Shown here: piece after piece, positions 1 through 64,000 of the stretch
Layout: every line of letters starts with the position of its first letter
How positions within the stretch are numbered: the first letter of the stretch is position 1
NCBI RefSeq assembly: GCF_035573695.1
Contig: NZ_CP121694.1
Location: forward strand, 2,704,501-2,768,500
Length of the DNA: 64,000 nt
Reading direction: 5' to 3'
Origin: Metallumcola ferriviriculae
Lineage (GTDB): Bacteria > Bacillota > JADQBR01
Translations under genes and position numbers: made by a program
Notes under the pieces: model-generated
Told to the model about the DNA's origin: nothing
Database searches by the model: none
Seen by the model: the letters and a program-made list of their open reading frames with translations, nothing else

Positions 1-260
1 AAAGTAAAGTACCCTTCCGCCCACCGCCGATACCGACCGTCGGCGAATAAAGGATAAAGCTGAAGCTGCTTTTCCCGGGCCATATCAGTCATGTAAAAAT
101 ACATGGGCACTTTCAGATTAGGGCACCGCAGCAGGTAAGCCTGCATCACACCTGCCCGAGGAATTGGCTGGTTCGCCCCTACTATTACCAGTTCATCATC
201 GTGCATCTGCCGGGAAATAAAAGTAGCCATTAATTCATCAATTGTATAATCACTGCTCAT
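1..260 (-). CDS. CoA-transferase beta subunit, N-terminal part (runs off the window)
   Basis: Partial gene; only the first 86 or so codons are present and the reading frame is open to base 1. The translation begins MSSDYTIDELMATFI and continues with a GANQPIPRAGVMQAYLL segment, which fits the start of the beta subunit of glutaconate/3-oxoacid-type CoA-transferases. In that family the beta subunit carries the catalytic glutamate, which would lie outside the window. The ATG at 258-260 follows a weak AGGGGG and lies 10 bases after the stop of the alpha subunit gene, so the two are surely cotranscribed. Family assignment rests on this short stretch plus the alpha-subunit neighbour. Substrate unknown. 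Confidence 0.75.
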   Translation of the reverse strand, partial: MSSDYTIDELMATFISRQMHDDELVIVGANQPIPRAGVMQAYLLRCPNLKVPMYFYMTDMAREKQLQLYPLFADGRYRRWAEGYFT

Positions 261-270
261 GCCATGCCCC

Positions 271-1155
271 CTAAAATTCGGCCAGTGAAAGGAGCTTTCT
301 AATACCGATAGTCTCCAAGTAATCCTCATGGTCCGAAAGGTTTGTCACATACTTATTAAGGTAATTCTCTACTCCGTCTGGATCATCTGACTTGACAGCA
401 TGTAAGTATTCTTGCAAATGCTCAATGTCAGCACTGTAGAAGCCTTCACTGGCATAGGGGTGAGACCCATAAGGAGCTTTTACAATTCGGTCTACGTAGA
501 AATTAGGTATCGTGACGCTGTTTGGTTTCCCCATGACAAACTCATGAGGAATAATCTGCTCAACTTGAACCACGGTAGTTTCAGCCGCCCCGGCCATGGT
601 CTTATCCATAAAGGTGGTGCCGTAGTGAGCGACATTGCCGTATTTATCTGCATAAGCGGCATGGAGAAACGCCACATCAGGTACGATTGCCGGAACTGCT
701 AATAAGGGTTCGCCATTAATGGGGTCGTTGAAAACCTTGAGAGTGGGGTTTAATTCAGGCAGTGATGTACCCACTCCCCCGCGCCATGGCATAAAAGGAA
801 GGCCTGCAACTCCGGCTTTTAACCCGGCCAAAACAATGCCGCTGTCTACCTCCATCACCTCTACCTGACCCTTTTCAACGGTCTGACGAAAAATAGGTGA
901 TATAGGTGCGATAGCTTCGGCCCCAACATACGGCACTATTAATTTGCCAACGCACCCCGCTGCAAGCAAAAGGTCAATTTCCAAACCGGCGGGGATGGCT
1001 ACAATGGTTAAGTTTTTGGTTTTGTTACGAATCATTTCCCGGATTAATACCATTGGGATATTCGAGGAGATGAACCCACCAATGGCTACTGTCATCCCAT
1101 TTTCAATTTTGGCTGCCGCTTCTTGGACAGTGGTGACTACTGATTTGCGTTCCAT
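271..1155 (-). CDS. CoA-transferase alpha subunit (GctA-like)
   Basis: 294 aa, normal length for the alpha subunit of heterotetrameric class I CoA-transferases of the glutaconate type (GctA). It has the early glycine-rich stretch VAIGGFISSNIP, a mid-protein GGVGTSLPELNP segment and the AHYGTTFMDKTMAGAAE region expected of this family. The family moves CoA from an acyl-CoA to a free acid. The ATG has AAAGGGAG eight bases upstream. It is preceded by a crotonase gene (3-base gap) and followed by the beta subunit, at the distal end of a TRAP transporter operon. I infer that it activates the acid taken up by that transporter. The exact acid cannot be read from sequence. Confidence 0.85.
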   Translation of the reverse strand: MERKSVVTTVQEAAAKIENGMTVAIGGFISSNIPMVLIREMIRNKTKNLTIVAIPAGLEIDLLLAAGCVGKLIVPYVGAEAIAPISPIFRQTVEKGQVEVMEVDSGIVLAGLKAGVAGLPFMPWRGGVGTSLPELNPTLKVFNDPINGEPLLAVPAIVPDVAFLHAAYADKYGNVAHYGTTFMDKTMAGAAETTVVQVEQIIPHEFVMGKPNSVTIPNFYVDRIVKAPYGSHPYASEGFYSADIEHLQEYLHAVKSDDPDGVENYLNKYVTNLSDHEDYLETIGIRKLLSLAEF

Positions 1156-1158
1156 ATT

Positions 1159-1941
1159 TTATCTCCCTTTGAAATTGGGTTTTCGTTTTTCTTTTAAAGC
1201 ATTTACTGCTTCGGTATGATCCTCAGAGGCCCAGACCACGGAGAATAACTCTGACTCATAGTTTAGCGCCCCTTGAAAAGACATTTCCCGCTGGTCGTTC
1301 AGCAGGAGTTTTGCGTACCTCACTGCCAAGGGCGAATTGGCAGCCATACGACCGGCCAAATCTTTAGCCGCATCCAGCAGTTCCGCCGGCTCCACAACCT
1401 GGTCTACTATTCCCATTTCCAACGCTTGCTCAGCTTTTAAAATATCACCGGTGGTCAGCAGTGCCAGTGCTTTTGACCGACCTATCAGCCGCGCCAGCCG
1501 TGGTCCTCCGCCCCAGGAAGTCATAATCGCCAGCTTCACCTGCAGCAGACCCAGCTTGGCACTGTCGGCCGCAATTCTGTAATCACAGGCCAACGCAACC
1601 TCGGAGCCGCCGCCGTAGGCAACGCCGTTGATTGCGGCAATAACGGGGATTTCTAGATTCTCCAAACGGTTTAGGGTATTTTTTATAAGAAAGGACATCC
1701 GCCTGCCATCCTCTATGGTAACTAGCTGTTCAAATTCTTTCAGGTCCCCGCCTGAGACAAATGCTCTGTCACCTGACCCAGTAACAATCAGCACCCTGAT
1801 GGATTGGTCTTTTTCAATGCTGTCCAATACAGCATTTATTTCCTCCACAGTGCCCAAGCTGATGGCATTGCGCACTTCGGGCCGGTTAATTGTCAATATC
1901 GCAATGTTATTTTCAACTGAAAAAATTAAGTTTTTGTACAA
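1159..1941 (-). CDS. Crotonase-superfamily protein lacking both hydratase glutamates
   Basis: 260 aa, crotonase fold. The oxyanion-hole segments are clear (FVSGGDLKEF near residue 63 and INGVAYGGGSEVAL near residue 105). The two glutamates that hydrate enoyl-CoA (Glu144 and Glu164 in rat crotonase) are not there. The segment aligned with the usual PEI reads LQVKL, and the segment aligned with KEM reads ALALL. The other two crotonases in this window (20016 and 44555) keep both. It is therefore unlikely to be a simple hydratase; an isomerase, hydrolase or decarboxylase role is possible. The TTG start at 1939-1941 follows GGAGGGG by five bases. It lies between the TRAP permease and the CoA-transferase genes in the same operon. 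Confidence 0.8.
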   Translation of the reverse strand: MYKNLIFSVENNIAILTINRPEVRNAISLGTVEEINAVLDSIEKDQSIRVLIVTGSGDRAFVSGGDLKEFEQLVTIEDGRRMSFLIKNTLNRLENLEIPVIAAINGVAYGGGSEVALACDYRIAADSAKLGLLQVKLAIMTSWGGGPRLARLIGRSKALALLTTGDILKAEQALEMGIVDQVVEPAELLDAAKDLAGRMAANSPLAVRYAKLLLNDQREMSFQGALNYESELFSVVWASEDHTEAVNALKEKRKPNFKGR

Positions 1942-1986
1942 GCTAACCCCTCCAATCTGGTTTATTAGACAATAAGTTCAGCTAGA

Positions 1987-3309
1987 TCATTGGACTGCAC
2001 CCAATCTCGGCAGCCACAAGGCAAGATCCGGAACTAACGCCAGCAGCGCTATGGTAACTGCCATTATCAAGACATATGGGAGTACCCCCCTGATAATGGT
2101 CTCTAAGGAAATGTCCGGTGCCACACCCTTAACAACGTAAAGGTTTAACCCTACAGGAGGTGTAATCAGCGCCATTTCCATGTTTATGGCCATCATTACC
2201 CCAAACCACAGTAAGTCCCAATCCAAGGCCACTATGACCGGAGCTAAAATTGGTACTGTTATGACGATTATGGAAATGGTCTCCATAAAGAAACCCAGGA
2301 ATATCAGCAGCAGATTTATGACTATCAGGATAAGCCATTTGGATATTGCTAAGTTAACAACCATTTCGGAAATGGACGAAGCCACATTGGTTGTGGTCAG
2401 TACGTAACCAAAAAGCATGGCCCCGATTATTATCATCCCAATCATGGCGGTATTCTTTGCTGTCTCTTGGATTATCTGTAAAAGGGCATTCCTATTTAAA
2501 GTCCTATAGCCAGCCGCCAAGACAAGACTGCCGATACAGCCCAAGGCCGCAGCCTCGCTGGCCGTTGCCACTCCGCCGTAAATGGAACCTAAGATGATGA
2601 CGATTAATACGGCCAATGGCAAAATGTCCTTTAATGCCACAAACCTATCATGCCAGGTTACTTCTTGGTCAATTTCCATTATGTCAGATGTGTTAATAGA
2701 ATATCCTTTTCTGACATGTGCGGTGATAATTTGGTAACCGGCAAACATCAGCATCAGGAGTATTCCCGGTATTACCCCAGCCATAAATAGCTTTCCTATG
2801 GACTGCCCGGCAGTTACGCCATAGATGATTAAAGGGATACTAGGAGGAATAATGATACCCAGTGTTCCCCCTGCACTCACTGAGCCTGTGGCAAATTTCG
2901 CGGTATACCCTCTACTTCTCATTTCTTTGATTGACATGTTGCCAATGGCTGCGGCAGTGGCAACACTAGAACCGGATACAGCAGCCATAATCCCACAGGC
3001 CACCGTAGTAGCGACCGCCAGACCACCCGGCAGCCACGAAAGCCATTTAGAAATTGCATTATATAATCGTGAGCCCATCCCGCTAACAGAAATCACGGCT
3101 CCCATAAATATAAAAAGAGGAACTGAGCTTAGCACAAAAGAAGCAACGGCACTCCATGCAGTTGAAGCTACCAGCGAAAGCCCGCCTGCACCCTGTAAAA
3201 TCACCAATACGGCAATGGATAGAAAACCCAATGCATAGGCTACAGGTACTCCTATTAAAAGTAACACCAGTAAGGCCAAGAAAATTATCGTTCCAGTCAA
3301 TAGTTCCAT
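1987..3309 (-). CDS. dctM: TRAP transporter large permease (DctM family)
   Basis: 440 aa, very hydrophobic, about 12 membrane helices, the usual size of a DctM/TRAP large subunit. Typical family stretches include SVPLFIFMGAVIS near residue 60, SGSSVATAAAIGNMS near residue 112 and ASEAAALGCIGSL in the middle. It forms the ion-coupled channel that takes the substrate from the DctP binding protein into the cell. RBS AAAGGGAG precedes the ATG. The small permease stop is 3 bases upstream, so the two are translated together. Substrates of this family are mostly carboxylic acids; the neighbouring CoA-transferase and crotonase support an organic acid. Confidence 0.93.
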   Translation of the reverse strand: MELLTGTIIFLALLVLLLIGVPVAYALGFLSIAVLVILQGAGGLSLVASTAWSAVASFVLSSVPLFIFMGAVISVSGMGSRLYNAISKWLSWLPGGLAVATTVACGIMAAVSGSSVATAAAIGNMSIKEMRSRGYTAKFATGSVSAGGTLGIIIPPSIPLIIYGVTAGQSIGKLFMAGVIPGILLMLMFAGYQIITAHVRKGYSINTSDIMEIDQEVTWHDRFVALKDILPLAVLIVIILGSIYGGVATASEAAALGCIGSLVLAAGYRTLNRNALLQIIQETAKNTAMIGMIIIGAMLFGYVLTTTNVASSISEMVVNLAISKWLILIVINLLLIFLGFFMETISIIVITVPILAPVIVALDWDLLWFGVMMAINMEMALITPPVGLNLYVVKGVAPDISLETIIRGVLPYVLIMAVTIALLALVPDLALWLPRLGAVQ

Positions 3310-3311
3310 AA

Positions 3312-3791
3312 CTAAGCTCCCTTTGAAACCAAATTTAGCGTTTCATCTAGCAGCAAAAACATCATTCCCAGTACGAAAAAAGCATAGGGGATTGCGAGCG
3401 GCACCGATAGGATGCCCCAGGATTTCCAACCCAAGCTGTAAGCTTCCCACCAGAATAAAACACTTTGCCACAGGAAAACGGTTATAAAAACCAGGTTAAT
3501 TATAGATGTGACAGCAGCAAAAACTCTTTTCCATTTGTCACTAACCCTTGTCACCAGGAAATCCACACTTACGTGTCCCCCTTGGGAGGATGTATAGCTG
3601 GCACCGATAAGAATTACAAATGCCACCATGTACTCCGTGGTTTCCACTACCCAAGTTGTCTGTGCATTAAATAAGTACCTGAGCAAGACATCATAAGAGA
3701 TGATAATGGCCATCAAGATAGGCAGTGTACCGGCAAATATACCGGCGCTTGCCGTAATCAAACCCACCAATGACTTTAATGTCTTTGTCAC
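3312..3791 (-). CDS. dctQ: TRAP transporter small permease (DctQ family)
   Basis: 159 aa with four predicted membrane helices, as usual for DctQ. The segment RYLFNAQTTWVVETTEYMV is typical of the family. The frame is also open from a GTG at 3803, but the AAAAGGGG ribosome site lies directly against that codon. The GTG at 3789-3791 has normal spacing and gives MTKTLKSLVG, so I chose it; an ATG at 3796-3798 is out of frame. It partners with the large permease directly downstream and with the binding protein upstream. An intercistronic hairpin (3861-3885) separates it from dctP. Confidence 0.88.
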   Translation of the reverse strand: MTKTLKSLVGLITASAGIFAGTLPILMAIIISYDVLLRYLFNAQTTWVVETTEYMVAFVILIGASYTSSQGGHVSVDFLVTRVSDKWKRVFAAVTSIINLVFITVFLWQSVLFWWEAYSLGWKSWGILSVPLAIPYAFFVLGMMFLLLDETLNLVSKGA

Positions 3792-3860
3792 ACAACATAA
3801 CACCCCTTTTTAAGAATGGGTTTTTTTAACGCTTTAATGTCGTCATATTGGGAATTACCT

Positions 3861-3885
3861 TTCCCAGCCTGGATGTGGCTGGGAA
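3861..3885 (-). other. Intercistronic hairpin between dctP and dctQ
   Basis: Perfect 9-bp stem TTCCCAGCC / GGCTGGGAA with a 7-base loop. No T-run follows on the minus strand, so it does not look like a full terminator. In transport operons such a hairpin after the binding-protein gene usually protects the 3' end of that message and gives more binding protein than permease. That role is inferred here. Confidence 0.6.
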
Positions 3886-3933
3886 GAAGGCAACCCGGTG
3901 CTGAGCAGACAGTTGGTAAAACCTTAGCTGCTT

Positions 3934-5019
3934 TTACCGCCCATAACTTTTAAGTGTGGTATCAAGCAGCCATTCGCCGTTAGGTACTTCCTCCCTGAAG
4001 GCAGGGTAAGCATTTTCTTCAGCTGCTTTTGCAAATCCGTCCCACTGTTCCTTAGTCATTTTCTCTACCGTTACCCCGGCGTCGGCAAACATTTTGGCGA
4101 CCCTAGCGTCTTCTTTCTTAGCACCTTCTAAAGCTTCCTGTTCAACTTCTTTTGCCACCTCTAACATAATTTGCTGCTGGTCCTCAGTTAAACTATCCCA
4201 AGCCTTCATACTGATTGCCAAGGGTTCAATTGTAAAATAGAAGCTATAATCTTCCGGTGAAGTATAATAATCCGCCACCTCATATAGTTTGTACGACCCA
4301 AAGGAAGAGGAGGAAGTCAATACCGCATTCAAAAGGCCGCGCTGTAAAGCGGTATAAATTTCCGAAGATGCCATCGATACAGTCCCGCCTCCCAGCGACT
4401 TCAACATAACTTCGGTATATTTCCCGGCAGATCGCCATTTTAGACCTTCAACATCACCGATGTCCTGGACTGCTTTATCTGTGGAAGCAATACCGCCGCT
4501 AATTTGAATCCAGCTTAAAGTTTTAAAGTTTAACTGTTTATTGAGTTTTTCCTCAATATTCTTCATTACCTCAGAGTCTTTAAAAGCGAACACTTCGTCA
4601 TGGTTTCTCCATAATGCAGGCATCAATACGATGTTTAGTTCAGGAACTGCACCGGCTGCATAGATGTAGGGATAGATGGCCATGTCAATCGCCCCGTTTT
4701 TCAAAGCAGTATGGGTGTCCTTGGCTTTAACCAGGGACTGGGCCGGATACATTTCGATTTTTACTTGACCGTTGGTACGCTTTTCTACCTCTTCAGCAAA
4801 TTTCATCCCGGCAGCAACCACATAATCTTCACCATCCTGGGGCCATTGATGGGCTAACTTGAGAGTTACGGCCTTTTGTGCTTTAGGCTCCACCTTTTGT
4901 TCAGCCTTTGGCTCTTTTTTAGCAGTTTCATCAGCAGTATTTTGAGAGCCGCACCCGGTTAAAAGAAAAACCGTGCCCACAATTAAAGCTATTGTTAATA
5001 ACAAAACAGACTTACGCAT
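3934..5019 (-). CDS. dctP: TRAP transporter substrate-binding lipoprotein (DctP family)
   Basis: 361 aa from the ATG at 5017-5019, which has GGAGGTG seven bases upstream. The frame stays open to 5175, but the extra residues have no ribosome site and would bury the signal peptide. The protein starts MRKSVLLLTIALIVG and has a lipobox LLTGC, so it is predicted to be a membrane-anchored lipoprotein outside the cell. The mature part has the DctP layout, including a conserved arginine in GLKWRSAGKY, where family members bind the substrate carboxylate. First gene of the TRAP/CoA-transferase operon, about 130 bases downstream of a sigma-54 promoter. Confidence 0.92.
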   Translation of the reverse strand: MRKSVLLLTIALIVGTVFLLTGCGSQNTADETAKKEPKAEQKVEPKAQKAVTLKLAHQWPQDGEDYVVAAGMKFAEEVEKRTNGQVKIEMYPAQSLVKAKDTHTALKNGAIDMAIYPYIYAAGAVPELNIVLMPALWRNHDEVFAFKDSEVMKNIEEKLNKQLNFKTLSWIQISGGIASTDKAVQDIGDVEGLKWRSAGKYTEVMLKSLGGGTVSMASSEIYTALQRGLLNAVLTSSSSFGSYKLYEVADYYTSPEDYSFYFTIEPLAISMKAWDSLTEDQQQIMLEVAKEVEQEALEGAKKEDARVAKMFADAGVTVEKMTKEQWDGFAKAAEENAYPAFREEVPNGEWLLDTTLKSYGR

Positions 5020-5155
5020 TGACACACCTCCGAATTTTTTTGATATCACGGTGGAACTAACTCTTTGTCGTCTACAGCCAGTCGGCACCTCCTTTCGTAA
5101 TAGGGCACATTTTACAGCACATTGATTGAATTGTCTGTATATTGCTAATATTAAA

Positions 5156-5170
5156 GCAATTACCGTGCCA
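5156..5170 (-). promoter_or_regulatory. Sigma-54 (-24/-12) promoter for the TRAP operon
   Basis: The minus strand reads TGGCACGGTAATTGC, an excellent match to TGGCAC-N5-TTGC with GG and GC at correct spacing. It faces dctP, giving a leader of about 130 bases. The sigma-54 activator gene at 5281 lies just upstream. Confidence 0.88.
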
Positions 5171-5227
5171 GACATTTAGCTGTTGATACTGCTTTATTTT
5201 CAAGCCTGTACTAATTAGAAAAAAGAA

Positions 5228-5249
5228 AACAGTGCGAAATTGCACTGTT
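5228..5249 (-). terminator. Hairpin after the sigma-54 activator gene (terminator, possibly also activator site)
   Basis: Perfect inverted repeat AACAGTGC-N6-GCACTGTT, 31 bases after the activator stop codon. On the minus strand it is followed by TTCTTTTTTC, as in an intrinsic terminator. The half-site GCACTGTT occurs again at 5275-5282, and the repeat lies about 60 bases upstream of the -24 element. Use as an upstream activator-binding site is also possible. Confidence 0.65.
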
Positions 5250-5280
5250 CCATTATGCACATGTATGCAGTTTTGCACTG

Positions 5281-6717
5281 TTACTTAGTAATTTCAATGC
5301 CGTATTTTTGCCTCTTTCTAGTCAGGGTAGAGACATCAATTCCCATCCTGTCTGCTGCTTGTTTTATTGTTTCGCTTTCCTTAATTATTTTTTCAATAAA
5401 CATCTTTTCAAATTTATCAACCGACTCTTTAAGATTACTGCCGTAATTTGTTTCGTGAGTTTGTTCAGGTACAACCTTAGCACACTCTAATTTTTGATAT
5501 TCTAGTATTTTATCCGGTAAATCTACAAGCGTAATGTTTTGGGATGAACTTAGAACCAGCATTTGCTCAACCACATTTGCCAACTCCCGGACATTTCCCG
5601 GCCAATCATAGTTCATTAGAGCTTTCATTACATCTTCTGTGATTATTTTTTGTAAATCATACCTTTTATTAAACACACCCATATAATATTCAGCCAGAGG
5701 TCGTATATCTTCTTTCCTTTCCCTTAGAGGCGGTATCTGAATAGTCACCACTTTCAGGCGAAAATATAAGTCTTCTCGGAAACTACCCTCTTTAATCATC
5801 TGCTCTAAATTACGATTGGTGGCACAAATGACACGAAAATTAATATCCTGGGCATGCAGTCCGCCAATACGGGTTACCTTACGGTCCTGGATGACGTTTA
5901 AAAGTTTTACCTGCAGTCGTACGGGAAGTTCACCAATTTCATCTAGAAACAATGTACCGTTACTGGCTAATTCCAGCCTTCCAATCTTGCCGTCCTTCCG
6001 AGCATCGGTAAAAGATCCTTTTTCATAGCCAAAAAGCTCGGCCTCCAGCAGCTGTTCTGGAATTGAGGCACAATCAACTTTGATAAAACTTCCCTGATGC
6101 ACCCGTTTACTAAGTTGGTGTATTACTCTGGCGATAATATCTTTTCCTACCCCGGTTTCTCCGGTTATAAGAACATTGGTATCAACCTGTGCCACTTTAT
6201 CTGCTTTTTGTTTGATGTTGTTCATTTTGCGGCTGCGGTAAATTAACTGACCGAAAGGCTGCTGCTTAATATCTTCAAAGAAACTCGCTATGTGCTGTCG
6301 GTATTCTTCCGTAATCTTTTTTGTTTCCTTGAGTTCACGTTCCGATGTTTTTAGCTCCGTCAAATCTCTTAAATTGCAAATTACCAAAAAGATTTCTCCA
6401 GCTTCATTTAAAACTGGAACACCGGTAACAATTGTCTCTTTGCCTGTCCTGTAGTTGATCATTCGGGTAACTTCTTTCTTTTGTTCCAAAACCTCCATAA
6501 CAACTGATTCAGGTATATAGCCTTTGCTGATTAACTCAGATACATGTAAGTGAAACAACTCATCCCGAGAAACACCAATAAACTCTGCAAAAGCTTCATT
6601 CATATTTACCGGGTTTCCCTCTCCATCGGAGATATAGATACCATCATATGAATGTTCCATGAGAGCCTCTAACTGCAATTTATAATGTTCTGCTTCGTCT
6701 TTTTGAGAAGATCCCAT
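5281..6717 (-). CDS. Sigma-54-dependent transcriptional activator with PAS domain
   Basis: 478 aa. PAS sensor at about residues 10-125, linker, AAA+ ATPase at about 165-395 (Walker A GETGVGKD, Walker B LFLDEIGEL, arginine-rich NRNLEQM and LRERKEDI segments), and a C-terminal Fis/TyrR-like helix-turn-helix (AADRMGIDVSTLTRKRQKYG). The sigma-54 contact loop reads GSFTDA instead of the usual GAFTGA. I start at the ATG at 6715-6717, ten bases after GGGGAG; a GTG at 6726 sits too close to that site. Monocistronic. It ends about 110 bases before the sigma-54 promoter of the TRAP operon, which it most likely controls in response to the substrate. Confidence 0.92.
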   Translation of the reverse strand: MGSSQKDEAEHYKLQLEALMEHSYDGIYISDGEGNPVNMNEAFAEFIGVSRDELFHLHVSELISKGYIPESVVMEVLEQKKEVTRMINYRTGKETIVTGVPVLNEAGEIFLVICNLRDLTELKTSERELKETKKITEEYRQHIASFFEDIKQQPFGQLIYRSRKMNNIKQKADKVAQVDTNVLITGETGVGKDIIARVIHQLSKRVHQGSFIKVDCASIPEQLLEAELFGYEKGSFTDARKDGKIGRLELASNGTLFLDEIGELPVRLQVKLLNVIQDRKVTRIGGLHAQDINFRVICATNRNLEQMIKEGSFREDLYFRLKVVTIQIPPLRERKEDIRPLAEYYMGVFNKRYDLQKIITEDVMKALMNYDWPGNVRELANVVEQMLVLSSSQNITLVDLPDKILEYQKLECAKVVPEQTHETNYGSNLKESVDKFEKMFIEKIIKESETIKQAADRMGIDVSTLTRKRQKYGIEITK

Positions 6718-6766
6718 AAAATCCACACTCCCCGCTTATTACATTTTACTACATGGAGAGCAAAAA

Positions 6767-6857
6767 AATAAGTGACACTTGGTGACACTTGGTGCCTGAC
6801 ACCAAATAAGTGACACCTTTGATTCCCGTGGTGCCTGGTACCAAATAAGTGACACCT
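6767..6857. repeat. GTGTCAGGCACC-family repeat cluster R1
   Basis: Contains AATAAGTGACAC-type arms and two cores, GGTGCCTGACACC and the variant GGTGCCTGGTACC. It lies between the activator gene and the DMT exporter gene. Same family as the clusters at 7879, 12786, 43286, 46130, 47821, 59969 and 63939. Confidence 0.8.
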
Positions 6858-6873
6858 CTTAAGCGTTCGCTAT

Positions 6874-7809
6874 CTATTCCAAACTCTTCGCTGAATCATA
6901 AGGTGTCATCACTGGTTGTCCCAGCTCCTGTCCACCCCCTGCATTTACCAGCCAGATCCCCGCTGCCACTGACAGCATTCCCCCCAACACTCTGAGAGTA
7001 AATGGCTCTTTGAGCAGGAAAGTGGCAAAAACCACGCCACAAACCGGTACCAGGAATAGAAAGACACTGGCCCTGCCCACGCCCAATCTGTCCAGCACAT
7101 AAAACCATAAAGCAAAAGCCAAAGCGGATGCTAATATAGAAGCAAAAAGCAGTGTTTCCCAAGCGATCAGATTAAAATTAAAGCTAGCCGTCCTCTCAAA
7201 CAAGAAAGCAGGCACTATCGTAAACACGCCGCCCAACAGCATCTGCCAGGCTGTAACCTGAAGTGTATTATGGTTTTGGAAACGCCGCCTTAAGTAAATA
7301 GTGGCGCCTGCCCAGGATAGAGCCGCAAACAAAATCAGCACCTTGCCTACTGTGCCCCAGCCCCCTGCTGTATTTGCGTTTGCTGCAAATATGAGGATCA
7401 GCCCGGAGAAACCTACCAGCAGCCCGATGACTTTTCGGGTGTTCAGCCGTTCTCCCGGTAAGAGAAAATGGGCCATTAAATTTACCAGTAAAGGATATGT
7501 GTACATTAGTATAGCTGTCAATCCCGCTTCCACAAACTGCATGGCATAAAAAACTAAGCTAAAGGTAAACGTGGTTTGAAAAAGTCCCAAAATAGCTAAA
7601 GCGCCCCAATCCTCTTTGGCGGGAAAGGGGGTACGTACAACAATACCAAACAGAACCAGCAGTGCGCCGCCAATAATAAATCGTAAACTGGAAAAGGTTA
7701 AGGGCGGAATGTATTCGATACCCACTTTCATAACCGAAAATGTCGCGCCCCAAATAACGTAGATTAATAACATGCTGACTATTGTGAATGTGCTTTTCTG
7801 TTTGGTCAT
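6874..7809 (-). CDS. DMT-superfamily (EamA) membrane transporter
   Basis: 311 aa with about ten membrane helices and two EamA repeats (about residues 10-145 and 155-290). The first helix carries IYVIWGATFSVMKVGIEYIPP, cut here to its key part IWGATFSVMK, typical of EamA drug/metabolite exporters. RBS AAAGGAG precedes the ATG. It stands alone between two repeat clusters. Family members export metabolites, amino acids or toxic compounds; the substrate cannot be inferred. A second EamA gene lies at 49422. Confidence 0.88.
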   Translation of the reverse strand: MTKQKSTFTIVSMLLIYVIWGATFSVMKVGIEYIPPLTFSSLRFIIGGALLVLFGIVVRTPFPAKEDWGALAILGLFQTTFTFSLVFYAMQFVEAGLTAILMYTYPLLVNLMAHFLLPGERLNTRKVIGLLVGFSGLILIFAANANTAGGWGTVGKVLILFAALSWAGATIYLRRRFQNHNTLQVTAWQMLLGGVFTIVPAFLFERTASFNFNLIAWETLLFASILASALAFALWFYVLDRLGVGRASVFLFLVPVCGVVFATFLLKEPFTLRVLGGMLSVAAGIWLVNAGGGQELGQPVMTPYDSAKSLE

Positions 7810-7878
7810 GTCTTCTCTCCTTTAGCGGTCCTTGAGGTTTCAACTCATCTTTCTAATATAGTATCACGTTCCCCCTCG

Positions 7879-8007
7879 GGTGTCACTTATTGGTGTCAGG
7901 TGTCAGGCACCTGTCACTTATTCTAAGAAACAAACGGGTGTCACTTATTGGTGTCAGGCACCAATAAGTGACAAATTACCTCCGCTGGTGTCAGGCACCG
8001 GCAGAGG
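7879..8007. repeat. GTGTCAGGCACC-family repeat cluster R2, with likely terminator
   Basis: Three or more cores (GGTGTCAGGCACC) with TGTCACTTATT arms. The last one, at 7979-8007, is extended into an ACCTC...GAGGT stem-loop just after the stop codon of the AtoE gene, so it may act as that gene's terminator. No coding sequence here. Confidence 0.8.
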
Positions 8008-8022
8008 TAACTTATTAAGAAC

Positions 8023-9351
8023 CTAGAATATCAAGACAAAGGCTGATCCAACAACAAACATAATGATCATTGCCACCAGACAATATCCCCAGATATCTTT
8101 GATACCCAGCTTAGCGATACCGAGGGCGGGCAATGCCCAGAACGGCTGTATCAGGTTAGTGGTGACGTCTCCCAACGTGACAGAGTTAACCATTGCTGAA
8201 GGTGCTACACTTAAAGTTTTGGCTGCTTCCACCATAATCGGCCCCTGGACAATCCACTGACCCCCAGCTGATGGGACAAAAAAGTTAACTATACATGCTG
8301 ATACATAGGACCAGAATGGTAACGTTGTGCCTGTAGAAATTGAAACAAACCACCCGGAAATTATGACAATTAACCCTGAGCTGGCCATGATTCCTTGAAT
8401 GCCTGCGTAAAATGGAAACTGAAGGATAATAGGTCCTGCTGCACCAGCGCCCTTTTGAAAAGCCGAAATATAACTTTTAGGAGTTTTATGCAGTGCCAGC
8501 CCTAAGAAGAGAAAGAAGAAATTTACAAAGTTAAGATTCAGGTCAAACCCATTGGTAGCGAAGTGGTATATTATCCACGAAAAACCGCCCGCTACTATGA
8601 TGTAATTAAGTATCGCGCTGTTCTCTAACTTGTTTGCGATAGTTATTTCACCTACAGCAGGTTCTAGCGCGGGTGCGCTTTCCTCAATCGTGGACACATC
8701 AAGTACCCTAATTTCTTCTTTTTTAGTAGGTATCATGTTCCTATAGGCCCAGGCAACCAATATTGTTGTAACTATAGCTGTACCAAGTAAAACCGGGCTA
8801 AATATGGTCGCTTGTAAAGGGATGAGACCGACAGCGTCTTCTAAAAAGTGACCGGGTGTATTCACCAATAGAGGGGCGGTAATTGATAGAGACGCGGGCA
8901 AACCGGCAATAAAGCCTGAATAAGCGGCGGCAACCAGGATAGGATAATCTACCCCTTTTACCCTTTTGGCAATTTCTCTCGCAAAAATTGAACCAAGTAC
9001 CAAACCAAAGCCCCAATTAACCCAAGCCCCTGCAGCGCTGAATAACACAGTTATTACAATAGCACTGTTTGGGCCTTTCGGCATTGAAGCCACCTTTTTA
9101 ATCAGCCTCTGAACCGGTGGTGACGTGGCCAGAGCAAAACCCGTTAATAGGATAACCGCCATCTGCATGGAGAATGCTAAGAAATTCCAGAAACCGTTAT
9201 ACCAAAACCCAACCAGTTCAAATGGTCCTTTTCCAGCAATGATAATGCCCATCAAATACGTGATGAGCGTGAGGATAATTGCAAAGATAAATGCATCCGG
9301 AATGTATTTCTCAGCGCTTACTTTAAACTTTTTAGCAATACTCCTTAACAT
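8023..9351 (-). CDS. atoE: Short-chain fatty acid transporter, AtoE family
   Basis: 442 aa, about 12 membrane helices. The N-terminal KYIPDAFIFAIILTLI and the C-terminal VPSAGGQWIVQGPIM and GDVTTNLIQPFWALP segments are hallmarks of the AtoE short-chain fatty acid uptake family. RBS AAGGAGG precedes the ATG. It follows the beta-keto acid cleavage enzyme gene by 19 bases, so the two form an operon. E. coli AtoE carries acetoacetate and butyrate. Together with the cleavage enzyme this suggests uptake of a beta-keto or related short acid. A paralogue is at 50569. Confidence 0.9.
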   Translation of the reverse strand: MLRSIAKKFKVSAEKYIPDAFIFAIILTLITYLMGIIIAGKGPFELVGFWYNGFWNFLAFSMQMAVILLTGFALATSPPVQRLIKKVASMPKGPNSAIVITVLFSAAGAWVNWGFGLVLGSIFAREIAKRVKGVDYPILVAAAYSGFIAGLPASLSITAPLLVNTPGHFLEDAVGLIPLQATIFSPVLLGTAIVTTILVAWAYRNMIPTKKEEIRVLDVSTIEESAPALEPAVGEITIANKLENSAILNYIIVAGGFSWIIYHFATNGFDLNLNFVNFFFLFLGLALHKTPKSYISAFQKGAGAAGPIILQFPFYAGIQGIMASSGLIVIISGWFVSISTGTTLPFWSYVSACIVNFFVPSAGGQWIVQGPIMVEAAKTLSVAPSAMVNSVTLGDVTTNLIQPFWALPALGIAKLGIKDIWGYCLVAMIIMFVVGSAFVLIF

Positions 9352-9370
9352 GTGATCGCCTCCTTAATTT

Positions 9371-10291
9371 TCAGTAACTTACGTGTTCCAATCCTTTCAA
9401 TCCCAGCATTTTCCTGGCTTCATCCGGACTTGCAATATCGTAACTGAGCTCTTTGGCGATGTTCACCACCTTTTCCACTTGATCTGCACTACTTTTGGCC
9501 AAGATTCCTTTCTCGGCGTAGAGACTGTCTTCCAAACCCACCCTTACATTGCCCCCTAATGCTAAAGCGGCAGCACATAGCTTCATCTGATCCTTTCCGG
9601 CTGCACAGACTGACCAGCTAAAGTCCCCTATCAATTCTTTTGCGGTATTATATAGCATCAAAAGATTACCAACAGTAGCAGGAAGTCCACCAAGGATACC
9701 CAGCACAAACTGCAGATAAATTGGCCGCTTTAAGTACCCCTCCCTTATCATCTGCGCTGCGTTATTTACCATAGCAACATCATATATTTCCAACTCCGGC
9801 CTGGTCTGGGTCTCATTCATTGTCTCTAAGAAGAACTTCATCGTTTTAAATGTGTTGGTAAATACGAAATCTTCTGTAAACTGATAGTACGGCTTTTCCC
9901 AGTCGTGTTTATAGTTCTCGATTTTATCTGCTACTGGATAGAGTGCAAAGTTGAAGGAACCCATATTAAACGATGCCAGCTCCGGTTTAAAGGTAGGAAC
10001 TACGCTGATACGCTGTTCCTTGGTCATACCCAAACCACCGCCGGTAGTAGTACAGACCACTAAGTCAGATCGTTCCTTGATCTTTTGTAGGATTTCTCTA
10101 AAATAGTCTAAGTTTGACGATGGCTGACCGGTGTGAGGGTCTCTGGCATGGATGTGCACCACCGATGCACCAGCCTCGTAGGCCTTTATGGCATCTTCCG
10201 CTATCTCATCTGGTGTAATGGGTAAATAGGGACTCATACTGGGGACATGAATACTGCCGGTTATTGCAGCTGTTACGATTATTTTGGACAA
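9371..10291 (-). CDS. Beta-keto acid cleavage enzyme (BKACE / Kce family)
   Basis: 306 aa from the TTG at 10289-10291, which has AAAGGAG eight bases before it. The frame is open to 10324 but lacks another good start. The protein has the family's TIM-barrel opening KIIVTAAITGSIHVPSMSP, with key residues TAAITG, and the metal-binding HIHARDP motif near residue 46. Family members condense a beta-keto acid with acetyl-CoA and release acetoacetate plus a new acyl-CoA; Kce does this in lysine fermentation. First gene of a two-gene operon with the AtoE transporter. The specific keto acid is unknown. Divergent from the PucR-type regulator. Confidence 0.9.
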   Translation of the reverse strand: MSKIIVTAAITGSIHVPSMSPYLPITPDEIAEDAIKAYEAGASVVHIHARDPHTGQPSSNLDYFREILQKIKERSDLVVCTTTGGGLGMTKEQRISVVPTFKPELASFNMGSFNFALYPVADKIENYKHDWEKPYYQFTEDFVFTNTFKTMKFFLETMNETQTRPELEIYDVAMVNNAAQMIREGYLKRPIYLQFVLGILGGLPATVGNLLMLYNTAKELIGDFSWSVCAAGKDQMKLCAAALALGGNVRVGLEDSLYAEKGILAKSSADQVEKVVNIAKELSYDIASPDEARKMLGLKGLEHVSY

Positions 10292-10393
10292 CTTAACCAC
10301 TCCTTTACATATTCTAACAGCCATTATTATATTAATGACAATACAATAATTCTATGGTCAAGTGCTACAAATAATTTCAAAATATTCATAAAA

Positions 10394-10416
10394 TTCTTGT
10401 AGCTTCTCTACAGGAA
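10394..10416. promoter_or_regulatory. Candidate operator between divergent genes
   Basis: Inverted repeat TTCTTGTAG-CTTCT-CTACAGGAA (8 of 9 pairs) between the minus-strand BKACE operon and the plus-strand regulator. A further CTACAAA lies near 10365. It is a plausible binding site for the regulator at 10469, but no matching consensus is known to me. Confidence 0.4.
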
Positions 10417-10468
10417 TTTGGAAAAAAGCATGGAATATTGATTACTAGAATCTATTACTCTAAAGGCG

Positions 10469-12778
10469 GTGTCCTTCTTGCTATCATCGGAACATCAACT
10501 TCAACACCAGCATATCTTATGGGAATTATGGAGCTTAACTATAGGTAACCGCTTAGACCCCTTTACCTTAGGTAAGAAGTTAAGGGAGGTCCTTCCATTT
10601 GACAATGTTTATGTCTTCATTAGGGATGAACATCGCCATAAATACACTCGCCTCAACGAGGACTCGAAACGGCCCCAAAGATTTGATTTATTGGCCGAAC
10701 TCTTATCTAATAGGCTACAAAGAAATTTAATTTTTGAGGATAAGCAGCTAACGATTTTTCCTTTTACTTCTCCTTACGCTTCTGATAATGAGCATTACTC
10801 AGGCTTTGTTGTAGTTGAAAATAGCGTGGACTTGGACAATGATCACATTTCATTAATGGAAATGATTTCTCAGCATATCGCCCTCCTGTTAGAAAACCTG
10901 CGGGAAGCTTCTCACTTTAGAAATCAGGTAAAAAGCCTTTCCACAATAGTGCAAATTGATAACGAAATTTCTTTAGAAGAAAACTTTGAAACTACGCTGG
11001 GAAATATAATGGAAAAAATTAAAAAGGCCTTTGACGCTTCCACAGGCGGGGTCATGCTGTATGACGAAGAAAAAAATACTCTGGTGCTGCAAAAGCCTGG
11101 CTTTGGTGCCACGGATCAGGAAATAAATGAATATAATGTTTCGCTCAAAGAACAAAGCAACGCTACCAGGGTATTTCGAACCGGATCACCAATGGTTTCA
11201 AACAACTGTATCGGTGACAGCCGAATTCTACAAAGGTACGTTGATTTATATAAGGTGCATAATCTGATGACTGTACCATTATCATCTCAAGGAAAAACCA
11301 TCGGGGTGTTACACCTTGCCAATAAAAGATCCGGCATATGGAATGAAAATGATTTAAAACTGCTGCAAATGATGGCTTCGTATTTGGGAGGCATCATTGA
11401 GCGTGCTTATTTAGTGGAAAAGCTTAAGGAAAAACACCTTGAAATAGAGAAACTCTATCAAAACGCGGAAAGAATGACCGAAACCCTCAGCTATCAAAAG
11501 GAAGTCATAGATACACATCGCTCAACACTTGAGTGGACTCTTTCTATCCATAACCAGCTTCTAAAAAGCCTGCTAAATGAAGGTGGGCTTAAGGAAATAA
11601 CTGAGATTCTAGCCAGTCAAATCGGCAAAAGTGTCGTCATTGTGGATAGCTTCGGCCAAGTGCCGGCAATGAGTCTCACTTCTGACGAGCATCAGACAAT
11701 CTTTCAAGACTTTGTGAAGCAAAACTTAAAACAGTTCAAGCGGAAGACCTTACCCTTTGTTCTGGCAGACAAAAAATATTTCGTGACACCCTTTCCTATT
11801 GACTTGAGGCACTACAACATGGATCAGATACTGCTGTTGGTGATAACAAAGAATCATTTGAAAACTCATGAACTAAACGCTGTCCGACAGGCCCTATTAA
11901 TATTTTCCTTGGAGTTAATACGGCAAAAGGGCATTATCGAAACGGAAAACAGGCTACGGGCTGATTTCCTAGATGACTTAATCTTTAGCAAAAGCCTAAA
12001 TCTTAATAACCTGCATACCAGGGCTGCGTATTTAAACCATAGTTTTACCGACCCCAATGTATTTATCATTTTAGATATCGATGATTTTGTCACTCGAATT
12101 GAAAAAGAGAAATTAAAAGAAGCAGATATCCTCAAAATCAAAAATAGATTGTACGCAATCACAGAAAACAATATTAAAAAACACTTTCCCGAAAGAAGCT
12201 ATCTTATGACCACCAAAAGCGATAATGTGCTGGCACTTTTATCCCTGCCCAATAAGCATTTACCGCAGGCTATCGATACTATGCTTGGGGAAATTAGTAA
12301 TGATATTAACTCAAGTTTGACGCCTTTAACAGTATCTATTGGCGTCAGCAATCTTTGTCTTGCTATAGAGGACTATAAAAGTAACTATTCAAGCACAAAA
12401 AAAGCCCTCGACATCAATAAAGGCTTAGGGAAAAAAGACATTATTGTCTACCAGGGGCAGCAGGGTCTGGATGGAATGTTTTTTGACCTTTACCGGCAGC
12501 AGAGTTTCCGCGAATTTGCCTTAGAATTTTTAGACCCAGTCCTTGAGTATGAAAAAAGTAAAAAAACACCCCTGATTGACACTGCAGAAACTTATCTAAA
12601 TTCTTTAAACCTACAGCAAACGGCTAAACTGTTATACAGCCATGTAAATACAGTCAGGTACCGACTGAATAAAATCGAAAAGCTGCTGGGAATTGACTTT
12701 AAGTACAAAGACGACCGGCTAAAATTTACTTTGGCGTTAAATATTCTTAAGTTTCGTTCGGATTATAATACAGACTGA
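10469..12778 (+). CDS. GAF-domain, PucR/CdaR-type transcriptional regulator
   Basis: 769 aa and the only plus-strand gene. A weak GAF-like N-terminus (about residues 1-150) is followed by a clear GAF domain (about 165-325), a short coiled coil (about 325-350), a long central region and a C-terminal PucR-type helix-turn-helix (residues about 710-760, LNLQQTAKLLYSHVNTVRYR, the NTVRYRL motif being diagnostic). The start is uncertain: GTG at 10469 overlaps the AAAGGCGGTG site, and TTG at 10478 has better spacing. It is divergent from BKACE-AtoE, so it probably senses a ligand of that pathway and controls it. Unlike the other regulators here it is not sigma-54 dependent. Confidence 0.88.
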   Translation: MSFLLSSEHQLQHQHILWELWSLTIGNRLDPFTLGKKLREVLPFDNVYVFIRDEHRHKYTRLNEDSKRPQRFDLLAELLSNRLQRNLIFEDKQLTIFPFTSPYASDNEHYSGFVVVENSVDLDNDHISLMEMISQHIALLLENLREASHFRNQVKSLSTIVQIDNEISLEENFETTLGNIMEKIKKAFDASTGGVMLYDEEKNTLVLQKPGFGATDQEINEYNVSLKEQSNATRVFRTGSPMVSNNCIGDSRILQRYVDLYKVHNLMTVPLSSQGKTIGVLHLANKRSGIWNENDLKLLQMMASYLGGIIERAYLVEKLKEKHLEIEKLYQNAERMTETLSYQKEVIDTHRSTLEWTLSIHNQLLKSLLNEGGLKEITEILASQIGKSVVIVDSFGQVPAMSLTSDEHQTIFQDFVKQNLKQFKRKTLPFVLADKKYFVTPFPIDLRHYNMDQILLLVITKNHLKTHELNAVRQALLIFSLELIRQKGIIETENRLRADFLDDLIFSKSLNLNNLHTRAAYLNHSFTDPNVFIILDIDDFVTRIEKEKLKEADILKIKNRLYAITENNIKKHFPERSYLMTTKSDNVLALLSLPNKHLPQAIDTMLGEISNDINSSLTPLTVSIGVSNLCLAIEDYKSNYSSTKKALDINKGLGKKDIIVYQGQQGLDGMFFDLYRQQSFREFALEFLDPVLEYEKSKKTPLIDTAETYLNSLNLQQTAKLLYSHVNTVRYRLNKIEKLLGIDFKYKDDRLKFTLALNILKFRSDYNTD

Positions 12779-12785
12779 TGCCACG

Positions 12786-12868
12786 GGGTGTCACTTATTT
12801 AGTGTCACTTATTGGTGTCAGGCACCAATAAGTGACAAATAAGTGACACTTTGGGTGTCAGGCACCTA
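12786..12868. repeat. GTGTCAGGCACC-family repeat cluster R3
   Basis: Two cores with TGTCACTTATT/AATAAGTGACA arms in the 95 bases between the convergent ends of the regulator gene and the mutase small-subunit gene. The long hairpin could end transcription from both sides. Confidence 0.8.
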
Positions 12869-12873
12869 GCGAC

Positions 12874-13248
12874 CTACCGGATAAATTCTTCGATCGCCTT
12901 AAGTGTGCTGCCGGTGGGGAAGACTTCGGCTACGCCTAGTTTTTTCATTTCTGATATATCAGCACGGGGAATGGTGCCGCCCAGTAATACGGACACCTTT
13001 TCCATACCTTTTTCCTTCATAATATTCATCAGCTTTGGCAGCAGGGTCAGATGGTTTCCGGATAGGGTGCTGACGCCGATATAATCCACGTCCTCCTGCA
13101 TAGCGTTTTCCACGATTGCTTCGGGAGTGAGATTACCGGCGTAAATCACTTCCATCCCTTTATCTCTTAGAAAACTGGCCACCATCTGGGCACCGCGCCA
13201 GTGGGAATCAAGGCCCAGCTTAACAATTAATATTTTTGTCGGTCTCAT
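12874..13248 (-). CDS. Acyl-CoA mutase small subunit, cobalamin-binding
   Basis: 124 aa from the ATG at 13246-13248, with AAAGGAGGGG six bases before. It is a complete stand-alone B12-binding domain of the methylmalonyl-CoA mutase type: KLGLDSHWRGAQ contains the DxHxxG motif whose histidine (residue 16) binds cobalt, followed by GVSTLSG and LLGGTIP. The mutase large subunit gene ends 13 bases upstream. The two chains should form a heteromeric adenosylcobalamin enzyme, the arrangement known for 2-hydroxyisobutyryl-CoA and archaeal methylmalonyl-CoA mutases. No MeaB-type G-protein chaperone gene is present in this window. Confidence 0.92.
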   Translation of the reverse strand: MRPTKILIVKLGLDSHWRGAQMVASFLRDKGMEVIYAGNLTPEAIVENAMQEDVDYIGVSTLSGNHLTLLPKLMNIMKEKGMEKVSVLLGGTIPRADISEMKKLGVAEVFPTGSTLKAIEEFIR

Positions 13249-13261
13249 ATTTTCCCCTCCT

Positions 13262-14923
13262 TTAGTAAAGCGGCATTTTCCAGCTGCCACTGATGCTGCG
13301 AAAAACGTCCGCTATCTCGCCGACGGTGGTGCGGGCTTTGACGGCTGCTAACAGTGCGGGCAGTACATTATCGCCGGATTTGATGACAATCTCTACCTCA
13401 GTAAGTGCTTTATTTACTTCCTCAAGGCTGCGTGTTTCCTTTACTTTTAGCAGCCTCGCCTTTTGCCGGGATAGTGTTTCGGGCACCCGGAACAGCTCTA
13501 CGCTCTCCTCTTCTTCATCGCAGTCGTTGAAACAATTTACTCCTACGACCTTCTTAGTACCGTTTTCTATCGCAAGCTGTTCTTTATAAGCGGACCGTCT
13601 TATTTCCTGGTGCACCCAGCCGGTCTCCACTGCTTTAACTATTCCCCCCTGATTTGCCACCGTGTCAATATATTGTGTAATCTTCTGCTCCATCTGGTCG
13701 GTCAACTGCTCTACGAAATACGAACCGCCCAGGGGATCGATGGTACTGGTGACGTTGGTCTCATTCTGCAGGATTTGCTGGGTTCTTAACGCCGTCAGTG
13801 CCGAAAGATTCGAAGGTATGGAAAGTGCCTCATCAAAACCATCTACATGTATTGATTGGGCACCTCCCATCACCGCGGCGAGAGCCTGATATGCAGAACG
13901 AGATATGTTGTTCAGCGGCTGTTGTGCAGTCAGGCTGACACCGGCGGTCTGTACGTGGTAACGGAAGCGCAGGCTGCGCTGGTCTTTAGGACTATAGCGC
14001 TCCTGCATCAATTTAAACCACACTCGCCGGGCGGCACGGAACTTGGCAACTTCTTCAAAAAAATCGTTATGGGACGAAAGAAAAAATGATAATCGGGGCA
14101 CGAATTGATCTACTGAATATCCTCTGCTCAGCATTTCCTCGATTGTCCCAAATGCATGGGCCATGACCAGGCCCACTTCCTGCACTGCGTTGGCACCGGA
14201 CTCGCGATAATTGTAGCCGGTATAACTGATGGGATTCCAGCGTGGTACATGTTCTGCACAGTAGGCAACAATATCGGTGGAAAGCCTAAACGAAAGAGCG
14301 GGCTCTAGAATATCCGGCGCCGTGGTTGCCATGGTCTCCATCAAAAAGTCATTTTGGATGGTACCGGCCAGTTTTTCCGGGGAAATCCCTCTGCTTTCTG
14401 CCACCGCCAAATACATGGCCATGATGGTGGCCGACATCACCGGGTTGCAGGCCACTAGCGACACACTGACCCGGTCTATGGGTATATTATCAAACAATAC
14501 CAGCATGTCTTCGATAGTATCTACTGCCACGCCACCCTGGCCGATATCTCCTTCCACCGCTGGGTTATCTGAATCGTAGCCTCGCAAAGTGGGATAATCA
14601 AAAACTGCATTGATCGCGTCGGAACCTTGCTTGAGCAGCATACGGTAGCGTTCATTAGTGTCTTCTGCGGTCCCGTAGCCTGCCAGCTGACGTATGGTCC
14701 AGGGGCGACCCCGATACATGGTGCTGTACACCCCTCTGGTGAAAGGCGATTTCCCAGGAAAACCCAGCCGCTCCAGGTATTCCTTTTCAGAATTGATACC
14801 CGGTGTATATAAAGGGTCAACCGAGATGCCCGAGTCGGTACACCGCTCGGCAGAATGCTCTAATTCGCTTTCGTAGTCATTAAGCCATCTATCTTTTTGC
14901 TGAAGAATTTCTTCTTTTGCCAT
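13262..14923 (-). CDS. B12-dependent acyl-CoA mutase large subunit with a non-standard pocket
   Basis: 553 aa, the usual length for the catalytic subunit of two-chain acyl-CoA mutases. Family signatures are clear: FTRGVYSTMYRGRPWTIRQ, GYDSDNP, GTIQND, PRLSFF, EVAKFRAARR and DPLGGSYFVE. The residues that set the substrate are not those of any member I know. The methylmalonyl-CoA mutase Tyr89 position is Leu80, Arg207 is Thr200, the catalytic His244 is Asn238 (GYN instead of GYH), and the 2-hydroxyisobutyryl-CoA mutase Asp117 position is Val107. Loss of Arg207 argues strongly against methylmalonyl-CoA. A branched or other neutral acyl-CoA is more likely. RBS GGAGGTGG. Operon order: M24 protein, this gene, small subunit. 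Confidence 0.9.
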   Translation of the reverse strand: MAKEEILQQKDRWLNDYESELEHSAERCTDSGISVDPLYTPGINSEKEYLERLGFPGKSPFTRGVYSTMYRGRPWTIRQLAGYGTAEDTNERYRMLLKQGSDAINAVFDYPTLRGYDSDNPAVEGDIGQGGVAVDTIEDMLVLFDNIPIDRVSVSLVACNPVMSATIMAMYLAVAESRGISPEKLAGTIQNDFLMETMATTAPDILEPALSFRLSTDIVAYCAEHVPRWNPISYTGYNYRESGANAVQEVGLVMAHAFGTIEEMLSRGYSVDQFVPRLSFFLSSHNDFFEEVAKFRAARRVWFKLMQERYSPKDQRSLRFRYHVQTAGVSLTAQQPLNNISRSAYQALAAVMGGAQSIHVDGFDEALSIPSNLSALTALRTQQILQNETNVTSTIDPLGGSYFVEQLTDQMEQKITQYIDTVANQGGIVKAVETGWVHQEIRRSAYKEQLAIENGTKKVVGVNCFNDCDEEEESVELFRVPETLSRQKARLLKVKETRSLEEVNKALTEVEIVIKSGDNVLPALLAAVKARTTVGEIADVFRSISGSWKMPLY

Positions 14924-14951
14924 CAGTCAGCCACCTCCATAATATCTACAA

Positions 14952-16184
14952 TCACTTAAAATAAAGTTCTTTACTGCCGTAGGTAATCCATTCCGCACCG
15001 CTTTCGGTGACTACCAAGGTATCCTCAAGGTCAAGGCCTCCCCGCCCCGGAATAATTAGCTTTGGTTCCAAGGCCAGCACCATACCCGGCTCCAGGATGA
15101 CTTTGGACCGGGGTCCGATGAGCGGCGGTTCATCCATTTCAATGCCCACCCCATGGCCAATGTACTCAAAATCATATAAGGCCCTGGTCATGAAGTACTC
15201 CTCATAACCCAAATCAGCAGCCTTATCCCTGGCGGCAGTGTAAATGTCTGCCGCAGCAGCGCCCGGCCTCACCTGCTTAAATGCCGCCTCCATGATGGTT
15301 TTCAAAGCTTCATATTGATCCTGCTGTTCGATGGTGGGCTCACTCACGGCAAATGTACGCGCCTGATCAACGTGGTATCCCTGAATATTCACGCCCTTAT
15401 TAATGATAACCAGTTCGCCCTCCTGCATAGGTCTGGAAGAAGGTCCATAAGGGCGAGCCTTACTGACACCTCTGCCGGTAGCGGTTAACCAGTATCCCGA
15501 AACCTCGCAGCTGTTATCGCCTGCTGCTATCATGCCGAATTCAAAAACCTGGTCCCAGGCCCGCAAATTTAATGGTCTCTCTGCATGGTAATAATGTTCC
15601 ACATCCTTGATTACCTTTGCCAGTTCCCACTCTGTGATACCCGGGCGAAGCACCTTTTGGCACTGCTGAAAGCCAAGGGCAGACACTCGGGCAATGTTTT
15701 TCATGAGGTTTATTTCGGACGGTGATTTAATCATCCTCACCTGAAGCAGTGCCGGAGAAATGTCTACGAATTCAATGTTGGGAAGCGCTTGCGAAAATCG
15801 CCGGTAGTTGTTTACCGGCATCACGTCTAGTTCCGTACCCACTCTTACATTTGCTGGTGATAACTCTTTTAGTGTCTGAGCAACGGTAGAGATACCAAAG
15901 GAGGGTCTTACATCCTTTACCCAGCTCTCCTGCATGCCGCGTGCATGGTTTAGCTGAACCAATAGTATCGGTTCTTTCTCCAGCGGGACAATCAAAGTAG
16001 AAAATAATGCGATTCCCGCAAAGTAGAATATATCCGCCGGGTGAACCAGCACCACTATTTCCACACCCTGCCGCTCCATCAATCGTCTGAACCTTTCTAA
16101 CCTTATTTCACTTTCGTTGGGCTGGTGCGGGATATTCACATCAATACCCACCCTGCCACCCGAAGGACCTGACCGCTGATACAT
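14952..16184 (-). CDS. M24-family (creatinase/prolidase fold) enzyme lacking one metal ligand
   Basis: Up to 410 aa, with a creatinase-type N-terminal domain (about residues 25-150) and a pita-bread M24 domain (about 160-400). The five-ligand pattern of metal-dependent M24 enzymes is present except the first: Asn262 (IINKG) replaces Asp, while Asp273, His344, Glu373 and Glu387 remain with normal spacing. Members with altered ligands include creatinase and other non-peptidase C-N or C-S cleaving enzymes, so a peptidase role should not be assumed. Start unclear: ATG at 16184 has no ribosome site, whereas AGGAGGTGG serves an out-of-frame ATG at 16222; in-frame GTG codons further in are alternatives. 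First gene of the mutase operon. Confidence 0.82.
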   Translation of the reverse strand: MYQRSGPSGGRVGIDVNIPHQPNESEIRLERFRRLMERQGVEIVVLVHPADIFYFAGIALFSTLIVPLEKEPILLVQLNHARGMQESWVKDVRPSFGISTVAQTLKELSPANVRVGTELDVMPVNNYRRFSQALPNIEFVDISPALLQVRMIKSPSEINLMKNIARVSALGFQQCQKVLRPGITEWELAKVIKDVEHYYHAERPLNLRAWDQVFEFGMIAAGDNSCEVSGYWLTATGRGVSKARPYGPSSRPMQEGELVIINKGVNIQGYHVDQARTFAVSEPTIEQQDQYEALKTIMEAAFKQVRPGAAAADIYTAARDKAADLGYEEYFMTRALYDFEYIGHGVGIEMDEPPLIGPRSKVILEPGMVLALEPKLIIPGRGGLDLEDTLVVTESGAEWITYGSKELYFK

Positions 16185-16222
16185 TCTGTCGATGAAGATT
16201 CGATAGTTAAAGTTACGCCCAT
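16136..16222 (-). other. Short ORF (28 aa) with strong ribosome site overlapping the M24 gene start
   Basis: ATG at 16220-16222 preceded by AGGAGGTGG at good spacing, reading 28 codons to a TGA at 16136-16138. It overlaps the first 49 bases of the M24 reading frame in another frame. It could be a leader peptide that couples translation, or the true start of the M24 gene interrupted by a frameshift. Sequence alone does not decide. Confidence 0.4.
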
Positions 16223-16294
16223 TAAGGCCACCTCCTGATGTTTTAGTTGCTTCATTTACCTGCGTACTTCCCCTCTGAGTTCTGTCTTGAGCAC

Positions 16295-16454
16295 CTTGCC
16301 TACTGGCTAGTTGCTTGCTTGCCTGCGCCTACTTGCCTAACTGCCTAGTTGCCTGCTTGCCTATCTGCCCACTTGCCTACCTGCCTGCCTTTTTACCCGC
16401 CTGCCTGCCTACTTGCCTTACTTGCCTTACTTGCCTACTTGCCTACTTGCCTAC
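16295..16454. repeat. Low-complexity tandem repeat, unit about GTAGGCAA (minus strand)
   Basis: About 160 bases made almost only of TTGCCTAC / CTGCCTGC-like octamers (plus strand). The most regular part, 16411-16454, alternates TTGCCTAC and TTGCCTTAC. Plus-strand reading frames through it are translations of the repeat and not genes. It lies inside the long leader between the sigma-54 promoter at 16818 and the M24 gene. Confidence 0.85.
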
Positions 16455-16817
16455 GGCATTGCGAGGGAGTTTTTTCAGATTAGCAATCTCTGTCTTCAAT
16501 TACACACAATCAAATCTCCTGGCGTCCATTTTTCCGGACACATATTAATGCAGCTGCTGTTCGGCAATAATATTTCGCTGCATTCCTCTCCCTCTTCTCA
16601 CACTGATTCATCCCCCCGGTATCTTACACATGCAATAAGGCCGATAGGTCATACAACTATGGATGACTGTGAATCTGTTCCTAGGGAACTTTCATCTTTA
16701 CCCTCTTGTTTACTATTAAACTTCTTACGAGAAAATTAGCTTGTACGATACTCAGGTTGCTGTTTTTCCACTCTCCATGTATACCTCCTTTTGTCCACTG
16801 GTTAACCTCTATCTAGG
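16455..16817. other. Non-coding leader region, no gene seen
   Basis: No frame on either strand has a ribosome site plus a convincing protein. This stretch, with the tandem repeat, would make a leader of about 620 bases for the M24-mutase operon if the sigma-54 promoter is used. Whether it holds a regulatory RNA is not visible. Confidence 0.5.
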
Positions 16818-16832
16818 GCAAGTACCGTGCCA
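16818..16832 (-). promoter_or_regulatory. Sigma-54 promoter upstream of the M24-mutase operon
   Basis: The minus strand reads TGGCACGGTACTTGC, a textbook -24/-12 element pointing at the M24 and mutase genes. It lies about 100 bases downstream of the terminator of the CBS-type sigma-54 activator gene. Confidence 0.88.
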
Positions 16833-16931
16833 GATTGCTAAAACCTTTGATAATCAAGGTCTTCTTGAGACTTTGCCTGCTAAAGCGGATATGCATTGTG
16901 CGGGTTTCCGGATGGTTAATTTGGGTAGGGC

Positions 16932-16970
16932 TATAAAAAAAGCGCTCTCCCTATCCGGAAAAAGCACTTT
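16932..16970 (-). terminator. Terminator of the CBS-domain activator gene
   Basis: On the minus strand AAAGTGCT pairs with AGCGCTTT (one G-T pair, 16-base loop) and is followed by TTTTTTTATAG. The stem starts at the stop codon of the activator gene. Confidence 0.75.
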
Positions 16971-18363
16971 ATATTTGATATTTATTTATCTTCTCATAAA
17001 AGCTGGATCTGCTGATACCCAGCAGCTTGGCCGCCTGGGTGCGGTTGCCGTTGGCCTGCCTGATGGCGTCTAAAATAATTTTCTTTTCCGCCGACTGTAT
17101 TTTGCTTTGCAGGATGCCCTGGCCGTCGTTCTCCTGGTTACGCGGTAAGTATTTGTTGGTCAAATATTCCGCTAAATGTTTTACTTCAATTTTTCCTTCA
17201 AATATCAAATTCATGGCCCTTTCTATGACGTTTTCTAGTTCTCTAGTATTACCGGGCCAGTGATGTTGTTCCAATATATCCAGCACATCGTCGGTAATAC
17301 CCATCACCTTACTGCCCATAATCCGCTGGAATCTATTAATGAAGTAATTGGACAGGGGTCTGACATCCTCAAGACGTTTCCGAAGCGGTGAAATGGAAAG
17401 GGTGATCACATTAAGACGGTAGTAGAGGTCCTCACGAAAATTGCCGTCTGTAACCAACTTTTCCAGGTCCTTATTGGTAGCAGCAATTATCCTTACATTT
17501 ACTCTAATTGTTTCGATACCGCCAACCCGTTCAAACTCCCTTTCCTGCAGCACGCGAAGCAGTTTAACCTGCAGGTGCGGGGACATATCCCCGATCTCAT
17601 CTAAAAAGAGACTGCCGCCGTCCGCCAACTCGAATTTGCCCGGCTTCCCACCACGTTTTGCACCGGTAAATGCACCCTCTTCATAACCGAAAAATTCAGT
17701 TTCCAACAAATTTTCCGGAACTGCTGCACAGTTAACCTTAATGAATGGTCCTTCCGGCCTGGAACCACTGTGAATGGCCTTGGCAAACAGTTCCTTGCCG
17801 GTACCGCTTTCACCTAAAAGCAGGATTGTGGAAAATCCTAAGGCTGCCCTTTTTGCTTCCACTTTTACCTTTTCCATCTCCGGACTGACACTGATAATAT
17901 CCTTGATGGTAAATTCAGTGCCGGTAACCTTGGACAGCTCGCTGCGGTAATATGACACCTGTTTTCTCAGTTTACCGGCCAACGACTTGGTCTGCTCCTG
18001 AAGAGTTCTGATTAAATCTACCTTGGTGACAATGCCAATAGGTTTCTGCTCAGCATCAATCACCACCGCCGAACCCACCCCATGATGCAGCATAATTCGA
18101 TAAACGGCAGAAAATTCTTCGTCACCCCTAACGGTGAGTACATTAGTAATCATCAGCGAATTAATCTTGGTTTGCAGTGAACACTTATTTCCCAAAGCCC
18201 GATAAAGATTGTGCTTCGTGAAAACACCTACCAGTTTTTCCATATTATCAACTACCGGTGCTGCATCCAAACGAGTGTGCAAGAACACCTTTACCGCTTC
18301 AGCTATAGTATTTTCCTCACTAAGGCTGCGGAATTCCTTTGTCATAAAGTCGCGAGCCAACAT
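16969..18363 (-). CDS. Sigma-54-dependent activator with two CBS domains
   Basis: 464 aa from the ATG at 18361-18363 (AGGTG eight bases upstream; a GTG at 18372 is the alternative). Two CBS domains (about residues 1-55 and 65-125) replace the usual PAS or receiver sensor. They are followed by an AAA+ domain (about 155-390; Walker A GESGTGKE, canonical GAFTGA loop, [10 protein letters not shown]) and a Fis-type helix-turn-helix ([20 protein letters not shown]). CBS pairs bind adenine nucleotides or adenosyl compounds, so the signal may be energetic or, by inference, S-adenosyl or adenosylcobalamin related. The position upstream of the mutase operon's sigma-54 promoter makes that its likely target. 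Confidence 0.92.
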
Positions 18364-18394
18364 CTTTACCACACCTAAAAAGTTTGATAACTTT

Positions 18395-18400
18395 ATTATA
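18395..18400 (-). promoter_or_regulatory. Candidate -10 box of the CBS-activator gene
   Basis: TATAAT on the minus strand, about 32 bases before the start codon and directly beside a 30-bp palindrome that would cover the -35 region. No clear -35 hexamer is visible. Confidence 0.4.
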
Positions 18401-18401
18401 T

Positions 18402-18431
18402 ATTAGTTGTATGAATATTCATACAACTAAT
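18402..18431. promoter_or_regulatory. Perfect 30-bp palindrome, likely operator
   Basis: The half ATTAGTTGTATGAAT is followed immediately by its exact reverse complement. No loop and no T-run, so it is not a terminator. It overlaps where the activator gene's promoter should be, consistent with a dimeric or tetrameric repressor site or autoregulation. Confidence 0.7.
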
Positions 18432-18642
18432 TGGTGAATGAATGGAAATTGGGGGTGAACGTTTGCTATTTTAGGTTATACTTTTATATTTTTTTATTAT
18501 TATGGAATGACTGACGTCCATGTGATTTGGCAGCTTTCCTAATAGATTTGAATCTGCTCAATGCTTTTAGGATTAACTCTCTTTCAAGTTTCTGGGTGGT
18601 TGTAATGAAATAATATTCTTATGAAAAAAGCCGCTCAAAAAA

Positions 18643-18700
18643 GTGTCAGGCTCTTAACTTCTTGACTAGTATACATTACAAAAAGTGAAGACCCTGACAC
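18643..18700 (-). terminator. Stem-loop terminator at the end of the 18-kb operon
   Basis: Outer arms GTGTCAGG / CCTGACAC with further imperfect pairing inward (CTCTTAACTT against AAGTGAAGAC). On the minus strand it is followed by TTTTTTGAGCGGCTTTTTT. It lies 50 bases after the thiolase stop. The outer arms resemble the core of the dispersed repeat family. Confidence 0.65.
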
Positions 18701-18749
18701 ATATAAAAAAGGAGATCTATGGGGCGTATACCCCACACTTGAAATCCAA

Positions 18750-19958
18750 TTAAACCACTTCCACTGCTACGGCATCTCCTTGAGCCAGGCCGCCACAGAT
18801 AGCGGCTACTCCTTTACCACCACCCCGCCGGCGTAGTTCATAAACAAGGGTCATCAGAATTCTTGCGCCGCTTGCTCCCACGGGGTGGCCCATAGCTACT
18901 GCCCCGCCATTAACGTTAATTTTTTCTCGCAGCGCTTCTATTTTTGGCTTGTCACCGTTGGCTAAGATTGTGCTGGCGACTAGAGGCATTGCTGCAAAAG
19001 CTTCGTTTATCTCGATTAAATCTATATCATCTAATTCCCAAGTTGCATTGGTCAGGGCTTTACTGATCGCCGGAGCCGGTGATTCGGCCAATAACCTCGG
19101 TTTTAGGGCTATGCTGGCAATCGACCTAACTTTAGCTAATGGGGTAAATCCTAATTCTTGAGCCTTTTCTTCTGTCATCAATAGTATAGCTGAGGCTCCG
19201 GTGCTTAGTGCAGGGGCATTACCGGCGGTAACTGTGGGGCTGCCATAGACTGTCGGTAATTTGCTAAGCTTTTCCAAGCTGGTATCGGGCTTGGGTGACT
19301 CATCAGTTTCTAGTCTGAACGGTTCACCACGACGCTGTGGGACCGCTAACGGCATCAGTTCGTCCTCAAACTTGCCTTCGGCAGCCGCTTTGGCATAGCG
19401 CTGCTGGCTGTTATAAGCCCAAAGATCCTGGTCTTCTCTAGAGATGTCATGTTCTAATGCTACCTCCCCGGCATCTACCGCCACCGGGTTAAATTCCTTG
19501 TATCCCAATTCAAATAAAGGGTCAATTAAGGTCAAATCCCCTATACGCTGGCCCCAGCGGGCCTTTGTAGCTAAGAGTGGTGTACGGCTCATGTTCTCCG
19601 CCCCCGCAGCCAATACCACCTGGGATACCCCGGAAACTATGGCCTGATACGCCAACTGCACCGCTGTTATGGAGGAACAGCAGGCCCGGTCTATGGTTAA
19701 GGACAACGTCTCCGGTGGTAAGCCGGCCTTCAACATAGCCTGGCGGGCCGGTATATTGGTATGGATGCCGGTTTCCGCAGGGATACAGGTTCCGTAAAAA
19801 ACCTGATCCAGAACATTTCCGGGTAAATCAACCCTATTAAGAACTTCTTTTATTACCATAGCCCCCAGGTCTATGCTGGGGATGTCTTTAAGTAACCCGC
19901 CGAATTTACCAAAAGGAGTTCGTACGGCACTGACAATTACTACTTCCTTCTCTCCCAT
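18750..19958 (-). CDS. Acetyl-CoA acyltransferase / thiolase
   Basis: 402 aa from the ATG at 19956-19958, with AAAGGAG upstream. Thiolase signatures: SAVRTPFGKFGG at the start, active-site cysteine in DRACCSS near residue 88, and C-terminal NVNGGAVAMGHPVGASG and CGGLAQG with the catalytic His and Cys. It performs the last beta-oxidation step, thiolytic cleavage of a 3-oxoacyl-CoA. Last gene of the 18-kb co-directional set, 57 bases after the enoyl-CoA hydratase. Chain-length or omega-carboxyl preference cannot be read. Confidence 0.93.
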   Translation of the reverse strand: MGEKEVVIVSAVRTPFGKFGGLLKDIPSIDLGAMVIKEVLNRVDLPGNVLDQVFYGTCIPAETGIHTNIPARQAMLKAGLPPETLSLTIDRACCSSITAVQLAYQAIVSGVSQVVLAAGAENMSRTPLLATKARWGQRIGDLTLIDPLFELGYKEFNPVAVDAGEVALEHDISREDQDLWAYNSQQRYAKAAAEGKFEDELMPLAVPQRRGEPFRLETDESPKPDTSLEKLSKLPTVYGSPTVTAGNAPALSTGASAILLMTEEKAQELGFTPLAKVRSIASIALKPRLLAESPAPAISKALTNATWELDDIDLIEINEAFAAMPLVASTILANGDKPKIEALREKINVNGGAVAMGHPVGASGARILMTLVYELRRRGGGKGVAAICGGLAQGDAVAVEVV

Positions 19959-20015
19959 AACTTCTATTTCTCCTTTCAATCCTCTGATTAGAATAAGCTA
20001 ATTAATTGGGAATAA

Positions 20016-20801
20016 CTATCGATGCTTAAAGTTGGCCCCTCTTTTTTCCAAGAAAGCGTTAACACCTTCCTTTACGTCCTCGGTCTGGAAAACGTTATCA
20101 AATAGTTTAATTTCCAGAGTGAGGCCGTTGGCTATGCTTTGTTCAGTGCCCTGATCAACTGCCTGCTTTATTGCTTGAAGAGCTTTTCCGGCCTTAGTTG
20201 TTAACTTCTTAGCCAGTTCTACTGATTTGTTTAACGCCTCACCCTTAGATACTACCTTATTAACCAACCCTAACTTTAAAGCCTCCTGGGCTCCCAACGG
20301 TTCCCCGAAAAACATCATTTCCTTTGCTCGGCTGGAGCCGATAAGACGGGACAGACGCTGGGTACCTCCTCCCCCGGGAAACAACCCTAAGTTAATTTCC
20401 GGCAGTGCTATCTTTACGTCTTCTTCTGCCACCCTCAAATCACAACATAAGGTTAATTCGCAGCCCCCGCCATAAGCCAATCCATTCAATGCTGCTATAG
20501 TAGGTTGGGGTAAATCCGCTAAACGACTAAATACCCAGTGATTGTTGTTACTTAATTCCGCAGCTTCGCCAGGCGCATTAAGTTCTAAGAATTCTTTGAT
20601 ATCTGCACCGGCCATAAATGCCCGTTCCCCGGTACCAGTAACTACTACGGAAACAATAGTTTTATCTTTTTCAATTTCTTCCAGGCAGCTGTTTAAACAG
20701 GCCACAACCTCTTTATTGAGAACATTAAGCGGAGGATTATCTATAATAATAATGGCTACACCATCATCCACCGTTAAGTTAACAAGTTTTTTTTCGCCCA
20801 A
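20016..20801 (-). CDS. Enoyl-CoA hydratase (crotonase)
   Basis: 261 aa, TTG start at 20799-20801 with GAAAGGGG upstream. It has the crotonase oxyanion segments (AFMAGADIKEF, LNGLAYGGGCELTL) and, unlike the protein at 1159, both catalytic glutamates, in LPEINLG and AKEMMFFG. It hydrates a trans-2-enoyl-CoA to 3-hydroxyacyl-CoA. It sits between the acyl-CoA dehydrogenase and the thiolase, as expected for a beta-oxidation set. Confidence 0.93.
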   Translation of the reverse strand: MGEKKLVNLTVDDGVAIIIIDNPPLNVLNKEVVACLNSCLEEIEKDKTIVSVVVTGTGERAFMAGADIKEFLELNAPGEAAELSNNNHWVFSRLADLPQPTIAALNGLAYGGGCELTLCCDLRVAEEDVKIALPEINLGLFPGGGGTQRLSRLIGSSRAKEMMFFGEPLGAQEALKLGLVNKVVSKGEALNKSVELAKKLTTKAGKALQAIKQAVDQGTEQSIANGLTLEIKLFDNVFQTEDVKEGVNAFLEKRGANFKHR

Positions 20802-20906
20802 CTGAAACTACCCCTTTCAATATTACATTAGGCAATAACTAGTGCCGTGCCGCTTGGGCTTATTCTAGTAGTTTAAAGGCCAAACTAGTTTCACCCATGG
20901 GAAACC

Positions 20907-22040
20907 TCAAAACAACGTCTTAGCAATTACTAACCGCTGCACCTGGTTGGTCCCTTCATAGATCTGAGTTATCTTAGCGTCACGCATCATACGTTCCACT
21001 GGATACTCTTTGATATAGCCGTAGCCGCCAAGTACCTGCACCGCATCGGTGGTCACCTGCATAGCCACATCCGATGCACAGAGCTTAGCCATGGAAGAAA
21101 TACGGGTGATATCTTTACCCTCATCCAAATCGTAGGCTGCCTGATGTACCAGCAGGCGGGCTGCTTCCACCTGTGTAGCCATATCCGCCAGCATCACCTG
21201 TATGGTTTGAAAGGAGTTCAGCGTGTTACCAAATTGCACCCGTTCCCCAGCATATTTAACCGCAGCGTCCAGAGCACCTTGAGCAATCCCCAGGGCCTGG
21301 GCCCCTACACCGGTACGGGTGTGGTCTAAAGTCTGCATAAGAATCCTAAAGCCCATATTCTCTTCTCCCAGTAAATTTTCCTTAGGGACGCAGCAATTTT
21401 CAAAAATCACTTCCCGGGTCACTGAACCCCGGATACCCATCTTATCTTCTTTCTTGCCAAAAGTTAAGCCCGGAGTTCCTTTTTCCACTACGAAAAGACT
21501 GATACCACGGTGCCCCTTATCCTTGTCAGTCTTTGCCACTACAACGTAAATCTCGGATTCTCCGGCGTTGGTTATGAAGCACTTTTGCCCGTTAATAACA
21601 TAATTATCGCCGTCCCTTACTGCTAAGGTCTTTATGGAACCTGCATCTGAACCGGCACCGGGTTCAGTCAGGCAAAAAGACCCTAACACATCACCCCTGG
21701 CCATTGGTGTAACATATTTTTGCTTCTGTTCTTCGGTTCCTGCTATCATCAGCGGGGCCAATACCAAAGCCTGCGTAGTCAACACAACTGAAGTAGATGC
21801 GCACACCCGGGCAACTTCTTCAATTGCCAAAACATGAGACACTGTGTCACTACCGGCGCCACTGTATTTCTCTGGGATATTAATCCCTAGGAGACCGTGT
21901 TCGGCCATCAGTTTGATGTTATCCCAGGGAAATATCCCCAGTTGGTCAACTTCCCCTGCTTTTTCCGCGAATTCATTGTGCGCTAAGTCCCGAACCATGT
22001 TTTTAACCATTAGTTGTTCCTCACTATAATATACCGGCAC
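20907..22040 (-). CDS. Acyl-CoA dehydrogenase
   Basis: 377 aa, full length. GTG start at 22038-22040 with AAGGAGG upstream. The FAD-binding FCLTEPGAGSDAGS and the C-terminal QVLGGYGYIKEYPVERMMRDAKI signature are plain, the latter followed by the catalytic glutamate in IYEGTNQVQR. This resembles short-chain (butyryl-CoA type) dehydrogenases. It introduces the 2,3 double bond and needs an electron-transfer flavoprotein; no etfAB is in this window. Confidence 0.94.
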   Translation of the reverse strand: MPVYYSEEQLMVKNMVRDLAHNEFAEKAGEVDQLGIFPWDNIKLMAEHGLLGINIPEKYSGAGSDTVSHVLAIEEVARVCASTSVVLTTQALVLAPLMIAGTEEQKQKYVTPMARGDVLGSFCLTEPGAGSDAGSIKTLAVRDGDNYVINGQKCFITNAGESEIYVVVAKTDKDKGHRGISLFVVEKGTPGLTFGKKEDKMGIRGSVTREVIFENCCVPKENLLGEENMGFRILMQTLDHTRTGVGAQALGIAQGALDAAVKYAGERVQFGNTLNSFQTIQVMLADMATQVEAARLLVHQAAYDLDEGKDITRISSMAKLCASDVAMQVTTDAVQVLGGYGYIKEYPVERMMRDAKITQIYEGTNQVQRLVIAKTLF

Positions 22041-22110
22041 TTGATTTAACCTCCTTGACTGTTAGGTGGAATTTATACCCTTTAACAGCCGAAAGTGACA
22101 TGTTAGATTT

Positions 22111-22992
22111 TCAATCGATAATTTTCTTACCGTTTTCAGCGTACTTGTAAAAACCATAACCGACTTTCCGCCCCAACCTCCCGGCATCCACCATACGTTT
22201 AAGCAGCGGTGGTGGGCAAAATGCTTCATCGCCGATATCCTCATAAATGGCAGTCATGGCGTGAAGCAATACATCTATCCCAGTTAAATCCGCTAACTCC
22301 AGCGGTCCCATAGGCATCCCGAAACCTAATCGCATACCCTTGTCTATGTCTTCAGGCGTGCCTACTCCTTCCGTAAGGGCAACAATTGCCATCCTACTGT
22401 AAGGAAGGGCAATACGATTTAGCAGAAAACCGCCAAAGTCCCTTTTGGCAACCACTGTTTCTTTGCCCATACGCTTGCCTACTCTTTCAGCAACCTTCAC
22501 TGTTTCTTCTGAGGTATGCATTCCTTTTACTATCTCCAGGAGCTTCATCATGGGAACCGGACTAAAAAAGTGCATCCCGATGACTTTTTCCGGGCGCCCA
22601 GTCACCGATGCCAACTCGGTGATGGACAAGGCAGAAGTGTTTGAAGCGAAATATGTCTTCGTTGGGCATACTTTGTCTAGTTCCCGAAATATTTTCTGCT
22701 TTAATTCCATGTTTTCAAAAATCGCCTCTATCACCAACTGTGCCTGAGCACTGCGACCGAGGTCAGTAGTGACTTCAATCCTATTTAAGATTTCATCCCT
22801 CTCATCCAGGGTGAACCTTCCTTTTTTTACAAAGCGACCCAAGGAATACTTGATGCTATTCAGTCCCCTTTCCAGGGATGCTTCATCAACATCGTGCATA
22901 CATACTTTTATGCCGCTTTGAGCAGCTACTTGGGCAATACCACTTCCCATTAATCCTGCCCCTATTACGAGAATCCTATCAATACTCACCAT
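22111..22992 (-). CDS. 3-hydroxyacyl-CoA dehydrogenase (Hbd type)
   Basis: 293 aa, typical of monofunctional 3-hydroxybutyryl-CoA dehydrogenase. N-terminal NAD-binding [17 protein letters not shown]; catalytic histidine in IGMHFFSPVPMMKLLE with the following NRIALPY and GPLELADLTGIDV segments. It oxidises 3-hydroxyacyl-CoA to 3-oxoacyl-CoA. RBS GAGGAGG. Two other Hbd-type genes occur at 39160 and 62398, so the organism carries pathway-specific copies. Confidence 0.93.
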   Translation of the reverse strand: MVSIDRILVIGAGLMGSGIAQVAAQSGIKVCMHDVDEASLERGLNSIKYSLGRFVKKGRFTLDERDEILNRIEVTTDLGRSAQAQLVIEAIFENMELKQKIFRELDKVCPTKTYFASNTSALSITELASVTGRPEKVIGMHFFSPVPMMKLLEIVKGMHTSEETVKVAERVGKRMGKETVVAKRDFGGFLLNRIALPYSRMAIVALTEGVGTPEDIDKGMRLGFGMPMGPLELADLTGIDVLLHAMTAIYEDIGDEAFCPPPLLKRMVDAGRLGRKVGYGFYKYAENGKKIID

Positions 22993-23010
22993 ATTTCCTC
23001 CTCTAAGTAC

Positions 23011-24705
23011 TTACAGATAACCTACTGAATCCAGTTCGCCGTCAGAAACATCAAACACCAGGTTATTAGGTCCCAATTTTTCATATTTCATATATTCCGG
23101 CAGCCGGTCATCTTTGCAGCTTAGCCCTGCCAGTTGGTTGAATTTACGTTCGCTCTTCAGCACCGCTTCCCCAAATTCTAAAAATGATTCTATTGCTTCT
23201 TTACCGGCCTTTGTAGCCACAAGTTGTTCCACCTTTTCTAGCTGACTGTTGAACGCAGCGCCAACAAACACACACAAGCCGAGACTGTCGTAGGCAGCCA
23301 TCATTTTTTGTGAATTTGCCGACAAATCAACCTGACCTTCAGGACTATGGGGATTTTTTCCTCGAATACAGTTTCCGGAAGTATGATCCGCCCCCATCGG
23401 TGACGTGGCATAAGTAACACCATTTCCCTTCACCGCCCTGGGGTCATATGCCGGCATAGCCTGCCCTTTCACTGTCGGCACCCTGGTTATTCCCATTATT
23501 TTACCGACAATGGCGGCACCGCTACCGAACATTCTGCCTAATACTGTGCCTTTGCCAATCTCTCTTACCATCTGCTCCGCTGCTTTACTATCGCCAAATT
23601 CGGCCAGACCAGCCTGCATTGCTACCCCTAAAGCAGCACCAATTTCTATAGTGTCTAACCCATAATCATTACATAGGTAATTCATCCGAGCAATGGCATC
23701 CAAATCATCAATGACTAAATTAGAGCCCATTAGACCAATAGTTTCATATTCCAATGGCGCAACCAACACTTCGCCATTACTGTCCGGGTAAATCGATGAA
23801 CAACCGATAAGACAACCGGGCATACAACTATGGCTAGGCTTGCCTTTGCCGCCCCGGGCTATAATAGTATCGTACATAGCTTCACCACTAATCTTGTCTG
23901 CCCTGTCAAATTTGCCTTGGCTAAAGTTCTTGGTTGGCAGTCCTCCCAATTCCTGTACCAAATCAAGGATCGCTGGCGTACCATATTTTCTATAGGTTTT
24001 TACCACATTATTATCTTGTAAATTTTTATTTAGCTCACTTGCCAACCTTTTAAATTCACTCTCATTATCATAATTAACATTATCGACATTTCTATCATCA
24101 AGAATAATTGCTTTTAAACCTTTGGAACCCATCACCGCTCCCAGACCACCCCGTCCGCAGTAACGGGAAGGATTACCGTCTTTATCTGTATTGGTTATAC
24201 CCGCTGCAGCAAGAGACATTTCACCGGCGGGACCGATAGCAATAATACCAGCCTTGCCATGATATGTTTCTCTTAGCTTTTCCACCAGTTTATAAGTTCC
24301 CAGACTGGCACAATCCCCTGCTGGAACTAAATGTGCGCCAGTCTTTTCAATGACCAATAAGAACTTATCGTTTTCGGCCAAACCTTCCACAATAATTGCT
24401 TTGAAGCCCATTTTTGCCAGCTTTTGTGCAGTGTTACCTCCACCGTTACTCTCCTTTATGCCTCCGGTTAAGGGACTTTTTGCACCAATGGATATCCGTC
24501 CGGAACTGGATAGCGTGGTACCTCCCAATAAACCAGGCGCTATCACCAATTTATTAAATTCTCCCAAAGGTTCACAGTTTGGTATTACCTCATCCAGAAT
24601 TATCTGGGAAGTTAGCGCTCGACCTCCTAAATAACGATATTTTGCCGGTGCCTGCTTTTCACTGATGGTCAGGTCGGTCATGTTAACTCTTATAAACTTT
24701 TCCAC
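23011..24705 (-). CDS. Tungsten aldehyde ferredoxin oxidoreductase
   Basis: 564 aa from a GTG at 24703-24705 with GGGGTG six bases before; an upstream TTG at 24723 has no site. AOR family: the N-terminal domain that holds the bis-pyranopterin (YLGGRALTSQIIL, SGRISIGAKSPLTGG), a [4Fe-4S] cysteine set CMPGCLIGC with the fourth cysteine in SLGLCVF, and ETIGLMGSN. The enzyme oxidises an aldehyde to its acid and reduces ferredoxin. In this operon it would deal with an aldehyde formed from an alcohol or by the ThDP enzyme. Requires tungsten cofactor genes not seen here. Confidence 0.93.
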   Translation of the reverse strand: MEKFIRVNMTDLTISEKQAPAKYRYLGGRALTSQIILDEVIPNCEPLGEFNKLVIAPGLLGGTTLSSSGRISIGAKSPLTGGIKESNGGGNTAQKLAKMGFKAIIVEGLAENDKFLLVIEKTGAHLVPAGDCASLGTYKLVEKLRETYHGKAGIIAIGPAGEMSLAAAGITNTDKDGNPSRYCGRGGLGAVMGSKGLKAIILDDRNVDNVNYDNESEFKRLASELNKNLQDNNVVKTYRKYGTPAILDLVQELGGLPTKNFSQGKFDRADKISGEAMYDTIIARGGKGKPSHSCMPGCLIGCSSIYPDSNGEVLVAPLEYETIGLMGSNLVIDDLDAIARMNYLCNDYGLDTIEIGAALGVAMQAGLAEFGDSKAAEQMVREIGKGTVLGRMFGSGAAIVGKIMGITRVPTVKGQAMPAYDPRAVKGNGVTYATSPMGADHTSGNCIRGKNPHSPEGQVDLSANSQKMMAAYDSLGLCVFVGAAFNSQLEKVEQLVATKAGKEAIESFLEFGEAVLKSERKFNQLAGLSCKDDRLPEYMKYEKLGPNNLVFDVSDGELDSVGYL

Positions 24706-24816
24706 ATAATTCACCCCTAACAATATTTACAGGTGTACGCATGCATGGAGAAAGCGAATACCTCAACCAACGCTTCCTGCCAATGTTACAACCCTGTATA
24801 TCTTCTATCACCAATG

Positions 24817-25848
24817 TTACGGGACCAAAACTGCTTTGACGATTTTCTTCTCCAGTGCAGCGTTAAAACCATCCAAAGCTTTTTGCAGTGGATATTTAGT
24901 TATAAGTGGATTGACCTCCAGTCGGCCGGAGGCTATTAAATTCATTGCCTGCCGATAATTTACCCATTTGGAGGAGTAACTGGTACGGATGATAATTTCT
25001 TTCCGTACCACCGGGGTAATAAATATTTGGGAAGGACCCGGATAAAGACCTATAATAGTTAAAGCCCCGCCTTTACGCGGAATTGCCAGACAATCCTCCA
25101 GCGCCAAAGCATTACCGGAACATTCAATTACAACATCTGCTTCATTACGCCCGGTTAACCTGAAGAGACCATCAATCAAAGTCTCATTGGCCACATTGAT
25201 GGTTTCAAATCCCATCTGCCGGGCCAATGTCAATCTCACCTTTTCGTCCGCTGATGTACCGGAGATCACCACCATGCCTGCTCCCATTATCCTGGCCGCT
25301 TGGGCAGCTAATATGCCGATTACCCCGGGCCCGGACACCAAGACCACATCCCCGGGACTGATATTACTATTATCCACTACTCCGTGCAACGCCACTGACG
25401 CAGGTTCCACTATGGCACCCTGAATTAAGTCCAGTCCCGGTTCCAGCGGGTGTACGTACCTAACATCTGCCGCCACATACTGGGCCATTCCCCCGTTTTT
25501 GTGTAAGCCCAATACCTGAAAGTTTTCGCACGTATTTGTCCTGCCCAGATGGCATTGAGGGCAGCTACCGCAATAATGAGTAGCTTCCACAAGCACTTGC
25601 TGCCCCTGTTGCCATTCCGTTGCTCCCGGTCCGACCTCAACAATGGTACCACTAAACTCGTGTCCCAAGGTTACAGGTACTTTAATAAATTCATATCCCG
25701 GGTCGTAATTATAGGCATGCAGATCACTGCCGCATACGGCACAAGCACCAACCTTAATCAGTAGCTGTCCGGGCTGCAAATCTGGCTGCGGAACATCTGC
25801 TACCTGCATTTCCCCCGGCGCCCTTGCTATTTTCCTAACGGCTTTCAT
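24817..25848 (-). CDS. Zinc-dependent alcohol dehydrogenase (MDR, sorbitol/threonine type)
   Basis: 343 aa. Catalytic zinc ligands are a Cys in ACAVCGSDLHA and His-Glu in LGHEFSG. The structural zinc loop has four cysteines (YCGSCPQCHLGRTNTC). The NAD site is SGPGVIGILAAQ. The sorbitol/threonine/2,3-butanediol dehydrogenase branch fits best; it would oxidise a secondary alcohol, often a vicinal diol or hydroxy-ketone. RBS precedes the ATG. Lies between a short-chain dehydrogenase and the AOR in the 18-kb set. Confidence 0.9.
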   Translation of the reverse strand: MKAVRKIARAPGEMQVADVPQPDLQPGQLLIKVGACAVCGSDLHAYNYDPGYEFIKVPVTLGHEFSGTIVEVGPGATEWQQGQQVLVEATHYCGSCPQCHLGRTNTCENFQVLGLHKNGGMAQYVAADVRYVHPLEPGLDLIQGAIVEPASVALHGVVDNSNISPGDVVLVSGPGVIGILAAQAARIMGAGMVVISGTSADEKVRLTLARQMGFETINVANETLIDGLFRLTGRNEADVVIECSGNALALEDCLAIPRKGGALTIIGLYPGPSQIFITPVVRKEIIIRTSYSSKWVNYRQAMNLIASGRLEVNPLITKYPLQKALDGFNAALEKKIVKAVLVP

Positions 25849-25885
25849 AACAATCCTCCTTACAATAACGTCTTCATCGCACCGC

Positions 25886-26644
25886 TTAGTTCATAAACAT
25901 ACCGCCGTTAATATCCAAAGTAATTCCGGTCATATATTCGGCGGCAGGGGAAACCAAAAAGGTCACTGCCTGGGCAATATGATGCGGCTCGCCAAATGTG
26001 CCCAAAGGTATTTGATTTCTAAACTTCTGGTTCACTTCAAATGACACCATTTTGACCATTTCGGTGTTGATTCTTCCAGGTGCAATGGCGTTAACCTTAA
26101 TATCGTGCTCCGCCAGTTCGCCGGCCAGCGCCCGGGTAAACCCGATGATTGCTGCCTTGGTAGTAATGTAATGACAAGCAGTCAAGGCAGTATAAAGACG
26201 GCCGGAAACCGAAGAGATATTAACAATATGTCCGCCACCCTGATGTTGCATTGCCCTGGCAGCAGCCTGGGAACAGTTAAACATGCCGTTGAGGTTTACA
26301 TCTAACACCCGTGCCCACTCATCCTTTGGCATATCTATAAAGGGGATTTTCTGGCCGTCCCTTTTTGGGGATATACCTGCATTATTTACCAAGATATCAA
26401 GGCGACCAAAGCGATTGATGGTTTCACTGACCATATTCTCTACTTTCTCCTGATCCGCAACATCAACTGCCGATACCATCACTTTTCTACCCTTTTTCTT
26501 TAAGCCAGCAGCGGTGCTTTCTAACAAGTTACTGTCTATATCGTTAAGGCAAACTGCCGCACCGGCATCACTGAGCGCCTCAGCGATAGCCTTACCCAAT
26601 CCTCTAGCTGCGCCAGTAACTAACGCCACCTTTTTAGTTAACAT
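25886..26644 (-). CDS. Short-chain dehydrogenase/reductase (SDR)
   Basis: 252 aa from the ATG at 26642-26644; its ribosome site GGGAGGAGGG overlaps a spurious upstream start. Classical SDR: TGAARGLGKA cofactor motif, NNAGIS, catalytic Ser-Tyr-Lys in NISSVSG and YITTKAA, and C-terminal TGITLDINGG. The tyrosine is in HYITTK, normal YxxxK. Likely a 3-oxoacyl- or secondary alcohol dehydrogenase. Follows the ABC ATPase gene by 17 bases. Confidence 0.9.
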   Translation of the reverse strand: MLTKKVALVTGAARGLGKAIAEALSDAGAAVCLNDIDSNLLESTAAGLKKKGRKVMVSAVDVADQEKVENMVSETINRFGRLDILVNNAGISPKRDGQKIPFIDMPKDEWARVLDVNLNGMFNCSQAAARAMQHQGGGHIVNISSVSGRLYTALTACHYITTKAAIIGFTRALAGELAEHDIKVNAIAPGRINTEMVKMVSFEVNQKFRNQIPLGTFGEPHHIAQAVTFLVSPAAEYMTGITLDINGGMFMN

Positions 26645-26661
26645 ATTTAGCCCTCCTCCCA

Positions 26662-27366
26662 TTACATACCTAAGTATGCCGTTTTCAGCCTTTCATCAGT
26701 AATTAGTTCGTCAGCTTTGCCGGATAAAGCTATTCTGCCGTTTTCTAAAACATAAGCGGATTGTGAAATGCGCAGGGATTGGTGAATATTTTGCTCAACC
26801 AGAAGAATAGTGGTACCCTGCTGATTTATCTGCTTAACTATTTCGAAAGTCTGCTTTACCAACATCGGTGCAAGCCCTAAGGATAGTTCATCCATCATCA
26901 AAATCCTGGGCTTTGCCATCAAGCCCCTGCCAATTGCACACATCTGCTGCTGCCCACCACTTAACGAAGCGGCCATGTCGTTTTTCTTTGCCTTTAAATC
27001 CGGTAGCAGCTCAAACACCAGTTCCAGGCTTTCTTTTCTTGCCTTACGGGCTTGGGATGTATACGCTCCTAATTCCAAATTTTCCAATACGGTCATGTGG
27101 GAGAACAACCGGCGGCCTTCAGGCACCTGAACAATGCCCAATTTTACAATCTCGTAGGCGGGCATCTCATGCAAGGGCTTCCCCTCAAAGGTAATTGAAC
27201 CAGATAAAGGTTTACTAATACCGGAAATGGTATTGATGGTGCTAGTCTTACCGGCAGCGTTGGCCCCTACGAGGGCCACTATTTCCCCCTGTTTGATTTC
27301 CATAGAAACATCCCACAATACTTGAACATCACCATAAGCTACGTTAACGCTTTCTAGTTTAAGCAA
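26662..27366 (-). CDS. livF: Branched-chain-type ABC transporter ATPase (LivF)
   Basis: 234 aa from a TTG at 27364-27366 that follows GGGGGAGGAA; the upstream residues of the open frame have no ribosome site. Walker A GANAAGKT, signature LSGGQQQMCAIGRGLM, Walker B ILMMDEL. The VPEGRRLF segment is diagnostic of LivF. It couples ATP hydrolysis to uptake through LivH/LivM. Its start overlaps the LivG stop by 8 bases. This ABC family carries branched amino acids but also aromatic and alicyclic acids, amides and urea. Confidence 0.93.
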   Translation of the reverse strand: MLKLESVNVAYGDVQVLWDVSMEIKQGEIVALVGANAAGKTSTINTISGISKPLSGSITFEGKPLHEMPAYEIVKLGIVQVPEGRRLFSHMTVLENLELGAYTSQARKARKESLELVFELLPDLKAKKNDMAASLSGGQQQMCAIGRGLMAKPRILMMDELSLGLAPMLVKQTFEIVKQINQQGTTILLVEQNIHQSLRISQSAYVLENGRIALSGKADELITDERLKTAYLGM

Positions 27367-28084
27367 GGTACGATTCCTCCCCCAAGTAGGCTTCAATTAC
27401 CTTTTTATCTTTGGTTATCTCCTCAGGAGTACCTTCGGCAATTTTCTCACCGTGATGTAACACAACAATTCGGTGGGAAAGATTCATGATTGCCGCCATG
27501 ATGTGTTCAATCATAAAAATGGTGATGCCGTTGTCTCTAATCTTACGAATAAGCGGAAGAACCCCAGCTACTTCAGTGGGGTTAAGACCCGCCATTACTT
27601 CATCTAACAGTAATACTTTAGGTTTGGCTGCCAAAGCTCGGGCCAATTCCAACCGCTTACGGTCTCCAATGGTCAAACTTTTTGCCAATATGTCCCGGCG
27701 GTGGTCTAAACCTACAAATTCCAAGGTCTCAAGTGCCTGTTCTCGGGCTTGCCCCAAGTGGTTCAACCTGTTAAAAGCTCCTACCATCACATTTTCTAAA
27801 ACCGTCATGTTGCCAAAGGGCTTTACCACCTGAAAAGTACGGCCAATGCCCTGTTTACATAATTTGCTAGGTAACTTAACCCTAGTAATGTCGTTACCCT
27901 GAAACTTGATAGTACCAGAGGTAGGAGGGTGTACACCGCTAATAAGGTTAAAAATGGTAGTCTTCCCAGCACCGTTGGGCCCAATCAATCCTAGAATTTC
28001 TCCTTCGTGAATATTAAAGCTAACCCGGTTTACCGCAGCTAAGCCGCCAAAGTGCTTAGTTAATCTATCAACTTGTAACAACAT
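27359..28084 (-). CDS. livG: Branched-chain-type ABC transporter ATPase (LivG)
   Basis: 241 aa. Walker A GPNGAGKT, LivG-type [12 protein letters not shown], Walker [16 protein letters not shown], and the H-loop MIEHIM. The ABC signature is degenerate, [15 protein letters not shown], as often in LivG. RBS GGGGGTGAGGAG. It pairs with LivF on the two permease chains. Four bases separate its start from the LivM stop. Confidence 0.93.
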
Positions 28085-28088
28085 CTCC

Positions 28089-29129
28089 TCACCCCCTTGT
28101 TTGTTGTTTTTTTACCGCTAATTTACCATGTCTATTCTGCAAATCTTGCCCTGGCTTCCTGCGTGTAATCAACTTCTTTACCGATGTATAAATACCGTCG
28201 GGCATCAAGGTTACCACGGTAATTAAAATCAAGCCGTACAGTACGAAATTTAAGCCGTTATAATCTCCACCTAGCCAACTGCGCAAAAATTCATTCAACG
28301 GTGTCAGTAAAAAAGACCCGATAATTGGCCCCCAAGCGCTGCCAATACCGCCCACCACAGGAATCAGTGCCAATTGGACGGATAAGTTCATGTTAAATAC
28401 ACCTTCTGGTTCAATAAAGAGAATATATTGTGCCATAAATACACCGCAAAGCGCTGTAAGAAATGCTGATAAGGATGCTGCCAGCAGTTTATACCTAGTA
28501 GTCCGCACCCCTAAAGCCTCAGCGGCATCTTCATCTTCCTTCAATGCCTCCAGGTAATAGCCAAATTTGGAGTTTTCAATCCATAAGGATATTGTAAGTA
28601 CTATCAACATTAACACCAGTGCCATGTAATAGTAGGGTTCTTTACCACGGAATATAAGGTTAGCCAGGCCCGGTTTGAATGGAATAAGTAGGCCCACCGA
28701 TCCAGCAGTCAAATCCCGCCAAAATATTGATACTAGTCGCATTACTTCCGCAAAGGCTAGTGTCGCCAGGGCGAAAAAGGGTCCTCTTAGCCGGAAACAA
28801 GGGTAACTTATAGCAATGGCAACTATTACGGAAAGCAATCCGGCCGCCAACATCCCTAGCCAAGGTGTAAGGGAAAAATGTAAGTATAGTAGTGTAGATG
28901 TATAGGCACCTAAACCGTAAAAAGCGGCGTGGCCCAATGAAAGTTGCCCACCGTAACCGCCGATGATGTTCCAGGCGCCACTGGCAGCAGCGTAAAAGAA
29001 TACCAATATCATTACATGTAGATAAAACTTGTTCTTCATTGCCAAAGGAAGCAGCAATAATAACACTGCCATTATGAACGCGACCAGCATTCCCTTGCGG
29101 GATCCAGTATTTATTAATCGTAATATCAC
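28089..29129 (-). CDS. livM: Branched-chain-type ABC transporter permease (LivM)
   Basis: 346 aa, eight to ten membrane helices. Contains GGYGGQLSLGHAAFYGLGAY and GGIGSAWGPIIGSFLL, the LivM permease signatures, with the cytoplasmic loop EDEDAAEALGV that contacts the ATPase. The start overlaps the LivH stop by four bases (ATGA), so the two permeases are translationally coupled. The C-terminal tail is long and basic. Confidence 0.92.
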   Translation of the reverse strand: MILRLINTGSRKGMLVAFIMAVLLLLLPLAMKNKFYLHVMILVFFYAAASGAWNIIGGYGGQLSLGHAAFYGLGAYTSTLLYLHFSLTPWLGMLAAGLLSVIVAIAISYPCFRLRGPFFALATLAFAEVMRLVSIFWRDLTAGSVGLLIPFKPGLANLIFRGKEPYYYMALVLMLIVLTISLWIENSKFGYYLEALKEDEDAAEALGVRTTRYKLLAASLSAFLTALCGVFMAQYILFIEPEGVFNMNLSVQLALIPVVGGIGSAWGPIIGSFLLTPLNEFLRSWLGGDYNGLNFVLYGLILITVVTLMPDGIYTSVKKLITRRKPGQDLQNRHGKLAVKKQQTRG

Positions 29130-30016
29130 CTCATACCCACCTCCTCTGATCCTCTACCTAAACCAAAGAGCCCGGTTGGCTTTAACACCAAAATCAGGAT
29201 AAATATTATAAAATATACTGCTTCTTTTAAGGCGGGGTCAAGATAAAAACCGGCAAAAGCTTCTACAAGACCAATTATCAATCCGCCAATAAAGGCACCC
29301 AATACGCTGCCCATTCCACCAAGGATTACGACAACAAAAGCTGTCAATATAAAAAGGGAACCTACGGTAGGAAAAACATAGTAAATTGGCATCAATAAAG
29401 CACCTGCAATACCGACAAAGGCAGTACCTAAACCAAATGCCAGTAAATAAATATTGTAAACGTTAATACCCATCAGCATTGCTGCTCCCCGATCCAAGGC
29501 TACAGCACGTATAGCTTTACCCATGTAAGTACGTTTAAAGAAAAAAAATAGAGCAATGTTTATGCCCGTGGCAACAATGAATGCCACCAACCGCGGATAA
29601 CTAATTACCAGTGTTCCCAAATTTATCACCGAAGTTTGATAGGATGTCTGCACTGTTCTATAGTCCGCTTTCCAAAACATCAAGGCCAAGTTCTGCAGGA
29701 CGATGGACAATCCTAACGTAGAAAATATTTTAACGGTTGCCGGAGCATTTAATATTGGTTGAATGAATACCCGCTGAACAAGGACACCTATTAAAAATAA
29801 CAGCGGGGTCACTATAAAAACAGCCACATAGGGGTCTAACTGAAACAGGTTAAACATCCAAAAGGTGGCGTACATAGCCAGCATCAAAAATTCCCCGTGT
29901 GCAAAGTTAACAATCCGCACCACTCCGAAAATCATGGTGAGCCCAATGCTAATTAACGCATAAATTCCGCCTAATAGCAGGCCGGAAATTATTACTTGCA
30001 TAAAATTTATCGCCAT
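29126..30016 (-). CDS. livH: Branched-chain-type ABC transporter permease (LivH)
   Basis: 296 aa, about eight membrane helices. Begins with SGLLLGGIYALISIGLTMIFG and has IVNFAHGEFLMLAMY, both LivH hallmarks, and the ATPase-contact segment RAVALDRGAAMLMGINV. RBS AAAGGAG before the ATG. Forms the channel with LivM. Confidence 0.92.
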   Translation of the reverse strand: MAINFMQVIISGLLLGGIYALISIGLTMIFGVVRIVNFAHGEFLMLAMYATFWMFNLFQLDPYVAVFIVTPLLFLIGVLVQRVFIQPILNAPATVKIFSTLGLSIVLQNLALMFWKADYRTVQTSYQTSVINLGTLVISYPRLVAFIVATGINIALFFFFKRTYMGKAIRAVALDRGAAMLMGINVYNIYLLAFGLGTAFVGIAGALLMPIYYVFPTVGSLFILTAFVVVILGGMGSVLGAFIGGLIIGLVEAFAGFYLDPALKEAVYFIIFILILVLKPTGLFGLGRGSEEVGMR

Positions 30017-30109
30017 TTATGTCACTCCTTTGCGCATTGCTTCATGCCAAACCGAGATGAATTCTTAAATAGGGGGAAACCGGATGGTTCCCCCCCTGTA
30101 AAATACTAG

Positions 30110-31417
30110 TTATTCCTTAGCACGTTCCTGCCAGGTTGGCATGGGGAATGTAAGTTCTTTTACAGCAGCACCTTCGGGCCAAACGGTGACCAAGCCATCC
30201 TCAGTCCACTGCAGCACAAAGGGTTCACCCAGCTCATTCTGACCGGTTTCAGGATTGAATTTCACGCCCCAGCCAGTGGGAGTAGTACCCAACTCTTTTT
30301 CATAGGCCAAAGCTTCTTTGCGAATAGCATCGGGATCCATAGAACCGGCTTTTTCTAATACATCAAACAGTACCATGGCACCCATGTAATTGGCAACGGA
30401 GTGTCCGGAACGTGGTTCCTCTCCGTAAGTCTTCTTGTATAGTTCAATAAATTCGTCCATGCCCGGGGTAAAGTCCCTGTTAACGGCATATTGAGTAAAG
30501 TCTACGTTGAAAATACCATTAACGTCGCTTCCCAAGGCATCCTGGAAGTCCTTCATAGTATGGCCTCCACCTGTACCAATAAAGGCTTTAGGACTGAAAT
30601 CATACTCTTTAGCCTGACGCCAGAATAAGATGGCATCTGTAATGTAGGAAATGGCCAAAACAACGTCGGGGTCATATTTTTTCAAACCCATAATTACCGA
30701 AGACAAGTCAACAGCTTTAGAATTATAAGGCTGAACCAATCCCACCGACAATCCGCCTTCTTTAGCATACTCCTCAATATACCCGGCTACAGTGCTGCCG
30801 TAGAGAGAATCCTCGTGTGCAATAGCGATTTTTAGATCGCCGGGGTTAACACCCAGCTTAGGAGCCACAACCTCATTGATAAATTTCACTTCAACCTTAG
30901 CAAAAGTAGCAGCAGTAGGATTTGTTCTGAACAAATACTGGAAGCCCCGTTCGGTGATAGGGTCAGAAATAGCACCTAACTCCCAGTAAGATACACCATT
31001 ACGCTCGGCAACTTCAGATGCTGCGAAGGACAAGGAACTAGAGAAGGAGCCCAATATTAACTCCATTCCTTCCTTAGTAATTAAGCGATCTGCTTCCGCC
31101 TGAGCTGCATTAGCATCGGGAGCATCGGCCTTAACAAAATCAATGGGTCGACCCCACAAACCGCCCTGCTCGTTTCTTACCAGACGTGCCAGTTCGGCAC
31201 CCCGGAAACTTTCTTCACCTAATAAGGCCATGGAACCGCTCATAGGATAAAGCGTACCGATTTTTACCGGCTCTTTGGGCTGTTCCTTCTCAGCGGTATC
31301 TTTACTTTGATCTTTACTAGGAGCAGGTGCCGTATCACTTCCGCCGCCACCACAGCCTGTCAAAACAATACTAAACACCATTATTAGCACTAGCAGCCAG
31401 GAAACTTTTTTTAACAT
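30110..31417 (-). CDS. ABC transporter substrate-binding lipoprotein (LivJ/periplasmic type 1)
   Basis: 435 aa from the ATG at 31415-31417 (AAGGAGG upstream; an earlier ATG at 31444 lies before that site). Lipoprotein signal: LVLIMVFSIVLTGCGGGG. The mature part is a type 1 periplasmic binding fold (IGTLYPMSGSMALLGEESFRGAE, followed by a GRPIDFVKADAPD segment). Proteins of this subtype bind amino acids, amides or aromatic/aliphatic acids. It delivers the substrate to LivHMGF, whose genes follow directly. Confidence 0.92.
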   Translation of the reverse strand: MLKKVSWLLVLIMVFSIVLTGCGGGGSDTAPAPSKDQSKDTAEKEQPKEPVKIGTLYPMSGSMALLGEESFRGAELARLVRNEQGGLWGRPIDFVKADAPDANAAQAEADRLITKEGMELILGSFSSSLSFAASEVAERNGVSYWELGAISDPITERGFQYLFRTNPTAATFAKVEVKFINEVVAPKLGVNPGDLKIAIAHEDSLYGSTVAGYIEEYAKEGGLSVGLVQPYNSKAVDLSSVIMGLKKYDPDVVLAISYITDAILFWRQAKEYDFSPKAFIGTGGGHTMKDFQDALGSDVNGIFNVDFTQYAVNRDFTPGMDEFIELYKKTYGEEPRSGHSVANYMGAMVLFDVLEKAGSMDPDAIRKEALAYEKELGTTPTGWGVKFNPETGQNELGEPFVLQWTEDGLVTVWPEGAAVKELTFPMPTWQERAKE

Positions 31418-31510
31418 CTTTTTTAGAACCTCCTTGTTTTGCATTTTCTTATTGAAGCAACATCTTACTAAGTGATTTTTGCCCGTTTAACCCCCTCCTT
31501 TTGAAATCCT

Positions 31511-32275
31511 TTAACCGGCCAGCCAACCTCCATCAACATATATTGTCTGGCCAGTGATGTAGTCTCCGGCTTGAGAGGCCAAGAGTATCACCGCTCCCGC
31601 TAAATCTTGGGGTAAACCGGTACGGTTTTGCGGTATGCGGTCAAGCAATCCCTGTAATTTGTCAGGGTTATTAAATAACGGCGCTGTCATTTGGGTTCGG
31701 TAGTAACCCGGGCCCACAGCATTCACATTGATTTTGAATGGTGCCCATTCCACAGCCATTGCTTTTGTCATCTGACTGATACCGCCTTTGCTGATTCCAT
31801 ACATACTCATGTTAGGAAACCCCAATTCACTGGTAAGGGACGCCGTGTTGATGATCTTTCCCTTGCCTTGTTCAATCATTACTTTGGCCGCCGCCTGGCA
31901 GCAGAAAAACGGTCCTTTTAGGTTCACTGCCATCAATTGCTCCCAGTCCGATTCGTTAACTTCTGTCACCGGTTTACGAATATTCATGCCCGATGCGTTA
32001 ACCAAGATGTCGAGCTGACCGTAATGATTTACTACCTTATCCACCATTTCTTGTATTGTCCTTAACGACTGCATCTCCACGGTAACCGGCAAAGCTCTGA
32101 TGCCAAATTTTTCTAGTTCCTCCGCCGTACTTTCCAACTGATCCCACGTGCGAGCTGCTATGGCTACATCCGCTCCGGCCTGGGCCAATGCTTCAGCCAT
32201 ACCTTTGCCTAAACCCCGGCCTCCGCCCACTACCAAAGCAACTTTTTCATCTAACCTTAGTCTGTCTATAACCAT
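31511..32275 (-). CDS. Short-chain dehydrogenase/reductase (SDR)
   Basis: 254 aa, classical SDR: GGGRGLGKGMAE cofactor loop, NASGMNIRKP (Asn of the NNAG position kept as NASG), catalytic Ser in NTASLTS and Tyr-Lys in YGISKGG, C-terminal GQTIYVDGGWLAG. The MNIRKP pattern and the YVDGGWLA end are shared with the SDR at 56030, so the two are paralogues (gluconate 5-dehydrogenase-like). RBS GAGGGAGG. In the 18-kb set between the Fe-alcohol dehydrogenase and the ABC importer. Confidence 0.9.
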   Translation of the reverse strand: MVIDRLRLDEKVALVVGGGRGLGKGMAEALAQAGADVAIAARTWDQLESTAEELEKFGIRALPVTVEMQSLRTIQEMVDKVVNHYGQLDILVNASGMNIRKPVTEVNESDWEQLMAVNLKGPFFCCQAAAKVMIEQGKGKIINTASLTSELGFPNMSMYGISKGGISQMTKAMAVEWAPFKINVNAVGPGYYRTQMTAPLFNNPDKLQGLLDRIPQNRTGLPQDLAGAVILLASQAGDYITGQTIYVDGGWLAG

Positions 32276-32305
32276 TAAATCCCTCCCTCACGCTGCTGTT
32301 TAAGT

Positions 32306-33457
32306 CTAATACGCCCTCTTGAAAATATTGATCACATCATCCAATTTTGTCTCACGCGGGTTAACTTGAATGTTTCCGCTCTTCATGGCATCCTGGGCCA
32401 TGGGCTCAAATGCATCCTCCGTAACTGCCACTTCAGACAATGCGTTGGGTATGCCCACATCGGCAATCAACCTTTTAACGCCAATCACCGCCCGGTAGGC
32501 AGCATCCATTTGTGTCAAGTTGGCCATGGGTTCACCCATGGCTTCAGCAATTTTTAGAAACTTCTCCGGGCTTCCGAAAAGATTAAATTCCATCACATGG
32601 GGGATGAGAATGGAATTGGCAATGCCATGAGGAATATCGAAGAAACCACCTAACGGGTGACTCATGGCATGACCATTACCTAACCTAGTGTTATTAAACG
32701 CCATACCGGCCAGCAGCGAACCCATTAGCATTTTATCCCTGGCTTCCAGATTATTGCCATTATAAACTGCCTGACGGAGGTTACCACTTATCAGCTTTAT
32801 GGCCTCCAGCGCCAGGGCCTCTGAAATCGGATAAGCCATTAATGATGTGTAGGATTCTATAGCATGTACCAATGCGTCCATTCCTGTAGATGCTGTCAAC
32901 TGCCGCGGCATGGAAACAGTGAGCAGCGGATCCAATAATGCTACCTTGCAGGCGCAGTTGGGGCTGGCCACAGTGAGCTTGTATTTCCGGGTACGGTCAG
33001 TAATAACGGCAAAAATAGTAACTTCACTGCCAGTACCCGCAGTGGTTGGAATGGCCACAATGGGTAAGGCAGGTTTACTAACCTTGTTTGCCCCTTCGTA
33101 GTCCAACAAATTTCCGCCATTAGTAGCCAAAATGCCAATTCCTTTGGCTACGTCAATGGGGCTTCCCCCACCCACGGCTACAATTACCTCTGCACCAAAA
33201 TCTTTTTGTTTGGCCAAGCCTTTATTTACAGTTTCCAAAGATGGGTTAGGCTCAACGTCACTGAAAATCTGAATAGCAATACCCTTTTCTTCCAACGGTT
33301 TTTTTACTTTTTCCAATAAGCCTGCATTCACTACACCAGCATCGGTAACAATTAAGACTTTTGCTGACCCGAGACCTGAGCAAATATCCCCCAGTTCGAC
33401 GATGCTGCCCTGGCCATAGATAATCTCAGTAGGGTTTTTAAAAAAAGATATCGTCAT
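32306..33457 (-). CDS. Iron-containing alcohol dehydrogenase
   Basis: 383 aa from the ATG at 33455-33457 (GGGGG ribosome site). NAD motif VGGGSPIDVAKG, PTTAGTGSEVT, and the metal-binding DALVHAIESY, GNGHAMSHPLGG, PHGIANSILIPHVMEFN segments with the expected histidines. It interconverts a primary alcohol or hydroxy acid with its aldehyde or keto form. Between the SDR and the ThDP enzyme. Confidence 0.93.
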   Translation of the reverse strand: MTISFFKNPTEIIYGQGSIVELGDICSGLGSAKVLIVTDAGVVNAGLLEKVKKPLEEKGIAIQIFSDVEPNPSLETVNKGLAKQKDFGAEVIVAVGGGSPIDVAKGIGILATNGGNLLDYEGANKVSKPALPIVAIPTTAGTGSEVTIFAVITDRTRKYKLTVASPNCACKVALLDPLLTVSMPRQLTASTGMDALVHAIESYTSLMAYPISEALALEAIKLISGNLRQAVYNGNNLEARDKMLMGSLLAGMAFNNTRLGNGHAMSHPLGGFFDIPHGIANSILIPHVMEFNLFGSPEKFLKIAEAMGEPMANLTQMDAAYRAVIGVKRLIADVGIPNALSEVAVTEDAFEPMAQDAMKSGNIQVNPRETKLDDVINIFKRAY

Positions 33458-33482
33458 AATTGAGGCCCCCTTCAAAAAAATT

Positions 33483-35198
33483 TTATAAGTATGCCACCTT
33501 GTTCTTTTTAGCCAGCGCTTCCTTAAAGCTTAGAACTGGAGTCTCCCATACGGCGGTCCGAACGTTTATCACCGAAGAGCGGTCGCTATCCAGTGCAGCC
33601 TGAAACGCCTCTTTAAATTGGTGCGGTTTTTCCACGGAAAAGCCTAGGCAGTCAAAACCTTCCGCGACCCTAGCATAATCTACAAAAGGTAGGTCAAAAT
33701 GTTCCTTGTCGAAGTTCAATTTACTAACCCACTCTATCCAGCCCCAGTCACTGTTATTCAGCACCACATTGATTATTTTCAAACCAAATTTCTTTAAGGT
33801 TGCCAGCTCGGAAACCGTATAGGCAAATGCTCCGTCCCCGCTGAGACAAACGATGTTTCCTTTAGGTTGGGCCATGCGAGCGCCGATGGCGGCGGGTAAA
33901 CCAAACCCTAACCCAGCTAATCCCCTGGGGAAAAGCACCTTACGTCCGGCCTGCTTAACACGATAGTAAACTGCGCCCCAACCGCTGGTAAAACTGGCAT
34001 CGCAGACTAAGATATCTTCAGATCCCATCATTTCCGATAGCTCCTGAACGATTCTCTGAGGCTTAATAGGAATATCGGCGGTCAAATCGTCTCTCATTTC
34101 CTTCTCCCACTGCTTTTTGGTAGCGGCTACCTCATTTAGATACTTTTCCTTGGTCTGTGGTTTTCCATCTGTACGCTCATTTAGCGCCCGCAGCAACTGC
34201 CCCAGACCCACTTTAGCATCGGCGGCAATGCCGGCCTCAGTTTTAAATACTTTTCCTATTTCTGAGGCATCAATATCCAAGTGTATTACTTTCTGCTTCG
34301 GTGTTGGCAGTGTCCAAGAGAATGTGGAATTTTGACCAGATTTAAAGCCTACCAGCAGCACTACATCCGCCTGCTGGGTTAGTTGATAGGTGTAATTAAT
34401 GCCAATGCCGCCCAACATACCAATAGACAAGGAATGATTTTCAGAAATGACCCCCTTACCGGTAAAAGTAGTTGCAATCGGCATGCTCAAATATTCTGCC
34501 AGCTTCTCCACTTCCTCATAAGCGCCTGATATCAAGGCACCGCCACCGGCTATAAGCACTGGCCGTTTGGCCGTAAGTAGCAAATCAGTGGCGGCCTCGA
34601 TCTCATCCGCCGCGGATAAAGGCCTGTACGCAGGGTAAGAATTTTTTGATATTGTTGGGTCGGTCTCAAACTCGCTCAAGTCACACTCTGCGGAGAAAAC
34701 ATCCTCAGGGACAGCCAGCACCACAGGTCCCGGCCTGCCGGTCAGAGCCTTCTGCCAGGCACTTTGCACCAGTTCCGGAAGTATTTTAGGTGAAGTAGCC
34801 TTGGCCTGCCATTTGCTCACCGGTCGTAACATTTCCAACTGATACATGCCTTGGGACGCCGTGCCGTAATCTACTTTGTTTACCCAATCTAAAGGAAGGT
34901 CACTAATCAAGGCCAACAAAGGGGTAGATGAGTTGTATGCCTCACCAAGCGCGGTAGGCAGTTGGGTCACCCCCGGTCCCACAGTGGCATCGCAAACTCC
35001 CAATTCTCCAGTCACACGGGAATAAGCGCAAGCTGCATAACCTGCATTTCGCTCTTCCCGCATAGTTATATGCTTTAAATCAGGGTAGGCATCCTTTACC
35101 GCATCATACAGCGGTAAAGTCTGTCCTCCGGGTACTCCAAAAATGTATTTGACGCCTCGCTTTTTCAGTAAGTCAACAATTAAATGTCCTGTGTGCAT
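33483..35198 (-). CDS. ThDP-dependent enzyme of the acetolactate synthase / benzaldehyde lyase superfamily
   Basis: 571 aa. Three domains: Pyr (about 1-165, with the activating glutamate in ITMREERNAGYAA), central Rossmann-like (about 190-330) and PP (about 375-530, ThDP/Mg motif GDGAFAYTVSE ending NVVLNNSDWG). It resembles acetolactate synthase large subunits, but no regulatory subunit gene is near and the surrounding genes are catabolic. I infer that it breaks (or makes) a C-C bond next to a carbonyl, for instance in an acyloin or 1,2-diketone. RBS AAAGGAG. Second gene of the operon. Confidence 0.88.
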   Translation of the reverse strand: MHTGHLIVDLLKKRGVKYIFGVPGGQTLPLYDAVKDAYPDLKHITMREERNAGYAACAYSRVTGELGVCDATVGPGVTQLPTALGEAYNSSTPLLALISDLPLDWVNKVDYGTASQGMYQLEMLRPVSKWQAKATSPKILPELVQSAWQKALTGRPGPVVLAVPEDVFSAECDLSEFETDPTISKNSYPAYRPLSAADEIEAATDLLLTAKRPVLIAGGGALISGAYEEVEKLAEYLSMPIATTFTGKGVISENHSLSIGMLGGIGINYTYQLTQQADVVLLVGFKSGQNSTFSWTLPTPKQKVIHLDIDASEIGKVFKTEAGIAADAKVGLGQLLRALNERTDGKPQTKEKYLNEVAATKKQWEKEMRDDLTADIPIKPQRIVQELSEMMGSEDILVCDASFTSGWGAVYYRVKQAGRKVLFPRGLAGLGFGLPAAIGARMAQPKGNIVCLSGDGAFAYTVSELATLKKFGLKIINVVLNNSDWGWIEWVSKLNFDKEHFDLPFVDYARVAEGFDCLGFSVEKPHQFKEAFQAALDSDRSSVINVRTAVWETPVLSFKEALAKKNKVAYL

Positions 35199-35258
35199 AA
35201 AATACTCCTTTCTTTTGCTTTAATAATGAAATTTAAATGGACTAATTCATTTAAACTC

Positions 35259-36797
35259 TTAAACCGAATTTGAATGGGAATTAGAAGACTTGCCCTGTTT
35301 CCTTAGCTCCCGTTTTAGAATTTTACCCGTGCTGGTCTTAGGAAGTTCTGTAACAAACTCAAAGAATTGTGGCACTTTATACGATGAGAGCTGCTCCCGG
35401 CAGTAGCCGCGGATATCGTCTGCGCTAGACTTTATTGAATCTTTTAGTACGATTACCGCTTTAGGCACCTCTCCCATGTCTGAATGGGGCACACCTATGA
35501 CGGCAGCCTCAAGAACTTTGGGATGGGAATACAATACTTCCTCTACTTCTCGAGGGTAAATATTGAGGCCGCCCCGGATGATCATGTCTTTCTTGCGATC
35601 AACGATATAATAATATCCGTCTTCATCTACATAACCCATGTCGCCAGTATGAAGCCACCCATCTTTCAACGACTGTTTTGTTTCATCGGGCTTCTGGTAA
35701 TAACCCTGCATGACATTAGGGCCGTGGCAGGTAATCTCACCCACGGTGCCGGTGGGAACTTCATTATCATCGCTATCCACAATCTTAATATCAACCCCGG
35801 GAAACGCCTGGCCCACCGAACCAAGTTTTTTAGCACCTCTAAAGGGATTGGTAGCAACCACCGGGCTAGCTTCAGAAAGACCATACCCTTCTACTATTTC
35901 AAAACCAAAAACCTCCTTAAAACGGTTGAACACCCCTTCAGGAAGGGAAGCGGCCCCGGTAAAGGCAACTCTTAGAGCGCTGACATCATATTTGGGCAGT
36001 TCAGGGTGATTAAGAATAAATGCATACATGGTCGGCGGACCGAAGAAGAAGGTAATCTTTTTATCCTGGAATGCCTGTAAAGTATCCTCGGCACTTATCC
36101 ACCTATCTTTTAAAACCAAAGTTCCACCGCTTACCAAAGTTGCATTCATTACACATGTCTGGGCAGCAGAATGATAAATAGGTGCTAACACTAGTGATCT
36201 TTCATCCGCGCTAAACTCCAATATCCTAGCAAACTCCACCGCGTTAGAATAAAGGTTAGTGTGACTAAGCATGGCGCCTTTGGGTATACCGGTTGTCCCC
36301 GATGTATAAAGAAATTCGATAACGTCATCGTCTTTAACTTGGTTTTGCCCGCTGCCTAACACTGGTTTCAACAGTTGTTCCCAGTTTAGTATTCCTTCTA
36401 TATTCGCACTGTCTGTGATAAAGATATTTTCAATGGAGTTAACCTGCTGTTGAATTGCCTCAATCATCGTGACATTATCCGCAGTAGTTATTAACACCTT
36501 GGGCTGGCAATCTTCAATAATGACCTGTACTTCACGCTGCCGGTAGCGTGGGTTAACCGGTACGATCACTGCTTGAGCCAGAATAATACCAAAATAAGCA
36601 ATAACAAACTCCGGCGTATTATCCAGCATCAGCACTACCCTATCTCCCTTGGTAACGCCAAATCCCTCTAGCCGACGACCGACGGTACGCGCCATATTTA
36701 AAAACTCTCGATAGCTTATTTTCCTCCCTTCAAACTCCAAAGCATTTTTGTTTGGGGTTTTTTCGGCAACCCTCTCCCAGGAACTAATAAAATTCAT
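35259..36797 (-). CDS. Acyl-CoA synthetase (AMP-forming)
   Basis: 512 aa from the ATG at 36795-36797 with AAAGGAG eight bases upstream. ANL superfamily: phosphate loop YTSGTTGIPKGA, YGLSEASPV, LHTGDMGYVDEDGY, and the C-terminal catalytic lysine in PKTSTGKILKREL. It activates a carboxylic acid to its CoA thioester. First gene behind the sigma-54 promoter at 36897, so it probably acts on the pathway's free acid (for example that made by the AOR). Confidence 0.93.
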   Translation of the reverse strand: MNFISSWERVAEKTPNKNALEFEGRKISYREFLNMARTVGRRLEGFGVTKGDRVVLMLDNTPEFVIAYFGIILAQAVIVPVNPRYRQREVQVIIEDCQPKVLITTADNVTMIEAIQQQVNSIENIFITDSANIEGILNWEQLLKPVLGSGQNQVKDDDVIEFLYTSGTTGIPKGAMLSHTNLYSNAVEFARILEFSADERSLVLAPIYHSAAQTCVMNATLVSGGTLVLKDRWISAEDTLQAFQDKKITFFFGPPTMYAFILNHPELPKYDVSALRVAFTGAASLPEGVFNRFKEVFGFEIVEGYGLSEASPVVATNPFRGAKKLGSVGQAFPGVDIKIVDSDDNEVPTGTVGEITCHGPNVMQGYYQKPDETKQSLKDGWLHTGDMGYVDEDGYYYIVDRKKDMIIRGGLNIYPREVEEVLYSHPKVLEAAVIGVPHSDMGEVPKAVIVLKDSIKSSADDIRGYCREQLSSYKVPQFFEFVTELPKTSTGKILKRELRKQGKSSNSHSNSV

Positions 36798-36896
36798 TAA
36801 CAAAACTCCTTTCATTAAATTCCGTTACCCTGCGGAAGCAGAGTTTGAAATTTTTAAATATTAATAATATAGTAAATTTTCTGATATTTAATAATG

Positions 36897-36911
36897 CAAG
36901 TAATGTGCCAA
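36897..36911 (-). promoter_or_regulatory. Sigma-54 promoter at the head of the 18-kb operon
   Basis: The minus strand reads TGGCACATTACTTGC (GG and GC 12 apart), about 100 bases before the acyl-CoA synthetase start. Activator gene 37146 lies upstream on the same strand. Confidence 0.87.
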
Positions 36912-37050
36912 TGCTTCACCTCTCCTAAATTCCAGACTTAATGCAGTTTCAGGCAAGCTCCGATGCAAATCTGGACGATGAAATATTTCACCAGTTCCGT
37001 TGTAACCCCAACAACATAGGGGTTTTCCTTGACGATGTCGACGAAACTAC

Positions 37051-37088
37051 CCACGGTGAATTTTTTCACCGTGGTGATAATTATCACC
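37051..37088. promoter_or_regulatory. Overlapping palindromes, likely upstream activator sites
   Basis: CCACGGTGAA-TTTT-TTCACCGTGG (37051-37074) overlaps GGTGATAATTATCACC (37073-37088), both perfect. They lie about 150 bases upstream of the -24 element and 60 bases after the activator gene, with no T-run on the minus strand. The rest of 36798-37145 holds no gene I can support. Confidence 0.6.
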
Positions 37089-37145
37089 GGAAATTACAAG
37101 ATACGACAATCCCGCAGTTGTTGGAGGTTGTGGTAATCTTTACGC

Positions 37146-38912
37146 CTAAAGTAAGACAATTGAAAAATTACTTAGGGTAACTGATTTCGTATCGCTGAAT
37201 TTTTTTTTCACAATAGTAGAGTGGTCCACTTCCAGTATTTTTGCCGCCTTACGGGTGGACTTGTATTCCTTCAGCGTGTTTATTATCAATTCTTTTTCCA
37301 CCATCTGCGTGGCCTTCTTAAGTGGTATCAATTGACAATTGGAGGCTCTTCTCGGCGCTTGAACGCTTATGCTGGAAAATCCACTGGCTAAATTCAGGCT
37401 ACTAATTTGCTCCTCCTCACTGGTTACCACCAGTCTTTCAACAAAGTTTTCCAGCTCTCTCACGTTTCCCGGCCATTCGTAACTTTCCAGTGTCTTACAT
37501 ACTTCAGCATTCAGACGTTTATTTAATCCATACTTTTCATTATATTTTCTCAGGAAATAAAAAGCCAATGGGATAACATCCCTCTTTCGCTGTCTAATAG
37601 GAATTACATGAATTGGAACAACATTGAGCCGATAGTAGAAGTCTTTGCGGAAAGTTTTTTCTTCCACCATTTTTTGCAGGTTCTTGTTAGTAGCGGCAAT
37701 TAGCCGAAAATATAATTTGATTAGTTTGGTGCCTCCCACGCGATAGATTTCCTGCTCCTGCAGGGCTCTCAACAATTTCACCTGCAGATTAACGGGAATG
37801 TCCGCAATTTCGTCAAGCAGTGCCGTACCATGGTTTCCCACTTCTAAAAGGCCTAATTTCCCTTGTTTGCTGGCGCCGGTAAAAGCACCTTTTTCATATC
37901 CGAATAATTCAGATTCCAACAAATGTTCTGGAATAGCACCACAATTAATTTTAATAAAAGCTTCCTTATTGCGTTTGCTGGCTTTGTGAATGATTTTGGC
38001 AATAACCTCTTTACCCACTCCGGACTCCCCTGTAATCAGTACAGTAGAATCCACCTGGGCCACCTTAATGGCGAAGTCAATAATACTGCGCATCTCCTTA
38101 CTCTCCGCCACCATTTCATCCAAAGCCAACTGTTTAGCCCTAAACCGCTCTAGTTCGGAATAATATCGAGCTGACTTTTCTTTCTCTCTTTCAATCTGAT
38201 CTTGTAAATAATTAAGTTCACCAATATCTCGGATGTTAGTAACTACTCGGGTTACCTTGCCATCTTCATCAAAAATTGGATTCCCGGTGATGAATATTTC
38301 TTTGCCATTTTGTAACTTTTGGCTAATTGTCTCAGGTTTGCCATTTCTCAATACACGCAGACTGACAGATTCATTAACGAAATCTTCCTTTTCCAAGTCT
38401 TTCATATTTTTACCCAGTAAATCCCCCGGGTCAATTCCGGTAATACGTTTATAGGTACTGCTGACTCTGACTAAAGTACCATCACCATCGGCAACCACTA
38501 TGGAATCATACGAATTCTCAATAACCGTATCCATTTCTTCTACTTTTTCCTTCAATCGGGCATTTTCCAGTTTTAAACTTGCAAACTCCTGAAGTAAACC
38601 CGGGATGGTCAGGTCCTCAGTCAATATACCTACCGCTTCTCCATTATGCCCTTTAATCATAATTGGCTCGCCGACCCGGTTAAGTGCTTCATTGAGCTCG
38701 ACTGGATCATCTGACTGCGCGCAAAAATCCAGTTTCGTCAGTTCTAAAACACGTTTTTCACCTTGACCTTGTAATATTTCCAAGCATACTTCACTGAGGT
38801 AAATTAGGCCAAGCGGCTCCTCTTTCCCATTAATTACTACCGCTACAGGCGTGTTCTTCTCAGCCATTACATGTGCACATTCAATTAGAGATGCATCTTC
38901 CTTAACCTTCAC
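37146..38912 (-). CDS. Sigma-54-dependent activator with CBS and PAS domains
   Basis: 588 aa from the GTG at 38910-38912, which has AAAGGAG six bases before; the frame is open to a TTG at 39050 (634 aa) with no ribosome site. Two degenerate CBS domains (about 1-110), PAS (about 130-235), AAA+ (about 285-510; GESGVGKE, canonical GAFTGA, Walker B reading TALLDEIAD), helix-turn-helix AAKILEVDHSTIVKKK. The last 20 or so residues after the helix-turn-helix (SDTKSVTLSNFSIVLL) are not family-like. It lies upstream of the sigma-54 promoter of the 18-kb operon and probably controls it. The extra 5' codons are discussed separately. Confidence 0.9.
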   Translation of the reverse strand: MKVKEDASLIECAHVMAEKNTPVAVVINGKEEPLGLIYLSEVCLEILQGQGEKRVLELTKLDFCAQSDDPVELNEALNRVGEPIMIKGHNGEAVGILTEDLTIPGLLQEFASLKLENARLKEKVEEMDTVIENSYDSIVVADGDGTLVRVSSTYKRITGIDPGDLLGKNMKDLEKEDFVNESVSLRVLRNGKPETISQKLQNGKEIFITGNPIFDEDGKVTRVVTNIRDIGELNYLQDQIEREKEKSARYYSELERFRAKQLALDEMVAESKEMRSIIDFAIKVAQVDSTVLITGESGVGKEVIAKIIHKASKRNKEAFIKINCGAIPEHLLESELFGYEKGAFTGASKQGKLGLLEVGNHGTALLDEIADIPVNLQVKLLRALQEQEIYRVGGTKLIKLYFRLIAATNKNLQKMVEEKTFRKDFYYRLNVVPIHVIPIRQRKRDVIPLAFYFLRKYNEKYGLNKRLNAEVCKTLESYEWPGNVRELENFVERLVVTSEEEQISSLNLASGFSSISVQAPRRASNCQLIPLKKATQMVEKELIINTLKEYKSTRKAAKILEVDHSTIVKKKFSDTKSVTLSNFSIVLL

Positions 38913-39050
38913 CAACCGCTCCTTTATAATTATCGATGCATTTATTATCAGGGCACCGCTGCTAGTATTGGCATGGCCAATAGCAATTGCCCCGCCACTG
39001 ACATTGAGCCTATCTTTAATCTTTTCCCATTTACTGTCATCACCGCCCAA
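38913..39050 (-). pseudogene. Possible thiolase C-terminal remnant in frame with the activator
   Basis: The in-frame codons before the likely GTG start read LNVSGGAIAIGHANTSSGA, very like the thiolase C-terminal motif NVNGGAIALGHPLGASGA but without the proline-leucine-glycine step. No thiolase body is found upstream; a TAA stops the frame a few codons before 39050. It could be a decayed gene end or a true N-terminal extension of the activator. Confidence 0.45.
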
Positions 39051-39159
39051 CCAGTATCTTACTGCTTACTAAATGGCCTCAATTCTTCAAGTTAAGCAGT
39101 AATGCTTTCTGTTATAACGAAAAATGACCGTTTTCCTTACTATAACCCTTTTTTTCAAT

Positions 39160-40011
39160 TTATCCTTTATAGTTATAAAAACCCCGACCAGCCTTTCGCC
39201 CGAGATGACCAGCCCTCACCATCTTTTTTAACAGCGGTGATGCGTGAAACCGGCCGCCAAATTCTCTCTGCAAGGTCTGCAAACCGTTAAAAACGGTGTC
39301 CGCACCAACTAGATCAATCAGTTCACACGGACCCATAGAAAAATTTGTGCAAACTTTTATTGCTTTATCAATTTCTTCGGGGTCATTGCCGTCCATCACA
39401 CAATTAACTGCTTCATTTAACATAGCATCCAAAATTCGAGTTACAATAAATCCAGCATAATCCACGGCTTGGACTGGTTCTTTGCCCAAATCTTTGATAA
39501 ACTGCACCCCTGCTTGAAATATTTTTTCAGAGGTATCAGCACCAGGAATAACCTCTACCCCCTTCATCAAAGGCACTGGATTCATAAAATGTAGTCCTAA
39601 GACTTGAGTAGGCCTATTTGTAACTGCACCCATTGCAGTAATAGGAAGTGCTGAGGTATTGGAAGCAATCACTGCTCCAGTAGGGGCATATCGGTCTACT
39701 ACTTGAAAAATATCCTTTTTTATCTCTAGATCTTCAATTACTGCTTCAATTACTAGGTCTACCTCGATGACAGCCTCCTCAATACTGGTAGTTACCTTCA
39801 TCCGGGATAATGCCGCCTCCTTATCGGCTGCGGATAATCTATTTTTGTCAACGTCCTTTCGCAGGCCTTCGGAAACAAATTCAACCGCTTTATTTAATAC
39901 TTGGTCTGATAAATCATACAACCAAACCTGACACCCTTTCTGGGCACAGACCTGGGCAATTCCTGATCCCATTACACCGGCACCTACAATAGCCACTTTC
40001 TCAAACTCCAA
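39160..40011 (-). CDS. 3-hydroxyacyl-CoA dehydrogenase (Hbd type), second copy
   Basis: 283 aa; TTG start at 40009-40011 with AAAGGAGG. NAD motif [17 protein letters not shown], catalytic histidine in LGLHFMNPVPLMKGVE, then DYAGFIVTRILDAMLNEAV and GPCELIDLVGAD. The usual asparagine in the NRI segment is Thr-Arg (VTRIL). Alone behind its own sigma-54 promoter at 40142, an uncommon arrangement for a single beta-oxidation gene. Confidence 0.92.
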   Translation of the reverse strand: MEFEKVAIVGAGVMGSGIAQVCAQKGCQVWLYDLSDQVLNKAVEFVSEGLRKDVDKNRLSAADKEAALSRMKVTTSIEEAVIEVDLVIEAVIEDLEIKKDIFQVVDRYAPTGAVIASNTSALPITAMGAVTNRPTQVLGLHFMNPVPLMKGVEVIPGADTSEKIFQAGVQFIKDLGKEPVQAVDYAGFIVTRILDAMLNEAVNCVMDGNDPEEIDKAIKVCTNFSMGPCELIDLVGADTVFNGLQTLQREFGGRFHASPLLKKMVRAGHLGRKAGRGFYNYKG

Positions 40012-40141
40012 GTCACCAACCTCCTTTGGTCAATAAACGGCTATAGCCATTTTCGTTTAATTACTTGCCTTCATGGGTGGCCTGTTTCGGCCAGTAAAAA
40101 ATTAGAATACATCTGCTTAGTCTAACCTAATGATTAATTGA

Positions 40142-40156
40142 GCAAATACCATGCCA
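40142..40156 (-). promoter_or_regulatory. Sigma-54 promoter of the 3-hydroxyacyl-CoA dehydrogenase gene
   Basis: The minus strand reads TGGCATGGTATTTGC, correct GG/GC spacing, about 130 bases before the TTG start. The PAS-type activator gene 40542 is upstream. Confidence 0.82.
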
Positions 40157-40440
40157 AAAATCACATTATAATAAAATGTCCCGTTTTTTTACAGCTGCCC
40201 CTCTTAATCACAACTTATAAAAACTTCGACTTTAGCATAAAATTGCTCCTAAGGTTCAATATTCTCAATTTTACGGGTTTATCCGCTTATATCCCCGTTT
40301 CGGTAATTGAGAGGTATATCCCACTAAAACCGCTCAGAAGGTCGCTTACCGAGTTCCGTTTAAAAGGTAAATTATTAATGCTGGGAGGAAATATTAGAGT
40401 AACTGGGCGAAGACCGGCCAATTCGGAACAATACTGCACC
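40157..40440. other. Non-coding stretch, no gene seen
   Basis: AT-rich, short frames only, none with a ribosome site and a plausible protein. Probably the spacer between the activator-binding region and the sigma-54 promoter. Confidence 0.5.
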
Positions 40441-40446
40441 ATTATG

Positions 40447-40505
40447 TTGGTACGTTTTTGCACCAAAACATAAAACCCCCTGTTTTTGGCACAAACTCGT
40501 ACCAA
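40447..40505. promoter_or_regulatory. Two 20-bp dyad sites, candidate activator-binding sites
   Basis: TTGGTACGTTTTTGCACCAA (40447-40466) and TTGGCACAAACTCGTACCAA (40486-40505) share the form TTGGYRC-N6-GYRCCAA and start 39 bases apart. They are about 300 bases upstream of the -24 element of the neighbouring sigma-54 promoter. The second lies inside the terminator stem. Confidence 0.55.
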
Positions 40506-40513
40506 ACAGGGGG
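40476..40513 (-). terminator. Terminator of the PAS-type activator gene 40542
   Basis: CCCCCTGTTT pairs with AAACAGGGGG around the second dyad. On the minus strand TTTTATGTTTT follows. It starts 28 bases after the stop codon. Confidence 0.75.
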
Positions 40514-40541
40514 TTGGGTCTGCATCTATATGACCACCGTT

Positions 40542-42023
40542 CTAGTCAAAGTCCAACTTATAGCGTTTTATCTTACGTATAACGGTAGAGTGAGTAACGC
40601 CCAAGGATGTAGCTGCTCTTCTTACAGTTTTATGTTGTTTCATAGCCGAAGAAATCAATCTTTTCTCGACAGTTTCCACTGCTTTTTTTAAGCTAATATC
40701 GCTTCCTTCTTCAAATTGCAAGTCATTATTATCCTTGTCATGAGATATCCGTGAAATGTGCTGCGGCAAGCATCTCATCTTTATTACCGGGCCCTCATTA
40801 AATATGACCATATTCTCAATGGTATTTTGTAATTCGCGCACATTACCTGGCCATTCATAACCCTCAAGAGCATTGCATACTTCCGGGGTAAAGACCTTAT
40901 TGGTCTTATACTTTTCGTTGAATGTTTTTATAAAATGGTAGGCTAGGGGTATAATATCATCCTTCCTTTCCTTGAGACTGGGAATTTTTAAGTTTACTAC
41001 GTGTAGTCGGTAAAAAAGGTCTTTACGAAAGGTCTCTGCCTCAACCATTGCCTGCAGTTCCTTATGGGTAGCTGCAATAATTCTTAAGTCCAATTTTATA
41101 GGTTTTACCCCACCCAAGCGGTATACTTCCTTGTTTTCTATGGCTCTTAAAATTTTAACTTGAAGACCTAGGGGTAAATCGCCAATCTCATCAAACAAGA
41201 TGGTCCCTTTGTTGGCTACCTCTAAGAGCCCCATTTTCCCTTTTTGGGCACCGGAAAAGGCACCTTTTTCGTAACCAAACAACTCCGACTCTAACAAGCT
41301 TCCGGGGATAGCACCGCAGTTGATTTGAACATAAGGCCCGCTTTTTCTGCTGCTATATTTATGAATTAACTTTGCTATGATTTCCTTGCCGACACCCGAC
41401 TCTCCAGTCACCAAAACGTTCACATCCACCGGAGCAACCTTTAGCACACTCTCCAGCACCTTTTTCATTTTGGCACTTCTCACTATTATATCGTCGGTTT
41501 CCAATAGTTTGTTGCGTAATTCTTTCAATTCAGTCAAAAATGCTTCGGGGTATTTTTTAATGCCCCCGTTAACAATATCCTTTAACTTGTTTAGCTCACT
41601 CATCTCCCGATAGTTGGCAACATAGAAAGATACCCCGCCATTCTCGTCATAAACAGGTACGCTTGTAATCAGCACTTCCACACCAGTTTTCACTTTCTGG
41701 GTAATAGATAGAGGCTCTTTGTCCAAAATTTTAGTTGAATTTGTCAGAGTAATACCCTCTTCCAACATTTCCTTGGCCGTCTTACCAATAATTTCCTCCA
41801 AGGGTATCCGGGATATCCTCTCAACCGCTTTATTAGCATAAAACACGCGTCCCCTGCAATCGGACAATAGGTAGCCGTCGAAAGAGTAATCCATAATGTG
41901 AAAAAACAGCCGCAAAATGTTTTCGCCCTCCGACTTATGCAGACTGTACCGAGCATTTTCATCTTCAGCAAGCAAATGCAGTTTGTCCACAAACATATGC
42001 TTGATATTTTTATACTGACTCAT
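40542..42023 (-). CDS. Sigma-54-dependent activator with PAS domain
   Basis: 493 aa from the ATG at 42021-42023 (GGGGGAG upstream; ten more open codons have no site). Leader of about 40 residues, PAS (about 45-150), AAA+ (about 200-425; GESGVGKE, loop GAFSGA, TILFDEIGDL), helix-turn-helix AATSLGVTHSTVIRKIKRYK. The adjacent sigma-54 promoter at 40142 and dyad sites suggest it controls the 3-hydroxyacyl-CoA dehydrogenase gene at 39160. Confidence 0.92.
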   Translation of the reverse strand: MSQYKNIKHMFVDKLHLLAEDENARYSLHKSEGENILRLFFHIMDYSFDGYLLSDCRGRVFYANKAVERISRIPLEEIIGKTAKEMLEEGITLTNSTKILDKEPLSITQKVKTGVEVLITSVPVYDENGGVSFYVANYREMSELNKLKDIVNGGIKKYPEAFLTELKELRNKLLETDDIIVRSAKMKKVLESVLKVAPVDVNVLVTGESGVGKEIIAKLIHKYSSRKSGPYVQINCGAIPGSLLESELFGYEKGAFSGAQKGKMGLLEVANKGTILFDEIGDLPLGLQVKILRAIENKEVYRLGGVKPIKLDLRIIAATHKELQAMVEAETFRKDLFYRLHVVNLKIPSLKERKDDIIPLAYHFIKTFNEKYKTNKVFTPEVCNALEGYEWPGNVRELQNTIENMVIFNEGPVIKMRCLPQHISRISHDKDNNDLQFEEGSDISLKKAVETVEKRLISSAMKQHKTVRRAATSLGVTHSTVIRKIKRYKLDFD

Positions 42024-42433
42024 GGTCACTCCCCCGAAAAATATAAATACCAATAAAAGACTTAAGTTTTAGATTTAAAAATACTAATACAGTTACTGTA
42101 CATCAAAACGAAGCCTTTGCCAAATAGTTATTATCGATAAGGGAACTATATATCCGCCATCCGTATTATAAGCCCCGAAAAGCCATAGGGAGGAAATAGA
42201 TCCTATGGTAGGAAAGCCAACGATGTTCGTGTTATGTTTTTCTAAGTGCATATGAGAATAAAATGAATGACTTCAAAACTGAAAATGAAGCTAGCATCGT
42301 TTCAAAAAGATGCCGGTTCGCTAATTATTAATTAAAATTCTTTCATATCTTTGAAAAAACCTGCCGAACATAAGATGGTCTTACCATCTATATAACTCCC
42401 TTGCAGAGCGGCCTGCTTTCAGCTATCAGAAAG
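42024..42433. other. Intergenic region without a recognised gene
   Basis: 410 bases between the activator start and the end of the DUF2889-like gene. AT-rich. One small hairpin is visible (CCATAGG at 42183-42189 with CCTATGG at 42202-42208, 12-base loop). The activator's own promoter should lie here but I see no strong match. Confidence 0.45.
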
Positions 42434-43261
42434 TTAGTCTCGCATTCTAATCACTTGGAAAAAAAGCTCCCACAGCTGAAAAGTCCGGGCCAATTCCCGG
42501 GCGAGGTCAGCTAGGTGGGTGCAGCCCAAAGCACCGCCTACAGATTTTTGCCACCCCTGAGGCGAAACCGGCTCTCCCAAAAGATGCGCCACCTGCTCCT
42601 CACCTTTCTTACAGATTTCGTCGACGGAACGAATAACCTGGCCTTTAGCGGCAAGCACTTTCCTGTCTTTGCTCACCTCTATTGCCAAAGCCATTTGGTG
42701 AAATGAATCCATTAAGCTTCCTGTCAGATAATAACGGCCTTCTCTTTCCTCTAAGAAGGAAGATCTATGTCGGGTAAAGAGCAAATCACTCCGTACAGGG
42801 CCTGCATGTTGATAAAATTTTGTTTTCACGTTTTCCAGGTTACTATAGTACACACATGAGTCGGTAAATCCGTCTTGAAAATATCGTTCATAATCTTCAA
42901 AGGAAGAATATCCTCTGTCTTTATGTATCCAAAACTCAGCCTGCAGTAATCCCTTGAGCCCTTCTAACATTACTTCCGCCCAGATGCCCCGTTTATCCTC
43001 CTGGGCTGCCTCTAGAAAAATCTTGCTGGATCCTAGATAGGCCTCCCTGCCAAGCAGTCCGTCAAGTTTCCGTCTACCTCTTTCCCATGGGCCGCGGTAA
43101 ACGTCTATACAGGCTTCGAGTATTTTGAAATCGCCGGGTTGGACTGTAAACCAACCCTCAACTTCGCAAAATTTGTCCAGATACACCGTTTCAATATAGA
43201 GATCAGACTCATTTTTTCGTACTGTTGTTCGCCACTGTCGGGCGAAAAGCTGCTTGTTCAT
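42434..43261 (-). CDS. DUF2889-like protein with an extra N-terminal domain
   Basis: 275 aa from the ATG at 43259-43261 (GGGG nine bases before). The C-terminal half (about residues 155-255) shows the DUF2889 pattern: TRHRSSFLEEREGRYYLTG cut to its key RHRSSF, then GSLMDSFHQMALAIEV and GGALGCTHLADLARE with the conserved GCTHL. The N-terminal half has hydrophobic/charged blocks (YIETVYLD, ACIDVYRGPWE) that resemble the small protein at 54432. Function unknown; no signal peptide or membrane helix. Alone between an activator and an oxidoreductase gene; a repeat cluster precedes it. Confidence 0.7.
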   Translation of the reverse strand: MNKQLFARQWRTTVRKNESDLYIETVYLDKFCEVEGWFTVQPGDFKILEACIDVYRGPWERGRRKLDGLLGREAYLGSSKIFLEAAQEDKRGIWAEVMLEGLKGLLQAEFWIHKDRGYSSFEDYERYFQDGFTDSCVYYSNLENVKTKFYQHAGPVRSDLLFTRHRSSFLEEREGRYYLTGSLMDSFHQMALAIEVSKDRKVLAAKGQVIRSVDEICKKGEEQVAHLLGEPVSPQGWQKSVGGALGCTHLADLARELARTFQLWELFFQVIRMRD

Positions 43262-43285
43262 TAATACCATCCCCACTAGAAAAAT

Positions 43286-43350
43286 AGTCACTTATTGGTG
43301 TCAGGCACCAATAAGTGACAAATAAGTGACACCCTTGGTGCCTGACACCC
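43286..43350. repeat. GTGTCAGGCACC-family repeat cluster R4
   Basis: TGTCACTTATT-like arm, core GGTGTCAGGCACC, AATAAGTGACA arms, and a second inverted core GGTGCCTGACACC. Fills most of the gap between the oxidoreductase and DUF2889-like genes and overlaps neither. Confidence 0.8.
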
Positions 43351-43359
43351 AAGCTGTTT

Positions 43360-44448
43360 TTACCTATGAATACAAAAATTCCCTTCTTTGCTGCGGCAGC
43401 CGTTACAAGATGTACATGCTGCTTGCGTCAATTTTCCTTGCCGCCATCTTTTTATTAATCCGGGTTCTCTTAAAAATGGTCTGGCTAAAGAAAAATACTC
43501 TATCTTTGTTTCTTTCAGAATTTTTTCCATGCCCTCAGGGGAACGTAATCCACCCACCAACATTACTGGGGCATTTATCTCTGCTGCGATTTTTGCAGCA
43601 TATTCTAAAAAGAAGCCTTCCTTTTCACCGATATCCACATCTGAGCGGCCGAAGCTTATCTTTTTTGATTTTGCATTACCGCCGCTTACTTCCACGGCAT
43701 CAATACCGCGTTTGTCCAGTTCTTTACAAACATATAAACTTTCTTCAAAAGTTAACTCCTTGTCAACGAAATCTCTGCAATTAACCTTAACCATCACCGG
43801 ATAATCTTTTCCCACCCGGCGGCGGATTTCATCGTATACTTCAAAGATTATTCTCGCTCTATTGTCAATGCTGCCGCCATATTCATCGGTTCTTTGGTTA
43901 TGGTAGGGATTAAGGAATTGACTTAACATATAGCCGTGAGCAGCATGAATCTGCACCCCGTCAAATCCTGCCTTTTTTGACCTGACTGCAGCATCACCAA
44001 AGGCTTTAATTAGGGTCTGGATTTCTTCTCTCGTCATCTCTTTGGCGACCACGCCGGTAGCCATTTCTGGGACGGCTGACGGGCCCCAAATAACTCTATC
44101 TTCCGTTTTGAAAGTTGTCTGTGTACCGCCGCCTGCTATCTGCAGCACTATTTTACTGCCCAAATTATGAACCGTGTCAGTAAGGACATTATATTCTTCA
44201 ATAAAAGAGTCATCGTAAATTCCCATCATACCAGGGTTAGGCTGCCCATCCTCCATTACAAATGCATAGCCGGTAATGATAAGCCCTACTTCGCCTTCGG
44301 CCAATTCCCTGTACACATTCATCAACCGGGCAGTGAGGTGCCCATTTTCGTCGGCCATTCTCTCCCAGGTAGCGCTGCGGACAAATCTGTTGTTTAAATC
44401 GATGTTATTTATTTGTGTTTTATCAAATAGCGTCTTCAATTTAACCAT
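43360..44448 (-). CDS. Old-yellow-enzyme-family NADH:flavin oxidoreductase
   Basis: 362 aa taken from the ATG at 44446-44448; GTG at 44451 or TTG five codons in are alternatives because GGGGAG lies close. FMN barrel with GVQIHAAHGYMLSQFLNPYHNQRTDEYGG, here cut to IHAAHGYMLSQFLNP and TDEYGGS, the active-site histidine pair and the OYE signature. The C-terminus has CTSCNGC plus a later Cys, like the start of the Fe-S site of 2,4-dienoyl-CoA reductases, but the large C-terminal FAD domain is missing. May reduce an activated C=C bond of an enone or enoyl-CoA. Upstream neighbour is a crotonase. Confidence 0.88.
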   Translation of the reverse strand: MVKLKTLFDKTQINNIDLNNRFVRSATWERMADENGHLTARLMNVYRELAEGEVGLIITGYAFVMEDGQPNPGMMGIYDDSFIEEYNVLTDTVHNLGSKIVLQIAGGGTQTTFKTEDRVIWGPSAVPEMATGVVAKEMTREEIQTLIKAFGDAAVRSKKAGFDGVQIHAAHGYMLSQFLNPYHNQRTDEYGGSIDNRARIIFEVYDEIRRRVGKDYPVMVKVNCRDFVDKELTFEESLYVCKELDKRGIDAVEVSGGNAKSKKISFGRSDVDIGEKEGFFLEYAAKIAAEINAPVMLVGGLRSPEGMEKILKETKIEYFSLARPFLREPGLIKRWRQGKLTQAACTSCNGCRSKEGNFCIHR

Positions 44449-44554
44449 CACTCCCCATTACTTTAAGCATTGGCAAACCATAGATTTGGCCGCAGTGCCT
44501 AAAACCCCTGCTAGAAAGCTAAGTAACCTTACCACCAAAAATACTTTCGGAGCA

Positions 44555-45328
44555 CTATTTAAAAACCGGTTCTCGCTTTTCTAAAAAGGCTCTTATCCCC
44601 TCTTCTTTCTCTTTGCTGTCATTCAACAGGGCGAAAACCTTTCCCTCATATCTTATGCCTCTGCGTAAGTCAAGCTGGGTACCCTGATTGACCGCTTCTT
44701 TCAGCATGCTTAGGGCTAGAGCCGGTTTTTTAAGCAGCGATTCCACCAATTTCTCTGTTTCGGCTTCTAGAGACGAAGGTAATACCGTCTTGTTTAAGAG
44801 GCCAATTTTCTCAGCTTCATCGGCGGAAATTGGCTCACCCATATAAAGCATTTCTTTGGCCTTGGTAATACCGATGGTTCTGGGCAACCGTTGGGTACCG
44901 CCGGCTGCCGGTATTACACCCAAGTTGATCTCTGGCAGGCCTATTTTTGCGCCCCGGACAGCTATACGGAAATCACATGCCAAGGCTAATTCCAACCCGC
45001 CCCCCAAAGTGTGGCCGTTGATTGCCGCTATAATGGGAATTGGCAAATCCTCTATCCGATTCAAAAGGGTATTGACCATATGGTTAAAGTATAATACCTG
45101 CCTGACAGTTTCGCGTGAAGTCATTTCAATGATATCCGCACCGGCACAAAATGCTTTACCCTCTCCGGTCAACACCAGCACACGCACTTCTTTCTTTGCT
45201 ATTTTATCCAAAACCTGGCCCAGTTCCTCTAAAAACTCTGTATTAATGACATTCATTTTTTCCGGCCGGGTAAATGTAATTCTGGCTGTTTCTTCTGTTA
45301 TTTCCCATTTAATTGTCTTCATCTGCAT
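44555..45328 (-). CDS. Enoyl-CoA hydratase (crotonase)
   Basis: 257 aa from the ATG at 45326-45328 with GAGGGGG eight bases upstream; the frame stays open further but without a site. Both catalytic glutamates present (LPEINLG, AKEMLYMG) and the oxyanion segments AFCAGADIIEM and INGHTLGGGLELAL. The start overlaps the end of the Fe-S protein gene by 10 bases, so the two are coupled. Likely a true enoyl-CoA hydratase, C4 range by similarity to the operon copies. Confidence 0.92.
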   Translation of the reverse strand: MQMKTIKWEITEETARITFTRPEKMNVINTEFLEELGQVLDKIAKKEVRVLVLTGEGKAFCAGADIIEMTSRETVRQVLYFNHMVNTLLNRIEDLPIPIIAAINGHTLGGGLELALACDFRIAVRGAKIGLPEINLGVIPAAGGTQRLPRTIGITKAKEMLYMGEPISADEAEKIGLLNKTVLPSSLEAETEKLVESLLKKPALALSMLKEAVNQGTQLDLRRGIRYEGKVFALLNDSKEKEEGIRAFLEKREPVFK

Positions 45329-46098
45329 GTTAATTCCCCCTCTGACGGGCAGACTCGCATACATTCTACACAACTGAAATACATACCTACCATATAATTC
45401 TGATAAAAATTCCAAATCTTTTCTGAACTCATCAAAGCAGGGATTGCTTCGGGCTTACTCTGCAGGGCCTGTGTAAGCTCCATGCCGTGTTTAATTAACG
45501 CCCTTAAACCAAAGGGCTCCCCAACCTGTTTACTGCACAAGCCTACATCCACTCCACCCTCAGTAATGGCCCCGGCGGGACAGCTGCTCATACAGCGGTT
45601 ACAACCGTCGCACCGGGACTTCACCCGGTCAAGGGACGGTAATGGGTCAGTAGGTAATGCTTCCAATGGTGCCTCAGTCACAACCCCTGCCAGCCTTAGC
45701 CGGGGTCCCCATTTTGGAGTAATAAGCAGGCCATTTTTGCCAATAATGCCCATTCCTGCCTGGGCCGCCGCTTCCTTCAGTGATACATCACCCACCAATC
45801 CCTTGGTAGCATGACTCATCTCCAACGGAAAATATGGGGGGATGGGCAAAGATTTAGCACCCCGGGTTTCCAATGCTAATGCCATATCTCTGGCAGCCGC
45901 GGACAGCCGTTCATCCACACTTTTAAACTCACTGACTGCATGACGAATCTCGCCTGTGTTAATGGGACCTTCCAGCACCCTCTCCGCGTAGATAACCATG
46001 CTTTTTGCACCGGGAAGCCAACCCTGAATTTTCGCTGCTTCTTTCAGCAAACCTATGGATACCCTGCCAACCCTGGCTCCATTTTTAGTCTGTACCAT
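45319..46098 (-). CDS. 4Fe-4S protein of the epoxyqueuosine-reductase (QueG)-like family
   Basis: 259 aa. Central GIIGKNGLLITPKWGPRLRLA and the ferredoxin-like CDGCNRCMSSCPAGAI followed by CVECMRVCP are typical of QueG and reductive-dehalogenase-type C-terminal parts. It is shorter than QueG (about 310-380 aa) and does not keep the usual long N-terminus. A redox partner for the flavin oxidoreductase or a maturation role are both possible. RBS GGGGGG. Coupled to the downstream crotonase. Confidence 0.8.
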   Translation of the reverse strand: MVQTKNGARVGRVSIGLLKEAAKIQGWLPGAKSMVIYAERVLEGPINTGEIRHAVSEFKSVDERLSAAARDMALALETRGAKSLPIPPYFPLEMSHATKGLVGDVSLKEAAAQAGMGIIGKNGLLITPKWGPRLRLAGVVTEAPLEALPTDPLPSLDRVKSRCDGCNRCMSSCPAGAITEGGVDVGLCSKQVGEPFGLRALIKHGMELTQALQSKPEAIPALMSSEKIWNFYQNYMVGMYFSCVECMRVCPSEGELTCR

Positions 46099-46129
46099 TT
46101 ACATCCCCCCCTGTTTGGTTCAAGGTGTG

Positions 46130-46236
46130 GTGGCAGGAACCAAATAAGTGACATATAAGTGACATAAGTGACACTTCGGTGTCAGGCACCACTTTCCTTA
46201 TAAGTGACACTTCGGTGTCAGGCACCACTTTCCTTA
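46130..46236. repeat. GTGTCAGGCACC-family repeat R5 with an exact 36-bp tandem duplication
   Basis: AAATAAGTGACA-type units followed by two identical 36-bp copies (46165-46200 and 46201-46236), each holding CGGTGTCAGGCACCAC. The second copy supplies the TAA stop codon of the acyl-CoA ligase gene at 46234. Confidence 0.9.
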
Positions 46237-47781
46237 TTTTTTATCATTGGTAAACATATCCCGCAGTTCCCGTTTAAGGATCTTTCCGTAAGCACTTTTG
46301 GGAAGTTTGTTAAGAAATTCAACCCGCTTAGGTTTCTTATAGCCGGCAAGATTGTCTGCGCAGAACTGGACTACATCATCCTCACCCAAGTCCAGCCCGG
46401 GCTTAGTTACCACCACAGCCACCACTATTTCACCCCAGTATTCATCGGGCATGCCAATCACTGCTACCTCGTGAATTCGGGGATGCTGAGCCAGTACTTC
46501 TTCCAATTCCCGAGGGTATACATTGGCTCCGCCGCTGATAATTACATCTTTTGAGCGGTCGACAAGATAAATATAACCGTACTTATCCTTATAACCCACA
46601 TCACCTGTATGCAGCCAGCCGCCCCTCAATGTCTTTTCCGTCTCCTCGGGACGTTCCCAGTATCCTGTCATTACTGCCGGCCCCCGTACTACTATCTCTC
46701 CCTTAACTCCGGGAGAAGCTTCCTTGTCTTCTTCGTCAAAAATCTTAACTTCGGTACAAGTCCTTTCTATGCCCGCGGACAGTAAACGGCGCACCTCTTC
46801 TTCGCTGCCATCAATGACGTGTTCCTGAGGCCGGAGGTAAGTACCGGTCATAGGGGTCTCACCCTGACCGAATATCTGCACGAATACTGGGCCAATCTTC
46901 TCAATGGCCTTCTTCAAATCTTCCACATACATTGGTGCACCACCGTAGACTACCCATTTCAAGCTGGACAGATCATAATCTGACACCTCGGGGTAGTCAG
47001 CCAACATTTTGATCATGGTAGGTACGCCCCAAAAGTTTGTCACCTTAAAGTTATCGATAGCTTCCAATACATCTTTGGCTCTAAAGTATTCCTGGACGAT
47101 ATTTGTACCGGCTTTGGCCACTACGGCGATGGCGTGAATACCGCCGCCGTGGCTCAGCGGTGCTGCCTGCAGAGCGATATCTTCAGGATGAAGATGCATT
47201 AAGTCAGCGCTCCAGCCCACACTTGTTGCTACTAGGTTAGCATGGGTCAGCATAGCTCCTTTGGGCCTGCCCGTTGTCCCTGACGTATAGAATAACCAGG
47301 CCAAATCATCCTTGTCTACATCAACCATTTGCTCTTCTTCGGTCCAATTGTCGCTGATTAGTTTTTCATAATCCAACTGCCCCTCGGCAGGGTCAGCCTG
47401 AGATATATAATGCTCAGTATGAGGCAGTTCTTTAGTAATATCCTTCAGGTCTTCATTAAAATCTTTACTGAAAAATACTGCGGCAGCGCGGGCATCGTTT
47501 AAGTGATATACTACTTCCTTAGGATGCAATCTGAAATTCATGGGAATTGCGCAGCAGCCCAGCTTAAAGCAGGCAAATAATGTTTCCATGAAACAGTGGG
47601 AATTTTTTTGATAAATCCCAATTCTATCTCCTTTTTGGAGCCCCATATTTCTTAAGGCTGCCGCCAGGGAATTAACCCTCTGGTTCATTTCTTTATAGGT
47701 ATATTTCTTGTCGCCAAAAACCTGAGCAATATTATCCGGATAAGAAACAGCCGCTCTGGTCAAATAACTGCCAACATTCAT
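46234..47781 (-). CDS. Acyl-CoA synthetase (AMP-forming)
   Basis: 515 aa, ANL superfamily. Phosphate loop YTSGTTGRPKGAM, FGQGETPMTGTY, LHTGDVGYKDKYGY, and catalytic lysine in PKSAYGKILKREL. RBS GGGAGG before the ATG. Activates a carboxylic acid to its CoA ester. Its last codon and stop lie within a dispersed repeat copy, so the extreme C-terminus may differ from relatives. A repeat cluster separates it from the DUF35/thiolase genes. Confidence 0.92.
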   Translation of the reverse strand: MNVGSYLTRAAVSYPDNIAQVFGDKKYTYKEMNQRVNSLAAALRNMGLQKGDRIGIYQKNSHCFMETLFACFKLGCCAIPMNFRLHPKEVVYHLNDARAAAVFFSKDFNEDLKDITKELPHTEHYISQADPAEGQLDYEKLISDNWTEEEQMVDVDKDDLAWLFYTSGTTGRPKGAMLTHANLVATSVGWSADLMHLHPEDIALQAAPLSHGGGIHAIAVVAKAGTNIVQEYFRAKDVLEAIDNFKVTNFWGVPTMIKMLADYPEVSDYDLSSLKWVVYGGAPMYVEDLKKAIEKIGPVFVQIFGQGETPMTGTYLRPQEHVIDGSEEEVRRLLSAGIERTCTEVKIFDEEDKEASPGVKGEIVVRGPAVMTGYWERPEETEKTLRGGWLHTGDVGYKDKYGYIYLVDRSKDVIISGGANVYPRELEEVLAQHPRIHEVAVIGMPDEYWGEIVVAVVVTKPGLDLGEDDVVQFCADNLAGYKKPKRVEFLNKLPKSAYGKILKRELRDMFTNDKK

Positions 47782-47820
47782 TGTAAAAACCTCCCAATCC
47801 TAAAATTATTGTAAGTAACT

Positions 47821-47920
47821 TAAGTGTCACTTATTGTACCTATTGGTGCCTGACACCAATAAGAAAATAAGTGACAAATAAGTGACACCCCCGTGGTGCC
47901 TGACACCAATAAGTGACATT
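47821..47920. repeat. GTGTCAGGCACC-family repeat cluster R6
   Basis: TAAGTGTCACTTATT arm, two inverted cores (GGTGCCTGACACC) and AATAAGTGACA arms. Fills the 100 bases between the acyl-CoA ligase start and the DUF35 gene stop. Confidence 0.85.
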
Positions 47921-47922
47921 AT

Positions 47923-48246
47923 TTAATTATTATTAAATATGAGTTCGTTATTTTCTGACCGGACATCTACCGGGTCTCCTACAGAAAGAGTTTCTTTGGC
48001 ATCACCAATAAATCGGGCGGTGACATTTAAGCCGCCGGCAAGTGTAATAACACCGACCGTACAGGGAACTTCTTTCTCCCACCCTTCTGGAGGAACGTGA
48101 ATAATGGTGTAGCTATAAAGTGTACCCGTACCCTTTATCAATGTTTCCTTAATCTCGCCGGTACCACAGTGGCGGCAGGCTGATGCCGGTGCAAGCTGCA
48201 GTTTTTTACACTTGGGACATTGCAGTACATTTAAAAGTTTCATCAT
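47923..48246 (-). CDS. DUF35 / OB-fold zinc-ribbon acyl-CoA-binding protein
   Basis: 107 aa. N-terminal rubredoxin-like zinc ribbon with two CxxC pairs (CPKCKK, CRHCG) followed by an OB-fold (GTGTLYSYTIIHVPPEG). Such proteins bind next to SCP2-type thiolases or HMG-CoA synthases and help hold the acyl-CoA. The thiolase gene lies 12 bases upstream, so the two form one enzyme. RBS GGGGGG; ATG at 48246 or the next ATG. Confidence 0.9.
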   Translation of the reverse strand: MMKLLNVLQCPKCKKLQLAPASACRHCGTGEIKETLIKGTGTLYSYTIIHVPPEGWEKEVPCTVGVITLAGGLNVTARFIGDAKETLSVGDPVDVRSENNELIFNNN

Positions 48247-48258
48247 TCTCCCCCCGCT

Positions 48259-49425
48259 TTATATATCATTGGTTAAAATGGTAACGGTGCAGGTAGCTCC
48301 TGTCCCGCCTAGGTTATGGGCTAAACCTACCGAGGCATTGCGGACCTGGTTTACCGCTTTTCCCTGCAGCTGACGCACAATTTCGTAGACCTGGGCCAAT
48401 CCCGTGGCCCCTACCGGATGTCCTCTGGATATTAATCCGCCGCTGGGGTTTATGGGAATATCACCGTCCACCGCGGTGGTTCCGGCTTTTACGGCTTCAG
48501 CCCCTTCACCTTTTTCAAAGAAACCTAGATCTTCACTATCAACCACTTCAGCAATGGAAAAACAGTCATGAAGCTCTACCACATCCACATCTTTGGCTGT
48601 GATGCCTGCTTGAGTGTAAGCCAGCGCCGCTGCCTGGGTGGTTGCTTCAAAGGTCAAAAGGGAGCTTACATCTGAAATGCGTGGCGCCCCTGAAGTCTGA
48701 ACAGATGCCAATACTTTAATGGGTTGCCCGGAAAGCTTCTTAGCCATATCCACAGAACACACTACCGCAGCTGCCGCACCGTCCGAGATAGGACAGCAGT
48801 CCATCAGGCGCAGCGGCTCTGCCACCGGATAAGAGCCCCTTACCTGCTCAGCTGATACTTCCTTACGCAGATAACATACAGGATTTTTAACGGCATTTTT
48901 TCTGCTTTTAACAACTACCTGTGCAACTGCCTCCATATCACTTTGGTACTCCGCCTGATAACGCTGTGCTACCAGGCCAAAAAATCCGGGAAAAGTAAGG
49001 CCGCTACGCCCGTCTAACTGCTGATCCAACGCCCCGGCCAGTGCCCCGGTAACTTTCCCTGTGGGCGAAGCAGTCATCTTCTCCGCCCCCACCGCCATGG
49101 CAACTTCGGCCTGGCCGGAAGCTACGGTCAGTATCGCCTGGCGCAGGGCTATACCACCTGATGCACAGGCACCTTCCACCTTTGTCACCGGAATACCCCT
49201 CAGTCCCAGACTCCTCGCGGTTAGTGCCGCTAAAAGGGCCTGCCCGGTGAGCACTTCGCCCACAAAGTTTCCTAAAAATAGCGCTTCTATCTGGTTTTTC
49301 TCTATTTTGCAATCGTTTATCGCCGCTTCAGCAGCTTGGACGCCCATGTCCACAATGCTGTCAGACAGCTTGCCAAAATTAGTCATCCCCACGCCGATAA
49401 TAGCTACTTCTCTCAACTTAATCAT
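48259..49425 (-). CDS. SCP2-type thiolase
   Basis: 388 aa (or three fewer from a TTG with better spacing). SCP2/lipid-transfer thiolase branch: VEGACASGGIAL with the active-site cysteine near residue 88, HDCFSIAEVV, and NPSGGLISRGHPVGATG near the end. This branch needs a DUF35 partner, encoded next. It forms or cleaves 3-oxoacyl-CoA; the short operon with an EamA exporter upstream leaves the direction open. The ATG overlaps the exporter's TGA. Confidence 0.9.
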   Translation of the reverse strand: MIKLREVAIIGVGMTNFGKLSDSIVDMGVQAAEAAINDCKIEKNQIEALFLGNFVGEVLTGQALLAALTARSLGLRGIPVTKVEGACASGGIALRQAILTVASGQAEVAMAVGAEKMTASPTGKVTGALAGALDQQLDGRSGLTFPGFFGLVAQRYQAEYQSDMEAVAQVVVKSRKNAVKNPVCYLRKEVSAEQVRGSYPVAEPLRLMDCCPISDGAAAAVVCSVDMAKKLSGQPIKVLASVQTSGAPRISDVSSLLTFEATTQAAALAYTQAGITAKDVDVVELHDCFSIAEVVDSEDLGFFEKGEGAEAVKAGTTAVDGDIPINPSGGLISRGHPVGATGLAQVYEIVRQLQGKAVNQVRNASVGLAHNLGGTGATCTVTILTNDI

Positions 49426-50360
49426 CCCTCCCCGACAAAATTATTGTCACCAACCTCTTTGGTTTTTTTCTTGGCATTAGTCAAGTAGACACCGGCTGCT
49501 ACCAGCGTCCCGCCAATAAGCTGATCAAAAGTCAAATGTTGGTCTAAAAAGATAAAGGCCAAAATAGCCGCAAAAACGGGAATTAAATTCATAAATATGC
49601 CGGCACGACCCGGCCCAATCTGTTTGATACCTTGATTCCAACAAAGGTAAGCCAGCACAGAACTAAATATAGCAATATACAGGATACCTAAGACACTGCC
49701 AAGACTAAATTGAAGCTGTGAATTTGTGGAGTAATCCACCGCCACCGGAGGAAACATTAAAAATATAGATAAAATTCCACTTAAGGCCGTTGCCTCTAAA
49801 GCACTTAATTCTTTAGTCACTTTTTTGGTAGCAATAGAGTAAATTCCCCAGATAAAGATGTTCACCAGCATCAGTACGTCCCCGATATTCAAGCGGAAAC
49901 TTCGCAGCAGCTCCCATGAGCCGTTGCTGACAACCCAAATAACGCCGAGAAAAGAGATACCCATTCCCAAGACCTGCTGCCCGTTTACTTTCTCCTTTAA
50001 CAGCAGAAAACCGAGTAAAGTCAAAACCATTGGGTTAGCTCCGTTAACGATGGAAGCATTGACGGGGTTAGTAAATCTGAGCGCTAAATAAACCAGGGTG
50101 CTGTAGAGGAATATGCCGGTAAAGGCCATTATCAATAGCTGCCGCCAATGTGAAACGATTTTGTTCCACCACTGATAATTATTTAGTTTGCTATAAGTAA
50201 GCGGTATTAGGATTATCGTAGCAATAATCCAGCGCATATAGACCAGCTGTACCGGCGAAAAACGGGTGGTAAGGACACTGCCCACCACAAAATTACCGGC
50301 CCAAAACATATTTGCCAATACTAAGAGGCCGTAGGCCTGTGCATTATCAGTAACCCTCAT
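49422..50360 (-). CDS. DMT-superfamily (EamA) membrane transporter
   Basis: 312 aa from the ATG at 50358-50360 (AGGAG eight bases before; earlier codons have no site). Ten helices in two EamA halves; LVLANMFWAGNFVVG and the second-half VLAYLCWNQGIKQIG are family stretches. Overlaps the thiolase start by four bases (ATGA), so it is the first gene of an exporter-thiolase-DUF35 operon. Substrate unknown. Confidence 0.88.
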   Translation of the reverse strand: MRVTDNAQAYGLLVLANMFWAGNFVVGSVLTTRFSPVQLVYMRWIIATIILIPLTYSKLNNYQWWNKIVSHWRQLLIMAFTGIFLYSTLVYLALRFTNPVNASIVNGANPMVLTLLGFLLLKEKVNGQQVLGMGISFLGVIWVVSNGSWELLRSFRLNIGDVLMLVNIFIWGIYSIATKKVTKELSALEATALSGILSIFLMFPPVAVDYSTNSQLQFSLGSVLGILYIAIFSSVLAYLCWNQGIKQIGPGRAGIFMNLIPVFAAILAFIFLDQHLTFDQLIGGTLVAAGVYLTNAKKKTKEVGDNNFVGEG

Positions 50361-50539
50361 TGGTAACACTCCTAGTTCTTCGGACAACTTGGTAGTAAAT
50401 CCCTCAAACGGTATCAATTATTACTAATATTTTCTGCCTTAAAAAAACTTGGCTCGCGCCAGGCAACGTGCCGGCGAAAGCCTTGGTTAAAACATGTTAA
50501 TAGAAAAGTTAAACTGTCTAATTATTTAGAAATTAATTT

Positions 50540-50557
50540 GCCGGGGATGACCCCGGC
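50540..50557 (-). terminator. Terminator after the second AtoE gene
   Basis: GCCGGGG-ATGA-CCCCGGC, 12 bases after the stop codon, followed on the minus strand by an AT-rich AAATTAATTTC. Confidence 0.7.
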
Positions 50558-50568
50558 AGAATTGTTCC

Positions 50569-51903
50569 TTAGAATATCATATAAACAGCACTGATTATAA
50601 TACCTGTCCAGATTAGGGTCACGGCGCAGTAGCCCATGATGTCACGGATACTTAACCCGGCAATACCAAGTAAGGGGATAGCCCAGAAGGGTTGGATCAT
50701 ATTGGTCCAGGCATCGCCCCAGGCTACTGTCTGGACAACTTTAGCCACGTCGACCCCGAGCTGCTGAGCTGCAGGTACCATAATGGGTCCTTGGACCGCC
50801 CACTGACCGCCGCCGGAAGGTACAAACAAGTTCACTAGACCGGCTGATAAGAAACCGAAAACAGGTAAGGTGTGAACATTGGCAATCGATACGAGCCATC
50901 CGGTCATGGTGGCTGCCAGTCCCGAACCGACCATCATACCCATAATACCTGCATAAAGTGGGTATTGAATGATGATGTTGGCAACGTTTTTACCCGCTGC
51001 CACAGCCATATCCACATACTCCTTGGGTGATTTTACAAATAAAATTCCTAGGGCAAAGAAGGCTAAGTTAATCACATTTAAGTTCAGTGCAGTTAAACCA
51101 CCGTTTTGAGTAAAGTAATATACCAGGTAAACAATCATCATTAATCCCAAGACAAAGGATCCTATTCTGCTGTTTTCTAATGCTTGGGCCGGAGTGCTTT
51201 CCCCTATAGCCGTGGTTTCGGTAACGACCTCAGCAGCGGCTGCTTCCTCGGGATTGAACTCCATGATATCGTTCGGATCTTTCGGCATCATCATTTTAAA
51301 CAAGAATGGCAGGGTTACTACAATTAAAATGAGTGCTACTAAGTTGGGCAGGGCAAACATTGTCTCGGTGACGGGGATAATCCCCATGGTTTCTTCAAGA
51401 AAATGCCCCGGAGTAGCAACTGCCAGCGATGCGGATGCGGATAAACCTGCATGCCAGACTACAAAACCGGAGTAAGCAGCAGCCACCAATAACGGGTAGT
51501 GAACGCCCTTAACGTTCTTGGCTAATTCTCTGGCAATCAGCGCGCCGACAATCAGGCCAAAACCCCAGGAAAGCCAAGACGCAATAGAAGCAATTAATGC
51601 TGCTGCCATAATGGCACCTGAGGGTGTGGTTACTCTACTGGCAGCGCCTTTCAATATCTTCTGTACCGGAGCCGTATGTGCCAAGATAAAACCGGTAACC
51701 AAGGTCAAGGAAACCTGCATGGAGAAGGTTAATAGGTTCCATAGTCCTCCTCCCCAGTGATTTAACATCTGCATGGGTGTCTGATGATTGATAATAATTC
51801 CTAGAATAAAAGTAAGCACAGTCAATCCAATTGCAAATACAAATGCATCGGGTAAATACTTTCGTACTATCTTTGTAAAAAACGCTCCTAATGATGCTAA
51901 CAT
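50569..51903 (-). CDS. atoE: Short-chain fatty acid transporter, AtoE family
   Basis: 444 aa from the ATG at 51901-51903 (AGGAGG upstream; the frame is open 21 codons further without a site). About 12 helices, same family as the protein at 8023: KYLPDAFVFAIGLTVL, VPSGGGQWAVQGPIM, GDAWTNMIQPFWAIP. The central loop before residue 240 is longer and acidic. Single gene behind the sigma-54 promoter at 52099, so uptake of its acid is switched on by the activator at 52250. Confidence 0.92.
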   Translation of the reverse strand: MLASLGAFFTKIVRKYLPDAFVFAIGLTVLTFILGIIINHQTPMQMLNHWGGGLWNLLTFSMQVSLTLVTGFILAHTAPVQKILKGAASRVTTPSGAIMAAALIASIASWLSWGFGLIVGALIARELAKNVKGVHYPLLVAAAYSGFVVWHAGLSASASLAVATPGHFLEETMGIIPVTETMFALPNLVALILIVVTLPFLFKMMMPKDPNDIMEFNPEEAAAAEVVTETTAIGESTPAQALENSRIGSFVLGLMMIVYLVYYFTQNGGLTALNLNVINLAFFALGILFVKSPKEYVDMAVAAGKNVANIIIQYPLYAGIMGMMVGSGLAATMTGWLVSIANVHTLPVFGFLSAGLVNLFVPSGGGQWAVQGPIMVPAAQQLGVDVAKVVQTVAWGDAWTNMIQPFWAIPLLGIAGLSIRDIMGYCAVTLIWTGIIISAVYMIF

Positions 51904-52098
51904 ATTTTCGCCTCCTAATTTAAGGTTCAAAATCCTACAATGCTTTTCACCGTAATGGACCATCACAAATTATCCTCTGAATGAAATTTAGATGAATTTA
52001 GATAACCTTTAGTGGATAATTCGAGACAACGAACAGCTCCACCTCCTTATCTTTTTAAATTTTAAAAATTTTTAGTTAATTCATATTTTATTAAAATT

Positions 52099-52113
52099 GC
52101 AACATATATGCCA
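52099..52113 (-). promoter_or_regulatory. Sigma-54 promoter of the second AtoE gene
   Basis: The minus strand reads TGGCATATATGTTGC followed by AAT, correct spacing, about 195 bases before the ATG. Confidence 0.82.
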
Positions 52114-52142
52114 AGCTTGGGTTATGTGGTAAAAAAAATTAA

Positions 52143-52173
52143 AACCCGCATAAAGACAAGGTTTACGCGGGTT
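52143..52173 (-). terminator. Terminator of activator gene 52250
   Basis: Arms AACCCGCATAAA and TTTACGCGGGTT (11 of 12 pairs, 7-base loop). On the minus strand TTAATTTTTTTT follows. Confidence 0.82.
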
Positions 52174-52203
52174 GTTTCTCACAATATATTTTTTATAAAA
52201 ATT

Positions 52204-52247
52204 GTTGCCGATGCTCATGAACATCACCCGCGATGTTCCCCGGCAAC
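52204..52247. promoter_or_regulatory. Nested inverted repeats between activator stop and AtoE promoter
   Basis: Outer arms GTTGCCG / CGGCAAC and inner arms GAACATC-ACCCGC-GATGTTC (52219-52238). About 100 bases upstream of the -24 element, so the inner dyad is a candidate activator site. It may also fold as a hairpin. Confidence 0.5.
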
Positions 52248-52249
52248 GC

Positions 52250-54337
52250 TTAGTCATTATTTTTCTTTCTTACCACGGTGGATTGGTTAATACCCAATGC
52301 ACTGGCCGCTTTTCTGGTGCTGCCGTATTCCTTTAGCGCTCGGTCAATAAGGATTTTTTCCACCATTTGAATGGCATCTCTTAAAGGCATTATTTTAGCA
52401 ATACTGATCGGCCCCTCATCAGTATGTCCACCGCTGCGCAGCAAAGCGGGCAAACTGTCGTAGAAAATCTTATCCTCGTTAGACGTAACTACCATTCTTT
52501 CTACAATGTTTTCCAACTCACGGACATTACCGGGCCACTCGTAAGTTATCAGTTGGTCTAATACTTCCGGTGACATTGTCTTATTCAGTGAGTACTTGGC
52601 ATTAAACTTTTTCAGGAAATGAAAGGTGAGGGGTATGATGTCCTCTTTGCGTTCACGCAGTGCCGGTACCTCGATGGGCACTACATTCAGCCGATAGTAC
52701 AAATCTTCCCTGAATTCTTTTTCAGCCACCAGTTTTTCCAGTTGGGCATTGGTGGCGGCAATAATTCTTACGTCAATCTTTCGCGGCCTGATGCCTCCTA
52801 CTCGGGTAATTTCTCCTTCTTGAAGTACCCTTAAAAGTTTAACCTGTAAGCTAAGGGGCAGATCACCAATCTCATCGAGAAAAATACTTCCTTTGTGAGC
52901 TTCTTCAAACAACCCTGCTTTGCCACCTTTTCTAGCGCCGGTAAAGGCACCTTCTTCATAGCCGAAAAGTTCGGATTCCAATAAATGCTCCGGAATAGCA
53001 CCACAGTTTATGGTGATAAAGGCATTATCCTTACGCTTACTGCTTGAATGAATTATCCGGGCTATCAATTCCTTGCCAACACCTGACTCGCCCAGTATTA
53101 ATATGGTGGAATCAACTTTAGCGATTTTTAACGAAAGCTGTACAATATTCTGCATTTTTTCGCTGGAGAAAATTATTTGTTTTTGTTCTCCCAACTGTTC
53201 CCGCAGCTGCTTGAGTTCATGATAGTACTTATTACTCAATTCTTTGGTGCGCTCCAACTCTGTCCTTAAGTTGTTGAGCTCTGTCAGATCCCGCCCGGTG
53301 GATACTACTTTAATGATATTATTGTTATCATCAAATACCGGCGTTCCAGTGAGAAACATCTCTCTGCCGGTCTTTAACTTTTGGAGAATTGTCACCGGTT
53401 TTTTTTGCTGCAGTACCAGTAAGCTTGATGACTGGGATACGATCCCTTCCTCCTCAAGTTCAGCCATATTCTTGCCCAGGATGGTATCTCGATCAAGTCC
53501 GGAAATTCTTTCGTACGACTTACTGATTTTCTCTAGCTTGCCCTGGGCATCTGACACCACAATGGCATCATGACAGGAGTCAATAATGGCATCAAGCTGC
53601 TTGTTTAGAGTCTGAGTATGCTCCAGTTCTTGGGATATAGTTTCCAATGCGGAAATATCCTGAAATACTCCCACAGCGCCCATAATCCGGTCTTCTTCGT
53701 AGATGGGACTTCGGTTTGACACTACTTTATAACCGTTTATATTCATCTTTGTCCCGAAGACGGGTTGTTCGGTCTTAATTACTTCGGGCAGGCCGGTTTC
53801 CGGCACCACCTGTTCAATATCCGCATCAATCGCGTCAGCAATACTCCAGCCGGTAAATTGCGCGGCGGCTTTATTCATGAGGATAATACGGTTTTGATTG
53901 TCAATGGCTATAATTCCGTTATACGTGGAATCTATGATAGTCTGCAGCCGTGCCAACATGGCCTGGGCCTTTTTTCTAAATACCAGCATCAAGTCGGTCC
54001 TGGAAATGATACCGACTAGGTTGGCGTTTTCCCCGGTGACCGCTAGCTGGCCGGTATTAATATTGAGAAGCTCTTTAATCGAGGTTTCTTCTCTAACGGC
54101 GGTAAAATCAGTGGTCATCAGGCTTTTCACTTGCGTGTTTATATCTTTTTTTTCAGCCACAAGTTTGCATAAAACATTTTTGGTAAAAAAGCCCTTGAGC
54201 TTGTACTCTTCATCAACTACGGGGATGCTTTCCATTTCTGAATGCGTGGAGAAAAGCTCAGCGGCTTCATACACACCGGTACCCATTTTAATGCTGACAA
54301 AATCTTTAGTCATGATGTCTGATGCTTTTTCCCACAC
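52250..54337 (-). CDS. Sigma-54-dependent activator with two CBS and two PAS domains
   Basis: 695 aa from a GTG at 54335-54337 with AAGGAGG seven bases upstream; a TTG 14 codons earlier lies before the ribosome site. CBS pair (about 1-120), PAS (about 130-235), second PAS (about 250-360), coiled coil, AAA+ (about 415-645; GESGVGKE, canonical GAFTGA, SIFLDEIGDL), helix-turn-helix AASALGINQSTVVRKK at the very end. Four sensor domains on one activator suggests integration of an adenylate signal with a small-molecule signal. Likely target: the AtoE gene downstream. Confidence 0.92.
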   Translation of the reverse strand: MWEKASDIMTKDFVSIKMGTGVYEAAELFSTHSEMESIPVVDEEYKLKGFFTKNVLCKLVAEKKDINTQVKSLMTTDFTAVREETSIKELLNINTGQLAVTGENANLVGIISRTDLMLVFRKKAQAMLARLQTIIDSTYNGIIAIDNQNRIILMNKAAAQFTGWSIADAIDADIEQVVPETGLPEVIKTEQPVFGTKMNINGYKVVSNRSPIYEEDRIMGAVGVFQDISALETISQELEHTQTLNKQLDAIIDSCHDAIVVSDAQGKLEKISKSYERISGLDRDTILGKNMAELEEEGIVSQSSSLLVLQQKKPVTILQKLKTGREMFLTGTPVFDDNNNIIKVVSTGRDLTELNNLRTELERTKELSNKYYHELKQLREQLGEQKQIIFSSEKMQNIVQLSLKIAKVDSTILILGESGVGKELIARIIHSSSKRKDNAFITINCGAIPEHLLESELFGYEEGAFTGARKGGKAGLFEEAHKGSIFLDEIGDLPLSLQVKLLRVLQEGEITRVGGIRPRKIDVRIIAATNAQLEKLVAEKEFREDLYYRLNVVPIEVPALRERKEDIIPLTFHFLKKFNAKYSLNKTMSPEVLDQLITYEWPGNVRELENIVERMVVTSNEDKIFYDSLPALLRSGGHTDEGPISIAKIMPLRDAIQMVEKILIDRALKEYGSTRKAASALGINQSTVVRKKNND

Positions 54338-54411
54338 AGTAATTCCTCCTTGTAAAGGTATATTCACACTATTCGACAAAATTTAGAATATTCCTTTGAT
54401 TTTCCTAATTA

Positions 54412-54450
54412 AGAAAATATGCAGGCGTGTTTTACACCTGCATATTTTCT
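54412..54450 (-). terminator. Terminator of the 111-aa gene
   Basis: Perfect 14-bp arms AGAAAATATGCAGG and CCTGCATATTTTCT around an 11-base loop. The gene's TAA stop lies in the loop and the minus-strand 3' side ends ATATTTTCTTAATT. Confidence 0.75.
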
Positions 54451-54767
54451 AATATTAGACCATTCTCTATTAGCAAATTAACCAATAAAAGATTATCCGT
54501 GCCTAGTGCCTTGATTAGTTTTAATTGGTTTGTACCGGTTAATTTTATGCTCAGGCCCACCGCTTTACGTATTATATTGCTAAACGCAGCTTTATCAGCC
54601 GGAGCCCTATCCACCTGCACGTCGGCATAAAGCAATCTCTGGGTTGAACCTTCGAAAATACTGTTAAGCTGGATTGCATAGCTGTTATCACTGTATTCTG
54701 TTTTTACCAGCAATCGATTTGCACCGACCTCTTCAACGGTTATATTCTTGGTACATTTATAAGCCAT
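54432..54767 (-). CDS. Small protein of unknown function, like the N-terminal domain of the DUF2889-like protein
   Basis: 111 aa, soluble, no cysteine cluster (one Cys). The blocks RLLVKTEYSDNSYAIQ and YADVQVDRAPADKA line up by eye with the N-terminal half of the protein at 42434 (DLYIETVYLDKFCEVE and EACIDVYRGPWERG). The stop codon lies inside its terminator. It is 70 bases after the thiolase gene end, in the same direction, so it could be the tail of that operon. No function can be given. Confidence 0.65.
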   Translation of the reverse strand: MAYKCTKNITVEEVGANRLLVKTEYSDNSYAIQLNSIFEGSTQRLLYADVQVDRAPADKAAFSNIIRKAVGLSIKLTGTNQLKLIKALGTDNLLLVNLLIENGLILENMQV

Positions 54768-54836
54768 CGGGCTCTCCCCTCAGTAATTGTTTGATAGTTC
54801 CTGCACCTGAAACCACCAATTTTTCACGACGGGCAT

Positions 54837-56015
54837 CTACCTTTCAATCAGGGTTGCTATTCCCTGTCCGCCGCCGATGCAGGCTGTCGCTAGGCCGTAC
54901 TTAGATTCTTTCTCTATCATCTGGTAGATCAATTTAATAAGAAGAATGACACCGGTAGCTCCTAAAGGATGCCCCATAGCAATGGCCCCGCCCTGGATGT
55001 TGACTTTGTCCCGGTCAAGTTTCAGGGCTTTTTCACATGCCAGATACTGGGCGGCAAAGGCTTCGTTTAACTCAATTAAATCAATGTCCTTAAGCGTAAG
55101 CCCGGTCCTTGCCAGCACTTTTTGTGTGGCGGGCACCGGACCAAATCCCATGTACAGGGGATCAACCCCGGCGGTGGCGTAGCCCTTGATGCTAGCCAGT
55201 GGTTTCAGCCCTAATTCCTTGGCCCTTTCCTCAGTCATAAGGATCATGGCTGCCGCGGCATCGTTAATACCGGATGCATTGCCCGCTGTAACGGTGCCGT
55301 CTTTTTTGAAAACCGTCTTCAGCTTTGCCAATCCCTCAAGGCTGGCTTCCTTTCGCGGATGTTCATCGGTATCAAATCGAATGGTTTCTCCCTTACGTGC
55401 CGGGATTTCCACGGGCACTATCTGCTCTGTAAATTCTCCACTTTCGATGGCCGCCACAGCTCTTTGCTGACTGAGCAGGGCGAATTCATCCTGTTCTTCG
55501 CGAGAAATATCATATTTTTCCGCCAGGTTTTCGGCGGTCACACCCATGTGCACCAGATAATTAGAGTCGGTCAAGGCTGCTATCACACCATCCCTGCTTT
55601 TTGCATCTCCCATCCTGTAGCCCCAACGGGCCTGCTCCAAGAGGTATGGGGCGTTACTCATACTTTCCATCCCCGCGGCAAGGACAGCATCCGCTGCACC
55701 GGAAACTATGGCCTCATAGGCGGAATTTATCGCCTGCAGGCCGGACCCGCAAAGACGGTTAAGGGTATAGGCAGGTACTTCCACAGGTACGCCTGCTTTC
55801 AGTGCGGCAGTTCTGGCGGGGTTCGAGGCATCACCGATGGATTGTATGACGTTACCCATAATAACCTGGTCAAGCTCACCGCCGTCAATACCAGCTCTGC
55901 TAATGCTTTCTTTGATTACTAAGGCAGCCAGATCTGAGGGCGCCACAGCTTTAAGAGATTTGCCGTAAGAACCGATTGCGGTTCTTACACCGCTGACAAT
56001 AACTACATTCTTCAT
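54837..56015 (-). CDS. Acetyl-CoA acetyltransferase (thiolase)
   Basis: 392 aa from the ATG at 56013-56015 (AAGGAGG upstream). Textbook biosynthetic/degradative thiolase: [12 protein letters not shown], active-site cysteine in [10 protein letters not shown] near residue 88, and C-terminal [17 protein letters not shown] and CIGGGQG. It would split acetoacetyl-CoA at the end of the 4-hydroxybutyrate route encoded to its right. The SDR start is 14 bases upstream. Confidence 0.94.
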
Positions 56016-56029
56016 TTTGAGTAACCTCC

Positions 56030-56794
56030 TTATTTGGCCAGCCAACCGCCGTCCACGTACAGAATGTGGCCGGTGATAAAGCTGGATGCTTCTGATGATA
56101 GGAATACCGCCGGGCCCACTAGGTCTGAAAGTTCCCCGGTACGTCCCATCGGTGTGCTGCCCAAAATCTCCTTCAGTCTTTCCTCGTCTGAAAGCCAGCC
56201 CTGGGTCATAGGAGTTTTGATATATGCCGGGGCAATGGCATTAACGTTGACGTTGAAAGGAGCCAGTTCTACAGCCATCACCCGGGTCAATTGATTAATG
56301 CCGCCCTTACTCGATGCATATGCCGCCTGGTTCGCCATCGCTACACCGCCGAAGATGGAAGAAATGTTGATGATTTTTCCGCTCTTTTGTTCCATCATTA
56401 CTCTGGCTACCGCCTGGCCCACCAGGAATATGCCTTTTAAGTTAGTGGCAATCACTTTGTCATACTCTTCTTCCTCGTATTCCACCAGCGGCTTTCTGAT
56501 GTTCATGCCGGCGTTGTTAATCAAGATGTCAATTTTCCCGAACTCTTTCAACGTGGTATCTACCATGTTTTTAATATCTGCTTTTTTGGTCACATCGCAT
56601 TTGAGCGCTATGGCCTTTCCACCAAATTCCTTAATACTTTCCGCTGCAGCAGCGGCCTCATCAATGTTTCGGCTGACGATCACGAGGTCAGCCCCGTAAT
56701 AGGCCAAACCCTGAGCCATGCCAAAACCAATACCTTTACTGCTCCCGGTGACGACGGCTACTTTACCTTTTACGTCCATACTGGGAAAATTCAT
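56030..56794 (-). CDS. Short-chain dehydrogenase/reductase (SDR)
   Basis: 254 aa; RBS GAGGAGG. TGSSKGIGFGMAQ, NNAGMNIRKP, catalytic Ser in NISSIFGG and Tyr-Lys in YASSKGG, end GHILYVDGGWLAK. A paralogue of the SDR at 31511. In this operon it could oxidise a hydroxy acid or act on 3-hydroxyacyl-CoA, but it may also act on the substrate that gives 4-hydroxybutyrate. Lies between the CoA-transferase and the thiolase. Confidence 0.9.
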   Translation of the reverse strand: MNFPSMDVKGKVAVVTGSSKGIGFGMAQGLAYYGADLVIVSRNIDEAAAAAESIKEFGGKAIALKCDVTKKADIKNMVDTTLKEFGKIDILINNAGMNIRKPLVEYEEEEYDKVIATNLKGIFLVGQAVARVMMEQKSGKIINISSIFGGVAMANQAAYASSKGGINQLTRVMAVELAPFNVNVNAIAPAYIKTPMTQGWLSDEERLKEILGSTPMGRTGELSDLVGPAVFLSSEASSFITGHILYVDGGWLAK

Positions 56795-56900
56795 TTCTAA
56801 AAACCTCCTCGTAAAATATCTCTCAGTACATTAGACCATCAACAATCATGATTTCCAATTAGAATCAACCTAATTTAGAATCAACCTAACAAGAACTTCA

Positions 56901-58193
56901 TTAGAATAGTTTTCTCTGCCTGGCAGCAGCCTTGAGCTCAGAACGGAAATTTGGATGAGCTACCTTGATAAGCTCTTCAGCCCGCTGTCTGTTAGTCCTC
57001 ACTCTCAAGTCGGCAACACCGTATTCGGTAACCACAAATTGCACGTCATACCTGGATGTGGTCACTGCGGCGCCTTCGTCCAGTAGGTTAACTATCCGGG
57101 AATATTTACCCCCGCCCGCAGTGGAGGGCATAGCGATGATAGCTTTGCCGCCCCTGGAACGAGAGGTTCCCCGGACAAAGTCCACCTGACCGCCCACGGC
57201 ACTGTATTGTTTATAGCCGATGGTATCGGCACAAACCTGCCCCAGCATATCTACCTGAATGGCCGAGTTAATAGAAATCATCTTATCGTGTTTACCAATC
57301 ACGTAAGGGTCATTGGTATAGTCCACAGTATAAAACTCCACGCCGGGGTTATCATCTACAAAATCATAGAGTTTACTAGTCCCCATTACAAAGGAACAGA
57401 TAATTTTCCCTTGGTGTAAATTCTTCGCTTTTCCATTGATTATCCCTTTTTCTACCAAATCGATTACCCCGTCGGAGAACATTTCAGTATGAATACCTAA
57501 ATCCTTTTTATCGTGAAGAAAATTGAGCACTGCGTCGGGGATAGCACCGATGCCTAACTGCAGCGTCGAGCCGTCTTCTATTAGGCGGGCTACATTTTCA
57601 CCAATAGCCTGTTCCACTTCACCAATAGTTGGTATCGGAATTTCAATCAAATCCCGCGTGCTTTCCACAAAATAATCAATGTCCTTTACGTGGATAAAGG
57701 AATCACCGAATGTCTTGGGCATTTTTTCATTAACCTGGGCGATTACCACGTCAGCAACTTCCGCTACATGTTTGGTGTAATCAACTGAAATACCTAAGGA
57801 ACAGTACCCCCATTTGTTGGGCGGTGATACTTGAATGAGAGCAATATCAGGGGGAACATGCTCCCGATATGCCCTGGGCAGCTCATGAAAAAAACATGAA
57901 GTATAGTCTGCCCGGCCGTCATGAATGGCCTTTCGCGTAGCCGCACCGGCAAAAAAGGCGTTGTGCCTAAAATTTTCTTCGAAACCTTCTTGGGCATATT
58001 CCCCCGGACCAATAGCAGCCATATGGGATACGGCCACATTTCTTAAGTCTTTTCTTTCCACCATAGCTTCTATTAAGGTTCTTGGTTCACCACAGGCATG
58101 CTGCAGTACCACATGGTCACCGGATTTGATCTGTTTTACGGCGTCTTTTGCTGCAAGCAGCCTGCTCTGATATGTTTCTTTCCAATTTAACAA
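56901..58193 (-). CDS. abfT: 4-hydroxybutyrate CoA-transferase-like protein
   Basis: 430 aa from a TTG at 58191-58193 that follows GGGGGGG; an earlier TTG overlaps that run. Acetyl-CoA hydrolase/4-hydroxybutyrate CoA-transferase family: HACGEPRTLIEAM, GIGAIPDAVL, catalytic glutamate in HTEMFSDGVIDL, and C-terminal TEYGVADLRVRTNRQRAE. Moves CoA from acetyl-CoA to 4-hydroxybutyrate (or a close acid). The dehydratase gene just upstream strongly supports the 4-hydroxybutyrate assignment. Spacing to the dehydratase stop is about 130 bases. Confidence 0.9.
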   Translation of the reverse strand: MLNWKETYQSRLLAAKDAVKQIKSGDHVVLQHACGEPRTLIEAMVERKDLRNVAVSHMAAIGPGEYAQEGFEENFRHNAFFAGAATRKAIHDGRADYTSCFFHELPRAYREHVPPDIALIQVSPPNKWGYCSLGISVDYTKHVAEVADVVIAQVNEKMPKTFGDSFIHVKDIDYFVESTRDLIEIPIPTIGEVEQAIGENVARLIEDGSTLQLGIGAIPDAVLNFLHDKKDLGIHTEMFSDGVIDLVEKGIINGKAKNLHQGKIICSFVMGTSKLYDFVDDNPGVEFYTVDYTNDPYVIGKHDKMISINSAIQVDMLGQVCADTIGYKQYSAVGGQVDFVRGTSRSRGGKAIIAMPSTAGGGKYSRIVNLLDEGAAVTTSRYDVQFVVTEYGVADLRVRTNRQRAEELIKVAHPNFRSELKAAARQRKLF

Positions 58194-58322
58194 TTTCTTC
58201 CCCCCCAATCCCTCTGCTGGATATTCTTAACAACTTCCGGATGAACTTGACACCTGCAGGCGGTGCTGGTCTATTAACCGTCTTCCCTGATCTACTTCCT
58301 GCTAACGTAATAGCAGCTAACG

Positions 58323-59765
58323 CTATTCTTTGATGCCGGCCAAGTTTTTCGCTAACTCGGTTTTATGCTTGAGATTACCTTGTCTGAGAAGCATTACTCT
58401 CTGAGCCTGAGGTGAACCGGCACCATGCATGCTTTCCACCAGAGCGGTACCGCCGGTCATATTCTCAATCAAACGGCCGATGCGAATTCTATTCTCAGTG
58501 GAAACACCGTCTCTTGCTTTAAAATATTTCTCTACATACTTGCCAATCTCGGGATGCTTCAGGTCTTGTTCGGAAGGTATAGTCGCGATATAGCCGCCGG
58601 CAACGTCATGAGATAATCTACAAATTTCATAAATAAACCGGGTTACATTTTGCTTGACCACGTTGGCCAATAAGGGATCAACAAAATAAGAACCTGAAGA
58701 AGTAGGCCTTCCTTCTGACGAACAGGCAATGGAGCCGCCATAAAGGGTTTCAGCGAGATGAATCATCTCGATCACTTTATCCTTCACGTGAGAAGCCTTG
58801 GCCACACCATTATAGTCCGCTGCTAAAGCGGTAGCACCGATAATTATATCGCTCACCCCGGTTTTACAACCGCCGTAATTCTGCCGGTGATAGGAGGCAA
58901 ACCGTTCTACCAGCATGCCGGCAAACTGGCTTTCGCCGCACATAAATACTTTCTCCCAGGGAACAAAGACATCTTCTAATACTGTCAATGCTTCGCCGCC
59001 GACAATGCCATATTTTGCGTTACCGCAGTCAATGTCACCTTCTAGCCGCCGCATATCATTCGACTGCCGGCCGAAAATATGCTTAACACCTTCAGCATCT
59101 ACAGGTATGGCACAGGCCACAGCATAGTCTTTATCTTCTTCACTTAACGCCACAGTGGGCATGATCAACATTTCATGGGAGTTTATAATGCCGGTCTGAT
59201 GCGCCTTTGCACCGCGGATAATGATTCCCTTATCATTCTTTTCAACCACGCGCACATACATATCAGGATCTGACTGTTGGCTTGGCTTTTTGCTTCTATC
59301 TCCTTTGGGATCTGTCATAGATCCGGCTGACATTAAATCGTTTTCCTGTAAATATTTTAGATGTTCTTTAAATCTTTCATGGTAATTGGTGCCCAGTGCT
59401 TCATCCATTTCATAGGTTGTAGAGTACATGGCATTTAGACCGTCAAATCCTACACACCGCTGAAAACAAGTACCGGTACGCTGGGCAATCATCCTTAACA
59501 TCTTTACCTTTTTCACCAGGTCTTCAGCACTTTGGTGGATATGGGTGAAGCGACTTATTTTCTCACCTGTCAAATGCGAAGTCGCGGTTACTAAGTCCTC
59601 AAATTGAGGATCATGGGCCATTTCATAAGTCACGGCTGCAGCATTGATATGTGGCTTAAGCAATGCGTGTTCTGTGAAATCTTCGATTCTTTCCCCAAAA
59701 GCCCATATTTCCGTATTTAACTTTTTTAAGCTTTCTACATAATCTTTACCTGTTTTTAGAGCCAT
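58323..59765 (-). CDS. abfD: 4-hydroxybutyryl-CoA dehydratase / vinylacetyl-CoA isomerase
   Basis: 480 aa. Belongs to the 4-hydroxyphenylacetate 3-hydroxylase-like flavoproteins, and carries the four [4Fe-4S] ligands that mark the dehydratase: Cys100 and Cys104 (TGTCFQRC) and His293 and Cys300 (HRQNYGGC). They sit one residue off from Cys99, Cys103, His292 and Cys299 of the Clostridium aminobutyricum enzyme. It uses FAD and the cluster in a ketyl-radical dehydration of 4-hydroxybutyryl-CoA to crotonyl-CoA, and is oxygen sensitive. First gene of the downstream run, with a candidate sigma-54 promoter 47 bases upstream. Confidence 0.94.
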   Translation of the reverse strand: MALKTGKDYVESLKKLNTEIWAFGERIEDFTEHALLKPHINAAAVTYEMAHDPQFEDLVTATSHLTGEKISRFTHIHQSAEDLVKKVKMLRMIAQRTGTCFQRCVGFDGLNAMYSTTYEMDEALGTNYHERFKEHLKYLQENDLMSAGSMTDPKGDRSKKPSQQSDPDMYVRVVEKNDKGIIIRGAKAHQTGIINSHEMLIMPTVALSEEDKDYAVACAIPVDAEGVKHIFGRQSNDMRRLEGDIDCGNAKYGIVGGEALTVLEDVFVPWEKVFMCGESQFAGMLVERFASYHRQNYGGCKTGVSDIIIGATALAADYNGVAKASHVKDKVIEMIHLAETLYGGSIACSSEGRPTSSGSYFVDPLLANVVKQNVTRFIYEICRLSHDVAGGYIATIPSEQDLKHPEIGKYVEKYFKARDGVSTENRIRIGRLIENMTGGTALVESMHGAGSPQAQRVMLLRQGNLKHKTELAKNLAGIKE

Positions 59766-59811
59766 TTTATAACTTCCCCCTTTATTTATTTACATCTTAC
59801 CTAAGTTATTA

Positions 59812-59826
59812 GCAAGATATATACCA
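59812..59826 (-). promoter_or_regulatory. Candidate sigma-54 promoter of the 4-hydroxybutyrate genes
   Basis: The minus strand reads TGGTATATATCTTGC. GG and GC spacing is right but the -24 box has T for C. 47 bases upstream of the dehydratase ATG. Weaker than the other five. Confidence 0.5.
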
Positions 59827-59862
59827 GCATTGAAAAAGCCCGTTATTATAGGGAAAGCAGCA

Positions 59863-59896
59863 AGAAAGCAGCCGCGAATTCCTGCAGCTGCTTTCT
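59863..59896. other. Inverted repeat upstream of the dehydratase promoter
   Basis: Perfect 10-bp arms AGAAAGCAGC and GCTGCTTTCT with a 14-base centre, about 40 bases upstream of the candidate -24 element. Either an activator site or a hairpin; no T-run. Confidence 0.5.
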
Positions 59897-59968
59897 AATG
59901 GCGATGCACAGTATAATCTTTTTATTGATACTTTTGTCGCTAGCGATGCCCGGTAGCATCAGATTTTA

Positions 59969-60066
59969 AATAAGTGACACCTTTGCACAGTGGTGTCAGG
60001 CACCGCTTAGGTGTCACTTATTATCACTAGGGTGTCAGGCACCGCCTAGGTAAATAAGTGACACCA
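59969..60066. repeat. GTGTCAGGCACC-family repeat cluster R7
   Basis: AAATAAGTGACAC, two cores GGTGTCAGGCACCG and AGGTGTCACTTATT arms, just after the MaoC gene stop. The rest of 59766-60072 holds the candidate promoter and inverted repeat and no gene. Confidence 0.85.
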
Positions 60067-60072
60067 CTGGTA

Positions 60073-60498
60073 TTATTCTTTCGGCGGTTTTGGCGGTGAC
60101 ACCAGCGCCTTTCCTTCGGCTACGGTCTGTTGGTTTTGGTTAGTCCAGAGACACTGGAAAGTTGCCCGGTTTTTTTCTTCGTCTTTTTCAACCAGTTTAA
60201 CACTGGCGGTAACTGTATCCCCGAAAAATACCGGTGCACGATAGCGGGTCTGAAGCTCCACCAAAACAGTACCCAAGCCCGGTAACTCCATCCCTAAAAC
60301 CGGCGCCACCATTCCGGTAATTAAGGGACCATGAACTATTGGCTGTTTGAAAAAGGTTTTCGCCACATACTCCCTATTCACGTGCATCGGATTTAAATCA
60401 CCTGTAATGCCGGCAAACAGATAGACGTCGCTTTCGCTGATAGTCTTTGAGAAACTGGCCTCGTCGCCTAGCTGCAGTTCGTAAACGGATTTTGCCAT
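60073..60498 (-). CDS. MaoC-like (R)-specific enoyl-CoA hydratase
   Basis: 141 aa from the ATG at 60496-60498 (GAGGGGG upstream; the open frame goes further without a site). Hot-dog fold hydratase: the catalytic Asp-His pair in GDLNPMHVN and IVHGPLITGM, the PhaJ signature. Converts crotonyl-CoA to (R)-3-hydroxybutyryl-CoA. Near the 4-hydroxybutyrate genes, but a repeat and a promoter lie between. Since Hbd enzymes use the (S) isomer, its exact place in that route is open. Confidence 0.9.
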   Translation of the reverse strand: MAKSVYELQLGDEASFSKTISESDVYLFAGITGDLNPMHVNREYVAKTFFKQPIVHGPLITGMVAPVLGMELPGLGTVLVELQTRYRAPVFFGDTVTASVKLVEKDEEKNRATFQCLWTNQNQQTVAEGKALVSPPKPPKE

Positions 60499-60774
60499 GT
60501 TTATCCCCCTCAGATTTGATGTTTTGTATATTTTACCACCTGTTGAACCTGAATACAATGCACCTTATTGAAAGTCAAGCCCTTGCTGTCAGGCACTACA
60601 CCTTTAATACCAGCGAATGGGAAACATCATCAAAGGTGCCCCCCCCACTGTCGCACGCTGCCCAATGACGCGGAGTAAGAAATATCCCCCGGGTCTTGCA
60701 CTACGCCTTTTAAGATAAGGACGGAGCAGTCATCACTGCTATCAATTCAACCGAGGTGCGTTTTGGCGATTCGA
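60499..60774. other. Intergenic region without a gene
   Basis: About 280 bases between the MaoC gene start and the MFS terminator. No convincing frame. A degenerate TGTCAGGCACTA copy of the dispersed repeat lies at about 60587-60598. Confidence 0.5.
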
Positions 60775-60816
60775 TGTAAAAAACTAACACCCCCTGGCAT
60801 TAGGCGTTGGGGGCGT
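60775..60816 (-). terminator. Terminator overlapping the MFS gene end
   Basis: On the minus strand AACGCCCCC pairs with GGGGGTGTT (one G-T pair) and is followed by AGTTTTTTAC. The stop codon lies in the loop. Confidence 0.75.
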
Positions 60817-62227
60817 TGGTTTTTCGCCTTGCAGTTCTATATGATTTCTCGGTACGCATTGCCAAACTAACCAGAAAACCTGCTACACATAATCCGGCCA
60901 GGAAGACAAATGAATGGCTGAAGCCGGGCACGGAAGTTGTCATTGTTTTAAGCGCTTCGGGTGAGGGGACTCTGCTGTAGACGATGACACTGGTGATGCT
61001 GACGCCTACCGCGCCGCCGATATACTGCACCATGCTGTACAACCCGGCAGTCATCCCGTATTCACCGTTTTCCGATACAGATACAGCAGCATTTAATGTA
61101 GGTGACGCGGTGAACCCAAGTCCGACACCATTGATGAAAAGCGTTATTAACATAAAGATGAAACCGCTGACAGGGCTAAGCCAGCTTAACATCAGAAATG
61201 ACAGCCCCCGCAACAGCATACCGAACCCGATGGGCGGGAAGAAGCCCAGTCGGTCAGAAATCCAGCCCCCGAAGGGTCCCACCACCGCAGCTGCAAAAGC
61301 CACCGGCGCTAATACCAAGGCCACCTCACTGGGTCTAAAACCACGCACTAGCTGCAAAAAGATGGGCATGACAAAGATTGTGCCGATCACTGTAAAATTA
61401 TTGATAAATCCAGCGACCATGGCTGCAGAAAAATGTTTCTCGCGGAACAGGTGTAAACTCACCATAGGCGAATCTACATTTTTTTCCACCAGATAAAAGA
61501 TATAAAGCAAGAGTATTCCGCTGACATCCATCGCTATCACGAAAGGATTAAACCAGCCCCAGTCGGGGCCCATCGTCAGCGCCAGCAGCAGCAGACTGAT
61601 ACCACTGATTAAGGTAACCGCTCCGCTAAAATCAAAACTGCGGCTGCTAGAAAGGTGAGTTTTTTCTTTTACCTTAAAAATAGCACCCGCAAAATTAGCT
61701 AATGCCAAAAACAAAACCACCAGAAAAACCGTATGCCAAGAGATTACCTCTAAAAGAAATCCTGCAAATACTGGCCCTGCCACTGCCCCGGCCATGATAA
61801 AGGAAGACCACCAGCCGAGGACACTGCCTCGCCGCTGTTCGGGCGTAGTTTCTAATAGTAAAATTAAACCGTTAGTGTAGACAAAGGCCGCCCCTATCCC
61901 CTGCATCAGCCGGCCTGCCAATACCATCCAAAATGCAGAATCTACCACACACAATCCAGCACCAATGCTTAGCACCAACATGCCGATAAGAAAAAACCTT
62001 TTTGCCCCGAATACATCGCCAATCTTGCCGGCAAAAGGCATCAAGACGGCATATGGAAGCGAGTAAGCATTATTTACCCAAGAGAGCCAGTTAATTTGAA
62101 CACTATACTCCGTCATGATATCGGGCAGCATGATTTTTATGGAGGTATTGGCCCAAACGGTGATGAACATCCCTAGAAATAAAAAAATTACAGACGAGAT
62201 GTCGATTTGCTTGACCTTTGCTTCCAT
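60800..62227 (-). CDS. MFS transporter, 14-helix DHA2 drug:H+ antiporter type
   Basis: 475 aa from the ATG at 62225-62227 (GGGAGG about 12 bases before; the open frame upstream lacks a site). Fourteen predicted helices. Typical segments are the first-helix WVNNAYSLPYAVLMPFAGK cut to LPYAVLMPFAGKIGD, the GRLMQGIGAAFVYTNGL motif, and ERRGSVLGWW. Members expel drugs, solvents or acids by proton exchange. No regulator of the usual TetR/MarR kind lies beside it. Substrate unknown. Confidence 0.9.
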   Translation of the reverse strand: MEAKVKQIDISSVIFLFLGMFITVWANTSIKIMLPDIMTEYSVQINWLSWVNNAYSLPYAVLMPFAGKIGDVFGAKRFFLIGMLVLSIGAGLCVVDSAFWMVLAGRLMQGIGAAFVYTNGLILLLETTPEQRRGSVLGWWSSFIMAGAVAGPVFAGFLLEVISWHTVFLVVLFLALANFAGAIFKVKEKTHLSSSRSFDFSGAVTLISGISLLLLALTMGPDWGWFNPFVIAMDVSGILLLYIFYLVEKNVDSPMVSLHLFREKHFSAAMVAGFINNFTVIGTIFVMPIFLQLVRGFRPSEVALVLAPVAFAAAVVGPFGGWISDRLGFFPPIGFGMLLRGLSFLMLSWLSPVSGFIFMLITLFINGVGLGFTASPTLNAAVSVSENGEYGMTAGLYSMVQYIGGAVGVSITSVIVYSRVPSPEALKTMTTSVPGFSHSFVFLAGLCVAGFLVSLAMRTEKSYRTARRKTNAPNA

Positions 62228-62397
62228 TAAACGAGGTTTCCTCCCCAAAATCGATGTAACGCAAATAATATGCAAGTATTGTTCCAAAGCAGTATTATGA
62301 GATTTAAGGCGTTTAATGGTACCTTGCAAGATAATTCTATTGCAGAACTGCAACGGCGATGCAAATTTGCAAATGAAAGGCCACCCTTGCCTGCTTA

Positions 62398-63237
62398 CTA
62401 GCTATAAAAGCCGCCGCCTGTTTTTTTGCCCAATTCGCCGGCCCGAACCTTTTTACGCAGTAACGGTGCAGGGCGATATTTGTCTTCACCGAATTCCTGA
62501 TGCAGGGTTTCCATCACTGCCAGACAGACATCTAAACCTATCATATCTGCCAGTGCCAAAGGCCCAATGGGATGGTTAGCCCCAAGTTTCATCGCTTCAT
62601 CAATTTCAGCCGCTGTGGAAACGCCTTCGCTCAGCATAAACACTGCTTCATTAATCAATGGTACCAACAGCCGGTTAACCACAAATCCCGGTGCTTCATT
62701 AACTGTCACTGCCTTTTTGTTGATGCTATCCACAAAAGCGGTGACGGCTTGATAGGTTCCCTCAGAGGTCTTAGCCCCTTTGATGACTTCCACCAGCTGC
62801 ATTACCGGCACAGGATTAAAGAAGTGCATACCGATAACTCTTGCGGCATTTTTAGTGGCCGCGGCCAACTGACTGATGCTTAGAGCAGAGGTATTAGAAG
62901 CTAGGATACAGCTGTCCGGCACGATACCGTCAAGCTCGCCGAACACCTTGCTTTTGATGGACATATTCTCTACAATCGCTTCAATAACCAGGTCTGCATC
63001 AGCTGCATCTTGTAATTCCGTACTTCCTTTAATTCTCCCCGTAATTTCATCTTTTTGCTCGGGGGTGAGTTTACCCTTTTTTACTGCTCTGGCCAGGTTT
63101 TTATCAATTCTACCTAAACCGCCGTCTACAAATTCCTGAGAAATATCCCTAAGGACAACCTCATTTCCAGCAGCAGCAACCACTTGGGCGATACCGGAAC
63201 CCATTGTACCAGCCCCTAAAACCATTACTTTTTTCAT
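62398..63237 (-). CDS. 3-hydroxybutyryl-CoA dehydrogenase (Hbd type), third copy
   Basis: 279 aa from the ATG at 63235-63237; a GTG three codons earlier lies in the ribosome site AGGTAGGTG. NAD motif [17 protein letters not shown], catalytic histidine in [28 protein letters not shown] and [13 protein letters not shown]. This copy matches clostridial 3-hydroxybutyryl-CoA dehydrogenase best of the three and would supply the step between crotonyl-CoA hydration and the thiolase at 54837. Confidence 0.94.
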
Positions 63238-63526
63238 TATAGACACCTACCTTTTAGTATTATAATAATTCCCTAAGCCTGCCGTTACAGCAGTGTATAG
63301 CAACAGCGTATAGGGAAAAGTTCAACACCTATATCATTTCCTTTTAATTGGTTGATGCTTCCAGACCTTCCTCTTTGTTTATCACCTATTTGCGGGCTGC
63401 CAGCTTCTAGGGAATATAAGAATTTGCTTGCAGTGGGGCAAGCTCTTTGACCCTTTTGCTGCTAATTCCCGAGGTGGTCATTTGCCCGTTTGTAACACGC
63501 CAGCAAGTTATTTTTCTCACTACAGG

Positions 63527-63814
63527 TTAGTCTCCCAGCCTGTTGGTCAATTGCTGCTTGAGGTCTTGATATGAAAGTTTGGTTCTATTGAGGGTATGTC
63601 CTGCCACACTAATTACGGGCACATCTTTAATTTCTGGTCTAGTGGCACAGTCCGTTTCGCAGCCCCCTAAAATGATTAAACAGGAGATATTGGAATAATC
63701 ACCGGTAATAAACCGATAACAGGGAAACTTTTCTTTTAAGAAATTAAATAAATCCATTGAGTCTAATTCCGGATTACAATTTCCGCAGAATTTTACCCCA
63801 ATTGCCTTACTCAT
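63527..63814 (-). CDS. Small cysteine-containing protein, function unknown
   Basis: 95 aa from the ATG at 63812-63814 (GGGGG upstream; the longer open frame has no site). It opens with KFCGNCNPELDSMDL and has a second cysteine pair in GGCETDCATRP, so four cysteines in two pairs plus one in SCL. No signal peptide. A small metal-binding or Fe-S carrier is possible. I do not recognise a named family. Alone, with a terminator-like repeat upstream. The 290 bases to its left, up to the Hbd gene start, hold no gene I can support. Confidence 0.7.
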   Translation of the reverse strand: MSKAIGVKFCGNCNPELDSMDLFNFLKEKFPCYRFITGDYSNISCLIILGGCETDCATRPEIKDVPVISVAGHTLNRTKLSYQDLKQQLTNRLGD

Positions 63815-63938
63815 CCGAAAACCCCCTATGCATCTCCACATGTATATAGATAAGCAAATTATGTACCAATGGTGGAAATGCCTTGGCAACAAGAAAAAGC
63901 CGTTTTTGGCAAGCGGCTCTCGATGCACTTTCGCATCA

Positions 63939-63985
63939 CAATAACTTGACAAAATGGTGTCAGGCACCTTTTTGTCAAGTTATTG
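63939..63985. repeat. GTGTCAGGCACC-core hairpin with different arms (R9)
   Basis: Perfect 15-bp outer arms CAATAACTTGACAAA / TTTGTCAAGTTATTG around the core GGTGTCAGGCACC. Same core as the other clusters, but the outer arms are CTTGACA-type instead of AATAAGTGACA. May act as a terminator for a gene beyond the window. Confidence 0.85.
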
Positions 63986-64000
63986 GAACTCTGTGACTCT

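Follow-up and report, generated by a model that had tools for sequence, protein, structure and literature searches.

A sigma-54 associated operon in Metallumcola ferriviriculae with a conserved core around an uncharacterised AHAS-like ThDP enzyme

We have analysed an operon whose central part, consisting of a ThDP-dependent enzyme, a Liv-type importer and several dehydrogenases, is kept in two distant bacteria and therefore probably encodes a real degradation pathway. The ThDP enzyme belongs to an uncharacterised AHAS-like branch and is neither an AHAS nor a cyclohexane-1,2-dione hydrolase (CDH). Our tentative reading, held with a little less than even confidence, is that the operon provides an inducible catabolic route of import, oxidation by dehydrogenases, ThDP-dependent C-C cleavage to an aldehyde and oxidation of the aldehyde by an AOR. 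Judged from the gene families, the imported substrate is most likely a polyol, hydroxyketone or hydroxy acid; a diol or acyloin is possible.

Methods

The window, meaning the whole stretch of 64,000 nucleotides that was analysed (NZ_CP121694.1, positions 2,704,501 to 2,768,500), belongs to the single contig that makes up the 3.72-Mb genome. Families were checked by Pfam and NCBIfam for the genes that were scanned, and the LivHMGF assignments come from the sequences and from their relatives (45-65% identity). The CDH reference sequence was identical to PDB 2pgn over 588 residues. Contigs were searched with a two-sequence ThDP alignment, which yielded two loci, one in Paradesulfitobacterium ferrireducens and one in a distant Bacillota MAG; the contig search with a single ThDP protein as query gave no match. 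No additional carriers of the module turned up in the 73 genomes of the class to which the MAG belongs, or in two other classes of 46 and 3 genomes. Literature searches for such an operon, or for the physiology of P. ferrireducens, found nothing on point.

Operon structure and promoter

Sixteen minus-strand ORFs span positions 18750-36815 of the window, with gaps between genes of -38 to 105 bp. The genes named in the first-pass annotation were all recovered in place and on the same strand, and their families agreed with Pfam/NCBIfam where scanned. In order of transcription, the operon and its flanking features are:

37146-39050, minus: sigma-54 activator (CBS, PAS, AAA, HTH), directly upstream of the operon and its likely regulator
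36895-36910, minus: sigma-54 promoter TGGCACATTACTTGCA, a consensus match ~80 bp upstream of the ligase start
35259-36815, minus: acyl-CoA ligase (PF00501); none in the relatives' stretches that were read
33483-35198, minus: ThDP-dependent C-C enzyme of an AHAS-like branch (Pfam, tree, alignment), with Glu49 and with Trp487 at standard position 476
32306-33475, minus: iron alcohol dehydrogenase (Fe-ADH), near the 1,3-propanediol and lactaldehyde types by family match; 60% identical to that of P. ferrireducens
31511-32275, minus: SDR 1, near the KduD and gluconate 5-dehydrogenase types (family match, relatives)
30110-31444, minus: lipoprotein-type solute-binding protein of the HAAT/Liv type (PF13458)
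29126-30016, minus: LivH permease (sequence and relatives)
28089-29129, minus: LivM permease (sequence and relatives)
27359-28084, minus: LivG ATPase (sequence and relatives)
26662-27396, minus: LivF ATPase (sequence and relatives)
25886-26662, minus: SDR 2, FabG-like; 44% identical to that of P. ferrireducens, none seen in the MAG stretch
24817-25848, minus: zinc alcohol dehydrogenase (Zn-ADH) of the threonine/polyol dehydrogenase group (family match, relatives)
23011-24723, minus: AFOR-family (tungsten-type) aldehyde oxidoreductase (AOR) with C300, C304, C308 and C484; 63% identical to that of P. ferrireducens
22111-22992, minus: 3-hydroxyacyl-CoA dehydrogenase (family match)
20907-22040, minus: acyl-CoA dehydrogenase (family match)
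20016-20801, minus: enoyl-CoA hydratase (family match)
18750-19979, minus: thiolase (family match)
16969-18372, minus: second sigma-54 activator (two CBS), directly downstream of the operon

The sigma-54 promoter proposed in the first-pass annotation is borne out by the consensus site upstream of the ligase. Exact sites number four in the window against 0.19 expected, and the motif occurs 27 times in the whole genome, compared with zero for a reversed-pattern control. Scans for sigma-70 promoters and terminators remained at background level, with terminator-like sites no commoner than in shuffles. We infer that the operon is transcribed as one unit, and the site together with the neighbouring activators suggests that a sigma-54 activator would switch it on. 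The upstream activator was rejected as a clear orthologue of the P. ferrireducens activator (45% identity), to which the window regulator at 52250-54379 is closer (51%).

The ThDP enzyme

The enzyme carries the N, M and C domains of the ThDP superfamily (PF02776, PF00205 and PF02775), the GDG...NN motif and the residues E49, D455 and N482; because these three residues are kept, the cofactor machinery looks intact. In the tree, the ThDP enzymes of the three module genomes form a clade (99/97) apart from AHAS, with the catalytic Glu kept in all three, and the sister group (98/99) is made up of ThDP genes from Phyllobacterium and Pleomorphomonas plasmids. No characterised member of the operon's branch was found. 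The best NCBIfam model is PRK06112, at 390 bits against a cut-off of 673, and TIGR00118 gives 371 bits against 538.

With AHAS (IlvB) the enzyme shares the three-domain ThDP fold, the catalytic Glu, the GDG motif and 28-32% identity, but it has S115 for the Phe of AHAS, L430 for Met and W487 for Leu/Met, and it lies on a separate branch. By our own mapping to yeast PDC, Trp487 occupies standard position 476, where the usual residue is Met (42%) or Ile (18%) (PMC3534367); the bulky Trp may shrink the acceptor pocket. A plain acetolactate synthase, which the first-pass annotation had named as the outcome that would undo its proposal, was rejected, as the enzyme falls in its own clade outside that of AHAS, scores below the AHAS cut-offs and coexists with a separate ilv operon elsewhere in the genome (ilvD-ilvB-ilvN-leuA at C1:30.5-38.5 kb, with a second AHAS-like large subunit). 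Within the operon, neither an ilvN regulatory subunit nor other ilv genes were found beside the ThDP gene. Glyoxylate carboligase was likewise rejected, the enzyme having Glu49 as opposed to Val51 in E. coli Gcl.

The same annotation had likened the enzyme to CDH of Azoarcus, a comparison that did not hold. The two share the ThDP decarboxylase superfamily fold (2pgn; VIA Z 32.1, rmsd 6.5, 528 aligned), a match tied with dozens of family members, and C-C cleavage next to a carbonyl, which for the operon enzyme is proposed. They are only 23% identical, however, and do not group in the tree, although CDH is a long branch there. The CDH residues H28, H31, H76 and N484 are absent and are replaced in the module clade by G25/A/E, L28, V73 and I488/M, respectively. 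Around its active site, the operon enzyme is modelled with low confidence (mean pLDDT 67), and for this reason the structural ranking was left out of the function call.

Among other relatives, PRK06112 proteins and rhizobial plasmid homologues (the latter 34-38% identical) have in common with the operon enzyme a D-x-S in place of D-x-G, whereas the operon enzyme is below the model cut-off and the operon contents differ. The Phyllobacterium and Pleomorphomonas genes, as the closest sister group, share Q26-T27 and the Trp at position 476, but their loci combine a kinase, a glycerol-3-phosphate dehydrogenase and a sugar-type ABC system in place of a Liv importer and dehydrogenases. On these plasmids (L026, 8394-20020; L031, 17-1798, with L039, 4159-15025), the sister gene lies beside a GntR-type regulator, a GlpD-like oxidase, an FGGY kinase and a glycerol-type ABC importer, a set that is possibly an unrecognised polyol pathway.

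Conservation of the core

The module was seen in three genomes, namely this genome, P. ferrireducens and the MAG. The core common to the relatives comprises the ThDP enzyme, SDR, binding protein, LivHMGF, Zn-ADH and Fe-ADH, plus either an AOR or an aldehyde dehydrogenase, in largely conserved order. This recurrence gives the pathway idea support beyond the mere closeness of the genes. In a phylum sample of 398 genomes, ThDP matches of at least 48% identity occurred in this genome and the MAG only, and the binding protein was found at a comparable level in these two and in G279, where the context is different. The gene set is rare, being present in 1 of the 397 other same-phylum genomes sampled and in one named isolate.

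P. ferrireducens has the order sigma-54 activator, AOR, two small MoaD/ThiS-like ORFs, ThDP enzyme, Fe-ADH, SDR, binding protein, LivHMGF, Zn-ADH, nitroreductase and SDR2. Identities to the operon proteins range over 39-65% (AOR 63%, ThDP enzyme 50%, Fe-ADH 60%, SDR 51%, binding protein 58-59%, LivHMGF 53-65%, Zn-ADH 39%, SDR2 44%). When its AOR was compared with the eight AORs of this genome, the operon AOR was the best match at 63%, followed by one at 52%. An activator and a sigma-54-like site, TGGAACGATTATTGC, lie upstream of the P. ferrireducens AOR; an exact consensus was absent there, and the site alone is weak evidence because its loose pattern is common by chance. The two MoaD/ThiS-like ORFs (L032, 9363-9608 and 9614-9856), which lie between the AOR and the ThDP gene, were called by eye, NCBIfam giving no match for the first of them, and no such ORF was noticed in the window operon.

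The MAG has the order Fe-ADH, aldehyde dehydrogenase, ThDP enzyme, SDR, binding protein, LivHMGF, Zn-ADH, an epimerase-like gene and an L-2-hydroxyglutarate-oxidase homologue (identities: ThDP enzyme 48%, SDR 47%, binding protein 52-55%, LivHMGF 45-55%, Zn-ADH 38%). Its Fe-ADH is just 29% identical to that of the operon and may be a different enzyme. The aldehyde dehydrogenase directly precedes the ThDP gene, and no AOR was seen in the MAG stretch. Since an aldehyde oxidation step is thus kept while the type of enzyme changes, an aldehyde intermediate is suggested.

Of the pathway set put forward in the first-pass annotation, the dehydrogenases, the ThDP enzyme and aldehyde oxidation stand as the conserved module, whereas a place in it for the ligase and beta-oxidation genes is not supported. 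None of the latter was seen in the ~10 kb read on each side of the core in P. ferrireducens and the MAG, and they may therefore be a later, lineage-specific addition. In this organism they plausibly complete the pathway, and would carry the acid to acetyl-CoA.

Importer and aldehyde oxidoreductase

In alignment, the PEG motif of the E. coli leucine-binding protein, which we take to contain the acidic (Glu) residue holding the alpha-amino group, is replaced by (T/S)GG in all three module binding proteins, which may speak against an alpha-amino acid ligand. The importer would take up a small oxygenated compound, probably other than an alpha-amino acid. Among solved structures, the binding protein matches 8wch best (Z 40.0, rmsd 2.9, 366 aligned), a SAR11 protein with which L-pyroglutamate co-purified. 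In another same-phylum genome (L045, 1465-6284), LivHMGF and a related binding protein (46%) have neighbours that by eye resemble an M20 peptidase gene and the gene of a urease-like amidohydrolase; given these neighbours, the importer type probably serves other substrates too.

The operon AOR scores above cut-off for both AFOR_N and AFOR_C, and its domain matches and cluster cysteines (C-x3-C-x3-C at 300-308, and Cys484) assign it to the AFOR family, as a predicted tungsten-type enzyme. Pyrococcus AOR has a C-x2-C spacing, which differs from the C-x3-C of the operon enzyme.

Proposed pathway and alternatives

Going by their families, the Fe-, Zn- and SDR dehydrogenases would oxidise hydroxyl groups of the imported compound to a ketone or hydroxyketone. 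The ThDP enzyme would then split the C-C bond beside that carbonyl and release an aldehyde, which the AOR would oxidise to the acid with ferredoxin as acceptor, a role that in the MAG would fall to the other aldehyde dehydrogenase.

A pathway built on 2-oxo acid decarboxylation is nearly as good a fit, and acyloin or diketone cleavage is not separable from such decarboxylation by sequence. In this possible alternative, to which we give about a third of our confidence, an imported hydroxy or oxo acid would be converted to a 2-oxo acid and then to an aldehyde, followed by the AOR, activation and beta-oxidation. AHAS-like enzymes include 2-oxo acid decarboxylases (the operon enzyme scores 296 bits with PRK07524, against a cut-off of 500), and the binding protein's relatives include, besides the pyroglutamate-holding protein, 4obb, complexed with a 2-oxo acid. 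The L-2-hydroxyglutarate oxidase homologue in the MAG run, which scores above cut-off, better fits a hydroxy acid and counts against cleavage beside a ketone. On the other hand, oxidation of a single hydroxy acid needs fewer than the three or four polyol or secondary-alcohol dehydrogenases present, and beyond the module the closest ThDP relatives sit in polyol-kinase/glycerol-type ABC operons.

Chance may instead have brought two modules together, one for uptake and C-C cleavage and the other an unrelated fatty-acid module, with a promoter but not a pathway in common. The outer genes were indeed not found beside the core in either relative's stretch, and surrounding CoA-metabolism genes also have sigma-54 sites; yet the single strand, the small gaps and the background level of terminator-like sites make this unlikely. 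Ehrlich-like catabolism of branched-chain or other amino acids would account for the Liv-type importer, ligase, acyl-CoA dehydrogenase and thiolase. It is rather less probable still, as neither an aminotransferase nor a 2-oxoacid dehydrogenase was found among the operon's genes, the presumed Glu motif is altered in all three binding proteins and the polyol-type dehydrogenases are left unaccounted for. A route for cyclohexane-1,2-diol like that of Azoarcus, in which a CDH-like enzyme opens a cyclic diketone to an acid for beta-oxidation, resembles the operon on paper in its order of chemical steps and in the presence of ligase and beta-oxidation genes, but is very improbable given the divergence from CDH described above and the relatives' stretches, where neither the ligase nor beta-oxidation genes were seen.

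A bolder version, possible but less likely than not, is an undescribed anaerobic pathway in which a new functional class of ThDP lyase cleaves an imported polyol, hydroxyketone or hydroxy acid and a dedicated tungsten enzyme oxidises the resulting aldehyde, with C-C cleavage coupled to reduced ferredoxin. Were the cleavage step true, anaerobes would gain another way to reduced ferredoxin from polyol-like compounds, and biocatalysis a new C-C lyase. P. ferrireducens is a cultured relative in which the substrate can be sought.

Neighbouring sigma-54 sites

Three more consensus sigma-54 sites occur in the window (5155, 40141 and 52098), near other transport or CoA-metabolism genes and each with an activator close by, so that the region resembles a succession of operons under sigma-54 control. 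Ahead of its CBS and PAS domains, the activator at 37146-39050 begins with a segment (residues 12-40) that resembles what is left of a thiolase C-terminus (Thiolase_C, E 0.0006).
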